Assembly (NCBI GenBank): GCA_026419785.1
Contig: JAODTK010005805.1
Location: 1 to 64,000 of the forward strand
Source: Sclerodactyla briareus
Lineage: Eukaryota > Echinodermata > Holothuroidea > Dendrochirotida > Sclerodactylidae
Length of the DNA: 64,000 nt
Reading direction: 5' to 3'
The number at the start of each line of letters is the position of its first letter. Position 1 is the first letter of the stretch. The notes beneath the pieces were generated by a model. That model was not told the DNA's origin. It ran no database searches and saw nothing but the letters and a program-made list of their open reading frames with translations. The position numbers and the translations under genes were made by a program. Positions 1 to 64,000 of this stretch are shown piece after piece.

Positions 1-56
1 TATATCCACTCTGTCATCTCCCTTTGCTGTCCAGCTGGCGATGACACCTCTCGGCC
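1..56 (+). CDS. candidate exon, left-edge gene (partial)
   Basis: Frame 1 is open from the window edge to a donor-like junction GCC|GTATGT at 56/57, giving 18 whole codons plus two bases (CC). The next candidate exon at 294 begins with the single base needed to complete that codon, so the phases agree. The 5' end of the exon lies outside the window. An alternative is that the pyrimidine-rich stretch ending CCAG at 34 is an acceptor, but the exon would then be only 22 bp. I do not recognise the product. The call rests on splice sites and phase, not on homology. Confidence 0.3.
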
Positions 57-293
57 GTATGTGGCGTGACTGCTGTCTCTAACTGATATTGCTATGCCTC
101 TCTTGCATCCCATATTCCCGATAGGAATAACAGAGTTTACACATTAATCTCAAACCATTCACACACCACTTGGCCAGGACAACAAGGAGTGACATCCCAC
201 TGCCCCATTTCTTGTTCCATTATAAACTGTACTGATGTTTCCTTAGAAGATCATAACAGTGATATTCCATTTGTGTATTTATCCTGTTTGTAG

Positions 294-390
294 ATATCTG
301 GTGCCATCAAGCCCCTGGTCAGACAGAGCCTCACAGTCTAAACAGTCCAGCTGTCATGGAGCCTGTGGGGGTGGAGTTGATTTTGTAATG
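294..390 (+). CDS. candidate internal exon, left-edge gene
   Basis: The acceptor is a T-rich tract ending TTTGTAG at 293, and the donor is a good match, ATG|GTATGT at 390/391. With one base completing the previous codon, 32 codons follow without a stop and the exon ends in phase 0. The peptide is rich in Ser, Gly and Cys and starts YLVPSSPWSD. The other two frames each reach a stop before the donor, though one of them also reads protein-like (ISGAIKPLVRQSLTV), so a sequencing indel inside the exon is possible. No family is recognised. Downstream, 391-530 holds an (AT)n tract and nothing else I can name. Confidence 0.33.
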
Positions 391-400
391 GTATGTGAAT

Positions 401-431
401 TATAATATATCTATATATATATATATATATT
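401..431. repeat. (AT)n microsatellite
   Basis: A short, slightly interrupted AT run just after the donor of the candidate exon. It is followed at once by TTTCAG and, four bases later, GTAAGT, an acceptor/donor pair too close together to hold a normal exon. Confidence 0.85.
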
Positions 432-529
432 TCAGAAGCGTAAGTGACGACCTGTAGTGGCAAACTGAAAAAACAATAATGTACAGAGGAGCGGGAAAGT
501 CAAAATCTGAGTGAGAAAAGTTGATGTGC

Positions 530-770
530 TCCACCAGGATCAAACTGTGCACCTTTTGCTTTCACACCGCCATGCCAATGGAGCTTATTAACCAACTGGT
601 GGTCTCAAACCAACGAACATAATGCCTTTCAACTTGTGGGATCTGGCATCTATACTTGAAATGCTAGTTCTATGTTTGATGCACTATCCCCTCTCTGAGC
701 TCAAATTGATCATTCCAACCTGGGCACACGATTGGGAGTAGTGGGTATAATACTGCTAGGCAGTTATACT
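530..770 (-). mobile_element. tRNA-derived SINE, family S1
   Basis: Read on the minus strand this has a degenerate tRNA-like head, with an A-box-like part near 575-600 and a B-box-like part near 535-550. The remainder matches 60478-60720 in the same orientation. Shared words include a tract reading 'acttgaa..atgctagt', then 'gcactatcc', then 'cctgggcacaa'. Two copies 60 kb apart with a tRNA-like end are what a pol III-transcribed SINE looks like. I cannot name the family and the exact ends are uncertain. Confidence 0.6.
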
Positions 771-1862
771 TCCCCCCTTTTTTACTGGATTCTCCATCAG
801 AGGGTTATTAACCGTTTCTAGCAATTTTATCAACCTTTAGCTGTTAAAGGTACCTTATATAGTAGCTGCAACCATTTATATTCATTTATCTATAGCAATC
901 TGAGTGTTTTTGAAACTGAGTTCATTCGTCTTTATTGAACAGTTTTTAATATGGCTTTATAAACCTTGAAGAGGATTATCGTCTAGTAGCAGTCAGCTGT
1001 GGCGACAAATAGTACCACCAGTTTGCATAACATCCGCAACGAGAATTGTCTCAGAGAAATTCTGTAACATTATTGCGATACATCTTCACTATGAAATTCA
1101 GTATCATTTCATACACTGTGGAACAATTTTTTGTTATGACTTCATCAAACCACCCATTTTCCTTCAAGTGTTGCAATGACGATATTGCTCTCTTTCCCTC
1201 CTTCAGCCCTGTCCGCACAAACGATTAATCTGGCTAACAAACTCCACAATACAATATAATTGTTTCCTAACGAAGTGGGATTCATCATCGATAACAAGTC
1301 GGTACAACGAGCACCTAAAATAAATGGTGCAATGATTCAAGCCTCAGTCTTCGCGGTGTCCATAGATAAAAGTCCATGTGGTGTTGAAATGTTTTTCTAA
1401 AACATTTTTACAATATTTATGGCAAAACCTTCCCGTGTGTATTGTGCAAAATTATTGGAGTGTTTTGAAAACATTTTGGCGTGCGGATTCGCTCACAGGA
1501 GGGATAAGTTGACCATGCCTAAAAAAAATGGAGATTTTTCACTTCAGGATGAATATGATCATAAAAACAACAAGAAAAACACCTGCCCGCTTCAATATGC
1601 TGGGAACTCCAGAAGTGGCATTTTCCTAGCCATGTGCAGGCCCAAGAAGTGTGGACTTTCCATATATTCTGCGTCACCGCTAGTGGTTGATCCGTGTAGA
1701 TAGTCAGGCCAGTTAACCACACCTGGCTGAAGATTGGGCAAACCCCGCAGGGCAATGCCATCAGATATGGCTGTGCTGCTGCCCATAGACCCATATCCCT
1801 AATAATAAGTTGTGATGACATGTACTGATTACATTCACTTACAATTCACTCTGTATTTTCAG
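771..1862. other. intergenic or intronic, nothing identified
   Basis: A+T-rich sequence with no convincing exon, RNA gene or element on either strand. The open frames at 1046-1228, 1419-1703 and 1519-1821 overlap each other on opposite strands and lack splice or homology support. If the left-edge gene is real, this stretch is intron. Confidence 0.5.
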
Positions 1863-1910
1863 GCCCTCCAAAACATCCTCTTAACTTACGATCATGATGA
1901 GATTTTCCAA
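1863..1910 (+). CDS. candidate internal exon, left-edge gene
   Basis: The acceptor is CTGTATTTTCAG ending at 1862. The frame that follows encodes ALQNILLTYDHDEIFQ and then stays open to 1951. If the donor is CAA|GTAGCA at 1910/1911 the exon is 48 bp, in phase 0 at both ends, and joins the candidates at 294-390 and 2346-2446 without a frame break. The donor is weak. A second donor, CTGG|GTGTAC at 1929/1930, would extend the peptide by VALALL but leave phase 1, which does not fit the next exon. The amphipathic leucine-rich sequence reads like a helical repeat, but I recognise no family. Confidence 0.3.
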
Positions 1911-2345
1911 GTAGCATTGGCGTTACTGGGTGTACAGTACTCAATCTGATCAGGTCTCAGGCTTGAAAGACAATTAGTCGAGTACTCTATGGTAATTAGT
2001 CAATTCAGGTAGTCTATTTTTCGAGCTTGCTGCAAAAATTATGCACAATCAAGGAGCGTAGGGATGTAGCTTAATACTGCACTTGACACTTGAAATAAAG
2101 AACATGGAGCATGGGACCTGGGACATTTTGTTGTCATGTATTCTGCTTCAAACTAAATGATTATTCCAGTAGTATATCTTTGCCCGCAGCATCTGTGATG
2201 TACAATTGGGATGTTTTTCCACTTTTTGCAAATTTTTTCCACTGTTTCAGTGTGAAGGGAAACATAAGTTCTGATAAATATGCTCATTACTAGTTGCATA
2301 ACAAGGCTGTAGTATGTATTCAGAATATATTCTTCTCCCTCACAG

Positions 2346-2446
2346 AGGGCTGAGAGGAGGAAAAGCGAAGAGCAAGCGAGCCTCTTCTGCGATGTGGTGA
2401 CGTTCACCGTGAAATTCACACATACAGAACCAGCAGAGGACATCAG
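2346..2446 (+). CDS. candidate internal exon, left-edge gene
   Basis: This is the best exon candidate in the window. The acceptor is a strong pyrimidine tract ending CCCTCACAG at 2345, and the donor CAG|GTAGAT is at 2446/2447. The frame beginning AGG GCT GAG is open throughout and ends with two bases of a codon. The encoded peptide starts charged (RAERRKSEEQ), then has an alternating hydrophobic stretch (CDVVTFTVKF), then THTEPAEDI. The alternating pattern suggests a beta-strand. The 3' phase matches the next candidate at 2520. I do not recognise the protein. Confidence 0.42.
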
Positions 2447-2519
2447 GTAGATTCAGAGATGGTGTCTGTTGCTAGAAAGTGGTGAGATTTATGACCTTTT
2501 TTTGTCATGACTTCTACAG

Positions 2520-2616
2520 GTCGGGAAGCACGAAGGCTTCACTCGAGGGACAACCTGCAGTCACAAGCGAGTATAACTCACCTTCTCTTCTCGACCAGGT
2601 GATAGATGATATGTGA
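2520..2616 (+). CDS. candidate exon, possibly terminal, left-edge gene
   Basis: The acceptor is GACTTCTACAG ending at 2519. One base completes the split codon from 2446, then 26 codons follow without a stop to a donor CAG|GTGATA at 2598/2599. If that donor is not used, the frame runs five more codons (VIDDM) to TGA at 2614-2616, which overlaps an AATAAA at 2616-2621. It could therefore be an internal exon ending in phase 0 or the last exon of the gene. The peptide is hydrophilic, rich in Ser, Thr and Gln, with SPSLLDQ near its end. No family is recognised. Confidence 0.38.
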
Positions 2617-4149
2617 ATAAAGAGGGGGTTTATAACCAAACCAAACTGTGCTCCCGGCCCACCATCAAATGATCTCAAAAGAAGGAGCTAGTGAAAACCC
2701 CGGATCTGACCAATTTCTCAGACCCTGGAGTAGTCGCTGAAATTTCATGTCCAACTGACTGCACACAACAGACCAACAGCTCTTATTGACAATATTTGAA
2801 ACCCCAGAAGTCACTGCAACAGACATCAGAACCATGAAGTGACTAATGAGATCCACACCATCGCAACTGCAAGTTACAGCAAACCTGAGGAAACAAATGT
2901 CTGCGGAATGAGGGAACCTCTTTTGCTAATAGCGTCTACTGACAATCTTCTTGCCTATGTGCCAAAGATATTGTACATGAGGCACGAGTTCATTTAGATG
3001 CCATATCAAACGCAAAGGGAAGAGAGGAAAATAATCATGGTGGCAAGAGAAAAATTCCCAAAATAGATTTTGGAGCTGAGTTTATGAGTTTCATAAGAGA
3101 GATTATTAGCAGTTTCGTGGCATGAGTTCCACTGCATGAATATCCCACAGTTCAATCATTTTGGTAGCTCAAGTCGGTGAATAGCTAGCCAGGAGTAAAC
3201 ACGGCCCACTGTCATCATGGGAAATTATTACACACTATTCTACACAAGTTATTTCTAGCGTGCCTATTAAAGTACAAATGGTCACAGATTAAGTTTCTCT
3301 TTAACAATTCCCCCAAAACTGTTTCTGATATGTCCATTTAATCCGCCCGCCAAGATATCAGTTTGATTCATGATATGTACTGCAATTTCCTTGACCAAAG
3401 TGTTTACAAATGATACATGGCCAAAATACCGCACCGTTGATATTCTAGTAAAGACCGAACGAGCAGCTAGCGCATTTCCCACATTCCACCCGCCACTAAC
3501 AAACATTGTTTGTAAAAAGCTGACTTTAGGAGAAACAGACCACACAAGTGCAATCACGTAGATTTAGATGGCAACTCACAAAATCAAGACATCACACTCG
3601 TCACAGAGGTCCCTTCATCTATGCACAGATACAAAAGCTAAATTTTACTGTCATTGAAATTGTTCTCGTAATTTCAGGTTCATTTCCATCTTTGAGGACA
3701 TGTTCAAAGAATTATGAAAAGTTGTTTTTCATGACCATTGTACTTAAACATCCATAGGATATGGGTTCTCTGGATGTGACAGGCCACTATAGGAAGGGGA
3801 GCAAATTTTGACATTGTGCTGGCTAGATTGATACCAAATTCTTACTTTTGCACTAGCGACGAACCCTTCCGTTGGGACAGGATCCAGTAAAGGATTAGAC
3901 CCAGGTCGTATTACACTCAGCGTCCATAACATCAAATCGATTACACACCTGGAAGAACCCGTGCTTCCGTGCAGTTGATTCAACCTCGGTGGCGGTGGTC
4001 GACCTCACCAAAGACAGCAAATAGTCGAACTTGACGTCGTTGACTGACAGGGGTGGTGGGGGGGGGGGGTGCGACCTGCACGAAGGACATTGTAGAAGGT
4101 AGGTGCTGAGGATAGCAGTGAAATATCGTGTACAGAAATATTCCTATTG
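2617..4149. other. intergenic, nothing firm identified
   Basis: There are no supported exons. The minus-strand stretch at about 3840-3980 has a weak tRNA-B-box-like motif (GGGTCTAATCC in minus-strand reading) and may be an old SINE. A run of 12 G lies at 4058-4069. Open frames at 3282-3557 and 3370-3561 overlap on opposite strands and look like chance. Confidence 0.45.
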
Positions 4150-4570
4150 AAGGGGGTTTTTTGTCTCGCCTTCATGAAATCAGGAAGAAGACAGAGAATG
4201 GTCACTATGGTGTGTGGCTGTGTCCCACTCTCGTTAGCAGGATTTCGCACAAACCGTGAGTCCACGACTGATGACAAAATGTTGCATGTAGCACCAGGGT
4301 GGGGTTGTACATGATCTGATTAGATGTGGGCAAGCCCAAAGTTCCTTATTAAGTGGTAAATTAGCTCATTTTTGTAAATTATTGTTTCAAGCTCGTTAGC
4401 AGGATTACGCAAGAACCGTTAGGTGACAGTGATGGTAGTTTGGCATGGTAGGACCGGCTGACCAGGTGAGTTGAACGATTAGATTTTCAGCCTTAAAAGA
4501 AAAGGCTATTAAGTGGTCTAATTTGCATAATTTATGCAAAATTTTTCAAGTTTGTCGGGGGAGGGTGTTT
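4150..4570 (+). repeat. dispersed repeat family R1, copy 1
   Basis: It begins near a TTTTGTCTCGCC word, continues with a 'ggtcactatgg.gtg' block and 'acaaaccgt', and ends in an AT-rich 'ctaatttgcataattt.tgcaaa' stretch. The same blocks occur in the same order at 13790-14180 and partly at 13205-13330. There are no long frames, terminal inverted repeats or tRNA-like boxes, so the class is unknown. Confidence 0.6.
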
Positions 4571-6380
4571 GCTGCGAGGGGAAGGGGGGGGAAAAGTATG
4601 GCATGTCCTGGCTGCTTGGAAAAATAAAAAGGAATGAATAATGAAGGAAATGATTTTAAAAGGCAAGGAGCTCGGGCTGGTGGCTGCTAAGGGGATTTAG
4701 AAACATTCAATGTATTTGGTCAAAGAAGTGAGTGATGAAGCGATAAAACTATCATATTTGGGTATTATGGAGAGAAAAAGGGGGGGGGGGGGGCATGAAG
4801 AAGAAAAATGCAATTAAGGGACTGTAATAAGAGTCCAAAATTATGAAGTCAGTTTATTTTGGAATTTCAGGTATTTTATGTGAAAATATGTGATGTTCGG
4901 TTTGTACATGACGAAGGTCTGCATGAAATAGTTGGTGTGTATTGATAATAGAAACCACCGATGCGCAACCAAGGCGAGATATTTTTGGCGATGCCTTGGT
5001 CCACTATGTCCTTGCTTAATTCACTGTGGTAGAAACAGGAACTTCTCAAACAACAACGAAAACATAAGGCATCCTGGAGTTGAAGGATCTCATCGGCTTT
5101 CCTGAAAATGTGAAACTATTGCAGTCGTTTATACACTTTAACTCTAAATATCCTGCATGTTACGAAGAGAGCCAAAAAAATTAGCAAGATTTGTTCTGAA
5201 AAACAGCAGTATTATCCCTACCCCTCCCCAGAAAGCAAAGGAAAACCCTTTGTCTGACACTTTGTACCTCATCTCAAAATTTGCAAACCAATCAGTCTTT
5301 CAATCTCCAATGTATTGAAGAAGAAAAAAAACCTTTATTTTTAGAAATTCCTTAATGGGCTAAAAATTTCCTATATGACTAGAAAACTTTAAGTAAATAG
5401 TTGCCTAAATGCAAAAAATGGGGGGAGTAATGCCCCCCCCTGCCCCCCCCCGGCCAATTAAAACACGGTTCTTTAAATGGATGGGTGGGATTCAGTGTTA
5501 TTGCTCCCGGAGAATATCCAATGGTTACAAGCATTCAAGGCAGTTGTATATATGGTACTCATTGGTATCTTGAGTAGCCTTTAAAGGACAACTGCAGGAT
5601 GATTTTTAGGCTAATAACTCCACATAGGAACATCGTATTGAAATGGGGTTTGAACCTAAATACGTTTTTCCTCTCCATGATATAACCTCTGTTTTTCCAG
5701 CCTGCAGTGGTCTTTTGAAAATGTATCATGTGAGAATGTACTGCTTGATTTTCAGTTGAGAAACTTAACACTAATGAATTGCAGGAAAATAGAAAAATCC
5801 GAAATGTGAACTCCTACCGAGCGATGCACCTACGAAATCACAGCAAAACTTGAAAAAGCTACGACAGTTTCTGTGCAAAATGACTAGTCTTCAACTGAGA
5901 AATCCTTCAATTATGAGATAATTGTGAATTTTGTTCGCCCTACTCTCAATCCTTGATATGTTTCGAAAATAGCACAAGAGTATAAGCACGTTGACTACAG
6001 CGCTGGGTAACAGGTACTTGTGCCAGCCACTTCTTATATTCTGATTTTTTTTTTGTGCTGATTTGCGACATTGGGACACCACCAAGAGATCGAGACGGAG
6101 GAGGTTGGCCCAGCAGCATGGCAGCGGGAACAGCGTTGTGATCACAGTGGCGACGTAGTGACGACAATGACCTTGTTTGTACTGATCACTGCCCCTCTCC
6201 TGCAACGATGGAGAACTTAGTGCCAGTACTAGGGTCCATGTGTTCTATGATCAGAAACAGAGGCTCGAAAATGTTCCGACCTCAACTGCCCATCGGCTCT
6301 GAGAAAATGCTATGCAGTAGCCCGAACAAGATTCTGACTAGCCGATGCATATACTGCAACACAATTTCAATGAGCAACCA
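4571..6380. other. intergenic, nothing identified
   Basis: A+T-rich DNA with several G or C runs (for example 4780-4793 and the two C runs near 5434-5451) and no exon or element I can support on either strand. The minus-strand frame at 5946-6167 reads reasonably as protein but has no splice or homology support. Confidence 0.45.
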
Positions 6381-6748
6381 CTAGCCCGAAGGGCATCTCC
6401 AGCCAATTTTCTATTAGCCGAATGCAGCCTCAAGTAGCCCCCTGGCTAACCAGTTTATGTATTTTCTCGAGCCCTAATCAGAAACACCTGGCCACTGGGT
6501 ACAAAGGGTCGCCGTTTTTTTTACAGTGCACATTTCCTCAATAAAGAGTACATGCTTCTTACCTGGATTTCTTTCCTGCCTTCTGTGGTAAGTACTAGTG
6601 AAAGCCTTCAGTCACATCAGAATTATTTCCTTTTATTGTTCGGTGTAAACCGGGGGTTAATTTTCATTAAAAAATATAAACTATGCAGTGTTCGACACAG
6701 GTCCAAATTTTGTCCGGGGGGTGATTCACTGTCCTGGGGGAGGGTCTA

Positions 6749-6773
6749 AGGGGAGGGGGTGTCCCCCTCCCCT
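6749..6773. repeat. perfect GC-rich hairpin, 11-bp arms
   Basis: Two perfectly complementary 11-base arms (AGGGGAGGGGG and its complement) flank a three-base TGT loop. The arms can form a stable stem, and the G-runs could also form a quadruplex. It sits in a G/C-rich patch (6710-6800) that may be the core of a small foldback element, but no target duplication is evident. Confidence 0.8.
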
Positions 6774-6779
6774 CTGCAA

Positions 6780-9093
6780 AATTTTGGCCCCGAAAAAGTG
6801 GGCTACGATGCCAAATGGTGCAATATTTGGTTGCAATATTTGCTTTGCATGATCTCCAGAAATCCCATTTTACAGCAGTGTTGTCAATTCTTTACGATAG
6901 ACAAAGTGAAAAAAAAAAAAAAAAATCATCAAAATTGCGGCGAAAAATAAGTTGAACGAAGACTGTCAGCAAGGCGTCAGTCGGAACTGTATGCTTCCTC
7001 TCCACATATTCTGGGGGAGATGGTAGCCCAATGTTCTATTCAGTGAAGTGAAGCTACAAAGCTGATGGTGTTTAGAAGCGCTATGAACATACGTCCCTGC
7101 CCCAGATCCATAGACCCCCACTCTCGCCAAACCTAACCTTCCCACCATAACCCCCCCCCCCACCCTCCCGCAGGCGATCCGGTTCGGAAACGTGGATGCA
7201 CCCAACCTTTCATGAGTTTTTCATCCAGTACGACCACCGAAAATTGTAAATGAAGCGCGCATTGAACTTGGATTTTACAATATACACGCACGTGTAATTA
7301 TAATTAAAAAATATATTCGATCACAATCCTTAGAGCATTTGTTTTCTGCATTGAATCAACATGTGACAGTTCCCAACAGCAGGCCTTACCGATTCGACGC
7401 TGTTATAACTAGCTCGTATTGAACGTTGATTCAATAGTGGTACGAGATCGAACCCTTGGCGATTCTAGTGATTTTACAAATGTCCACGCAACCAGTGCTG
7501 GGTAATTGACCAATCAGGGCGCTTGACTTGCTGGTGGCAGTAACTCTGCCATGTGTTCTTCCAATCTCCATATAACATCGGAGCCAAGCCGCGAGCGACA
7601 GATCGGCGGACACTCAATCTCAGACATTGGCGCTTTTCTGAAATGCTTTTTTTTTTCAAGTGATTTTTTTGTCTCTAAAATTATTGGAAACATTTAGACA
7701 TCATTGTAGTGTTAAACCGATCGCAGTATCGGTACGATTGGTCGATTATAGCAGCCATGATCAGAATCGGTGATCAGGAAATTGCCAATCGAAAAGTTCC
7801 AATCAAAACATACAGACTATTGCAAAACATAGAGCGACCTAAACTGGACCGATTAAGCTCAGAAGTGACGGACAGATCGCTAAAAAGCGTGTATGCGATT
7901 GCTGAAAACAAACGATGTTGGTAGTTGCTATCAGTTTTCCGGCACGGTTAGCCCCCCCCCCCCCCCCTCTCCCCCTCTCCCTTTAGCTAATCACAAATCA
8001 TAACATGAACACATCATTCACTGCATGGACAAGTAGCCTACACAAGCCCATTTAGACTGCATGCAGCTACGTACGCTTGCCTCAATTTTCGCATAAGTAC
8101 CCGAAGCAAATCACACGACCCCCCCAACCCCAACAGTTGTTGATAAATGTGTAAAACATTGCTAGCTGTTTTACAATTGTTGCTTCCCATTTTCAGTGAA
8201 ATAAGTCAATGTTATTGAAGGAGTCGTATGTAGGCCTACGTAAATAAAAGCTGACTGAATTTTACACAAAATCGCGATCCCGTGTTCCCGTTCGTTTTAA
8301 CTATTATGTCAATACAAAAAAATCCCATTGTACGTGTGCGGAGAGAATCCGAGCTGAACGTGAAGCGACTTTTCTAAAAATTTCATAGTGGAGATGTCGT
8401 CATGCTACCGTGTTGGGTCTCTATGAATCATGTGTATTTTTACCTATGGTGTTATGCCTTCCGGTGATGACAAGCAGTGTAGCGCAACTCAGCGTGGATA
8501 ATAGGGTATGTTTTCTTGCTTCGTGTTATAGACTGTAGCTGCTGCGCAAATCGGAACTTGGGATTCAAGTTTAATGTGATGAGTGGAGGTTTTTTTGAGA
8601 ATAAACAAACTAAGATGATGACCGCGGCAAAACCAAACTTTTTTAATCATGTCAATCGCTTGATGACTTTGCGTGCATTTGTACAGTGCTTGTTGTTTGT
8701 TTTTGGTACCGGGCGGCAAGGTTTTTGTCCGGGCGGTAGCTTTCTGTCAGGGCGCTTGTGACCATTTGCAATTCTGGGTCCGGCGCGGGACGGCGCCCCT
8801 CACAAAACCCGTAGTGAGAACACTGCCCTATGGCTTGCGGACACTTCCATATGTTTATTTTTTTTAAATGGACATGGACATATGATGGCCCCTTTTCCCT
8901 GTTGAGCAATTAACTATGGTGTTGACTTGCCATTCTACGCTCTTAGTCCCCTCAATAAATTAATCATTGACTGTGTCCCTCGCTGACAGGGTAATCAGTT
9001 GAACAGTTTAGGTCACCTGATCAGTTTTTGATTGCTTCTAACTAAAACTACGCACCCGCCGGTCAGACTTGCCCTCACTTGGGGCCCCTATGG
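6780..9093. other. intergenic, repeat debris only
   Basis: No supported gene. It includes a C run of about 15 at 7953-7967, another near 7147-7158, and a GC-rich patch at 8705-8830 where a 'gggcgg' word recurs, giving spurious frames on both strands. Nothing else can be named. Confidence 0.4.
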
Positions 9094-9302
9094 TCAGGTA
9101 TTCCACATTATACCTGCCTGGTACAAGAGAGTGTAAGGGAGGAGGATTGGACCAGTCAGCAGATTTCTATATGTGGTGAGTTTGGCACGGCAGCTCAGAG
9201 GCCAGAGTTTTTCATACACGATTCCCCCTAAGCAAAAAAGCTCAGCCAGTTGCTTTTCCAGGAGTTCTTGGCTATCTGCTCTCATAATTGTTATCATTAG
9301 AA

Positions 9303-9554
9303 TTACAATGTTGTTGGAGCTTCGCTAATAAATTGCTCTTTGATGTTCCAGATTTGATGCTCTGACACTCCGTCTCCCGCTAAGAAAGAATCAAGAGTGC
9401 CCAGTAATGCCTCGATAAGACCCTCCTGTAATTGTTCATTAACACTGCTTAGTGAACTCCAGTTGAAGCAGTGTAGCATCCCATTCGCATACAACCAAAT
9501 GGTTGTGGTGTAGTCCTTGCCTTTGTTCTTTACACAATAAGTGCTTGAGCCCAT
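9303..9554 (-). CDS. open frame, possible exon or pseudogene, unrecognised
   Basis: An 84-codon minus-strand frame (83 residues) running from an ATG to TAA. The peptide contains YTTTIWLYANGMLHCFNWSS and a leucine-rich, acidic middle (LIEALLGTLDSFLAGDG), with fairly balanced codon use. There is no good acceptor upstream: the ATG is preceded by an in-frame TAA and an A-rich tract. About 10 bases after the stop a second minus-strand frame begins and runs to 9094. This could be a decayed retrocopy, an intronless fragment or chance. No family is recognised. Confidence 0.2.
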   Translation of the reverse strand: MGSSTYCVKNKGKDYTTTIWLYANGMLHCFNWSSLSSVNEQLQEGLIEALLGTLDSFLAGDGVSEHQIWNIKEQFISEAPTTL

Positions 9555-10009
9555 GAAGGCAGATTAGTCAATCTTTTTTTATTTTTTTTTTCGGAAGAAC
9601 ATCTACTCTGACTGCAAAGACTGTTTGGCCTATCACAGTTTAAGGGCACAGAAAGTAATTCACTATGTGGAAATGTCAAACATGCATCTTCGACTCCAAA
9701 AATTTGTTCTCTCAAAATTTAATGATAACGTCCATTATAGAGTTTTAGTTCAGCTTGATCATTGATCGTTATGGCATGTCATCATGAACCAACACATTGA
9801 AACTGGGTCAAAATGTGTCTAGGCTTAAAGATGCACCCCTTCTTCAGCTCCTGTATGAAAGAATTTCCAACATTTTCCCTACATTGCATATATGGCAATT
9901 TCCTAGTTACCCCTCCCAAAACCAATTGGTTCCTGTACTCCGCTTGTGCAAGTTGTTGTTATTTTCTTCAATCTTTTTTATGATATACTTACCGGGGAAT
10001 GGGTTATCA

Positions 10010-10345
10010 AACCTATTCAACCAACACGGGTGCAACCTGAGTACTGCGCCATATTCAATGTCATCTTGCAAATTACCTACGTCACCAGGACAACAAAACG
10101 AATATGGCATGCCTCCCGGCGGTACCTTACTTGTGGTGATGGCGGTATTCACACGCAGACGGCAATTGCCTATTCCTTCCCTCGCTTTTTGTCCACCCGC
10201 TTCCATCCCTTGCTCCGAGCGGCAGCGAGAAGCACATTCCCATTCCTGTACTATATTGTGGTATGACCCGACTGGATTCGAACCCAGTCCTCCCTTGGTT
10301 GAAGGCCAATGCTCTACCAATCGTGCCACCACCTTTATCTATTCT
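10010..10345 (-). mobile_element. tRNA-derived SINE with well-kept pol III boxes
   Basis: On the minus strand, 10332-10261 reads as a tRNA-like head. It has a good A box (TTGGTAGAGC) and a perfect B box (GGTTCGAATCC). The acceptor stem pairs only in part and the T stem is imperfect, so it is not a functional tRNA gene. The non-tRNA body extends leftward to about 10010. Long overlapping frames over this interval on both strands are translations of the SINE and not genes. The left boundary is uncertain. Confidence 0.6.
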
Positions 10346-10429
10346 GCAGCTGTCCATGTCGTCTGCCAACTCACGATGCTTGTTTGTCCTCCTACCTATC
10401 AAAGGAAACGGGAGTCAAGGTGATGTCCA

Positions 10430-13200
10430 ACCAATTGCGCCATGTGTTCTGCGAGGAGGTGCATTCGACAGTCATCACATCCCAACACAAATGTCCCGAC
10501 CTGCCTCCCAGACTAACCATGAGACAGATACAAACACCACTATATTCTTATGATGGATTGTCGTAAAAGCTGCTGCGTTGGGTTTCCGTTGTCATTTTGC
10601 ACCTCCCACGATAGAGGCAACGAGTGTTTCCAATAGGAGGCTGTGAGCATAAGGTGGATCTGTAGAAGATGGAAAGTTTTGCTCAACCTTGTGCGGCCAA
10701 CCCTGCGTGGAGGCTTTTCTGGGAGCTGCACGCCCGTCCTTGAAGTGGCAAAGACCTCCTCCTTACGATGGCTGGCACATTGATCATTTGCTGTGGTAAC
10801 AGGTAACCGTGAATGAATGGTAGACTCCTGAACGATCACTTCAAAATGGTTTTGTTCCTGATTTTCCTGAGGAAGATTGCAACGAAACGAACATCGAGAA
10901 CTGTCAATGGATGTCAAGTAACATTATGTGAAACAATGGGAAGGATCGTATAGATATCGTATTCTATTATACCTAATATATATATATGTGAGAATATGCA
11001 TATTCATCTAGTGAGGATATAAGTTGGTCTTTCGTGAGAAGATAAGAACTGTCAACCGAAATGTAATATGGGTTTTACTAACTTCCTTACTTTTATATAG
11101 GTTTACCCCTAGTGCTCTTCTTCAATCAAAAGTATGACCACGGTAACTGTTTCCTCGTCAAACGACCTTCGAATTGCTGATTGTGGGTCTTGTGCCCTAT
11201 TCTGGTCGTGATTGGATGCCCTTCATTGTGAAGTGGCGAGGTTCGAGCCTTCATTCTGCTGTGGCTGATAGAAATAGAAAACTTTTCTTTTAAAAATATC
11301 CCTTCACTGTGATCTACACAGAAACAATAAGTTGGATGTCACAGGATGAAAGGCATCCGTGTTCTGACTCATTGAATATCTTGCAGCATTATAGTAACAG
11401 ATCTCCACATGCCAGGCTACAAAAACCACCCGGAGTTGGGGGGCTTCCCAAATATTACTGGGGGGGGGGGGGCTCATCGTTCTTGTGCTCACACAAAATG
11501 TTTGGCTCTCTAATCTTTGGACCCGTCCAACTTCCAGCAGGTGATTGCATCCTTGAGTGAATGTAGCGATGAGAATAATACCATCTTGAAGGTTGGAATG
11601 CCAGAAGGGCTAAAGTGCGGGAAGCCCAAACATCGAGTGGAGGTCCTGATAGGAGAGATTACATATGTGTGGGTAGTGACATAAACAAATAGCCTCATTT
11701 GTTTCCTATGGATTAGTCGTTTGATCTTGAGGGTACTAGACAATCAACTGCACTGCAAGCCTGCTGTTAAGACAAGGTTAATACTACAGATTCATGTTAG
11801 TTATTTGCACAGATGCACAACAGTGCATTATGTGGCGTGTCTCATTGTATTTTTATGGAAGTCATGAATGTTAATCTGGCTAAAAGATGAAGTTAGAACA
11901 TGGAAATCCGAACAGCATCTACTGGGGGGAATGTCTATTTGGTCGGTTATTTACAAAGCCTCCAGCTCTAAAATGGAGGCCTATGCATCGGTGCATTGAG
12001 CTCAGCCTGAACTATGCCACAGAATTGGCAGTTTAATATATATTTATTGTTTATTCACATAGATTTCAAACTAACTGGTTTATTGATTTTTGGTGCCTAC
12101 ATATGCCCTTGCCACCAGCTATAAACGATATGTGGCATGCCTTCCCCCTTTCTGTAATACGGCAAGGGGGAGAGGTTGGGTGTGTCATGGAATGAAAGTG
12201 TTTGTGAATCATTATAATATTCCATCAATTCATTGAAATAATTGTAGTGATTAGCCGACAACCTCATTTTGGGGGTATGCTCCTTTGCCCCGATATCCAG
12301 TACTTTTAACTGATAAATCCCCACTTTCTCCACAGCCCTCTCCCCATTCCTCCCTGCCAACTGTTATGGTCTTGAGTCTAATAACACTCACAAATGTTAT
12401 GTTTCAGGGTATTACAAGTAGACCATGTATCAACCATGCAACACATTCATTTAATTTTACTTATATTAGTGAGTCACAATCGTGAGACATTGACTGTTCC
12501 AGTCCAGAGTGAACCATCCATTGTAGGTATGAGGTGAACTCATTACTCACGAACGCATAGCTGTATTAAGTATGTTTTAATCATTAGGTCTCCCATTTCT
12601 TGGGAGGGAGCATTTCACTTCCTGGTCAGGACCGTACATTCCTGGGCAACCTCAACTCAAACATTTTGTTCCAACGGCAAAGTTTGGTGAGATTCATTGT
12701 CCCCTCAGACCACCACTTTTTTGGACATCACCCACCCTCTTTCTGATTTCAACTGTACAGGAAATGGTCCTGCGGGCAAGGGCTATACAACAGGTCTTTT
12801 TCCTAACAACCCACCCAAATGCTCAGTGCTAGTTTTGGACCCCCCCCCCCCCCCCTCGCTCCCAACATGTGGTTGCAACTCTCGACCATCGGACATGTCT
12901 CTCAACTGTTTCATTGTACATAACCATTTTTCTGCAATGTGAAGTGAACTCACTTGAATTGGGGATAGTGTGTCAAGTGGTCCCCAGAATTTCCCCCAGA
13001 TTTTCAGCTAGGGACGTTTAAAAACCATCATTGGATCGCATTGATTAGGCTATTTTATTTCATATTATAGTCATGATTGGTACTTCCCTAACTTCTGTTC
13101 TCCTGTTAATAATAATATTGTGTATGTTGACTCTGGAATTGTTTATATTCAAAAATACTATCAAATATTGCTCAAATGTAGTAAATTTTGCCCATGTTTC
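10430..13200. other. intergenic, nothing firm identified
   Basis: No supported exons. A plus-strand B-box-like word (GGTTCGAGCC) at about 11241-11250 hints at another decayed tRNA-derived element. G/C runs occur at 11459-11472 and 12839-12856. Frames at 10540-10917 (minus) and 12697-12942 (plus) lack support, and the latter is a proline run read from poly-C. Confidence 0.4.
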
Positions 13201-13204
13201 AGTT

Positions 13205-13330
13205 TTTTGTCTCACCTGAATGAAATTCATGAGAAGACTTAGGTGGTCACTATGGCGTGCGCGTGGTGTGTGTGTGCGCGCGCCTACGTGTGTGTATTCG
13301 TTTGTAACAGGTGTGAACCGAGGACGTTCG
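13205..13330 (+). repeat. R1 fragment with (GT)/(GC) tract
   Basis: It starts with the R1 word TTTTTGTCTCACC followed by 'ggtcactatggcgtg'. It then runs into a GT- and GC-rich tract at about 13255-13300, and the rest of R1 is not obvious. Confidence 0.5.
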
Positions 13331-13789
13331 TCTGACTTTCCACCGTGTAACCGAGTACACACCTTTAATCGGGGACAGCCTCGTTGCACTATAATCTAGG
13401 GTGATTGCAATCAAAGTCAAAATGCATATAACAAATCGCCGGTTTAGGGGAGCTATCGTCAAGCCTTGTGTTCCCCCCCGTTGGATAATAAAATACATGT
13501 TAGTGTGTCCACGGTTGCAGGTGTGTCCGCGGTTCCATAGTGTACAGCATAAACACTTTGTCCTCGATTGCATAGTTTGAACCACATACCGTCCTCGTTT
13601 GCCCCGGTCATTACATGTGTGTTGGTGGTTTGCGTGTGTGTGTGTCACAGCTTCCTGGTCGCAGATATCGTTTTAACAGTTAAAGTTGCAATTGGCAACA
13701 AATTTTCAGGGTAGCTTAGGGGTTGGGTGAACATGATCTGTATTGGATATTTGGGCCAATCACTAATTTACGTACAGGTAATTAGCCTA

Positions 13790-14180
13790 TTTTTGTCTCG
13801 CCTGAATAAAATTCTGAAAGAGACTTAGTGCTCACTTTGGCATGTGTATGGTGTGGTTATGTCTCATTTTCTTGCTGCAGTATCGCTCACCAAACCGTTA
13901 GTGCCGATTATGATAGAAATTTTTGTGTGTATCACCGGGTCTGGGTGTACACGATCTGATCGATTTTGGGAGCAAATTCAGTAATTAAGTGGGTAATTAG
14001 TTTATTTTAGTTAATTTATTGTTTAAGCTCTTGTTAGCAATATCCACAAGAACCGTTGTGCTACAGTGATGTATTTTGGCATATAGGACCTGGGTGACAG
14101 GTCGATGACTGATTAGATTTTCCAGCCTAAAATTATGCAAGTAAGTGTTCTAATTTGCATAATTTTTGCAAATTTTTTTC
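13790..14180 (+). repeat. dispersed repeat family R1, copy 2
   Basis: Colinear with 4150-4570: 'tttttgtctcgcc', 'tgctcac', 'caccaaaccgttagt', 'acacgatctgat', 'caagaaccgtt.tg' and the terminal 'ctaatttgcataattt.tgcaaa' follow in the same order. Both copies end in the same AT-rich stretch, which suggests a defined 3' end. Confidence 0.6.
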
Positions 14181-14199
14181 AATTTGTCCGGATTTCCAT

Positions 14200-15570
14200 G
14201 ACACTTGGTGGAAAGTGGGTCTACCATGAGTTTTCCCGTAAACATTTAAAGTATAAGATCGGGTCACTGGAGGTCATTATGTGTCTAATATCTCTTTTGC
14301 AATTTTTTGAAAGTCTGTTGGATTTCCCACAAAACCTAGTAGATGTGATCCACCTTTGATCCTGATCATTTTGAATGTACAAGCCGGGGTCAATAGAGGG
14401 TCACTGTAATGTGCCTAATTTGCATAATTTAATCACATTACCAACTTTGTAGAATTTCGGCCAAACTCATTAGTAGGTCGCGTTAACATTTTCTGAATCT
14501 GATGGTTTGTTTCATAATTTGATTGAATTCCATCCTATATACCTACGGTTAGAATAAAAGCACCGAGGACTAGTCGACCATAGCTCCTGTGACAAAATTT
14601 TACTGCGTTATAAGCTCATTGTATGTGCCCAATTCATCAATTTATCCAATTTACAACTTGTAAGAATTTCCGCCAAACTCAGTAGGGTATGGCCCGTTTA
14701 ACATTTTACATCTTGAATGTGATGGTTTTGATGTTCAGAATTCGATTGAATTCCATGTATAATAGCTTCGGTTAGAATAAAGAACACACCGAGAAGAAGA
14801 AAAAGGCCATTAAGGGACTTTTGTAATTAAGAGTAAAAGAGATTTGTGCAAATCATATTTCGACTAAATTCAGCTTCTGAACATGTTCAATCGACCTTAC
14901 AAAAATCTTAAACGGGTTAGGCTCATATTTGGATAAGTGGTCCCCATGATGAGGTCAAGAACCCTTGTTATACGGTCGGGTCCGATGTCACTGCAGGCCA
15001 AGTCAGAGAATCCTTGTAAACCTAAGAAATCAAGCCGCTTGGTCTGATCCCGTTGGAATTAGGTTTTGTGGTCATGTGCTTTTCTTTCAAAGCAAAGGTA
15101 CCCTGGGTAGGAGTTGTGGACAGTATATTTTAGTAATCCAATTGCAGCTCCGCCACATATAACTTGACCCCCAGACTTAGCCGTATGAAGCCCTAGACGT
15201 GTTTGGGTCCCCAGGATGAACTACTTGCGTGGCATTATTTTGGGTCATGTTGAGCTGTCAACAGTGCCGAATTGGGATCCTTGTAAAAGTTCAGAATGGC
15301 TTGATCTGATTATTGTTTGAAATTCATGGTGTAACTTTTCTTATGAGAGTACAGGAACCCTATGCTTGTCATATAGCGCGTCTTTTTTCGTGAAACTGGG
15401 AATTTGTTCGGACATGTCCTATATGCCCTAATGAGCGGTAACATATTCTCATTAGTCCTTTGTGACTGGCCATATGTTGCGGAAGGAGTTAGGAATCACT
15501 AAGCTAACCTCTTGGCTTTCTGGCTTTTGAGATCGGGTCATCACTTTTGTAAAGACTCTCAGTTCCCCAA
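14200..15570. repeat. diverged tandem-like repeats, R1/R4 type
   Basis: The stretch keeps returning to similar sentences: 'gaatttc.gccaaactca.tag', 'attgaattccat', 'ggttagaataaa' and 'tggtccccatgatgag'. These recur roughly every 200-300 bp near 14440-14560, 14650-14790 and 14930-15300. No reading frame is kept. It resembles the family at 55.8-56.7 kb but is older. Confidence 0.4.
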
Positions 15571-15575
15571 GAGAA

Positions 15576-15668
15576 TCGATCGATCGATCGTATCTCTCTA
15601 TCTATATATATATATAGATATATATATATCTATATTATAATATATAATATATATATATATCTCTATCT
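15576..15668. repeat. (GATC)n then (TA)n microsatellite
   Basis: Four GATC repeats followed by an interrupted, self-complementary AT tract that could extrude as a cruciform. It separates two blocks of diverged repeats. Confidence 0.9.
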
Positions 15669-15689
15669 TACTCTACCCATTGTGTCAAC

Positions 15690-17700
15690 AATTGCCTTTT
15701 ATGCCTCCAACAGTCATTCTGTAATGGATGTCGACCAAACTTGGACACAATGATTTATTGACCCATGGGAACTGTTGACCATTGTCCAGGTCAAATGTCT
15801 TAAAGAGGCATATGTCCATTATGTTAAAATCTGTAACCTACACTGGTTCACAGTGCTGATGTTCGTCATATTGATGGTCTAACCCCGTAGAACCTTCGTC
15901 GTTTTCAGGAATGTTAGTCAAAGTCCCACTGGCCATTTTTCATGAATTTCACACGATGGCACTTGAAGTACATCTGCTCCCACAAGCTTCAATTGAATTT
16001 TTCTTGACAGTTAAATGATGCTCCCTAGATAGAAGGACCATAGGTGTTCGGAAATTTTGGAACCCAGGTTCCAAGTTGGGCCCTTGGTCCGTTATATGAA
16101 ATCGCTAAATATTGTCTCAAACCTCCTACAAATCCGGTTCCGCAGTTGTGATATTTAGACCTCATAGTCTGGTCTAATTAGCCGTACATTCAAGGTGCCC
16201 AGGGATTCCGGACCCAAGGCCTAGTGGGGGCCCTGCGGCCCTTCCATTGGGAATGTCTTGACTGCTAAGACACTTCATCCATAGGAAATCAAAAGTCGAA
16301 ATCGGGGCACATAGGCCATTGTTTGAAACTGCCTTCTTGGCCTGATGATCTCGAATATTTAACACATAATTGTACATTCGTCCGGTACATTTGTGTCTGT
16401 TTGAGCTACAGCACCATTGATAGCACTCTTGTATACAAGACTATCACTAGCCCGGAGGTTTTTGCTGGTGTCTGGCAGCCACGCTTTGTATATCGATGTG
16501 CCCCCCCCCCCCCTCACCTTCCCCCTCAAGTAGCATTCTTCCATTCGTGAATCTTGATTGTTCTTGGAACTATAGTTTGTCGGGGGAGGAACTATCGTGA
16601 ACTATGGGAACTGTACATACGCAGACCAGCAGGTAATGTCAGAATTTACACAATTTTCTTATCTCATGGCGTGCCACGCCCCACTACTTTCCTGGTGGGT
16701 TCGGCATCTTTGATTGAACATATCCTCGTTGTTTCTGACTCCAAAAACTTCGTAGCCAACTTGGTTTCAATATGTGAACGCTAATCTTACACTTAGCAAT
16801 GAAACATGCTAAAATATAATAACGAAACATTGGATTAGGATATGAAAAGAATGAGTCACTTAGAATCGTTAAACCTTTGTGAAGTCTAAACCAAGGAACT
16901 AGCGAATGAATAATAAAACTAATATGAATATCAGATGATGAAACTAAAGTCTGTACATTTCATTCAATCGTTGGGGAAACCATAATCTACACAAGCGCAT
17001 TTATAAACGGAGGTTTTCATATCTCCTCGTTAATTCAACATGTTTCAGAGTTGCCTAAAAGTGTCCAATTCTGCATGAAGTACACTATGATTGGTAATAC
17101 TTCTTTGTACTATTAGAATCTAGCAGGGGGCGCCCCTCGTTAAATGCAGAGACAATCAATGTTTAGCCACATTGAGGCCTTCAACTGTCCCGCAATGTGC
17201 CCATAGAATTTTGTCTGTTCCATTTAAAAAGTGGTCGAACTGGGCGTCGCCGGGGACTGGGCGTGCGAACATATACGCACTCGAACTTTCATTAGCTCCA
17301 CAATCCCCTACTTAATCTTTCTGGGTTTTTAAAAGCTGCCTGCCTATACATATCTTGTAATGTGGTCTCATCGTCCTGCATTTCCCCGATTGGTAAGACA
17401 ATTAGGTCATTAAAAATTGTAAAACGCAACCGATGTCCTGATGGGTAAGATGACTGAATTACACTCGGTGTAATGCTTGTGGAAAAATTGACACTATCGC
17501 ATGCAAACATAAAAGGACATTTCACCCACTAGCACATCCAGGCAATTTCCAGGTTGTTATTCCTCTCCTGACACGATGTCCTACTTTTGTCCTCAAATTC
17601 CTGATCACTTCATTTACCTCCCAGCCGCCGCATAAATGCACCCACTTCAGAAGAGAAAGAAAACATCACCCCAATAAAAAGGTGAATCGTGGGGCAGATT
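15690..17700. other. intergenic, no supported gene
   Basis: 15690-16180 reads like more diverged low-complexity family sequence. The plus frame at 16554-16784 contains a CAG|GTAATG donor at about 16632, and the segment before it reads RNYRELWELYIRRPA, but the upstream acceptor is poor, so I do not call an exon. A C run sits at 16500-16513. Confidence 0.35.
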
Positions 17701-17823
17701 TAACCAGCGTCGTGAGCGTTTGAAAGAGTTTTGTCGTATCTTGAAGCATGGCAGGCGGGACTATTCGTGATCGTTAGTATACTGGCAGCGGCTGTCAACG
17801 GGGGGCGAGCAACGTGGGGGTTG

Positions 17824-17876
17824 TGGTGGTGTGTGTGTGGTGTGGGTGTGTGTGCGTGTGGTTGGGTGTGTGTGTA
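17824..17876. repeat. GT-rich low-complexity tract
   Basis: A run of GTGTG and GGTG words on the plus strand. The overlapping frames on both strands are products of this tract. Confidence 0.8.
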
Positions 17877-17899
17877 TTTTAGAGAGATGGATGTATGGA

Positions 17900-18650
17900 C
17901 ACGCCTCACCGGTAGCAAGATTTCTCCGAGAACGTTAGACTGATTTCGATTAAATTGATATTACATCGGGGGGAAACACGATCTGATTAAAATTTGAGGC
18001 AACGGAAGTTCACTACATGCATTTTACTGTTGGAGCGCGTATCAAGATTACGACATACCGTAGAAGCTATGATGATGTGGTTTGGCACATTCGTTCTGGA
18101 TATTAGGTAGATGAACTTAATAAATGTGGGGCATATGCTGATATAAGCAGTCTGATTCTCATAAGTGACGAGAATATCAAGTTTTTCGGATATTCAGGAA
18201 ATTGGTGAATCTAGTATACCCTTGCATGGCACCCCAAAGTTTCAACATTTACATTCGGAGTCATAGGGTCATTAATGGGCCAAATTGGTTAATCATGCGA
18301 AAAATTCTGGAGTTTGTTAAATTTCCATGAAACTATGGGTAGATCTACCTTTATTCCCCAAAATTGTAACATAGTCCGGGCTCGCGGAGGTCATCGAGGG
18401 TTTAATTTGCAGGACTATGCAAATTCGTCAGTTTGTAGGATTTGGCATGAAACGTATTGAGCGCAGTCCCCCATGGTCGGTGCATGAGATATTCAAATTA
18501 GATAATTGGTTAAACTGGAAGTCAAATGATGTGTTCTAATGGCATAATTATATCAATATAATCACATTTCCGAAAAACTTGGAAAATGTCATACTCGGTC
18601 AATTTGAAATTGGGACTGGTCATGATAGCGCACTTGTAGGTAAAAATGTA
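17900..18650 (+). repeat. probable diverged R1-type repeat
   Basis: It shares phrases with the R1 copies ('cacgatctgatta', 'accgtagaagctatgatg.tg.tttggca', 'aatttgca...tgcaaatt') in similar order, but with much more divergence. No coding support. Confidence 0.35.
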
Positions 18651-18730
18651 GGGGCTATGCCCACCTATTTCACAACGCTTTTAGATTCAGTTGTTTAGAT
18701 TAATTCCTAAATGGCTATTTTCTCTCTCAG

Positions 18731-18846
18731 GTAAGGTAAGAAACATACTTAAACGCTTCAACAAAAAACAAGGCTTCGAGCGAGGAGGAAAAGCAAAACT
18801 AGCGGTTCGAGAACCCCACGTGTTTGTTGTCATACTTAATCAATAG
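18731..18846 (+). CDS. weak candidate exon
   Basis: A strong acceptor, TTTTCTCTCTCAG, ends at 18730. In phase 2 the following 37 codons are open and end at TAG 18844-18846. The peptide is basic, including KVRNILKRFNKKQGF and later REPHVFVVILNQ. A CAC|GTGTTT donor lies at about 18819/18820. The same acceptor is followed directly by GTAAGGTAAG, which looks like a donor, so splicing signals alone are ambiguous. Nothing nearby supports a gene and I do not recognise the peptide. Confidence 0.18.
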
Positions 18847-19289
18847 CATCAGCAAACAAACTTCTAAACTTCTTTCAACATAACCTGATAACTGAGCTCC
18901 GATTGTGTATTCAGTGAACAGACTAGTTTATATCAGTTTCACGCAGTGGCCCTTATAAATAGGGCGAAGCTAATGCGAGCAAGGGATCACATGGCTCTAT
19001 CGCCCTCATGGCCTCCACAATACGTCGATCACCATTAACCCACCAATCACCCAAAATGAATATGAGAGTCCGATAGTTCTTCAATCCAGTTCTAATAGTA
19101 TATGTCGGACACGATGAAGGGGACTATAGCAACCTAGCCGAAAAAGATGGAAAACAATAGGCTGGCACATAATTATGTAGAGAACTGCGGTGCGAACAAA
19201 TCGGACTATCCGGTCATTGCAGATTGCGCCTCCGGTGGCTATGGCGGTCATGCCCATTGAAGAATATTATGCAGTCATACATAAGAACC

Positions 19290-19800
19290 TGGACATGTGT
19301 AGGCGGGTGAACCGCCCACGTGTACATCCCCGCTATTAGCAATCATTGGGAAGAAGTATCTACCACCCCCATAAAGACCTCATCACCAAGTTACAGGGAA
19401 AGTCACCATAATTATGCAAATTTGATCCCCTGTGACCTTAAAATGGCCTTTAACTTTGATAGGAACATATTTGTAGCCCCCAGTAACCAAGTTTCGTTTC
19501 AATCTGACAGAGTTTGGAAAAATCGCAAAATTGTACAAATTTGGACCGATGGACTTGAAATGACCTCCACATTTTCGGGAATAAACTATAGTCCTACCCA
19601 CCAAGTTCGTTCAAATCCGAATTACCTGAAAAATTTCGCGTGTAATTTTATGCAAATTGGCCCGGCCCCAGCATTGCAGTTGATGCCCACTTTCAGAACT
19701 GATCCGAGATTCGCATGTGTACCAAGATGTTTTAGAACAATCAGATGAAGCGTTAAAGAGTTCTTGCGCTAACGTCTGAAGTTTCGGCGGCGGCGGAAGC
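19290..19800 (+). repeat. dispersed family R3 with conserved lead motif, copy 1
   Basis: A lead motif (GCGGGTGAACCGCC, then ACGTGTACATCCCC) at 19303-19331 is followed by several imperfect units of the type 'accaagtt.cgttc/tcaat..gaca', with 'atgcaaattt', 'tgacctt' and 'ttcgggaa' words. The same lead motif occurs at 31167-31195 and 63262-63289, and the units recur strongly at 63430-63990. The 142-aa frame here is a translation of the repeat. Class unknown. Confidence 0.6.
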
Positions 19801-22640
19801 CTGGGGACGGCTGGTGGGGAGTACTGATATGAGACCCAGGCGGAACTGCTGTGCCAAGAATGACAGGACCAGCCTTATTTTAAGGTAGCGGAGTATCTGA
19901 ACCTTCCACTAATCATTTCAATTAGTGAAAGCAAGTAACGTGTAGGCTATGGGGCTAACCTTGACGCCTTTCACTGAAGACGGTATCATCGTTTCTCGTA
20001 GCAACTGGCGGAAAAATGACGTCGACGTTTGCATGACGTAACGATGGGCAATCAAACTTGATGCCATGCGATATCGAACGGATATCGGCACCCAATCAAT
20101 GATAGCCATGTCAATGTAAAATTAGTCACGATATACCGGGAAAGGGACGCGTGACATGATTTTCGACGGGCACCGTCCAGAATCGTCGATTTGGCGAGAC
20201 GACAATGATATTCTTAGTTCAAAAGGACCAGATGAATCGGCTAAGACGACATCAGATGCAAAAGAACCTGACCACGTGGGTGCGTCGTGAATCAGGTTAG
20301 TAGGGCTCTTTAAACTGAGGATAGCCAAGGAGTACAAGGTGTTGGTCTTTTCTAATCGATTAGGGCAACATTCAACACAAAATTGCAGGGCCTCCCCTCT
20401 TGACAACTCTACTTTATCTTCCCCCTCTGACGGGCAAGAACGGTTGATGGTTTGTATCTGCTTTATTACCTCCCCAACACACAGGCTATTACACTTGGTT
20501 AATGGATTGAATCAACACAGCAGCACAACGTGGCGATGCGGTTCAGGAGTAAACTCCCAATAAATCTCTTTTGTTTGCGTCGTTAATGCGCGTTCGTTAA
20601 TCAGTTGTGAAGAAAAAACCCATATTTTCTTAATTATTATGTATTATTAGTATTATATATTTTATATTATTGATTATTATTATGAGTATTATTATTTTAT
20701 CATCGTCGCGTCGTCGTCTAACAGCCAGGGAATACGAACAGCTTAGGTTCAAGTTACAGGCCACTACTAATGACACGATGCCTGCACGAGATTTGTCTGG
20801 GGGGGGGGGGGGTTAAGTCGTAACCCAAAGGGGAGTGCGCCCCCATAAATGGTCTCACTCTATTGGGAAGTACATTTATGGGCCCCTAGACACTTTTAAG
20901 TAAGTGAGTCTTATAGTTTGTTGTTCAGGTTGAATAAGTGTGTGTGCAGTTGAACAGTTTCTGTGTGTTGTTTTGGTGTAGACCAAGGGTCAAAATTTTG
21001 AGGAATAAAAAAAATAAAAAAAATAAAAAAAATAAAATCATTAATTTTTAACCATTTTTTTAGCTTGTTAACATACACAAATCCATTCCATGTGTGTACT
21101 GATTAGTTTCATGCATACATCAAGAAATAAACTCCCATTAGTGTTTATTGATTTCATACCGGGTATTTTAGGTCGTCTTAATCCATCTTGAAAAGAGTAC
21201 TGATTTTCAACATTCCAGGCCATACTACTTAGCCCATAGTACAAGTGAAGTCCATACAAGTGTCAAATAGGTCAGTATTGCACGAATTCACGGTGTCACT
21301 GTCAGTTGGTGGGGAGGGTTGGGTGGGGGAGCAAGTACCCCGACGGGAGTGGTCCAGGACTGATCAAGATGTCGAGTATCACCCCTACCCCCTACGTCAA
21401 CACGCATTGTCTATGGTTTTGTTGTGTTGTATGTTGCTGTCAGGCAAAACAGTGGTAGGACTGCGGGTGGAGAGTCCTCCCAACAGAATTGTAACATTGA
21501 TCCTTCCAAGGGAAATTCCAAAGAATCCATAAGACTTGTACAGCCTATGCTACGGTTGTATAGTTTTTTTAAGAATGAAGGTGATGTATATATGATCCTA
21601 AACTTTAAGCGAAGAATAGATATAAGGCGCGCGAATTTTCAGCTGCAATATACGAATTTTCACCAGGCCTATAGGTGGAAATAAAATACTGTCGGCACTC
21701 GTTGGGTGTGTAAATTTAGCATATACCCTGTCGGGTACAGACAAAATGAGAAATATTGCACGGACGGGGGGAGGGGGGGCATGCCAGCTTCCACCACGCT
21801 GGCGCAGCCACTATTGTGCACTTACCATAGGCTCATATCCACAGCCCATGCATAGCATCTGAACAGGATTAAGACTTAGCCAAGGTGCTGGGTTGTGGAA
21901 TTCGTTTCAGGTGCGATATAGACCAACGTGTAGTCCTCTGTGTAATCGTTCATTCCATTAAATATTTTTGTTAAATGAGAGTCCATTGGTAAGTACAGGT
22001 AGTGTGTTTCACTCTACGTAGAATTGATCCAGTCATTCGTGTGCTGAGATACTGTTAATCGTATTCCTAGGATACCCTCTCGTCGCCTACACCTCCACTA
22101 AGTACCAACTAACTCATTTACATACATTCCAACAAACTCTCATTCAGCTCTCCACCTCCTACCACACTCACTATGCTCCCCTGATCTATATATTTTAAGG
22201 GGCAGAGTACTGATAAGGGTGTAGTTTAATCCGCTTGCATCGACAGCACAATCCAGACACCCTAAAATGTGCTACTAGCCAACATGGCAAAAACTGCCAA
22301 ATGTTAGTGTGCATTCATATTTTTCGAAGAGGTAAACAAAATTATTGCGACAGGGTTGCGTTCTTGGCTTTTCTCGACAGTTAGTTCGGTTTGGACACCC
22401 TGTTCCTGTTTTCGACGCCTTGATCCCCCGGTTTTTTGGACATCCCTGTTCTTGTTTGATGCATTGATTTCCAAAATCCGATTGTCTGATTCATTCTGAG
22501 GATTTTGTTCCACTCCGCGACACCAGGACTGCGCGGATGTGTATCACACTTGCAAGGAGCACGGCAATACAATTGAAAATCCTGTTAAGGGGAGGTCATG
22601 GAGTATCCCAAGACGTACGGTCTCTGTTTTGGATAGGCTG
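19801..22640. other. intergenic, microsatellites only
   Basis: Holds an ATT-rich stretch (about 20635-20705), a G run at 20801-20812, an A-rich tract, and little else. At 20122-20406 both strands carry protein-like frames, but neither has a clear acceptor. G runs lie near 21765-21778. Confidence 0.4.
21005..21037. repeat. (A7T)n microsatellite
   Basis: Four runs of A separated by single T at an 8-9-bp period. Confidence 0.9.
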
Positions 22641-22775
22641 ATTCGCGTCAATGGGTTGATCATTCTTTGGAGGATTGAATTCTGTTTCCGATGGGGTTGG
22701 TTGATTCTTTTTTCGATGGGTTGATTCTGTTTTTCGAGGGTTGATTCTTTTTTCGATGGTTGATTCCAATTTGAT
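22640..22775 (+). repeat. minisatellite, about 22-24-bp unit
   Basis: About five imperfect units built around 'ttgattcttttttcgatggg' lie in tandem. Unit length varies by one or two bases and the T run changes length between units. Confidence 0.75.
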
Positions 22776-23329
22776 GATTGTGTTACGTTCGCGATCCCGT
22801 AGATGACTCGCCTTGAAATGGAGTGAAAATCATTTCGATGACCGATGTGCACGGGATCCAAGAACTGTAAGTGAGTAGGCATTGGTGCTTTTCTTTTGAG
22901 GGGGGGGGGGACTAAGAATAGAAATATATTCAATGAGATGATCCAACTATATGCGACGCTATACGACCATTTGTCGCAGCAGCGGCGTTAGGAGAGTTAG
23001 CATTGATGGTCGGTATCCTTAAAACTAAACGTGCAACCAACAATTCCGTTACACTAAGAGTGCAATCATTCCGGCGGGTATTGGTTCGGTGTTTTATGCT
23101 TAAAAAAGGCCAATATACGTGTCGGATTTTGGCCGGGGTCCTCGGAAATTTCATCGATTCAATCATGAAGAAGGCTCTGCCGTGAAGGGTATATTTCAAT
23201 GGACCCGGTCGGCCTCGACTCGTTTGCATATATATACAGCCCAAAATGAAAACGATGGAGCGCGCCATCTTATAGGGAAAAGGCTATTTGCATAAAATTG
23301 GGCCAAAAAGTGATTTGATTTCAGAAGCC

Positions 23330-23600
23330 AATTGAGGCTCATCCAGGCACCCCCCCTGGTCGTATCGAACTGCCATGAGCACCGGTGATAACTCCGCCTC
23401 TCTTCTCGTCATCGCCCCAGCTTATATTCGAGGGGAGGATTTACCAATCCCGACCTGCTCCCGGACCGCCATTTTACGTGACTGCTCACAGCCGACAGAC
23501 AAGAGTATTGCAAATATCCCGTAACATGAACCCATACCCAGCAAAGCCACTGCAATACAGCGGAACCAAAGTTGGGACCCTGGAGAGCCGATGCGCCCCT
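23330..23600 (-). mobile_element. SINE family S2, copy 1 (in unit A)
   Basis: It shares 'gaggctcatccag', 'cgtattga/cgaa', 'cgcctctcttctcg' and 'cctgctcccgg' with 56300-56580, and 'cgtgactgctcacagccg' with 60785-60802. The tRNA-like head seen at the right end of the later copies is not recognisable here, so this copy is probably truncated. The unit-B partner is 41470-41800. Confidence 0.6.
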
Positions 23601-24231
23601 AGCTAGCGCCACCATTACGTGTATTTGTAAGGATATGTGACCGAGCGTCACTTGAGTTCTGCCATTGTTGTCACCTGTTTCCATTACTCGAAATTGTACG
23701 TTTACTTCCCTCAGTCGTAAAGTTAACATTGCATGGTTCTTCTGAAATATGGGTTGATTGGGTTGTTGGGTGTGTGTACCTGAAATTCCCACTTTGCCAA
23801 GAACATCCGGGTCTTTGGATGGAAAAGATTTTACAGAGAGCTGCCTGTTTGATTGAAGATTCTTTGAAAGGAGGAGTATAGAACCGTGGCAAACGCAAGG
23901 TGAAGTAGCTGCGCCAATCCACCTTACGCTCTATAAGCAAAAAAAAAAACTCCAGAAACTCGATTGGCTGTTCTCTCGCTATAAGGGACTTGTCATGGCA
24001 GAAATAACTTTATATCACTAGGTAAACCTCTTGCGAGAGATCAAAGGACAGGAAATAAATTGCACGGCGTTCCGTCTGCCTAATAAATACGCATTCATCA
24101 TGAAGCCTAGTCCTAGTGTTTCATCAGTAGGTGAGAATTGCCTGCCACCAGTTAAATATGGCTAAATGGACCAGGCAGTGAAAGAACTTCTCTGAAGTGT
24201 TTGTTCATTGTTGTTATCAGCCTGCCGGCTG

Positions 24232-24383
24232 TCTATACTATATATATATAGTATAAGTTATATATATATATATATATCTTATATATATATATATATATTA
24301 TATATATATATATATATTAATATATATATATATTATATAAATATATTATATTATATATAGTATTATATAATAATATATATTAT

Positions 24384-24420
<37 letters not shown>

Positions 24421-24513
24421 CTATAGATATATATATATTTGTTTTAATTTTTAGTTTTTTCTTTTTTTTAATATATATATCTATATATAGATAATATATA
24501 TATATATATATAT
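24232..24513. repeat. long (TA)n tract, unit A only
   Basis: About 280 bp of interrupted TA repeats, including self-complementary blocks and one short T-rich interruption near 24440-24470. The unit-B site (about 42553-42566) holds only a short TATATTATATATA. Confidence 0.92.
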
Positions 24514-24845
24514 AGCGTAGCCTCGACGAATCACAAATCCCGGATGTTGTGGGTTCGTTGAAATTTCATCATCAAAGAACAAATGTAACCACACGTGACA
24601 CCGAACCACGCGTAATGGAAGGATTTTGAGGTTTATCTCGCCTACATAGGCTAGAAGGGGCCCTTACTTGGGTTGTCCGAACAAATCACATAGTCTAGGG
24701 CCTATATAGGAGGAAACAACAATTCTGTTAACTGTGGGTTTGTTGAAATTTGCGTCTCAAACGACGAAACAAATTATCAAAAACAGTACGTTACACCAGG
24801 ACGGCCCGTAATTAAAATGTCAATTAATTCCAGGTCAGTTCAACT
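24514..24845 (+). repeat. two diverged copies of a roughly 160-bp unit
   Basis: Starting at about 24520 and 24680, the same order of words occurs twice: 'gaa/caaatcaca', 'tgttgtgggttcgttg' against 'taactgtgggtttgttg', then 'aaatt', 'gacaccgaaccacgcgtaat' against 'acaccaggacggcccgtaat', then 'aggtt/agt'. Unit B carries the same pair at 42565-42895, so this inner duplication predates the outer one. Confidence 0.6.
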
Positions 24846-26139
24846 CCTCCATGCTGGTAAGAACAATTCCGGCTTGGCAGTTATAGGGCTGTTGTTAGGC
24901 ATATCCTAATTGTGTTTCGTCGAATATCACCCCATGTAAGGCATTGTAACTAAACTTCAGTTACCCAGTAGCCGCTTGCAGATTTTGACTTTGAAGACTC
25001 AATGAGAGCAACGACGATCTCAAGGTCAGTGGAAGTGAAAACTCCCTCCTTTAGACTGCATCGGATTGATTTGAAAAACTAGCAAAGATCAGTGGGAAAA
25101 AAGCGTGGTTCGATAATGGGCGAATCTCGAGTCTCAAGTTCCAGACTCCTTTTGTTTTGTGTGATCTAGTATTCACAATGATTGTTGAGTTCAAATGAGT
25201 CACGAGGGGAAACCGAACCATGCGCCCTAGAGTTCACAAAGTTAGTGCAGATTTGTATTCGAGTCCCTTATATAGTAAAAGTACTGTTACGTGTAACATC
25301 AACGAATTTCCATGTATTATTCCATTCATTTCTTCTTGAGATATCTTGCATTGGGTTACACGGCAGTGGAAAATAGCCATCTTAGCTAGTTGTCAGGAAA
25401 ACTTGCGTACCAGCGACGCAAGCATCCAACTCTGATCATTTCATGTTGAGGGAAAAGGTTATCATTATTCACATAAGATATACCCTTTACACCGTGGCAA
25501 CATGAAGGTTATAGGAGTTAATTAAGCGTTACACTCAATGGAACCAGGAATTTCAAAAACTGCGTCTAAATGACTCATTTTGAATCACAATTCGTTATTT
25601 ATACGAAGGGATTATAACAAATCATGAAAGAGAAACGTTTCCCATCAGTAGTTTCATGTATTTGTTGTAAGGTATGATGGAATAATGAGAAAATAATGCA
25701 GTTTTACAAATTTGGAGTCATCTAGTAATAACTTTGGGGTGTAGGCTGGAGCAGTCAGTTGATCAGCAATGGTGAAAAAGCGTTTCAATAGAATTAAAGT
25801 TCCATTTTTCCTGTCCTCCTATCCAGCCAGCCGAAGCTAACATTACGTTAGAATCTATTGATTTATGATATGAAAAACTACACTTTGAAAAAAAAAAAAT
25901 TGTGAAACGAGAGTATAGGTCAAAAATTCGTAAATTTCGGGAATAGGCCAGGAGGAAACGGATATATTTGTTGATGTGTTGTTATGTGTAGGCGGCTTTT
26001 TTTTTAATTCACAATTTTCTCAAAATAGAAATGATGAGTGTTGTAGTTTTGACTGAAGTTCTCATTGTAGATGAGGGGGGGTATCGAACGAGGCATTCAT
26101 TTTCCATATTATTGAGTTTTTTCTCGAAATATTCCTGTC

Positions 26140-27935
26140 ACCGTAATCCCGGAACAATTTAAAAATGGGCGGTCCACGAATCGCCCCTTTTGGTGGTGAC
26201 CCGGTTTCTTTCTGGCCTTCAAATAAGCACCACTTTGATTTTGAAAAACGGGGAAAATGAACACCAAGGGAAGAAGGAGTAAGGCTGAGCGGGTTTGGAA
26301 ATATGAACAATTTGATATATTAGCAACGAAGAATTATTCTCGGACACAATTTGGATTTTGATACAGGTCTTTTAAATCAAACTTATTTACAATCGCCGAA
26401 AAAAAATCAGCAAATAAGGAACTATTTGTCAATAGGCCTACGTACTTTTGAGTTCAATTGGGCTCCTACAGTTAACGCAAATTGCCGCTAACGGTAAACA
26501 AAGTTCCGGATATAAGAACCTTTTAGATGTGTCATTGATAAAAAAATGCCGTCGGGATATGAATTATAAGAATTTGATCGATATTACAAGATATAAATCC
26601 CCCTAAATAATCACATGTGTATCGTCAATACTGGCCCATTAATTCGACAACGTTCCGTAGCGTTTTGAAAACTAGTCTCGCTTGCCTCGCGCAGGTAAGT
26701 TTGAGTGCCCAACGTTTCATGGCCTCTCTATATTTAAATTAAGCTCGTATGTAGAATAATTCGACCTGACATGAAATATGACATGCAACCACATTATGAA
26801 ATGTTAGCTAACATTAAACATATATGTAATGAACATAGCTAATAACTATGATAATTGTCACTATTTGCTGCGATGAGCGCCCAATTCGATCCGCGATACA
26901 AATAACAGTTGGCAACCCTATGCAATGGGACGGCTGGTGGAAATGGTCTACGTGCGATTTTCTATCGATTTTTTTATTGGACCTAAAAAAGGCCGTCGTT
27001 CCCATTGTCCCATCAGAATAGTTAACATAGGCAGTTCGACCACAAAGAACCCTCTTTAAAACAGTTTAAACTGGACCAATAGACTATGGAGTTCTCATGA
27101 CCGCATTCTTGTACACCCACACTGCGTTTAAATTGGGTGAAATCTACGTTCTCTATTGAGAATTCATTTCGAAAATATTTTTTCAGCCGAAAAAGCCGTC
27201 GGTCCGGGAGAAATATCGTTTTGAATTGGACACGATGAGAAGAGGGGACTATCTACTTTCAGTTATTGATAAATGGAGTGATGCTTACCGGTTCCAGGGG
27301 TTATTCAATTCTAACGAATAATTTTTGCCGTAAATAAAGGGGAGTACACACAACATCACGTCTGGTATTAGACCTAAAGACAAAGCGCGGGTTAGTTCGT
27401 TATGGGCTATCAGACAGTTCTCTTTCCCTCCTCTCCTGGCCAATTGATCAGAATTCAGTCCCCGCCACGGACGATCTTCTATTTTCATCGAAAAAGTTTG
27501 AAACATACCGGTTTCGCTGACTCGACTGTATAACTCGGACCTAAAATGAAAATCCATCTGAAAAATGAAGATCAGAATACGGTAGATCGCACCCTTATTA
27601 TCAGACGAGTATTCGTCTTCAGAAGAATCGATTCCGTGAAAAAAAAAAAAAAAATATGCCGTGGAAATGTCATTTACATTAATTCTAGTGATTTTCTGCT
27701 TCTCGAAGCGCCGTTATATCGCAGGACTTTCCGCTAGGCCCGCAGAGTTACAGAATAAATCTCATCAGCTTGAACGAGAAAACCATCTATATTGACCCGT
27801 TGTACACGCGTTCCCAATAAGAGATTTCTGGGCTCGAGGGTCTTGCCCAACACAACGAGACAACTGTTTCGATAGACGCACAATATATAAAAGTTAAAAA
27901 CTTAAAGCCGGGCATTCGAGATACACGTAAATTCA
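26140..27935. other. block present in unit A only
   Basis: Unit B passes directly from the equivalent of 26135 ('tcgaaatattc') to the equivalent of about 27938 ('atttcaaaggc'), so about 1.8 kb is inserted in A or deleted in B, with a short shared ATTTC-like word at the joint. I find no terminal repeats, target duplication or coding support inside it. Confidence 0.6.
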
Positions 27936-28023
27936 TGACCAATTTCAAAGGCGTCGATTTCAATCTGGCGTCGGACTTGTTTTGAGCAGGATAACCCCCC
28001 CACCGTCCCCCGTTCCGTTTCCA

Positions 28024-28043
28024 CCCCCCCCCCCCCCCCCCCC
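28024..28043. repeat. run of 20 C
   Basis: An uninterrupted homopolymer inside a CCCC-rich patch. The matching place in unit B (43853-43901) has two shorter C runs with a duplicated 'cgtcgactatgcattgagc' between them. Confidence 0.85.
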
Positions 28044-28820
28044 GTCCCCGTCCCGTCGAAGTCTGTTTTGCACTTTCGTGACCTTTTTTAAACACATGCA
28101 CTCTATGTCTATATGTGTTACGAATGGCATGTGGGGTAAGCGCAATCTGCTGGCTAAAAGTCTCGTTCGAAATGCTTTGTGCGTTGTTTTCTTGGCGCCC
28201 CAATTCACGTTTCCACTGCTTTCCACCAGGGGGCATAGGCCGACATCCGTGATCTGTTGTCGATCGGAAAACGTCTTTAAGGACTTCATGATGGTCGGAA
28301 TAAATATGATAAACTTATACGTACCGGCATTTGCCCCACTTTTAGAAATTGATCCATGACGGCCTTCAAGGAATCACAGACTGAATATTACCGACACGAA
28401 TAGAAATGCACTATCTTGGTATGTGAAAACCCGTTGTGACGACCCAAAGGTAGTGGGACCTTCCATCAGTAGCGTAACGGGGTGATTGAAAGTGAGGGAG
28501 GAAGGGGTTGACAATAAGCTTAATGTACCGACATCATAGTCAGTATACCGACACTGTCAGGGGGCGGTTTGTGAGGCACATGTTGGGGGCTACTTACTTT
28601 GTTGACGTACTGAGCGGAGCGCCGCCATCGATTAGTGCGCATCGTACAAGATTTTTTTATATATAGATATTACAGATCACCAGAAAATGCCTTTCCCAGC
28701 TGCGAAAAGGGCCATTGAAGTCTTGTCCTATTTGGCACATTCATCATGTTCACACTACTACATGGACCCATACGGGGGGCGGGGGGGGCTTCAGGAGAAT
28801 TTTGGAGGCTGACCATAGCT

Positions 28821-30976
28821 CAGTGGCGTGTAGCTACGGGGGGCGTGGGGGCGGCGCACGCCACCCATGAAAGTGCCCGGCGCCCCCCCCCCAGTCGCCC
28901 CCCCCCAACTGGAAATCTGGCTGAAAAAAATTATATATCGGCCTAGCGTAGCATTTTTGTGCATCAAGGACCAACGTTATAACTTAGGGTATAATACATT
29001 TACATTTTGCCTCAAAATGTGCAACTTTTTTCAGCGAGCTGCGCGCGCAAGAGTACAGTGTGCGGCCCTAATGGCATAACCCGACATTTGGGAAGACTAT
29101 AGCCTTGGCCTTGCCAGGAAAACCACCAATGGTCCCAGGCCTTTCGACCACGGTGCACTGCGCGTGCCGGTGATGTCTAGCCTACGTGAACCAATTGTCT
29201 ATGAAACTGTCTTTATTCACGCGGTCACCTCATTCTATGTGGACTGCGACCTAATGAAACATTTACCTCGGAAAAATTCGCGCGCTACGCGCGCGTTGGG
29301 GGCTACGTTGACACAGTCATCACGGTGATATTCGTTTATAACCTTTCCACGTTGCGTAGTCTCCTAATTGAAAAAAAGAACATATTAAAACCCCCATCTG
29401 CAGTGCCACCGTGACCACCACAATGAGTATGCAGGGAAGTCAGAGGAAAATCCGAGTTTTGCCTTCCACCAAACTGCTAAAAAGGCACATCCAGATGGTT
29501 GCAACTAAGCTCGCAAAGTGTAATTTTCGATGATTTAGGCGGTATGAAAAGTTGAAATTTTCTCTCTAACCGAGAAATCGCCCCTCACCCCCTTTTCAAA
29601 ACGTATTGGAGCCTGTTTACATTCTAGCCCACTCTAGCCTGTATAACGAATACCAGCCATTGGGAAAACTTTGCACACAACCTTGGATAATTTTCACTCC
29701 AAATGGGAAAATATTTTCCCAAATTGGGTCTAAGGATCTGCCCAGTATAATGATTCAGATAATACAGTCAGGTGGCAGAAGCAATTACCAAGTTAGGGCA
29801 AACCCATTATCTTAGTATCCGGGCAACCGCATATTCAGGTTTGAGATTGGAGGGGGGGAGGGGGGACGCACTCGGCGCGCGAGGATTTTTCCAGAAAAAA
29901 AAAAGAAAAAAAAAAACGTACGGATTGGACGTTAAGTTTAAGCTTGACATGCCGCGACTAAAATCACCAGGGACGGGTAATTCCCGGCAATCTGGGAGAT
30001 CGCAAACCCAAAATTTTCTAGTACGCCCGCCGCCAACCGAGGTGGCGCTCTGCGTAGTTGATAATTTGGTCCCCCACAATCGAAGTCGTGCCCCCCCCCT
30101 TGTGCCCAGAATGAAAAAGTCTGGTGACGCCACTGCCCAAGGCACTAAAGATTTTTCGAGAGAATGGACAAATTACTGGTGCAGCAGGACCTTGAGCCTG
30201 CATGGTGCAGGATTTATGTAGATGAAACTTGTCATTCATTCGATTACCGATCGTAGAGGATGACATGAATAATCGTTGGATTTTTTTTTTAATTGTTTTT
30301 TGCCTTCTGGCATCGTCCAGACTCCAGACAGCACACATTTTCTCAGACACCTCCATAGAACACCATGGTACATGAATTCGGAACACTCAGGAAGTGCCGT
30401 TTCCGGCCATCTGGAGGGTTGTGAAGAAAATTTTCCTTGTACGCTGGGCGCAAACTCGTGGTGACCATATTTCGGGCGAACGAATTAGGAGAAAAATTCC
30501 GAGCCGGGATGAAGCAAGAATAGAAAGGATTACCCAAAATTTACCAAATAGTGCCCAATTTTTTATTGATGCTCCAAAAATGTTCGAAAAAATTGCGCGC
30601 TCCGCGCGGCAATAGTCTAGTTTCGGAGCAGTGGCTTCACGGTACATGCTTTGCAATAAAATTTAGGCAACTTTTGAGATTCAGCGAATTTTATTTCTTA
30701 TAACCCTCCAAGCCCGCCATTTTGATGTCAACAGCCTCTACAAAAAGTGGCTATGCACGGAGTGACCTCCTTAGAATAGGTCAGGGAAGTGCCACTCCCT
30801 GCCATCTAGGGGGCGACCATTTTCTCCAAAATTTCCTTTGTACGCCTCGCGCCAACCAATAGTGGCGCTCCGCGTAGGGGGGATAGTCACATTGGCGCCC
30901 CCCAGAAAAAAATTTCAAGCCCCCCCAGCGCCCCCCCCAGCGCCCCCTAATGGAAAAATCCTGGCTACGCACACTG
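28821..30976. mobile_element. nested TIR element, hAT-like
   Basis: The left end is CAGTGGCGTGTAGCTACG at 28821. The right end, read inward, is CAGTGTGCGTAGCCAGG, ending at 30976. Flanking 8-mers are CCATAGCT (28813-28820) and CCCTAGCT (30977-30984), a 7/8 match of the length hAT elements duplicate. Another inward-reading end (CAGTGGCGTCACCAG, ending at 30135) lies inside, so this is itself composite. Inside are GC-rich palindromes such as GCGCGCTACGCGCGC at about 29279-29295. No coding frame is recognised. Confidence 0.5.
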
Positions 30977-31166
30977 CCCTAGCTCCCCGTAAAGCCGCGC
31001 CTGGACACTTACAGAGTCATCAATTACGGAGAAAGATCTAAACAGATGTGAATTACACTACTCTTACCCTAGATCCAACACTCTACGAATATATTGTAGT
31101 ATTCCTATACCGCCGGATAGTTAATGACACACAATACAGTAAGTACTAGACCTGTAGACATCGCCT

Positions 31167-32010
31167 GCCGGGTAAACCGCAACGTGTATATCCCCAATTT
31201 TGATCATTCAGAGGGTGACATTGTTTGCCTTGTTTTCTTCAGAAGAGGATTTATGACCCAGTGAGGGGGATGGATGGGTTGGGGGTTCCAATGCACACAC
31301 CATGATCCGACTTATGCAAATGTCAAATCCGCAAAAAAAAAAAAAAAAAAAAACATTTTCGCCGCCGGGTGGGATAGTATTGGGGCGAAAACAAGACGCG
31401 CAAATAGCGAAAAAAAAAGAGATTCGCAAAAAAATCCAAAATGGCTGCCGTCAGAGCGGTTGGGCGACGCCCACTGTTTCACCTGTTCAAAATTGTCATT
31501 ATGGATATGTGTGCAAAGTTTGAAGGAAAAACAATGTCAAAACTGCTGAAAAATGATTTTCGCAAAAATTCAAATAGCGCCGGGTGGGCTCGTATGGGGC
31601 GAAAAAAAAGTTGGTCTTCAAACGATCGCCATGCTTCAAACGCGCAATCAGCAAAAAACCTTCGCAGAAATCCATCCAAAATAGCCGCCGTCAAAGCGGT
31701 CGGGCGACGCCCCAGTCGTTCCGACTAATTCAAGATTTTCCATCTAGGACAAAGTCATATGGATCCGACAAGGTACTGGGGAGATATTGTACAAACATTA
31801 TCCGTACAGTTTCATTAAAAATCCAAGATGGCCGCCGCCATAGTAGTCCCGCGATGCCCACATTCGAACTCATCGAATCTTATAAGGGCGAACATGTGTG
31901 CAGAGTTTGTGTCAATCGACATTGTGTTAGAGCGTTATTGCGTCAACACGAACATCTTCCGGCGGACGCGGTGGCGGCGGCGGTGACGACGCTGCCAAAA
32001 CCATTATATC
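31167..32010 (+). repeat. family R3, copy 2, with a 240-bp inner repeat
   Basis: The R3 lead motif (GCCGGGTAAACCGCAACGTG, then TATATCCCC) is at 31167-31195. Further right, 'gctgccgtcagagcggttgg' at 31444 recurs in slightly changed form at 31684, 240 bp on, and 'cgccgggtggg' at about 31361 recurs at about 31578. It ends in a 'ggcggcggcggtgacgacg' stretch, as copy 1 ends in 'ggcggcggcgg'. Frames here are translations of the repeat. Confidence 0.55.
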
Positions 32011-32255
32011 CCTGAAGTGGGGCTATAATAGCGCCCGTTAAGTCGTCAAATAGTATCATCCTAAGAATAAAGAGTATCCTAAAAAAAAGCAGTTCATATT
32101 CACTTGGTAATTCCCTTTGAACAGTCATGACCTGTAGGAAATTACAATGAATTTGTCAATAACATAGAATCCTGATTATTCATGCCGACTGGAACGATGC
32201 TTATACCAATACATCCAATACAGACTTCATTCAGTGAAATAACAGCAACAGTGAT

Positions 32256-32756
32256 CAAGTGCGGATACAGGTTTTCTCAAGGGGCGGGAGGGGGGAGGGG
32301 GGTGATAGTGATGAAATAGTGCAGACAGTACAAAACCCACCATACCAGGAGCAGTAGTGCGAAGTCCCCTCAGCGTGGGTTCAGTGCCGCCTTAGGGCCT
32401 TGCGAAGCTGTAGAATTCCAGGGCTCTCTAGTGCAAGCTGTTGCTCAATTGGGGATATTTTATCATGATTTTGATTAACGAGATTCTGGAAAATTTCAAG
32501 ATACTCATAAGATTTCTGTTGCTTCATAGAACAGACAAAAATTAGCACAGGTCTACCTGGCCGTTCGTATTGCGAAAGAATCCCGAAATGCATAATCTAA
32601 ACAGGTGAATAGTATAAGGTGTGATCAAGTCGACCGATATTACCGGGACTATTTCATAAAAAAAGAGGGACTGAAACGTAATAAATTGTGTAGCTGCTGA
32701 AAATGGGGGGTGGGGCCTGAAGCAGTAAGCCCCCCCCCCCCTTGGATCCGCGCCTG
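32256..32756. mobile_element. non-autonomous TIR element
   Basis: The left end is CAAGTGCGGATACAGG and the right end read inward is CAGGCGCGGATCCAAGG, two related terminal inverted repeats. Both ends are flanked by GTGAT (32251-32255 and 32757-32761). The 501-bp interior has G-rich and C-rich runs near its ends and no frame. A 5-bp match is shorter than the usual 8-bp hAT duplication, so either the duplication has decayed or the class differs. Confidence 0.5.
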
Positions 32757-32811
32757 GTGATCCTATTTGAGCATCAATAAAAATTCAAAAAAGGTTGCCA
32801 GTATCCTGCCG

Positions 32812-32880
32812 CAGTGGTGGCGCCAGGATTCCCCGACGAGGGGTCAATTAAATAAGAAGTTCCCCAACGGGGGGTCTAGG
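32812..32880 (+). mobile_element. 5' end of an element related to the 40575 MITE
   Basis: CAGTGGTGGCGCCAGG, followed by 'attccccgacgagggg', matches the first bases of the MITE at 40575 almost word for word. A matching 3' end with target duplication was not found. It may extend rightward to the CCGCCCCCTG end at 33500. Confidence 0.45.
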
Positions 32881-34707
32881 CTCGTTCGAAGATTTCCGAG
32901 CCCTACCCGATCCATAAGTCAAAACTGCATCTTTTATGCAATAATCTTAATACCTTTTTCAAGAAAGGGAACAAAAAATGAAATCGGTGACCTTCCACTC
33001 AATTAAGAAATCTGAATGAAATATGTGCAGGACGTTCACCCTCCCCAACAGAAGTAAATTAATTTCTTTCAGGGAAATTTCGAAGATATCCATTAAGTGT
33101 ATATCCTAATTAGAAAGGCCACCATTGTATGAATTTGAAGGAAGATAGGAGGATGGATACGGGGATCTCCAACTTAAGGGATGAACTCGGCAAAAAGCAA
33201 AAGACCTAGGCGCACGAAGGGCGTCGAAAGTGTTCAGCTCTAATATATATGATATATATTATCATTAAATAATATTTTATAAAGAAGGGTGGAAATAATT
33301 ATACTGTCGGGGAAACAGGCCCTCGTCGAGTTGTGTGAATTTAGTACCCACTCGGGAATCAACCCCCAACGGAAGGGGGGAGGTTTCCCCGACGGGTGGG
33401 GACATGCCCACGGTCCGCAGGATGTACCGCAAGATCGGCAAATGTACCGACGGACAGTCTCGGGACGAAAAGTGGGGGGGGGGGGGGCGTCCGCCCCCTG
33501 CTCTCCATTCAGTTACGCTATTTAGTCTGTGAGTCTTCAATTTGTTTTTATACACACCCTTGGCGCTCAATACTGCCGAAAACAATTCACTGGAGATTTC
33601 CATATATACTACTTGTATACGCAGTGGTTCCGCGACCTTTTTCTCCCCATTACCCCTTTGCCAATTGGTCGAAGCAGTTCCCCTACTTGCTATTCATTGT
33701 GTTTTGTAAACGAGAAGAATTCACAACTCCGATAATCCTGCAAAATGATTACCTTCATATACATTTTATTCTCCCCTGAAATCTTGAAATTAACCCCTGG
33801 GGAAATTCCCCCTGTTTGGGAACTTCTGTTTGCATTAGACACATAAAGGTCTATAGAAAGATTAACCGAAGTTACATATGAACAGATAACGCATTGAGTT
33901 TTGACATGAAACCCTCAACAGTATCGCAGTGCCTAACATAAATTATATTGGGGCCGTAGCTAGCTGTTCCACAATGTGGGATAATAACACTGGAGGACCT
34001 ATCCCGTAATAAAAAAAGCCGATGCATAACTAGCAACTACCGTAATACAAAGCCAATGTAGAAAATGTACTTTCGAAATATCTACGGTAGAAGAACTATC
34101 TATCCTACGATTGAGATCTGAAGTAAACCTTGCACAGTTATTTAGAAGTTATGGCAAAAAGAATCATATTAATTTCTTCTTCGTTAATACTGCTTTATTG
34201 TATACATATCTGTTCGGTTTCTATGAGTGGCATTGCTAATCCCCGTTAAACTGGTTGGTAGATCAAAACTCAACACTTATCACTTAACCCTCCTCTTATC
34301 ACTTCTTTTGGACAGATGGAACTATCGCAGCTTATATAATAATACAATAATATATAAAATAGAGCAATGAGACTTATTAAACGCAAAATCCAGACCTAAA
34401 TCTGCTGATTCTGCCTCAGTGAGCTACTATTACAAAAACCCCAAACCACTCCTCCCACTGAACCGAATAACAAGTGAAAAATACATCAACTGCGGTAGGA
34501 AAGAAATGGTGATTTTCAGATGTTTCTTCAAGGTGTTCAACGATTGGAGGAATCGGAGGTCGACTGGTACGTATAGGCTGTCCCAGGGACTGGTTCCGAA
34601 ACAATGAACAAGCTCTAAAAATATAGGAATGTTGCGTGTCAAGTAGAACACACCCATTTTTGCTTTTGTACACGCTGTGGTGCTTCTGTGAATAGCATTC
34701 TAATGTC

Positions 34708-34788
<81 letters not shown>
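34708..34788. repeat. (ATT)n microsatellite, unit A only
   Basis: About 27 trinucleotide units. Unit B (near 46850-46915) has an unrelated sequence before the shared 'ctaccaggaggccgg'. The poly-Ile and poly-Asn frames here are artefacts. Confidence 0.95.
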
Positions 34789-35780
34789 CTATTACCAGGA
34801 GGCCGGTGTCCAGCAGTCTGCACTTGATGATGGTGCTGTGTCCATAACCAGACCTGGGCTGACAAAGTTGATCATCTTGGGAACGTTGAAGGGATCGCCA
34901 CATGTTCCGATATATGTTAGCTAGTAGATGTTGGCTAGTTTAATGTTGTTCTTTACCGCTTACCACTACTCACTAATTCATATCCACTCCATGGTCAGTT
35001 GCGTACGCACGGGGGTCAGAACCCTCTCCCTGCCCTAACCCATTACCCAGTTATCAGACTATTTTAACAAGAAAAGAAAAACTGAGTTTTTGCAGTCCGG
35101 TAGAAAAGTTTTGCTGCGTTATTTACCGAATATTGCAGCAGCTGTGTCTAGGGCCCATAATTGTACGTATTTGCCAATAAGGAGGTGATACCATTTATGA
35201 GGGCATCTTCCATCGGTTCCCACCTCAACCCCATGCCCCACCCCTCCATGACAATCTCTGGCGGACTCTACTGTCGCATGGTAATCAACCGTTGTTACTG
35301 TTAGGTGATGATAGGTAATCACATGTAATTAATGCTTGTAGTATATGTATCCACTATTCCGGGTCGAATTTCCCAGAGATGTCGCAAAAACCATACTTCC
35401 TTCCTCGTCCAGTGCACAGTGCCATCTCTCGGTCAACGAGTCCACTCTCACTGCTCCCGTGCGTGTTGGAGTGCAGCCAGGTTAGGATGAGATCTTGGTG
35501 ACTGCGAAATAACAGCATTATGGCACCGTTGAATTGCGAACATTCGCTGTTTGTCCTGTTTGGTCCATGACGTCACTACAACGTCCTTGCCTTATCACCC
35601 ACCGAGCTTTCATAGTTCCGCAACGTATCAGCTCCAATTGTTGTTGAAAAATGTGAGCAATAGCGTGTGTAATCAGTGTAGACTACTGCTTTAACTTCGA
35701 ATTCGTTCGTTTCGTACTGAATATGTGCCACGATTCACAGAGACTTGCAGTGAATAAACTCTCATTTCTAATGACTATAC

Positions 35781-35802
35781 AAAAAAAAAAAAAAAAAAAA
35801 AA
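35781..35802. repeat. poly-A run
   Basis: About 22 A residues, unit A only. It is just left of a block conserved with B ('ggagagacacggg') and could mark the 3' end of a retroposed insertion in 35490-35780, but no target duplication is clear. Confidence 0.6.
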
Positions 35803-36451
35803 ACAGGAGAGACACGGGTAGAGAGGTATGGATAAGTAGCTTAAATGGTCCCATTGACTTATACCCATATCAATCACGATTTTTACAGTAAGGGAGAGTC
35901 ACTTCGAAAAATCATGGTTCCTATTTTTCGTTCATTTATATAGGTCAGACGACAAGGCCTCGAATGTCCAACAAGGCATTCATGGTTATCACCTTCTTAC
36001 AGGGGCTGTTCTCCTCTTTCTCTTGAACAGAAGAGGCATCTTCTGGCTCACTTGGATTGTGCCTCGTCGGATTCTCGGAAGCTCGCTCACTGGGCACTGA
36101 ACCGCCAAGGCCGCGAGAGGTCAGATCCAGCTTATTACAACCTCAGCAATCTTGTTTGGGGTTCTTATCTGGCATTTCCTTCATAATGCTCGAGTACTCA
36201 TGCGCCTTGACTTGTTACTGTCCAAGGATGAAAGCCATCCGAAATCTTTCCGCCCCCGATATAATACGATGGTCGCTATTCCTATGTTTAGTGCCCCCCT
36301 ACTGGTGCTCAGTAAGCAGCTCCAATTTTCCTGAGAGCGTCCGGTTTCCGTCCTGGTGAAGACATTGCTGGGTTCACATTGCGATCACGATGCTGTTGAG
36401 CGTCTTTGTCGGAAGCATCTTGGGGTTCCTGGGGGCGACAACTGTACGAAC

Positions 36452-36532
36452 GCCGCTTGCTGGTTCATTTTTTCCAGGCAGGGGGTCTTCCTCGGACTGG
36501 AGAGGATCGAATGGTTCCACTATATCTTCCCA
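36452..36532 (-). CDS. weak candidate exon, conserved between duplicate units (A)
   Basis: On the minus strand a CAG acceptor lies at 36535-36533 and a donor GGC|GTTCGT at 36452/36451. Between them are exactly 27 open codons in phase 0 encoding EDIVEPFDPLQSEEDPLPG and flanking residues. The unit-B copy (49634-49713) keeps the frame over the first 20 codons or so, with a 3-bp deletion and mainly conservative changes, which contrasts with the frame-breaking indels elsewhere in the duplication. The polypyrimidine tract is poor, and I recognise no protein. Confidence 0.22.
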
Positions 36533-39159
36533 CTGCCCGATAACTCTCGCCGATTGACCAAATGCAAGTGGCCAGGGAGGGGAATCTTTCCTACCCAGCC
36601 TTAAGCAGTACCGCTTTGTTGAGAATTCCAAAACTTCATGCAATTTTTGACACTAACAGAACCATAGCTTTACTGCAATTTATTTATTACGTCGCTCGCT
36701 GTCTAAGATACGTGAATAGCTGGCTGCTACGTGTTACTGATACGCGACATTTCATGTGTTATGAATTGTTCGTCGGCCGGCATTCCACAACCGGCTACCT
36801 AACCACCACGCAACCGACGCTGATCGCGGAAGGTCAATGCTGCGAAGGCCTGTTAAAACCCCTAATATTGTCGAAACAACCGCTTAAGTTAATCACTTAC
36901 TTGAAACCGTAATGTAGAAAAAAAGATCGATAATTTAAAACCTTCTTTAGACCGTGAATGTAAAAACTCTTTCTAAAACTCACCACTTACTGTGTGGACT
37001 GTATACATGATGATATCCCACATGTATGTGTGAAACAGATGAATGTGTTTAGGATTGATTGCATGTGTGTATGTGGGTAGGCATGTCAGCATACAGTCCG
37101 GGCAGTCGGCGGACTGGTCCAACGATGATGTGAATATAAGTTGTTGGTCATGTGATTAACTCACGGCATAACGACGACGACTATTAGCGTTGTACTGCTC
37201 TAATTCCATGTGCACGAAATACGGACGAAGGGTAAGGCCGACTATATTGCTTACCAAGTTACCGCATAAACATCTAGAATTGGGGCTGATGGGCCGTTCG
37301 GGATCCACCCTTGAGGTGGTTGCAATCGTGTGAAGCGTTGTTCTTCATTGGGGTATCATCTGTCTAAAAAGGCGCTCTTGAGGTCACATGACCAGCGAGT
37401 GGGGGCGACTTGCACTGAACTTTGTGTAATTGAAAAATGACGTCATAACGTAGCACTAACGTTTATACTATGATTTTCATGCCTTCCTGTGTGTTCAAAT
37501 GATGAAAACATGCTGGCGGGACAAATAAATAGCATAACAAAGGCATAATTGGTGTTATTGGTTCATGAATGTTGTTTATGCGACGCCCACCAACGTCCCT
37601 CCATTATCATATCCCAACAATACTGTAAGAGTTCGGGGAAATCAGGTTCTCTTCTGGGCTGTGGGTCGGCCGCCGCATCCGTCTCCCTGCCGCCGCGTCT
37701 CCCGCCACAGCCGGAAAAACTAGGCGTTAGCGCAATCACTTTTGCTGCTTAATGTGATTGATCTGAAACACCCCCTTTTTCGATAACATGTCGCCCTAGT
37801 AATCTCGGATCAGTTCGGAATGAGCATTACTGTACCTCTGCTGCTCTCTAATTGCAGGTAATTCTACGCGAAAATACATCAAAGCCAATATTATATGGTG
37901 CCCTCGGCCCTTACTCTCGACTTCGCCAACTGGTCTTTCCCTGGCTCCAAGCCTGTAACAGGGCTAGTGCAACTGCTGCGAATCCGGTGATCTGATTGGT
38001 TACCAGTTCCTTTCGGCTAGAAGGAAACTCCATCAACAAATCAACAAAAGGAAACTAATTGCATGTGCATTTTCATTCCATTAAAAAAAATTGCGTGAAA
38101 AACGCGTAGTAATGACACATAGTTCAATTAGTTCAATATTATAACGTACGAATAGTGGGATCTTGAAAACAATTGCTGCTAACACGTCAACAGAATATGT
38201 TTTTTTTTTTTTTCAAAGAACAATTTTAACATTGAGTCGACAATTGCAGACATGGTCCAGCAGGATAGACGCGAATGATACTATTTTCAATCGCCTAAGT
38301 GTCACTCGTTTGAGCAATCAATGTGTGTTTTCTACGTTTCCGTTCCTTTTTTTTGAGGGTATAGTTAGGGGAAGGTAAGCTCAGAAATGTAACAAGTTAC
38401 AAGGATCTCGAAATATGTTATTCAGTGTAAATACATCCTCAGTCCTCTTAATAGCTATGGAGATGTTTGTTTTAACCACTAGCCTACTAAGCTTTGGACC
38501 CCACCACCGTGGTCGAATGGATGAATCGTTCAGTATAGTTGGTCATTATGTAGTTTTGAATGAACCGATATACCGAGTAGGGACAAGAAGCTCAAAATAC
38601 ATTGACCGAATGGGCACCGTTTGTTTCGAGGGCGCTTGTACGCCTGAAAGAGCGCAATTAAAAAATAAATATGGGCCTACAGACAGAATTATATCCCTGT
38701 AATGTGTTAGGTAATGGAAGGTAAGTGCAGACCGTAGCATCACGTAGCATAACTACACGCTCTGCGAATCTTTACAGTGTGATGTATTTGCTATTTTCGC
38801 TGGACGATTATAGATTTGTTTTTTCAAAGGCCCGAACGCGCGCTCGACCACATTAAGTTCAAACGCACCAACACCTTCTCCGCAAATCGACCCGAGCCAA
38901 AATTGGGATAAGTGGGGGTTAACAATAATAAAATGTTCCTTAACTAATAAACATACTACACCGATCTTGTAAGTATGAGAATAAGAATGTTGATTGAGAG
39001 TACATGAACCTGTTGTTTTGGAGACAGTACCGAGGTCAACAGAGGTCAATGCTAGAAAGGTAGGTCCCAGATATTTTGATATGAATCATCAAGTTGCAGT
39101 GTATGTGTTAGTTTTCTGTTCGTTCCAAAGCGGATTTGCGTTAATCTTGAGCGAAATTA

Positions 39160-39311
39160 CATTCTAAAAAATTGTAGGTACAAATACCACCCGGGTAATT
39201 TGTTTTACCGACTCTGCGTAAAATTTACCCCATTTTGAGTTACTGTTCACGGCCAGGCTGGGTAAAACAATTTGCTCAGGTGGTATTTGTCCCCAACCCT
39301 TTTTCAGAGTG
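39160..39311. mobile_element. 152-bp foldback/TIR MITE in unit A
   Basis: The outer halves are inverted repeats of about 50 bases. The left arm carries 'acaaataccaccc' and 'gtaatttgttttacc', and the right arm carries their complements ('ggtaaaacaattt' and 'ggtggtatttgt'). The ends are CATTCT and AGAGTG. Unit B at about 52299-52323 keeps only the outermost bases (CACTCTAAAAAA then GGAGTG), which looks like a deletion derivative. The superfamily cannot be decided because no clear target duplication is visible. Confidence 0.65.
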
Positions 39312-40329
39312 CACACAGGATTTAAATAAGTCATGTCATACCCATTTCAGCCTCGGATGTGCTGTAAGATATAGATCAATTAAGGTATCGGCATTTTGTT
39401 TTAGTAATAATGAGTAATTTGACCTTTGAAGACCTCAGATGACCTCTAAACGAATAAAAAAGGACCTAATGTCCACTTTATAATTTATCAATTTGAGGCC
39501 CATGGGCCATAGTACCAGGTTTTCTTTCAAACTCGCAAGTGGACGAGGCATATCAAAATCCCACACCCCAAATTGAAATATTATTCTACGTTGGTGAATT
39601 ATTATCAATCATCCAGGTATAATTCAATTTCTCAATTGGACTCACTTGCTTTTGAGTAACAACAGTTTCACGTCTCATCAAAGGCGCATCATCAAGCCGA
39701 TAAAACTAAGTATTCACTCAGAAATGGAGGAGCTTATTTAGGAAATTTCAAAGTTTTTATTCGGATTCCACCCACTGTTCGTTTGTTACAGGGTTGCCAG
39801 AAGTGCATGTTTTACATTGACTTTGTAGTACAGGGATCCCCGTGGCGCCTTGAAATTTTAAAGACGAAAATGACTAATAAAGTCAACGTCTCCTTTACAT
39901 GACAATTGGCCATTGGGCAATGTTTAGAACATCGGATTGGTTTGGCCGATCTATACTGTTACTGTCAGCTTGCATACCAGCGAAATAGGCACCAGGATTA
40001 TTCTGAAAAAGGGTGGCGACCGAAACACACGTTGGATCGTTCTGATCACGTAAACCGAAATCTCAATGGAATACGATAACAAGGGCACAACTCTAGGATA
40101 GCGTGGATTCGGACCCTCCTCCACCCTCGATGGGGCCTTCGCTCATATTGCTTCCAACAAGTGATTTTTCCACTGCCTTTTAAAAAACGATCCCCCCGGT
40201 GAGGTGAAGGCCCTGACGGAGAAGTGTTGTGATAGCACGGAACAACCAGAAGCAGAATGTTTAGTAATTGGACATATTTAACGCATTCGAAATTACATTA
40301 CCTTGCCTCATGTCCGGAGACGTCGAGTG

Positions 40330-40420
40330 CCGATGCGGGCCCCAACTACAAACTGTGGGCTCGGTCCCCGTTAATCAATGCCCTACCATAGCGGAATGCC
40401 CCACCTGCCTCTCCCGTTGG
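40330..40420 (-). repeat. possible tRNA-like repeat, duplicated in B
   Basis: The minus-strand reading has an A-box-like 'tatggtagggcattg' and a downstream 'gggcccgcatcggcactcg'. The unit-B partner is at about 53345-53430. The B box is not convincing, so the SINE call is weak. Confidence 0.3.
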
Positions 40421-40574
40421 CGCACCCATCAGCGTGACGTATGCAGACCAGCTGAAGAGGATTGGGTTGCACTCTATCGTACCGACACACGCATGAAGTG
40501 CATGTATCGGCACCAGTTTCTTTTTTTTTTTTTTCACAGGAACCTACAACTGTAACTGTACCCGCTGGAAAAGG

Positions 40575-40867
40575 CAGTGGCGGCGCCAGGATTTCCCTGA
40601 CGAGGGGCCAGAGTTCCTCGACGAAGGGGGGCCGGAGTTCCCGACGCAGGTCACAGTATCGTTCGCCATATGCACCTCACCCTACCCTATACACCAAAAC
40701 CTTCAGTTTTCATGTTTTCATTTTCCTCTTTTTTCTTTCTTTTTCTCGCATTCGCCTCGATTTTTCCTCCCCCTCCGACACACCACTCTCGATTTTTTCT
40801 CGACGGGGTAGGTGGTAAATGGGGGAGGTTGCATTCCCCTGCCCCCTCCCCGCTGGTGCCGCCCCTG
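40575..40867. mobile_element. hAT-like MITE, 293 bp, with 8-bp target duplication
   Basis: The left end is CAGTGGCGGCGCCAG and the right end read inward is CAGGGGCGGCACCAG, differing at two positions out of 15. Both sides are flanked by the identical 8-mer GGAAAAGG (40567-40574 and 40868-40875). Eight-base duplications and CAG ends are the known hallmarks of hAT transposons. The interior is pyrimidine-rich and non-coding, so it would depend on a transposase in trans. Unit B has a single, slightly changed target (GGAAGAGG, about 53635) and no element. Confidence 0.88.
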
Positions 40868-40875
40868 GGAAAAGG

Positions 40876-41395
40876 TCAGGAGATAATAGAGAGAGAGAAC
40901 TCGTTAAAATTAAACTTGAAAACCTGGAAGCTGTAAGGAGTAGGAAACAGGTCTTAAACATCTTATTTGGGATACCAATAAATTGTACGAGTGGCGCCTT
41001 CTCGAACGAGGAACGATACTCAAGCTACGGACGAATTGGGCTTTGGTAGAGTCGCAACGAATGCCATCTTCAAAGTATAGTTATATACGAAACCGGAAGA
41101 GGAACGTTTAAAATTGTCATTATTGTGCGACATTCAACTCAGATTCGAAACGTAACCAAAATAGTTCTGAGAGTTCAAGCTGAGAACCTTCCATAGTAAC
41201 ACATGGCAGAATTTGTCGCCCGCGAAGCTCAGTTCTCGTGGAATTTTACGTAACGAGGTTGCCTTCCCCCCAATTGCGTAACAGTAGAGAGGCCTCCATG
41301 GTGGTAATCACAGTAAGCTGGGGCGCTTAGCGAGGCAGCTGGGGGGGGGGGGATGATTTGCTTGTATCATCAGCGAAGTAAACTCTGAGCACGTT
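40876..41395 (-). pseudogene. non-LTR retrotransposon RT fragment, unit A
   Basis: On the minus strand this carries the reverse transcriptase active-site word FADDT (coded within 41360-41384) and, further along, degenerate thumb-region sequence matching the unit-B copy. A G run of about 13 (41340-41352) interrupts it. Everything upstream of the active site is missing because the unit A homology ends at about 41395. It is broken by frameshifts and cannot be expressed. Confidence 0.7.
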
Positions 41396-41469
41396 CTGTG
41401 ATTATAAAATGATGAGGCCGAGCCTTTGCATACGAATGGGCCAACAATTCAACAATCCAACGTTTTCAG

Positions 41470-41800
41470 GAAGCCAATCAAGGCTCATAAAGGAACCCTG
41501 GTCGTATTGATCGTGGATGAGCACCGGCGATAACTCGCCCTCTCTTCTCTTCTCGACCATTGCTCAGATGATATATCGAGGGAGGAGTGTAACCAATCCC
41601 AACCTGCTCCTGATCCGCCATTTACGACGTCCCATCCGGAAGACTACAGTGACTCCCGACCCGACCCGACTTTCCCTGAACCCGGAGGAAGTTCAAGTTC
41701 CATGTGATTGCTAACAGCCGACAGACGAGACTTATTGCATGTCCCTTAACAACCCAATACCCCCAGAAAATCCCTGGCAATAAGCGGAATCATGAAGTTG
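41470..41800 (-). mobile_element. SINE family S2, duplicate in unit B
   Basis: The counterpart of 23330-23600 within the large duplication, with a short extra segment (about 41635-41690) not present in A. No tRNA-like head is visible. Confidence 0.6.
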
Positions 41801-44800
41801 GACCTTGCGAGGCCGATGCGCCCTAGCGCCACCATTTCGTGATATTTGTAATAGATATGTGACCGAGCGTCACTTGAGTTCTGCTCATTGACTTTACCTG
41901 GTTTCCAATCTTTCCATCACTCGAAAATGTACTTTCACTTCCCCTCAAGTCGTAAAGTTATACCGAATATTGGTTAGTCACTAGCTTCTGAAATTGGGTA
42001 GTGTACCTGAATCCTTACTCTGCGAAGAACATCCTATCTTTGGCAAGGATTCAACACAGAGCTGCCTGCTTCAGTTCGAAAGATTCAGGCTGAAAAGAGT
42101 AGAACCGAGTGCCAAAGCATAAGTGAATTAGGGTGCGCCACTCCACTTACCGTCATACTCTATAGCAACTCCAGAAACTCGATTCGGCTGTTTTCTCGCT
42201 ATAGGTTTTCAGGGCAGGAATAACTCGAAGTAAATATAACCTAGGTCAATTTTCTATTTTGCGAGAAGGTCAAAAGACAGGAAATAACGGTTCATACGGA
42301 CGTTCCAGCTGCCTAAATAAATACGCATTCGAGCATATATAGTAGTGATTACTCAGTATGTGACAATTGACTGCCAAACGTGAAATATGGCCAATGCCAA
42401 TGCACGGCTACCATTGCACAGCGCAGTAAAGAACCTTCTCTGAAGTGGTTTGTCCGTAGTTGCATGGCCGGTGGGTTAGAAGAATGAGAGTCCGACTGAA
42501 TTTAATACACGTGTATGTGCTCAGTCTAGGCGGAACATCCTTGTGTGTTAGGCTATATTATATATAGCGTAGCTTAGGCTGATCACAAATCCCGGCAGTT
42601 GTGGGTTCGTTGAAAATTTCAATTTCACTTTCCATCATCAAAATAAAAACAATTAAACCAACCGTGACACCAAAACAGTGTATTGGAAGGTGAGTTCGAG
42701 GTTAGGCTACCCGTCTAGTATGGGCTAGACGGGGCTTACTTGGGTGTCAGAACGAATCACATAGTCTAGCCTATAGGCGGAACACAATTCTGTTAACTGT
42801 GGGTTCGTTGAAATTTCATCAAACGAAGCAAATTATCCAAACGTTACGTTACACCAGAACAGCGTATTTAAAAGTCATTCAAGGTTAGTTCACTCCTCCA
42901 TGCAGGTAAGAACAATTCCGGCCCAAGCCGAAGTGGCATCGGCTTGGCAGTTATCGGGCTGTTGATTTAGCTCTCCCTAGTTTTGTGTTCGTCTAAATAA
43001 TCACCTCCATGTCTGCACGTTGTAACTAACTTCAGTACCCGGTAGCCTGCTGCAGATTTGACTCTCTAAAGTCTCAATGAGAGCAACGACGATCCCAAAG
43101 GTCAGTGGAAGTGAAAACGCCCTCTTTTAGACTCATTATCGGATTGCTTTGAAACTATGGCAAAGAGGAAATGAGCGTGTTTGATAATGGCCAAATCTCG
43201 AATCTCAAGTTCCAGGCTCCTTTCGTGTTGTGTTATCTAGTATCTACAATGACTGTTTGAGTTCGATGACGTCACGTGGTACTACGACTGTCGCCCGAGA
43301 GTTCACAGTCACACAGTAATGGCTGATTTCGTACTCCTTCATAAGTAAAAAGTGCTAGTTTTTTTTTCTCTGAGTCCAACAGGTCAAGAATGCTTGCATC
43401 AGAATATTCTCAAGAACAGGGATTTAATTTAGAGTTTTCCAGTAGCCTTCATCCCATGTCCTCCTTTCCAGCACGAAGCTATACCAAAACTGTAGTAATG
43501 TATTGTATTGACTGATATAAAAACTGCTATTGATCATGGATTTTAAAAAAATCTGTTGAAACGATAGTATTAGGTTAAAAATTAGTTAATTAGTGGAATA
43601 GGTCCCAGTGGAGGGACGAATATATTTTTTACGGTAGGCCGGCTTCTTTTTAAATTCGCGAACTGATCACCATTTTCTCCAAAATAGAAAAGATTTGGGG
43701 TTGTAATTTCGACTGGAGTTCTTCTTGTAGTAGGGGTACGAATGATGGCATTCATTTTCCATATTACTGATGCTCTTTCTTCTCGAATATTTCAAAGGCT
43801 AAATTGAGCTTTAAAAATGTAAAAATATGGCGTCGACTATGCATTGAGCGGTCCCCCCCCCCGTCGACTATGCATTGAGCAGGTCCCCCCCCCCCCCCTC
43901 CCCCATGATTGATGAAGACATTGCGCAAGCAGGTTTGTCTTATTCTCACTGTCGTATCAGTTGAACGTTTAGTTTGGGTGATGGATTTTCTGCTTGTACT
44001 ATTCAGAAGGAATCTTCAAAGTCATGTTTCGCACTTCCATCGACCTTTGAACACATGCACTCTAGGCTATATATTGTTACGAATGTCTGTGGGTTGACCG
44101 TATCTGCTTGCCTCGTCCGAGACGCTCTGTGTGTTGTTTCTCGGCACCCCTGTTCAGCTCAATAGCTCGTTTCTCACTGATCTCCACCCAGGGGGTATAC
44201 ATCCCGTGATCTGTGTCGATCAAACGTCTTTAAGGACTCTCCTGATGGTCGGATTATGAATATGCATAACTTTATACGTATACGAGTACGAGGGCCAACT
44301 AAAGTTCACGTTCTCTGGCATTTGCTTGAGCCATGACAACCTTTAAGTGAATCAAACACAGAGACTGAATGTCTACCGACAAGAGTGGAAAAATGCATAA
44401 TCTGGTATAGTGAAATACCCACTGTGACGTCACAAAGGTATGGGGAATTTTGTATGTTCCATGTTTTATTACACTTACTATAGCGCTGCGAACAACACAT
44501 TCACTGGAGGTTTACATATATACACGTAGACAAATAAGATCTATGGGAAGATTACCGAAGGTTCTTATAAACAGATACGCTTTGAGTTTTGACTTGAAAC
44601 TTTCAGCAGTATCGTAGTGCCTAACATGTATTGATGGTAGCTAGGCTGTTCCACAAATGGACCAGCGCCACTGAAGGATCTATCCCGTTATGCAAAGCCA
44701 ATGTATAACTAGCAATTAACGGTAATACACAGCCAATGCAGAAATGTACTGCAGCAGAGGAACTGGTTGGGATCTGAAGTAATGGCAAAGAGATCCTTTC

Positions 44801-45236
44801 ATTTCTTTACGTATTTCCGATGCAAAGGTACACAATATACAGCAGTATTTACGGCGTAGTATATGGGTGGCGTTCACACCATCCCCGTAAACTAGTAGAT
44901 CAAAACGACTCAACAAAACAACATGCCTGAAATGCGAAACTGGGGGTTTGGGTGTGTCCTCTTATCAATCGTGGTGGGACAGATGGACATATCGCAGCTG
45001 CTATAATGATCATCCTAATACTAAAAAATAAATAATGAAACTTATTAATCGTAACCAATGCCAGAACTAAATCTGCTCAATGCGCTGTCGGAACAAGGAC
45101 ACTCCTCCCAAGAAAAAGGATAACAACTGGTAACAAAAATAACATTGACTGGGGAAGAATAGAAATAGATTATTTTCCAGGTGTCTCTCCAAAGTGTCCA
45201 ACGATCGGAGGAATCGGAGGTCAACTGGTAGCAGGG

Positions 45237-46800
45237 ACGTATTTACACATCACCATGCACATACAACTCCATTTGAGTGTATTTCTTGCCTCGTATTCTT
45301 CTAACTTCCGTGTGCGCCCAACTGCCATAGATATTCTATTGAAATGTCGTCAACATCATCGCATGGCACCTAATTTCTACGAAAAGCTGCGCTCCGCGCC
45401 GGCGCTGTTGGCACTTATCGAATTGGGTCGGGATTGGGTAAAAATTCGGTTACAATTGGAATTTTCTGAAAGGCAGGTCTGGATAATTCACCTGACCCTA
45501 CTAGATAACATTCATACTCTTCAGAAAAATACCCTTTTCTGCGAGAAATTGAAAACTAAATTGCCACAATTCGTAGGTTAAACGGCAAAATGGGAAATTA
45601 ATTTGGATCATTTTTGGCATTTTTTTTGGGCAAATATTTGCATTGCGCTTGGCGACGGCGCTGTTGGTAACGCCCTGGTGGGGGTCCTGGGGGCGAAGCC
45701 CCGGAAAAAAAAGCACGCGATTCTAGAGCTTTTCGGGGGGCCTAGAATCCACAATACATTAATTAATAACTACAAAATAGTAGGCTTCACATAGTATGTG
45801 TTCTGTTCATGACGTTTTCGTACCCCAGTTTTGCAACTATATGGTTCTTACAACTTGGAGATCTGTTCGAACAGAAAAGGGCACGTGCAATGCAGAATTG
45901 CGATTCGGTTACTCCAGAATGCATCAACTTTTACTTGGCGACCACGTGCTTTGCCTCTGGACCCAAACAGGGACTTGGTGACTTGGGGCTTGGACTTGGT
46001 GGTCTCATGTACCCCTGGCTGGAGGCGCAATACTTCTAGCAATAGTATGACCTTGGCCAAGCCTGAAGCACCACGAAGGAGGTCAACAAGCGCCTCCTTT
46101 TCTGTACGTTCCTGAATTTTCTGGTTGAGTGAATGGTTCATGCCATTTCCCGTATCATTCTTAGCTATTGCTTTCTGGCTTTAGAATTAAAATTTTAAAA
46201 TTATAGTTTCCGAGAAACTGGCATCTGGCAATGGAAAATATTCGATTTGGGTCTTTCAGAGACTAAGTGCACCAGATGCTTGGTTTCAAAGAAATGCGCA
46301 CCGACCTAAAAAGGGGACCTTTGGCGGTCCCCTGTACCCCTGGCAGGAGATGCGAAACGTCGGAGAACAGCTAGGGAGAATTTAGCATCAGTGAAAAATA
46401 TATAAAATAAGATTTGTGATTGACTTGATTTGTAAGAAACTGGGTTTGAAGTCAACGTTTGCTTTCCTTCAAGAAACTAAGACAAACAATGAACGAGGCT
46501 CTTCGTAGAGCCGGATGAGATCTTCTCGGGTGACTTGAGAGGCACTATTTCCCACATGTTTGCGTGTGCTACTCGTCAACCGATGGTTGCGCTCCGCCGA
46601 TTATTCTAATATTTACCAGCTCTCATAAATTTACCCTGTAGTCGTGTCGATCCAAACTCCCGATACCAGGCTTCACAGATGCATACCATAATGTTATACC
46701 CCCTCATTACACCCTGTAGGCCTTCCGGAAAAAATACTGCGGTTAGTCGGAGATTTTTTTTGATATTCTATCATCTCCTGTCCTAATCTGTAGACCCAAG
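45237..46800. other. block present in unit B only
   Basis: Unit A goes from 34560 ('cgactggta') to 34797 ('aggaggccgg') with different sequence between. In B this block starts CAGGGACGTATTTAC and contains GC-rich words (GCTGCGCTCCGCGCCGG at about 45385; 'gggggcgaagccccgg' at about 45688) like those in the A-only TIR elements. A 108-codon plus frame at 45255-45581 has no recognisable domain. It is probably another TIR element plus flanking sequence, but I found no matching right end. Confidence 0.4.
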
Positions 46801-47339
46801 CTACGTTCCCGAACGTCATCTCAAATAACCATCAATGTATTACTTTTTTTTTTCTGTTTCTTTTCCTTCTAATACGAGTGTTATATCAGTGTTGTGTCAA
46901 GTAAACACACCGTTTATCTACCAGGAGGCCGGTATCAGCAGTGTGCTCTTGTCTGGTAACGAGACTTGGGCTGACAACTGGACAAAGTTGAACATTATTG
47001 GAAACTTGGAGGATCCTCGCATGATCCGATCGATGTTAACTATTTTAATGCTGTTCTTCACCGCTCAACCCTATTCGACTATAATCATTCTGCACAATGT
47101 GATTGTACTGTAAGGTAATGAATGGGTAATCACATGTTGGTATTTTAATGCCTAATTGTTTTTATGTATGGTTGAGAAAAGGTGGTGGGTATATGTAATC
47201 ACGTCGAAGTTTCCCAGAGGTTTCTGCGAATATAGGCTACGTGCTTCCTTGTGCAGTACCATCTAATGAACCTTTGCGCCATGAGCTATTTCTGAAATGC
47301 CACTCACGTGCGTGTTAGAGTTCATCCGAAAGCAATCAT

Positions 47340-49115
47340 GGCAACAAAACCATTTACAATTCAAGTTTATATAGAGCAAATGGGTATTATGTAAGACAAT
47401 TCTTCAATGAAACGAGGGGGGAGGTGCAATTCAATACCATTGGACTTTATGAAATTCATAAACGTTGACCATCTTTTCTTCTTAGATATTTCAGTGGTTT
47501 CAGCTATTCCGAAACATTGGAAGCAAACATGGGAGATATAGATGCACGTAATGTTAATACTACTGGAATGACCAGGTTCATGATGGCAGTGAAATGTACG
47601 AGATGTGTGTATATTAAAATAATTTTAGTCAAGAAGAAGCCACTATCTCTGCGCAATTTCGATGTGGGAAATGGAATATACCCCTATCAGATTTTTGACT
47701 AGAAGCAAAATTTTGGTCAATCAGTCAACATTGTCCGAGAATGAGATTCAGTATTTCCAGTTCGATTATTACATCGGATTATAGGAGTTAAAAGTAAGGT
47801 ATATTGAAGGTGTATAACGAAAGATCCTAGGGTACCTTTTTGTGGAAATTTGAGGAGGAGGGAAAGGAAAACGCTCCGCCACCTGTTTTGGTCATGTGTC
47901 TGGGTGTTCAAACATTTTGGAAAAATATTGGTTAGAAAACGGCTTTTTTTGACGGCGGAACATGAAATTATGTTTGGGTCGATGGTGAAAACAGTTTGAT
48001 ACGATTAGGCCTACTGTTTTGATATCCGATGTAATTATCTTTTCACGTGCAGTGAACAACAAGTTACCTAGTGTGAATTAATTTTTTCATGCAAATTCGG
48101 TCACAGGAAAGGTAGAACATTTTATTTTACAAACTGAGGCTAACGAGTACGAGGTCATCCTGAATAAAAGGTTAATAAGTTTTTAAAAATATATGAACGT
48201 TTTACTAATGTTGCTTCATTTATATTTTAGTGGTAAGACTAAAGAATCAGTAACATTGTCTAAAAAGAACCACCCATGCGATTGTTATATTGTAATATTG
48301 GGAAGATTGAAATAAATATGGAGGAAAAAATCCACAATTTACGGAAACTTGCTAGTGGAATTACAACTTCTCCTTCTTGCAAAGGATAATGGAGAGACAC
48401 GGGAGAGAGAGGAGAGAGGGATGGATACCGAACCTAATTAACTGGGGCCATTAACATTATACCAAAGATCAATGACATGGGTTCCAAAATACGGGATAGT
48501 AACTAGTAGAAAAAAAGGGTGGGCAATCCCCGGAGAGTGGAAGGATTATCGGCGAAAGAATGTGGAAACTTGTCAGTCCTTTCCTCCTCCAACATCGTGC
48601 GTTGAAATAATATCAAAATATGTCTGACAAACAGAAGTTCCCTCCATATTAGGAGTATAATATCATATAAATACAGGATTATTTCTAGCAGATATGCTGA
48701 CAGAATCCTTCGTTTCGAAACTTTGTACGGCTGTTCTATAAAATTTGAAACCATTCAGTCTTCCAATCTCTGAAATATACTGGGGGGAAAATAGAATTAT
48801 AAATTATTGATTTAAAAAATCACGAAATTTGGCCTGAAATCATGTTTTCGCCCCTAAAGTCCACATGCATGGAAAAAAAAAAGTTGATAAATTTATGCTT
48901 TATTAATGTCTTACGAAATTTTGAATTCATTCAGCCATGGAATCGGCGAATATCTTGAAAAATAGGAATGCCAAAATTGTTTCCCTCACAAGTTCAAGAT
49001 AGTTTCCCCTGATCTAGCAACGGTGGCTATGGCAACCAGCAGCATTGAATATAGGTTTGGGGGTGAATGGCAAACTGACCACGATATCTAGTCCGGCCTT
49101 TCCAGGACGTGAGTT
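47340..49115. other. mostly unit-B-only sequence
   Basis: 47340-48370 and 48485-49115 have no clear partner in unit A, while 48380-48480 does (35785-35880). The sequence is A+T-rich with no recognised frames or element ends. Confidence 0.4.
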
Positions 49116-49633
49116 AATAAAGGTTCCTATTTTTCGTTAATTTTATGTTCAGGACGAGAGGCCACGGAATGTCCAACTTGGTGTTCGTTGGTTATCAACC
49201 TACTAACTGGTTTGTTGTTTCAAGAACATACATGAGAGCTCTTCTGCGCGATGGGATGCTTTATCATCGAATTCTAGGAGCTAGTCCAAGTGGTTCACTG
49301 GACGCTAGGATTTAGCGAGAAAGTTATCTCCACCATTATTAGAGCTCGAAGCCTTGCAGGGGTTCGTATCTGGCATTGGTTATATAATGATCGAGTACTT
49401 TCAAAACGCCTTGACTGTTGCCGTTACCCGACAAACTCCGCTCCGAGATGCGATGATTTCGCTGCGACTGGCTTTCTTCCCTCTACTGCTGGGACAAACG
49501 CGAAGGTGTAATTTCCCGAGAGCGTCGGTTCCGTCTGGTGGGAAGACATTGGCTGGAGTCACATTGCGATCACGATGCTGTTGAGCGTCTTTGTCGGAAG
49601 GAAGCATCGTGGGGGAATGGGGGCTACACGTAC

Positions 49634-49713
49634 GCCGTGCTGGGATTGTCGGGTCCAGGCAGGGGGGGGTCTTCCTCGGACTGGAAAGGATCGAATGGCA
49701 TTATATCTTCACA
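49634..49713 (-). CDS. weak candidate exon, conserved between duplicate units (B)
   Basis: The partner of 36452-36532. CEDIMPFDPFQSEEDPPLPG is encoded from a CAG acceptor at 49716-49714, and the donor GGC|GTACGT is a better match than in A. Indels after about codon 15 move the end of the exon into a different phase from A, so at least one copy is broken or contains a base-calling error. Confidence 0.2.
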
Positions 49714-52700
49714 CTGGCTCGGTTTAGCTCTTTCCACCCGGCGAGCTTTGACCAATGCAAGTAGGCCAGGGAGGGGATCTCTTCTCTACCCGCTAATTTA
49801 AAGCAAGTAACGCTTTGTGAGAATTCAACAAAACTTCAGGCAATTTGAGCAATAACAGCAAAATAGCGTTACTGCAAATTTAGTAGTACTGCGTTCACGC
49901 TCAGCTGTCTAAGATACGTGATAAGCTGGCTGCTACGTGTACGTAAAACACATTTCATGTGTTATGATTGTTCGGCCCTGCAGTCCACCGCGACCAGAAC
50001 CACCACCGCAAACCGGACGAGGATCGGCGGGGAAGGGTCAATTGCATGCGAAGGCCTGTAAAAACCCATATTGTAGAAACAACCGATTAAGTTAATAACT
50101 TACTTGAACCGATAATGTAGAAAAAAAAGATCGATAATGTAAAACCTTCTTTACCGTTAATGTAAAAAAAACTCTTTCTAAAGACTCACCACTTACTGTA
50201 TGCTGTATGACCTAGAGCCACACAGTATGTATAAATGTGTTTATGATGCATGTGTGTAATGTGGGTCATTTCATAAACGCCGAATGGGGGCTGATGGCGT
50301 TCGTAATCCACTCTTGACGAGATGTGATCGAAGGTGGTTGCAATAGGGTGAGGCGTGTCTTAATCTGTCTGAAAAAATGGCCCTCTCTTGACGTCACATG
50401 ACCAGCGAGTGGCGGCGACTTGCTAACCAGCAGTACGTTTACTATGATTATTCATGCCTTCGGAGGTGCTTAAATTAGGGACACATGCTGCGGACAAATA
50501 AATAAGGCCAAACACAGGCATAATTGGTGTTATTGGTTCCTGAAATGTTTTGTCTTTGCGACGCCCAATAGCGTCTCCATTATCATATCCCGACAACACT
50601 GTAAGAGTTCGGGGATATCATAGTTCTGGGGGGCTGTTCCGCCGCCGCATCCGTCTCCGCCGTCCGCCGCCGCCGTCTCCTATCGCCACGCCGAAAATGT
50701 AAGCGTTCAGCGCAATTACTTTTAACGCTTTGTCCGATTGATCTGATACTTGATACACCTGTCCGCCCAGTACAGAATCGCGAATTAGTTCGAATGGGCA
50801 TTACTGTACGTCTGCTGCTCTCTACTTTGCAGGTAATGCTTACGCGAAAATACACCAAAGCCAATATATAGGTGCTCTCTGATCGGCCCTTACTCTCGTC
50901 TTCGCCACTTGACTTTCCTCTGCTTCAAACCTGTAACCGGTGGCTAGTGCAACTGCTGCGAATTCGGTGATCTGATTGGTTACCAGTTCCTTTGAGCCTA
51001 GAAACTCAATCAACAAATCAACAAAAAGGAAACTATTGCATGTGCATTTTCATTCCAGTGAAGAAAAAAAAAATGCGTGAAAAACCGTGTAGTAATGACA
51101 CATGGTTCAATTAGTTCAATTATTATAACGTACTGAATAGTGGGATCTTGAAACAATCGCTGCCAATGTCGCCGAGATATGTTTTTCCCGAAGAACAATT
51201 TTCACTTAATCGACAATTTGCAGACGGAGTTCCATATGTTGCACGGCTTGGTCATGCAGGATATACCGCGAATTATTTTCCATCGCCTAAATGTCACTCG
51301 TTTCGTGTCATCAATGTGTGTTTTCTACGTTTCCGTTCATATTGCGGTTTATAGATATTCTGGGAAGGAAAGCTCAGAAAATACAACTAGAAATATGTAT
51401 TCAGTGGAATGCATTCTCAGTCTCGTGGTCGAATTGGCTGATCGTTCCATTAGTTGGTCATTATGTAGTTTTGAATGAATAACCTATACTACGGTAGGGA
51501 CAGCAGCTCAAAATACATTGGAAACCGATCCGACCCCGGAATGGGTTTTTGTTTCGAGGGCGCCGTGACATGCAATGTTACAGAGCGGCAATCGAATAAT
51601 TGGGCCGACAGAACAGAATTACTCATCTCCGGTAATATGTTAGGTAAAAGGAAATGTAAGTGCGGACGTAGCATTCACGTCGACTTATATGGCTACGCGA
51701 TCTGTTTGCTTAGAACTGAGTCGAAGTCGCGGATCCGGGCATGCTCCGAGGGTAATTACCTGATCGTCTTGGGGGTGAAAACATGGTGAATCAATTCTTG
51801 AGAACATTCTCGAGAGCGTTCATACAATCACTAATCCCGTGGTAGTACTGAACGTCAAAACAACTCGAACAGATGTCTCTAATGGAATACAGAATCTATA
51901 AATAACTACACGCTCTGCCGCCTCGTACCAGTGCTGACGGATGTGTCTATTTCCTTGACGATATGATTTTTTTTTTTTTTCAAAGCCGACGCGGTTAGGG
52001 CAAAACGCACAAACACTCCGCAAACGACCGGACATTGGGATACGTGGGTAACAATGAAAAGCACCTTAACAACTAATAAAAACATACTACACCGGACCTT
52101 GTAATGACTGAGAATAAGAAGTGATTGAGTACATGAACCCTGTGTTTTGGAGACAGTTGACTGGGTCAACAGAGGGTCAATGCAGAAATAGCAAGGGTAG
52201 GTCCAGAATATTTGATATGATCATCAAGTTGCAGTTTAGTGTGGAGTTTTTCGGTTCGTTCCGAAGCGGGACATTTTTGCGTTCTGTTAGACGGGAAGTA
52301 CACTCTAAAAAAATTTCGGAGTGCCTCCAGGATTGAAATAAAGCTCATGGCATACACATTTCAGGCCTCAGATGGCAAAAGTTGTGTGGGATATATAGGG
52401 TATCGGCATTATGGTTGAGTAATATTGAGTAATTTGACATTTGAAGACCTAAGATGACCTCTGAAACGGCAATTGAAAAAGAACCTAATGTCCACGTCAT
52501 TAAGTTAATCAATTTGAGGCTCATGGCCATGTAACAGGTTTTCTTCAAACTAGCTCAGGTGGAAGAAGGTATATCAAAATCACATATTACCCAAATTGAA
52601 ATATTATTCTACGTTGGTGAATTATTATCGATTATCCAGGAATAACTCGATATTGGACTCACTTGCTTTGAGTTGCGACAGTTTCACGTCTCATCCAAGA

Positions 52701-53644
52701 CGCATCATCAAGCCGATAAAACTAAGTATTCACTCAGAAAGGAAGGAACCTATTTAGGAAGTTTCAAAGTTGTATTCGGAATCCACCCACTGTTTCGTTT
52801 GCTACAGGGTTGCCAGAAATAAGTAGTACATGTTTCACATTGATTTTGCATTACAAGGGACCTACAGTTCTCCCCGGAACGCCTCAAGACGAATTCTAAG
52901 GGAGGCGAAATGACCAATGAAGTCAAGTTCTCCTTACATGACAATTGGCCATTGGGCAATGTTTAGAACATCGGATTGGTTTGGCCTGTACTGCGACTGT
53001 CGGCATGCATACCAGCGAAACAGGCACCAGATTATTCTGAAGAGGGTGGCGACCGACCCACACACTTGGATCGTTTTGATCAACGTAAACCAAAATCTCA
53101 ATGGAAACACATTAACAAGAGCACAACCTCTGGGGGGTTTATAGCTGGATTAGTACCCCCTCCACCTTGATGGGGCCTCCGCTCACAATGCCTTCCAAAC
53201 ACGTGATTGTTCGGTGCATTTTTAGCGATCCCGGTGAGGTGAATGCCTAATAGGAGAATATGTTGTGACTAGCACGAACAACCAGAAGTGAAATTTAGTA
53301 ATTGGACACATTTAACTGACTTCGAAATTACCTTGCCTCATGTTCGGAGACATCGAGTGCCGATGCGGGCCCAACTACAAACTGTGGGCGCGGGTCCCCG
53401 TTAATCAGTCGCCCTACCATCGCGTGAACGGTTTCCAGGCGCTCGAATAAGCCCAGGGCCACGTACCTACTGCATCTCCGGTGGCGCACCACATTCAAAC
53501 GTGCCGATCGAGACCAGTTGAGGAGGGAGGAGTGGAGTGGCCACTATAGTACCCGACACTCGCATGAAAGTGCAGATCGGAAATCAGTTCTCTTAGTCTT
53601 TCCACGGAAGACGACAGCAGGTAAAACCTGGCATGGAAGAGGTT

Positions 53645-54716
53645 AGGAGAGAATAGAGAGAGAGAGAGAGAGAGAGCTTGTTAACATTAAACTTGAAAAA
53701 CCTGGCAGGTGTAAAGAGTAGGATGGAAACAGGTCTTGGACATCTTATTTGGAATACCAGAATTTTGACGAGTGGTCGCCTCCGGGAAGGGAGGAGGAGG
53801 AGGAAATGGGGGAGGAAGGAAAACGATACTCCAAGATACGGACGAAATGGGCTCTGGGAGAGTCCGCAACGAATAAACCTGTCAAAGGATCATAGTTAAT
53901 AGTACGAAAGCGGAGAAAAGGCCAAGTGTTTTGAGAGGCACGTTTAGCAATGTCATTAATATGCGACATCCAACTCAGATTCAAAACAAACGTAACCCAA
54001 GCTTAAGAGTCTGAAGAGTTTCAAGCTGAAAACCGTCCATAGTAATACATGGCAGAATTGTGTCGCCCGCGCAGCCAATGTTCTTGTGGAATTTTTCGGG
54101 ACGAGGTCGTCTCTGCCCCATTGCGTAACAGTAGAGAGGTTTTTTTTCATTGTGGGGATTACGCGAGGCAGCTGTAGGGGGGGGGGGGGGGGGGGGGAGG
54201 GGTGAAACCTGATGAAATGCTTGTATCATCAGCGAAGGAAAACACTGAGCACGAGACAGCACCAAGAAGGTATTGAGGGAGAGCAGAAACAAGGTGGGAG
54301 CCCGGAGAGGTCACAGACCCTCGGGCCGGCACACCAGCTGTAATGGGATGAACTGAAGAAGTGAAACCATCAACACAGACAGCTACGACCGATTGTAAAG
54401 GAAGTCGGAGATCTATCTGATCAGAAGATGGAAGAGGCCGAACACCGAACACAGTAGCTTGACGATGAGTCCACAGTACCATACACGGTCAGAACCCTTG
54501 GAGTTGTCTAGAGCAATCACAAGCGGCGCTTCACCAGCCTGAGTACAGAACCCGTTGTATATGTAGGTGGAAAAAGGCAGACGGTCACCCGGGCGTTGAC
54601 ATGGCTTCGTGGAAACCATATTCCGATGGACAGAGAGCAACATATTACCTTCTGGGTAGGACAGAAGTGGGTTCAGTGATGAGAGATTCAATTCTCCCTA
54701 GATTATTTCTCATGCA
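53645..54716 (-). pseudogene. non-LTR retrotransposon reverse transcriptase, decayed
   Basis: Read on the minus strand from 54716 leftward, the pieces come in the order expected for a LINE reverse transcriptase. First is a fingers motif ALDNSKGSDRVW (compare the family's usual D-x-SKAFDRVWH). Then comes VDGFTSSVHPITAGVP followed by RGS, corresponding to GVPQGS. Next is SFADDTS, the catalytic Y/FADD, coded near 54223-54243. Last is a thumb with LSWMSHINDIAKRASQ. The order and the WG.DNLVEFN-like and HINDIAKRASQK-like words resemble the Jockey/CR1 group. The motifs sit in three different frames and a 21-base G run (54177-54197) splits the gene, so it is dead or badly base-called. A TC/AG microsatellite marks its 3' side at 53655-53676. 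Confidence 0.8.
54177..54197. repeat. run of 21 G inside the RT remnant
   Basis: A homopolymer at the same place as the 13-G run at 41340-41352 in unit A. The length difference is typical of slippage or base-calling error. Confidence 0.9.
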
Positions 54717-54729
54717 GGGAAGTAGCTGC

Positions 54730-55700
54730 TTGATAAAATTATCCACTGAATAATGCCATACAATACGGCAGTCTTAGCCGGGTTACACACTAGTCACTAT
54801 AGTATAAACTTGGTGTATATAGGCTGGATAGGCTCATTGAATCCTTAAAGGGGTTGGTTGTCGATTGAAGGGAATTAATTTATTGTGTATAGCCTATGTC
54901 AATATCGTCGAAGAATCTTATCGTTCGGTGGGACATGCAAACTCTCCTCCAACTCTCCAATAGTTTTTCTACCGAAAATCGTCAGATTATAAGTCGCCGA
55001 TATCTCGTTTAGAATCATCTTCGTGGATGCCCAGGCATGCAGTTGCTGTGTTTGGAATGAGAGGATGTCAGGCAGTTTTTTGAGCGATCGCACCTGCCCA
55101 GCCGACGTACTCTGCTACTCGGCTAATTACGCGCTCATATGACCCAACTCATCCTCAACTGCTCAACATCACCCAACTGGGTTAATTAGCCTGGTTCATC
55201 AGACGACAAAATGGCAAGAATACATCTCAGAGATGATTATTCGCGCTACTGATGACTTATTGCTTCCTTCCGTTCGAAGGGGACATAATCATGAATGGGA
55301 GTGATTATAAATGTACCGTGTAGACAACCTTCCTTAGAGCGCCGTTTTCCGTAACTGTTTGCGGCAGATCGTCTTCGTATATATGTTCGTGGGCATCATG
55401 CGTGAAGTCCTTAGGTGTGAGCACTTTGCTGTGTGCATCAACCCAGTGTGTACACCATTTTGTGTGCATATCGATTCAGCTAAGTTGATATGCACGCACG
55501 GTTATGCATTTTACCCCAACGGCGCGCGTATTATATGTCATGCACGGGCTGACAATGAGGGGACATGGTGGTCGATCAATATTGTCTCTCTGTTGTGAAA
55601 CGCATCTGGCTATTTCACAAGCTGAGAGTCGGCTCCCATCGAATACCTGTTGTATCTAGGGGTTATATTCGTTTTCGAAGTCAGAGGAATCTATCCAGTA
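54730..55700. other. intergenic, nothing identified
   Basis: No homology to unit A, no element ends, and no exon with both splice sites. The frames at 54899-55093 (minus) and 55359-55598 (plus) are unsupported. Confidence 0.4.
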
Positions 55701-55707
55701 ATGACAG

Positions 55708-55717
55708 TGTGTGTGTG

Positions 55718-55786
<69 letters not shown>

Positions 55787-55790
55787 ATGT
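55708..55790. repeat. (GT)n then (ATGT)n microsatellite
   Basis: A long GT tract with one early interruption, ending in four or five ATGT units. It gives a poly-Cys-Val frame that is not a gene. Confidence 0.95.
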
Positions 55791-55799
55791 GACACTAGC

Positions 55800-56710
55800 C
55801 TTGTTTAAAACACGATAACTCAACAACACTTGGATCGGATGAGGGCTAATTGCACAGTAACCCTATTGTTTCTGGTGCAGATGGGGGTCAGATCTGGGAA
55901 AGAATTGGGAAATCGTAAAAAATTGGCAAATTTTAACTTGTAATCACGATAAATCGATAACACGGGGATGGATGAAGCTCATACTTGGCATACGGGATCC
56001 CCATAATGAGTACATGGTCCCTATTGTTTTGGGCCCAGGTCAAAGGTCATCTAAGGTCAAGAGAGGTCAAAATCTGAAATTCTTCTTAACGCGATAAGTC
56101 CCGAAGCCCGGTGCAATCAGGTTGTAAGTTGGTTGGCAAGCTTTCTATGGGAGATCCAGGAACCCTATTGCTTTTGATGTAAATCAGGGTAAGATTGGGG
56201 AGAAAATTAAAATAAGATTGGGAAAAAAATGTGGGTTCCCTAAATTGATGCATAATCTCTATCGTCATATCTAATTTGATTTGATTTATTTCTACGCACG
56301 GGTTCAGGAAGCCGAATGAGGCTCATCCAGAAACCCGGCCGTATTGATCGTGATGACACCGCCTTCTCTTCTCGGCTAGTGCTCAGAGGCACGGGTGTAA
56401 CAAACCTATCATGCTCCCCGGGCCCCGGCCGTTTCGTCCCGCATCCGAAGGATATCGGTGAACTCCCAGGTGATCCCACCCAAGCCAAATCCGTTCCGGT
56501 GACTGCTGGAATTCGAACCCGGAATATTTTGTTGTAAAGGTGGTCACTGGATACCACTCTACCATTTCCTCCGCCGAAATCTGAAGTCATCTGGGATCAA
56601 AGGATGTAAAAGTCTGACAATCTTGTCATCACGATTAGTCCAGAATGCCTGATCCGATCAGGGTGAAATTAGGCACTTTTCTTATGAAAATACAAAACCT
56701 ATCGTTTATT
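55800..56710 (+). repeat. tandem repeat R4, about 140-bp unit, split by a SINE
   Basis: Unit starts are recognisable at about 55811 (CACGATAACTC), 55946 (CACGATAAATCG), 56090 (GCGATAAGTCCCG) and 56629 (CACGATTAGTCC). Each is followed by 'gg.tgaagct/aggg', a 'ccctattg' word and 'gatctggg/aggtca'. The long gap before the last unit is filled by the S2 SINE at 56300-56582. Confidence 0.65.
56300..56582 (-). mobile_element. SINE family S2, copy with tRNA-like head
   Basis: The head at the right end, read on the minus strand, has GGCGGAGGAAATGGTAGAG (A box) and GGGTTCGAATTCC (B box). The body runs left through 'ccgagaagagaaggcgg' and 'gcctcattcggcttcctga'. The spacing is that of a tRNA, but the stems do not pair well. 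The frames at 56316-56537 and 56240-56590 are translations of this SINE. Confidence 0.75.
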
Positions 56711-56960
56711 TTGTTTAGTTCAGTTTAGTGGAATAAAAGTCCAAAAGGACAAAACCCCTCATAAAGACCAAGAAGCACAAATCCCCGAAAAAGAAGAACA
56801 ACCCGATACCACAATGATGCCCACAACATGTGTTGATGTCGCTATACATTCGCACTCTGGTCACAGTCGCTATACCGAGGTTAAAAAAAGATGTTCACAA
56901 TTCTTGTGACCTAGACTTTTGCACGTCCCTTGTCTCCTTCGCCTGTTCATAATGTTCTCT
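56711..56960 (-). mobile_element. possible LINE 3' untranslated tail
   Basis: On the minus strand the sequence ends in 'ggactttattcc'-like and 'actaaactgaactaaac' words, reminiscent of L2/CR1-type 3' tails. No coding part is visible, so this is a weak call. Confidence 0.25.
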
Positions 56961-56999
56961 AAATGGACTCATAGACTTGGGTAGTCTGCCTTTCCCAGT

Positions 57000-57560
57000 T
57001 CACATATCGTGCATCTTCTCTATACGTCAGCTAGGATCCGATATTGGAATAGCGTGGAAGTCACTAGTCGCGTGGACTCGACGCCTAGATTGGCAATCTT
57101 TATCGATTTGCCCCTCACGGCTTTCCATGATTCTGCAGCATGATAACCGGTAGCATGATGATCCAAACTTTCCTTTTGTCATGTGACTTTTGTGGGGAAC
57201 CACTTTCAGGAAGGCTCTTCCTCGCTTATGATCTCCGTTCATATTATACCCGATTACCCTTACCCTAGCCAGCATTATGCATTATGCCTTCTCCATGATA
57301 ATATAACCCTACCCCCGTCGATTCTTAGCACCACCCCATGGCAATATCGCCCTCATGCACCCGCCACATATAATAGTTATTCTTTCCCGCCTCTCAAAGT
57401 GTGGAATAATAGATTTGCCCGCACATGCATATACAATACTATCAATTCGTCCCATTTCTTAATATCTAGGAGGATATTCACGATAGGACTACAGCGCTGG
57501 TTTATGTCTGACTTGCTGATTGTAAAACATTTCATGTAAGGGGTCCGCTGGGGGTAGTAA
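57000..57560 (+). pseudogene. decayed C-terminal end of a LINE ORF2
   Basis: A 118-codon plus frame at 57183-57539 contains YRPHAPATYNSYSFPPLKVW and then N. This matches the C-terminal pattern of Jockey/L2/CR1-type proteins, in which a Ser-Phe-Phe-Pro segment is followed by a Leu-Trp-Asn or Asp-Trp-Asn word. In another frame just upstream, LLWGTTFRKALPRLMIS resembles the conserved 'L.W..L..RR...RL' segment that normally precedes it. The frames are broken by indels. Orientation is opposite to the RT remnant at 53645-54716, so it is a separate insertion. Confidence 0.42.
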
Positions 57561-58490
57561 CACCCTTTACAGCGGCATTTACCCTCGCAATCGTGAACGA
57601 CCTCTCCTCGAGATGTTAATCAGTTCGGGCTTAAGGTCCGCCGGGTATACAACCAGTAATGTAGTGACGAGGGGATGATGGCTAGTTTATAGGACCATAA
57701 TTCATCCGTGTCATCATGCAATGTTCCTAGCGCACGCTTGAACTGTTGTTGCGCATTTGAAGATCATATCTTATATATTATGGACTAAACTCCTAAAAAC
57801 AAGCGAAACGTCTGTTAGCCTGCGGACGGCAAAATTCTCTGGCGAATATACTCATGTTCTTCACCATTCCACATTTATTGTATGTTCACATTTAATTGAA
57901 ATCACCTCGGAATGACTTTGAACATGTCTACCACTTGGCCTGATATTTGCTATATATGCCCAGCACAACTTTATTTGTACCCAGCACAACTCATGTCCTA
58001 GGCCTGTATATTAACTACATATACCCAACATCTTTATGTGTACCCAGCACAACTAATTCCTAGGCCTGTAGCAGTGAACAGTGTAAACACTCTTGGAACT
58101 GCCCTTGAGTCCCCCCCATTGCCTCATTCCATCCCACCATAGATGAAGTTCCACACAGGCTAAGTCCACCAGTACCTACATTATGAGAAGGTGATGGCAG
58201 ATCTTCCACAGAACGGCCTGAAATACCCAATTGCCAGTCTATTCATTCCACCTCAGTGCTGACAGATCAATCAAACAGTCCCCCTTCAGCTCTGCAGAGA
58301 TAGGGAGTATGTAAACAAACCTCTCTCACAGAGAGCTCAATGGGAAAGCCGTGGAAGACTAATTGGGGTAAATTACTATGGATTAGTTTGAAATCTAATC
58401 ACACTATGCAACAAATTGTAACTCAAAGCCTAGTCAGTGACATGCTTCATCCACCCACCAGGTTTCAACCTGATCACATGTACGGTTCAG
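57561..58490. other. intergenic, nothing identified
   Basis: No supported frames. A phrase around 'cccagcacaact' and 'cctaggcctgta' is repeated two or three times between 57958 and 58070, a small local duplication. Confidence 0.4.
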
Positions 58491-58495
58491 AAGTT

Positions 58496-58562
58496 ATGAG
58501 TGAACGTGACGAACAGAACAGACAGCTAACGAACGAACGAAGAACGAACGACGGACGAACGG
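58496..58562. repeat. (GAAC)n-like degenerate tetranucleotide
   Basis: Repeated 'aacgaacg' and 'gacggacgaacgg' words. A 103-codon frame runs through it without support. Confidence 0.7.
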
Positions 58563-58689
58563 ATCTTGTAGTGTTCTTGAGGCCTAACAGCATTGTCGAG
58601 CGTTGTTTTAGAACATCATACTCTATGAAGAGGCAGTGTCTTCTCAATTGATATACATCTTATTTTTTTAGAAATTCTACAAAGTTCCC

Positions 58690-59370
58690 TGCTCTCCATT
58701 GACTATTGAGTTACATCATTGTCATCCATCGCCAACATCATAAACCCTTTGCTTCTTCATCAACACTTCCATTGTCATTATCATTAGCTGCATTGTATTT
58801 ACCATTACTGAATCCCCATTAAAGCCCGCACCTACGTCCAACTACACTACGAGTTGTGAATCACCGACCGTTTGACGGGCTGCGCCTCCATGAGGGTTTT
58901 CTGATTGTTACTCTTATGTGTATAATGAATTCACGTTCTCTTTTATGGCTAGAGATTAAATTGGGGGTCAAGGAATTGGTGCTATCCCAAAAGATTTGTT
59001 ATCTTATTAATCATAATCGATATCCTAATCACTGTTAATATCATGATCAACTATCCCTGCCCATTGTTAATTCCATTGCATATCACAGCGACGTACTTCA
59101 CCATACTATAATCAGTGTCATCAATATCTCGATCATCACTATCATCAGCGCTATCACTATACCAGTGACTATAATCAACCAGTGTCTATACACTACCATA
59201 GTTTTTTTTGCAATCATTTCAATTCTTTCAGATCAATTCGATTTTCAGTATCATACACAGTATCGTCACTAGGTTGGCAGATTCGCATCCATCTCGATCA
59301 TCTTCGATCACTGGTTCATCATCACTTTAATTGCTCTTATCATCATTTCATTACTACCCCAGTGGTCGTT
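58690..59370. repeat. degenerate (ATC)n low-complexity region
   Basis: The plus strand is dominated by TCATCA, ATCATT and CATCAC words over several hundred bases. It looks like an old trinucleotide repeat that has accumulated substitutions. Confidence 0.55.
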
Positions 59371-59399
59371 TCAATCCATATGGTCTCACATAAAGGAGA

Positions 59400-60320
59400 C
59401 TGAAACACTGAAATTATCTACTCATATCTGAAGAGCATGTTATAATGTGCATTTTGCAAAGAAAACAATTCCAATATATTGTTCCCTTTCCAAATTCGGT
59501 GCATTTAAAAACTGGAGCTGGCGCCGCATTTCCCATCAAATAAATGGCAAGGACTTGAACAAGTCCAATTATGATGTCCCACAACCCCTATAGCAGATAT
59601 TTAATGTAGTTGTTTATTTTCTATCTAATCATAAGCCCTACTGTGCGATTCGATGCCGCTCTCCAATTAATTACTGATTATATACCTGTGGATATTAAAA
59701 TTAACATAAATTGGCGAAAAGTATGTACACTACGTTGAATATTTGACAACAATATAATGAAATATAACCTTTCATAACTACACAGGGGTTGAGTGCAAGC
59801 AGAATCCTTATCAAAATGACCGTACCCAGCTGAACATTCAAACTGGCATATCTCGGAAAGTAAACAATATTTTTAGATCAAATCTGGGGAAAATGTTCAT
59901 TGCATTTCAAATTGTTAGTTCACTTTAAAGATCAGTGGTCTGTAATCAATCAAAATCAGACTCACATACCTCTTCAAGTATCATTATCCTTCTTTTTCAG
60001 CGATCCCCATTGGGGTTATAACCCCGTCATATTCATCAATATCATCACCACCTAGTTTCATGTTGGTCGATGGTCATTCTGCCAAATGAGGAGTACATTT
60101 TCATGAATCAGTACACAGAGAACTTCTTAGAAGGGGGCAGAAGAGTGTATATCTCTGCAACTGATTTGAGAGATTTATCAATTAATCAAATAATCATATT
60201 TTACCCCTTATAGGACATGCGGGAACCCCCATAGCCTGAAAAACGTTGGGAAACGTTGGCAAGAAATACAACTGTCTCCGAATAAGTTATTTGGTGCGTA
60301 TGTGATAGCACAGTTTTGTC
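59400..60320. other. intergenic, nothing identified
   Basis: A+T-rich, with no exon or element that can be supported on either strand. Confidence 0.4.
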
Positions 60321-60324
60321 TATG

Positions 60325-60413
60325 AGATAGACAGACAGACAAGCGGACATATAGGTAGATAGATAGACAGAAGACGGACAGACAGAAAGATACATAAATA
60401 GATAGAAAGTGAT

Positions 60414-60456
<43 letters not shown>
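60325..60456. repeat. (GACA/GATA)n followed by (AT)n
   Basis: About 85 bp of mixed agac/agat tetranucleotides, then about 40 bp of perfect TA. The Ile-Tyr frames on the minus strand come from this tract. Confidence 0.95.
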
Positions 60457-60460
<4 letters not shown>

Positions 60461-60477
60461 GAGGTGGGAAGGTCGGA

Positions 60478-60720
60478 AATCTGAAGTGATGCATATGTCT
60501 TGCTCACGGTATTCGAACGCGCGGACCTCTTGCGTTACGAGCAGGCGCCCTGCCAATTGAACTCTCAGGCCAACTGGTTTCTCGAACCCGAGGAACACGA
60601 TACCGTTCACCGTGGGGATCCGCATCTGCACTTGAACAATGCTAGTGTTCTTTGTTGGTGCACTATCCTCCTGTAGAGATCAAATTTGATTTACCTTCCG
60701 ACCTGGGCACAATTTGTACC
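60478..60720 (-). mobile_element. tRNA-derived SINE, family S1, second copy
   Basis: The minus-strand head between 60590 and 60498 has an A-box-like CAATTGGCAGGGCG and a B-box-like GCGTTCGAATACC. The body shares words with 530-770 in the same order. It abuts the (AT)n tract on its left. Confidence 0.65.
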
Positions 60721-60744
60721 CATCCTAACAGGACTATTATGAAC

Positions 60745-61037
60745 TCCCGGAGCCGAGCACTTTCTCGGAACTTGGAGGAGCGGAAGTTCGGTTCGTGACT
60801 GCTCACAGCCGACAGACGGGACTTATTGCAAATATCCCGGGTAACAAACCCCAGCAACTCCCATAAAATCCACTGCATCAATCAGCTTACCTAAATGAGA
60901 CCATACCTCGCCCAGCCCATCACAACCGCAAGCACAGCCACCCAGGGAAAACGCTCGGTGTACCGGCTGGATTTCGAACCCGGAACATTTGCTTTGTAAA
61001 GTGTCATCGTACCACAACTACCATCCTTCCTCCGCCC
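60745..61037 (-). mobile_element. SINE family S2, copy with tRNA-like head
   Basis: The right end on the minus strand reads GGCGGAGGAAGGATGGTAG (A box) and later GGGTTCGAAATCC (B box). The body contains 'cgtgactgctcacagccg' and 'ttgcaaatatcccg', as in unit A at 23478-23521. It lies about 25 bp right of the S1 copy. Confidence 0.7.
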
Positions 61038-61529
61038 ATCTTCCCCTCTCTATCTAACGTCAGACCACTCATTACATCAGTTTAGGATTTTCCAACACAT
61101 CCTCCTCGTTCCAGTCAATAATCACCCTATGTTTGAGGAGTCTAATTGGAATTAACACAGGATGGTAGTCTATCCTTGGTTTCCTTTTCGCTTAAAAAAA
61201 AAACTGTCTAGGGGTCACAATTAGGAGTGAGGAATCCAAGGAAAAATAACGTTAGCCTATCAGAGAAGACTGGCGATATCGTTCTACATCTTTTGGAATG
61301 AAAAACAATTTTGTGACATGCTTAGAGGGAATTCTGACCTAGAAATCTGCAATCAAGCTTATGAAAACGAACCAACGCGGAGAATATTGTATCGTTCTGG
61401 TATTTGCTATCGTACCCCGACGGGACACTGACTACATCACAGATATGAAACTCCATATCGCTTTCATCAGATTCTATTGAGGTTAATTAAGAATGTCCAT
61501 TATGCAGCATGTAATTGGAGCCCAGGTCC

Positions 61530-62134
61530 TCACGTTACGACACAAACTGAAAGCAACAGCTCGGAGCAAAATTCTTTATGCATGATCGTAAATGAATTGC
61601 GCGGACATTCCTTCCACGCCACTTTGGCGGTGTGACAGGTCCATGTGCCAGCTGCACGTGAACGTGTTTGAGGGCACTTGTCTATAATGACCTTTGGTAC
61701 GTTATAGCGACGGGGGACTTTTAATGGACTTTCATTAATTACCGTACTGCTGAGAAGCTGAATGTACCGAGACAGTTTTATTGAGGAGTCGCGAAAATTA
61801 AACAATGTTAAAATGCGTCACCCAATAACCCGCCAAGAGCGCACACTGAGTTCCGCTGTTAATCCGTTACAGATTACATTCCCGTAACCAAATACGTATC
61901 CAATGGTACGGGTTTCGTTTGGCAGTCTAGAGAAAGGCTCAATGTAATGTCTGATATGCCGGCTGAGGAATTTTCCGCATCACAGAACGATAAGCATATG
62001 GTGTACTGTTTTACACTCGTCCGAGGAAGCCAGTTGTACACTGCGTTAATGTCTATTTCACGATACTGGTAAATATGTTGTTGTAGACACGTGCTCCCAA
62101 AAAAGACTCCGAGTCTTGGGGAAATGTTCCTCAT
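61530..62134 (-). other. two adjacent long minus-strand frames, unexplained
   Basis: Frames of 91 codons (61805-61530) and 86 codons (62134-61874) lie head to tail 69 bp apart. The first-read frame has a hydrophilic, cysteine-bearing C-terminal part (CLSFCDAENSSAGISDITLS). Neither shows a good acceptor, and the gap contains stops in all the frames I tried. It could be a frame-broken exon or chance. No family is recognised. Confidence 0.15.
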
Positions 62135-62876
62135 TAGTCATCGTGTGCTGACCTTGGAATCTAACCCCTCAACCGTATTATTTTGTTACCCCAGTTATGT
62201 ATGTTTTTACCCAGTTGTGAATTTATACCACACCTGGTTGAAGCAAAGAGACACCGTTACAGTTGTATTCTGGTCTACTATTCAGTAATTCTCTCTCGGG
62301 AGGGCAGATGTTTTCTTCTTTGGACTAATACGTCTTCGTGATAAAACTTTCTTGATATTTCTCCTGAAAAAAAAGGAACCTATAGGATCCGGGGAGGACG
62401 CTTGCGGCCAATTCAGCTGAACACTAAATATAATGGAGGATATATATTGCATGTAATAGATATTTCATTTCGTGATTACTGAACCGAATATTTTGTACGA
62501 AACAACCATGAAGTTTTCAGAATAAACGAAAAAGCATGATATACAGTCGCTATTGCATGCCTAGTTCGATTTATTGATGATTAAATGATAACCCGATAGA
62601 TAAATCAATAAGCCTAAACTCAGTCGCGAAACAACACGTGTACTCTTGAAGAGACATGATCGTCGATAAAATAGCGCGAAGCGACGGCAACGTTTGTATG
62701 ACGTCACAAAGAGGACAAAAAAACTTGCATCAGGCAATTCTGTATGGATACGGGCACATGAAAATAGGAAGGTCAAGCAACTGATCAATGCAGTAAGGTG
62801 GCACACACCCATTGGCTCTCCATTGACTTAAACACTAAACAGTGCCTCTTCACCACCTGTAGAGACCAGTGGGGCG

Positions 62877-62945
62877 TGACGCCAGGCGACTTGAACCCAC
62901 CATTGGTAGCTAACAAAATGCCCTATCATGGCACCTCCAAGTTAC
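62877..62945 (-). mobile_element. tRNA-like SINE head
   Basis: On the minus strand there is an A-box-like GGTGCCATGATAGGGCA and a B box GGTTCAAGTCGCC at tRNA spacing. The acceptor stem does not pair, so it is a tRNA-derived repeat and not a tRNA gene. The family is unclear. Confidence 0.45.
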
Positions 62946-63224
62946 CATACCTGCATTGATTTTTGAGCTAGAGGCAGCTTTAATTTAGCGGATGTGGTTC
63001 GGGAGGGACCACTCGCACTTGGGGAAAACCCCCTTCTTGAATGTGGCCACAGGGAAGCTGGGAAAAATTTGAAAAACCTGACAGATTCATCCCAAATGGT
63101 GGTGTGCTACCGTACTAATCACGATATCCGGAGAGCGGTTATCGTCAGGACGTTATAAGGTCATACACATGGGATCGTCCATTATTGTCCAGTGTTGCGA
63201 TACGATTTTGCATTTTAGCGATGA

Positions 63225-64000
63225 AAGGCGTGCATGGACAGATGGACTAGCACCACATGCTGCGGGTGAACCGCCAACGGTATATCCCACATGCGATAAG
63301 TTGGTGAAGTGGTTATAAAGGTGCATATGGATGGCATTATTTATTTATATATATAAATAATAATAACGATAATGCGAGCACGCACCCTCCATACCCGTGC
63401 AACGCTTTCACTGCGAATGTAGTCGCGAAGGGCTAACATGTCACCTACCAAGTTTCGTTGAAATTGACAAACTTTGATAATCGCGTAATTTCACACTCCG
63501 GTGGACTTGAATAAACTTCACTCTTCGGACCAATTATAGTCCCCACCTACCCTGCTTCGGAAATCAGACCAACTCTCGAAAAAGGCATAAATGAGCAATT
63601 AGTCGTGACTCCCCTTGACCTTGATGACCCCAAAAGGTCCTCAACTTCTGTCGGGACCAAACAGTCGTCGATACCTACTAAGTTTCATTGAAATACGGCA
63701 AACTTTTGTAACTAGCGTAAATTGACCTCTGTGACCTTGAAACGACTTTCACTTTTATCGGGAACAAAAAATAGATCCCCACTCAGAGTTGTCGGGGAAA
63801 TCCACCAACACTTTTGAAAATTTGTGCAAATATGCAAATTAGTTGACCCTGCAGTGGGGCGATATCCACTTTCGAACTCATCTGAGATTTCACTATGACG
63901 GACGTGTGTGCCAAGTTGCGGCTCAAACGGGACAAAGATGGTAGAGAGTTTGCGCTAACGCGGGGAAATCTACAATCGCCTGACCAATTTTGCAAATTAG
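63225..64000 (+). repeat. family R3, copy 3, runs off the window
   Basis: The lead motif (GCGGGTGAACCGCCAACG, then TATATCCC) is at 63262-63289. From 63450 onward, units recur about every 190-200 bp: 'ctaccaagtttcgttgaaat' near 63446, 'ctactaagtttcattgaaat' near 63676, and intervening 'tgaccttga', 'tcgggac' and 'atgcaaatt' words. A short AT tract is at 63340-63362. Confidence 0.65.

Follow-up and report, generated by a model that had tools for sequence, protein, structure and literature searches.

Segmental duplications are usually defined as copies of at least 1 kb that share at least 90% identity. In an assembly, two similar segments side by side can also arise as a false heterotype duplication, as described by Ko et al. 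2022 (PMC9516828). According to passages of that paper on recent long-read assemblies, 61-92% of false duplications lie on one scaffold, and the copies are most often separated by a gap, with some joined by wrongly filled sequence (PMC9516828). Amphioxus, called exceptionally heterozygous, is given 3.2 to 4.2% in the relevant section of PMC12862219, and a passage of PMC8270832 gives a neutral diversity of 8 to 20% for a few animals. Divergence alone therefore cannot decide between tandem copies and haplotypes.

We analyzed a window of 64,000 nucleotides, bases 1-64,000 of contig C3048 (359,578 bases), from an assembly that totals 319 Mb over 3,171 contigs. An earlier note had found in it two adjacent, related segments and left open whether they were a real tandem duplication or joined haplotypes. 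Of these two readings the tandem one is the better supported, by flanks with no second full-length copy among the candidates scored, a gapless junction across which no long repeat was seen, the uneven divergence and the kilobase blocks private to one copy. From the sequence, the two segments, A and B, are probably a genuine, old, head-to-tail tandem duplication of about 12-18 kb, rich in repeats, whose copies would lie on one chromosome.

Results

Two adjacent colinear copies

The duplicated unit is present in the window as two copies separated by a short junction:

23287-41393 (18,107 bases), plus strand: copy A, from ordered alignments to B
41394-41424: junction between A and B, 31 bases outside both alignments, with no N
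41425-54253 (12,829 bases), plus strand: copy B, from ordered alignments to A

Sensitive blastn gave 10 alignments between A and B at E<=1e-5. All 10 are on the plus strand and keep their order, with neighboring alignments overlapping at two places. The colinear segments of the earlier note, 23270-41395 and 41410-54250, thus stand, their limits being off by at most 17 bases. The spans of the aligned blocks make up 47.5% of A and 67.4% of B. As controls we used B reversed without complementing it and B shuffled in 25-base blocks. With the reversed B, blastn found no match to A, and there was none to any of three shuffles. The A/B matches sum to 9,726 bases versus 370-1,117 in comparisons that involve the flanks, where blastn found three matches (688 bases) between the left flank (2-20000) and B, two (370 bases) between A and the right flank, and four (1,117 bases) between the two flanks. 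These flank matches are dispersed repeats.

The 2 kb to the left of A scored 360 against the 2 kb to the left of B (20 shuffles, mean 347, maximum 422), and the 2 kb to the right of A scored 378 against the 2 kb to the right of B (20 shuffles, mean 399, maximum 472). As both local scores are within the range of their shuffles, homology stops at both outer ends. The copies are therefore adjacent, colinear and in direct orientation, 31 bases apart, with flanks outside the homology. An arrangement of unique sequence, A, B and unique sequence, in which each flank runs on into just one of the copies, would also be left by an assembler that placed two diverged alleles end to end and collapsed their flanks. 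We consider this unlikely. It would agree with the false duplications in the passages of PMC9516828 cited above, which are mostly on the same scaffold and in some cases have wrongly filled joins.

Junction and unit ends

The longest exact match of the 31 junction bases is 8 bases to the 0.5 kb outside either unit end; in the whole of A it is 10 bases. We saw no long repeat spanning the A/B junction, and the 64,000-base window is free of N. With no evident homology at the breakpoints and no N, the junction has the anatomy of a tandem duplication joined without evident homology. Both observations speak against alleles placed end to end, as no long shared repeat was seen that could cause a false overlap and a gap usually, if not obligatorily, separates false duplications in the passages of PMC9516828. 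The 31 bases outside both alignments, in an assembly rich in errors, would also suit a chimeric join, in which paralogous segments that are apart in the real genome were fused by a chimeric read or a misassembly. Such a join is improbable, since it hardly explains why both flanks stop at homologous unit ends, whereas a tandem duplication does.

Both ends of the unit are in or beside repeats:

23311-23568, minus strand: left end of A, dispersed repeat resembling a SINE, from dispersed genome copies, with tRNA likeness and strand judged by eye
41455-41796 (limits approximate), minus strand: the same SINE-like repeat at the left end of B, from dispersed copies and the A/B alignment
40880-41393, minus strand: right end of A, fragment of a decayed LINE (reverse transcriptase), aligned to B 53656-54253 at E 4e-60
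53656-54700 (right limit approximate, by eye), minus strand: the same LINE fragment in B

The left end of the unit is some 20-25 bases beyond the tail of the SINE-like repeat, which is present in both copies, and the 20-25 bases past the tail are common to A and B. The repeat in A has an internal deletion of about 75-80 bases. These bases are retained in B (a 74-base gap in the A/B alignment) and in the other genome copies for which both halves are listed. A further copy of the SINE-like repeat is found at 56303-56590 (limits by eye), about 2 kb to the right of B.

The right end of the unit is inside the minus-strand LINE fragment. In A the LINE is cut at the FADD motif, while in B it continues past the unit, with 54254 to about 54700 outside the duplication. 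By eye, the LINE pieces of the window contain what we take to be reverse-transcriptase motifs A, B and C, and they had no match in Pfam or in a search of solved structures. We fetched four genome stretches that match the window LINE and ran four of their ORFs, from three loci, against Pfam. Three of the four, coming from two of the three loci, match RVT_1 (PF00078) with E values of 2.8e-6, 2.3e-4 and 0.0099; none of these matches reaches the curated cut-off. For the reverse transcriptase that the earlier note saw running out of B there are the three motifs read by eye and the RVT_1 matches of related loci, though neither Pfam nor the structure search recognized the window pieces.

Private blocks and a hAT-like element

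Large blocks present in one copy and absent from the other, noted before, were mapped between the chained alignments, two only in A and two in B:

28463-33835: largest A-only block, 5,373 bases versus 76 in B, holding a hAT-like element
26180-28053: A-only block, 1,874 bases versus 174 in B
45231-46831: B-only block, 1,601 bases versus 136 in A
47100-49115: B block outside the chained alignments, 2,016 bases versus 916 in A
28821-30976 (2,156 bases), no strand assigned: hAT-like element, in A only, from its ends, its target duplication and fetched relatives

hAT transposons have an 8-bp target duplication and CAGTG-type inverted ends. Both features are found, with imperfections, at 28821-30976. 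The target duplication, CCATAGCT at 28813-28820 and CCCTAGCT at 30977-30984, is alike at 7 of 8 bases, and the inverted ends, CAGTGGCGTGTAGC and, as reverse complement, CAGTGTGCGTAGCC, are imperfect and of the CAGTG type. All seven relatives that were fetched align to the element. Six begin at 28809-28821 in one alignment and the seventh, aligned in two pieces, begins at 28821; six end at 30972-30987. With the best 40 of 655 candidates scored, the element has 42 match rows in the genome, itself included. No ORF longer than 152 aa was found inside it. Its sequence features indicate that it is probably a hAT-like, non-autonomous element. Elsewhere in A, at 24234-24514, about 280 bases form a (TA)n-like array; the corresponding gap between alignments is 83 bases in B versus 267 in A.

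These blocks bear on whether a single haplotype was assembled twice through read errors. Such homotype duplications are described in passages of PMC9516828, and base errors are frequent here, yet errors do not give one copy kilobase blocks of its own or a transposon flanked by a target duplication. On the sequence this explanation is so unlikely as to be practically negligible.

Uneven divergence between the copies

Ordinary alignment of A and B depended strongly on gap costs, with 21% versus 13% mismatches in two settings. We therefore turned to a pair hidden Markov model, whose estimates came close to the true values in two simulated cases. Over 13 blocks with 6,681 aligned pairs, it gave 12.2% substitutions overall and 10.5 indels per 100 pairs, 8.8 of them short and 1.7 longer. 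Two parts of A are referred to below:

33836-36340, plus strand: most diverged aligned part of A, with 18.2, 22.9 and 25.8% substitutions against B 44527-49530
39302-40396, plus strand: longest well-kept block, with 10.3% substitutions

Substitutions in single blocks span 3.2% (38942-39133, 179 pairs) to 25.8% (35910-36340), and the block adjoining the latter, 36341-37084, has 6.6%. The unevenness across the 13 blocks is large (chi-square 162.6, 12 degrees of freedom). Leaving out the three highest blocks, a selection made with their values in view, gives a chi-square of 35.3 with 9 degrees of freedom. The estimate of about one difference in ten bases made previously holds for substitutions in the longest good block, but four of the 13 blocks are lower, at 3.2-9.0%. 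Most of the duplicated unit has about 5 to 12% substitutions, from which we infer that the duplication is old. Substitution identity is 87.8% over the 6,681 pairs and 89.9% when only the ten lower blocks, a choice made after the fact, are counted, so both figures, which assembly errors lower, are under the 90% of the strict definition of a segmental duplication.

Halved between the copies, A/B substitutions come to about 6.1% per copy, or 5.1% when only the ten lower blocks are counted. On its own branch the hAT-like copy in A shows 3.7%, a figure that includes errors. This small difference is what one would expect if the element was inserted after the duplication. Taking 3.7% as the bound on substitution errors and subtracting it twice from the A/B figures leaves a true divergence of at least about 5% for the whole alignment, 2.8% for the ten lower blocks and 14% for the three highest. 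A low true divergence may be within the range of very polymorphic species, which counts against a tandem duplication. Alleles placed end to end would gain from this, as hyperdiverse animals reach 8 to 20% neutral diversity in the cited passage of PMC8270832. The three blocks that differ by 18 to 26% point the other way. Alleles would hardly reach such values, and blocks at 26% next to 7% would perhaps suit old paralogues with gene conversion.

Base errors in the assembly

To what extent the indels between A and B are real was gauged in two ways. Eight hAT-like copies, compared in all 28 pairs, differ by 6.4% substitutions and 7.4 indels per 100. The correlation of indels with substitutions is -0.36, so the two do not rise together. 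Per copy, indels per 100 bases are 5.3 for the hAT copy in A and 1.6 to 5.1 for the others. Twice 5.3 is 10.6 indels per 100, versus 10.5 between A and B.

The second gauge is HSP70. Thirteen of the 14 HSP70 matches in the assembly are on contig C2424 and one, weak, is on C11. The former make up a pair of genes:

C2424:17556-48204 and C2424:91670-124710 (L025-L036): two HSP70 genes with introns, arranged in tandem at a distance of about 74 kb

By eye, both copies are frameshifted in otherwise well-conserved exons. The frameshifts, together with the lone and weak further match on C11, suggest that base quality is poor or the assembly incomplete. The pair has 42 gap openings in 865 aligned pairs, about 4.9 per 100, in four exon-spanning stretches with end gaps included. 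By this rate, which as a gauge of error assumes that both copies are working genes, only about half of the A/B indels are errors. The stretches are unequal, with 2.5 and 4.3 per 100 in two and 10.9 around exon 1, and a non-coding stretch near exon 1 has 12.4 gap openings per 100. Hence either the contigs are not of even quality or some of the indels in non-coding sequence are real. Assembly error is probably the source of about half to all of the A/B indels.

The HSP70 frameshifts, the indel rates of the pair hidden Markov model and the rate in the hAT copies back the earlier suspicion that base-calling indels inflate the count of differences. That many indels are errors, so that true divergence is below the apparent one, also favors alleles placed end to end. 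Homopolymer errors were rejected as the cause of the indels: 187 of 476 indels of at most 3 bases (39%) are in a homopolymer context, below the 48% expected from the share of bases equal to a neighbor. We also rejected the HSP70 pair as a second case of joined haplotypes, as its amino-acid differences, judged by eye, look like those of ordinary tandem paralogues. In the examined stretches, small indels make gene models, pseudogene calls and divergence dates unsafe without correction. A measure of indel errors in the assembly is a by-product of value.

Copy number of the surroundings

No second full-length copy was found of the left flank at 16200-19300 (best 40 of 1,852 candidates scored), of the right flank at 57000-60200 (best 40 of 2,127) or of a probe from another contig, C2424:35045-37945 (best 40 of 1,093). 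All three probes outside A/B are thus single among the candidates scored, and no allele pair was found. Since the same genome search recovers B, with 71 to 80% identity, it should also have brought up an allele several kilobases long, but short diverged matches can escape. A species polymorphic enough for its alleles to be assembled separately would be expected to show many second copies. As second copies are not common in the probes, allelic A and B would have to be an isolated island. With no allelic copy of a flank among the candidates scored, alleles placed end to end would require an island of divergence with sharp bounds.

The sole other long match of block 39302-40396 is B 52314-53424 (best 40 of 122 candidates scored). 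Just two copies are what alleles would also give, and on the same search a dispersed large element was rejected. This block holds a dispersed repeat at about 39745-39840. For the probe 33836-36340 even copy B is absent from the best 40 of 922 candidates, making this a weak test for other copies. In the right flank there are two more dispersed repeats, at 57790-58565 and 59390-59935, whose long matches to other copies have about 72 to 82% identity.

An island of this kind could be real. A and B would then be anciently separated haplotypes that differ by 5-25% between near-identical, collapsed flanks, maintained, for instance, by long-term balancing selection or by suppressed recombination, and joined by the assembler. 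We hold this to be highly improbable. If A and B were two haplotypes, they would be a hyperdivergent allelic island.

For a tandem duplication one may ask for further units. None was seen in the examined part of the next 40 kb of the contig, which counts against a tandem origin. An expanding array was rejected, with only three short repeat matches in that part.

Coding content

Neither A nor B contains a stop-to-stop ORF longer than 180 aa. The window has 414 stop-to-stop ORFs of at least 55 aa, and the 24 of these run against Pfam gave no convincing match. At E<=0.1 three of the 24 had weak matches, four in all and below the cut-off, which were taken for chance: Colicin-K immunity (E 0.0097) and Gp22 (E 0.099) at 51152-51475, DUF2972 (E 0.086) at 19311-19745 and POLQ_helical (E 0.0083) at 61533-61817. 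With so many errors, the ORF and Pfam search could overlook a gene that false indels had broken. No Rfam RNA reached gathering scores in the window, and ARAGORN with the bacterial code found no tRNA. Among the ORFs tested there was no gene showing selection on both copies, which counts against a tandem duplication. The unit is apparently non-coding and filled with transposons. Its likeliest role is none, that of a neutral, decaying tandem duplication.

Runs of G or C of at least 8 bases number 25 in the window, versus about 0.4 expected from base composition. Examples are those at 54177 (21 G), 28024 (20 C), and 7952 and 12840 (16 C each). With its SINE-like repeats, LINE remnants and hAT-like elements, together with the intron-bearing HSP70 genes, the content is that of an animal-like eukaryote. 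A search for COX1 gave no match.

Discussion

We propose that the ancestral segment had the SINE near its left end and the LINE fragment at its right end before it was duplicated. One breakpoint would have been some 20-25 bases outside the SINE and the other inside the LINE. Their joining, by a process such as end joining or template switching, would have left about 31 bases of filler and no evident homology. The copies would later have drifted apart through the hAT-like insertion in A, the partial deletion of the SINE in A, and substitutions. Gene conversion may have acted in parts, which would explain the neighboring blocks at 26% and 7%. A search of the literature for tandem duplications by unequal crossing over in invertebrates, matching narrow terms, found none.

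The locus resembles the false heterotype duplications of Ko et al. 2022, as described in passages of PMC9516828, in having diverged copies side by side on one contig of an error-rich assembly. It differs from them in that there is no gap, no second copy of a flank was found among the candidates scored, and divergence is very uneven. As a duplication A/B is ordinary; if real, it adds another case to the old tandem duplications that have repeats at their ends. It differs from the usual definition of recent segmental duplications in its identity of 87.8%, below 90%. Like tandem segmental duplications, it consists of adjacent head-to-tail copies of more than 10 kb with flanks outside the homology, has its breakpoints in or beside repeats, and shows drift by transposon insertion and deletion.
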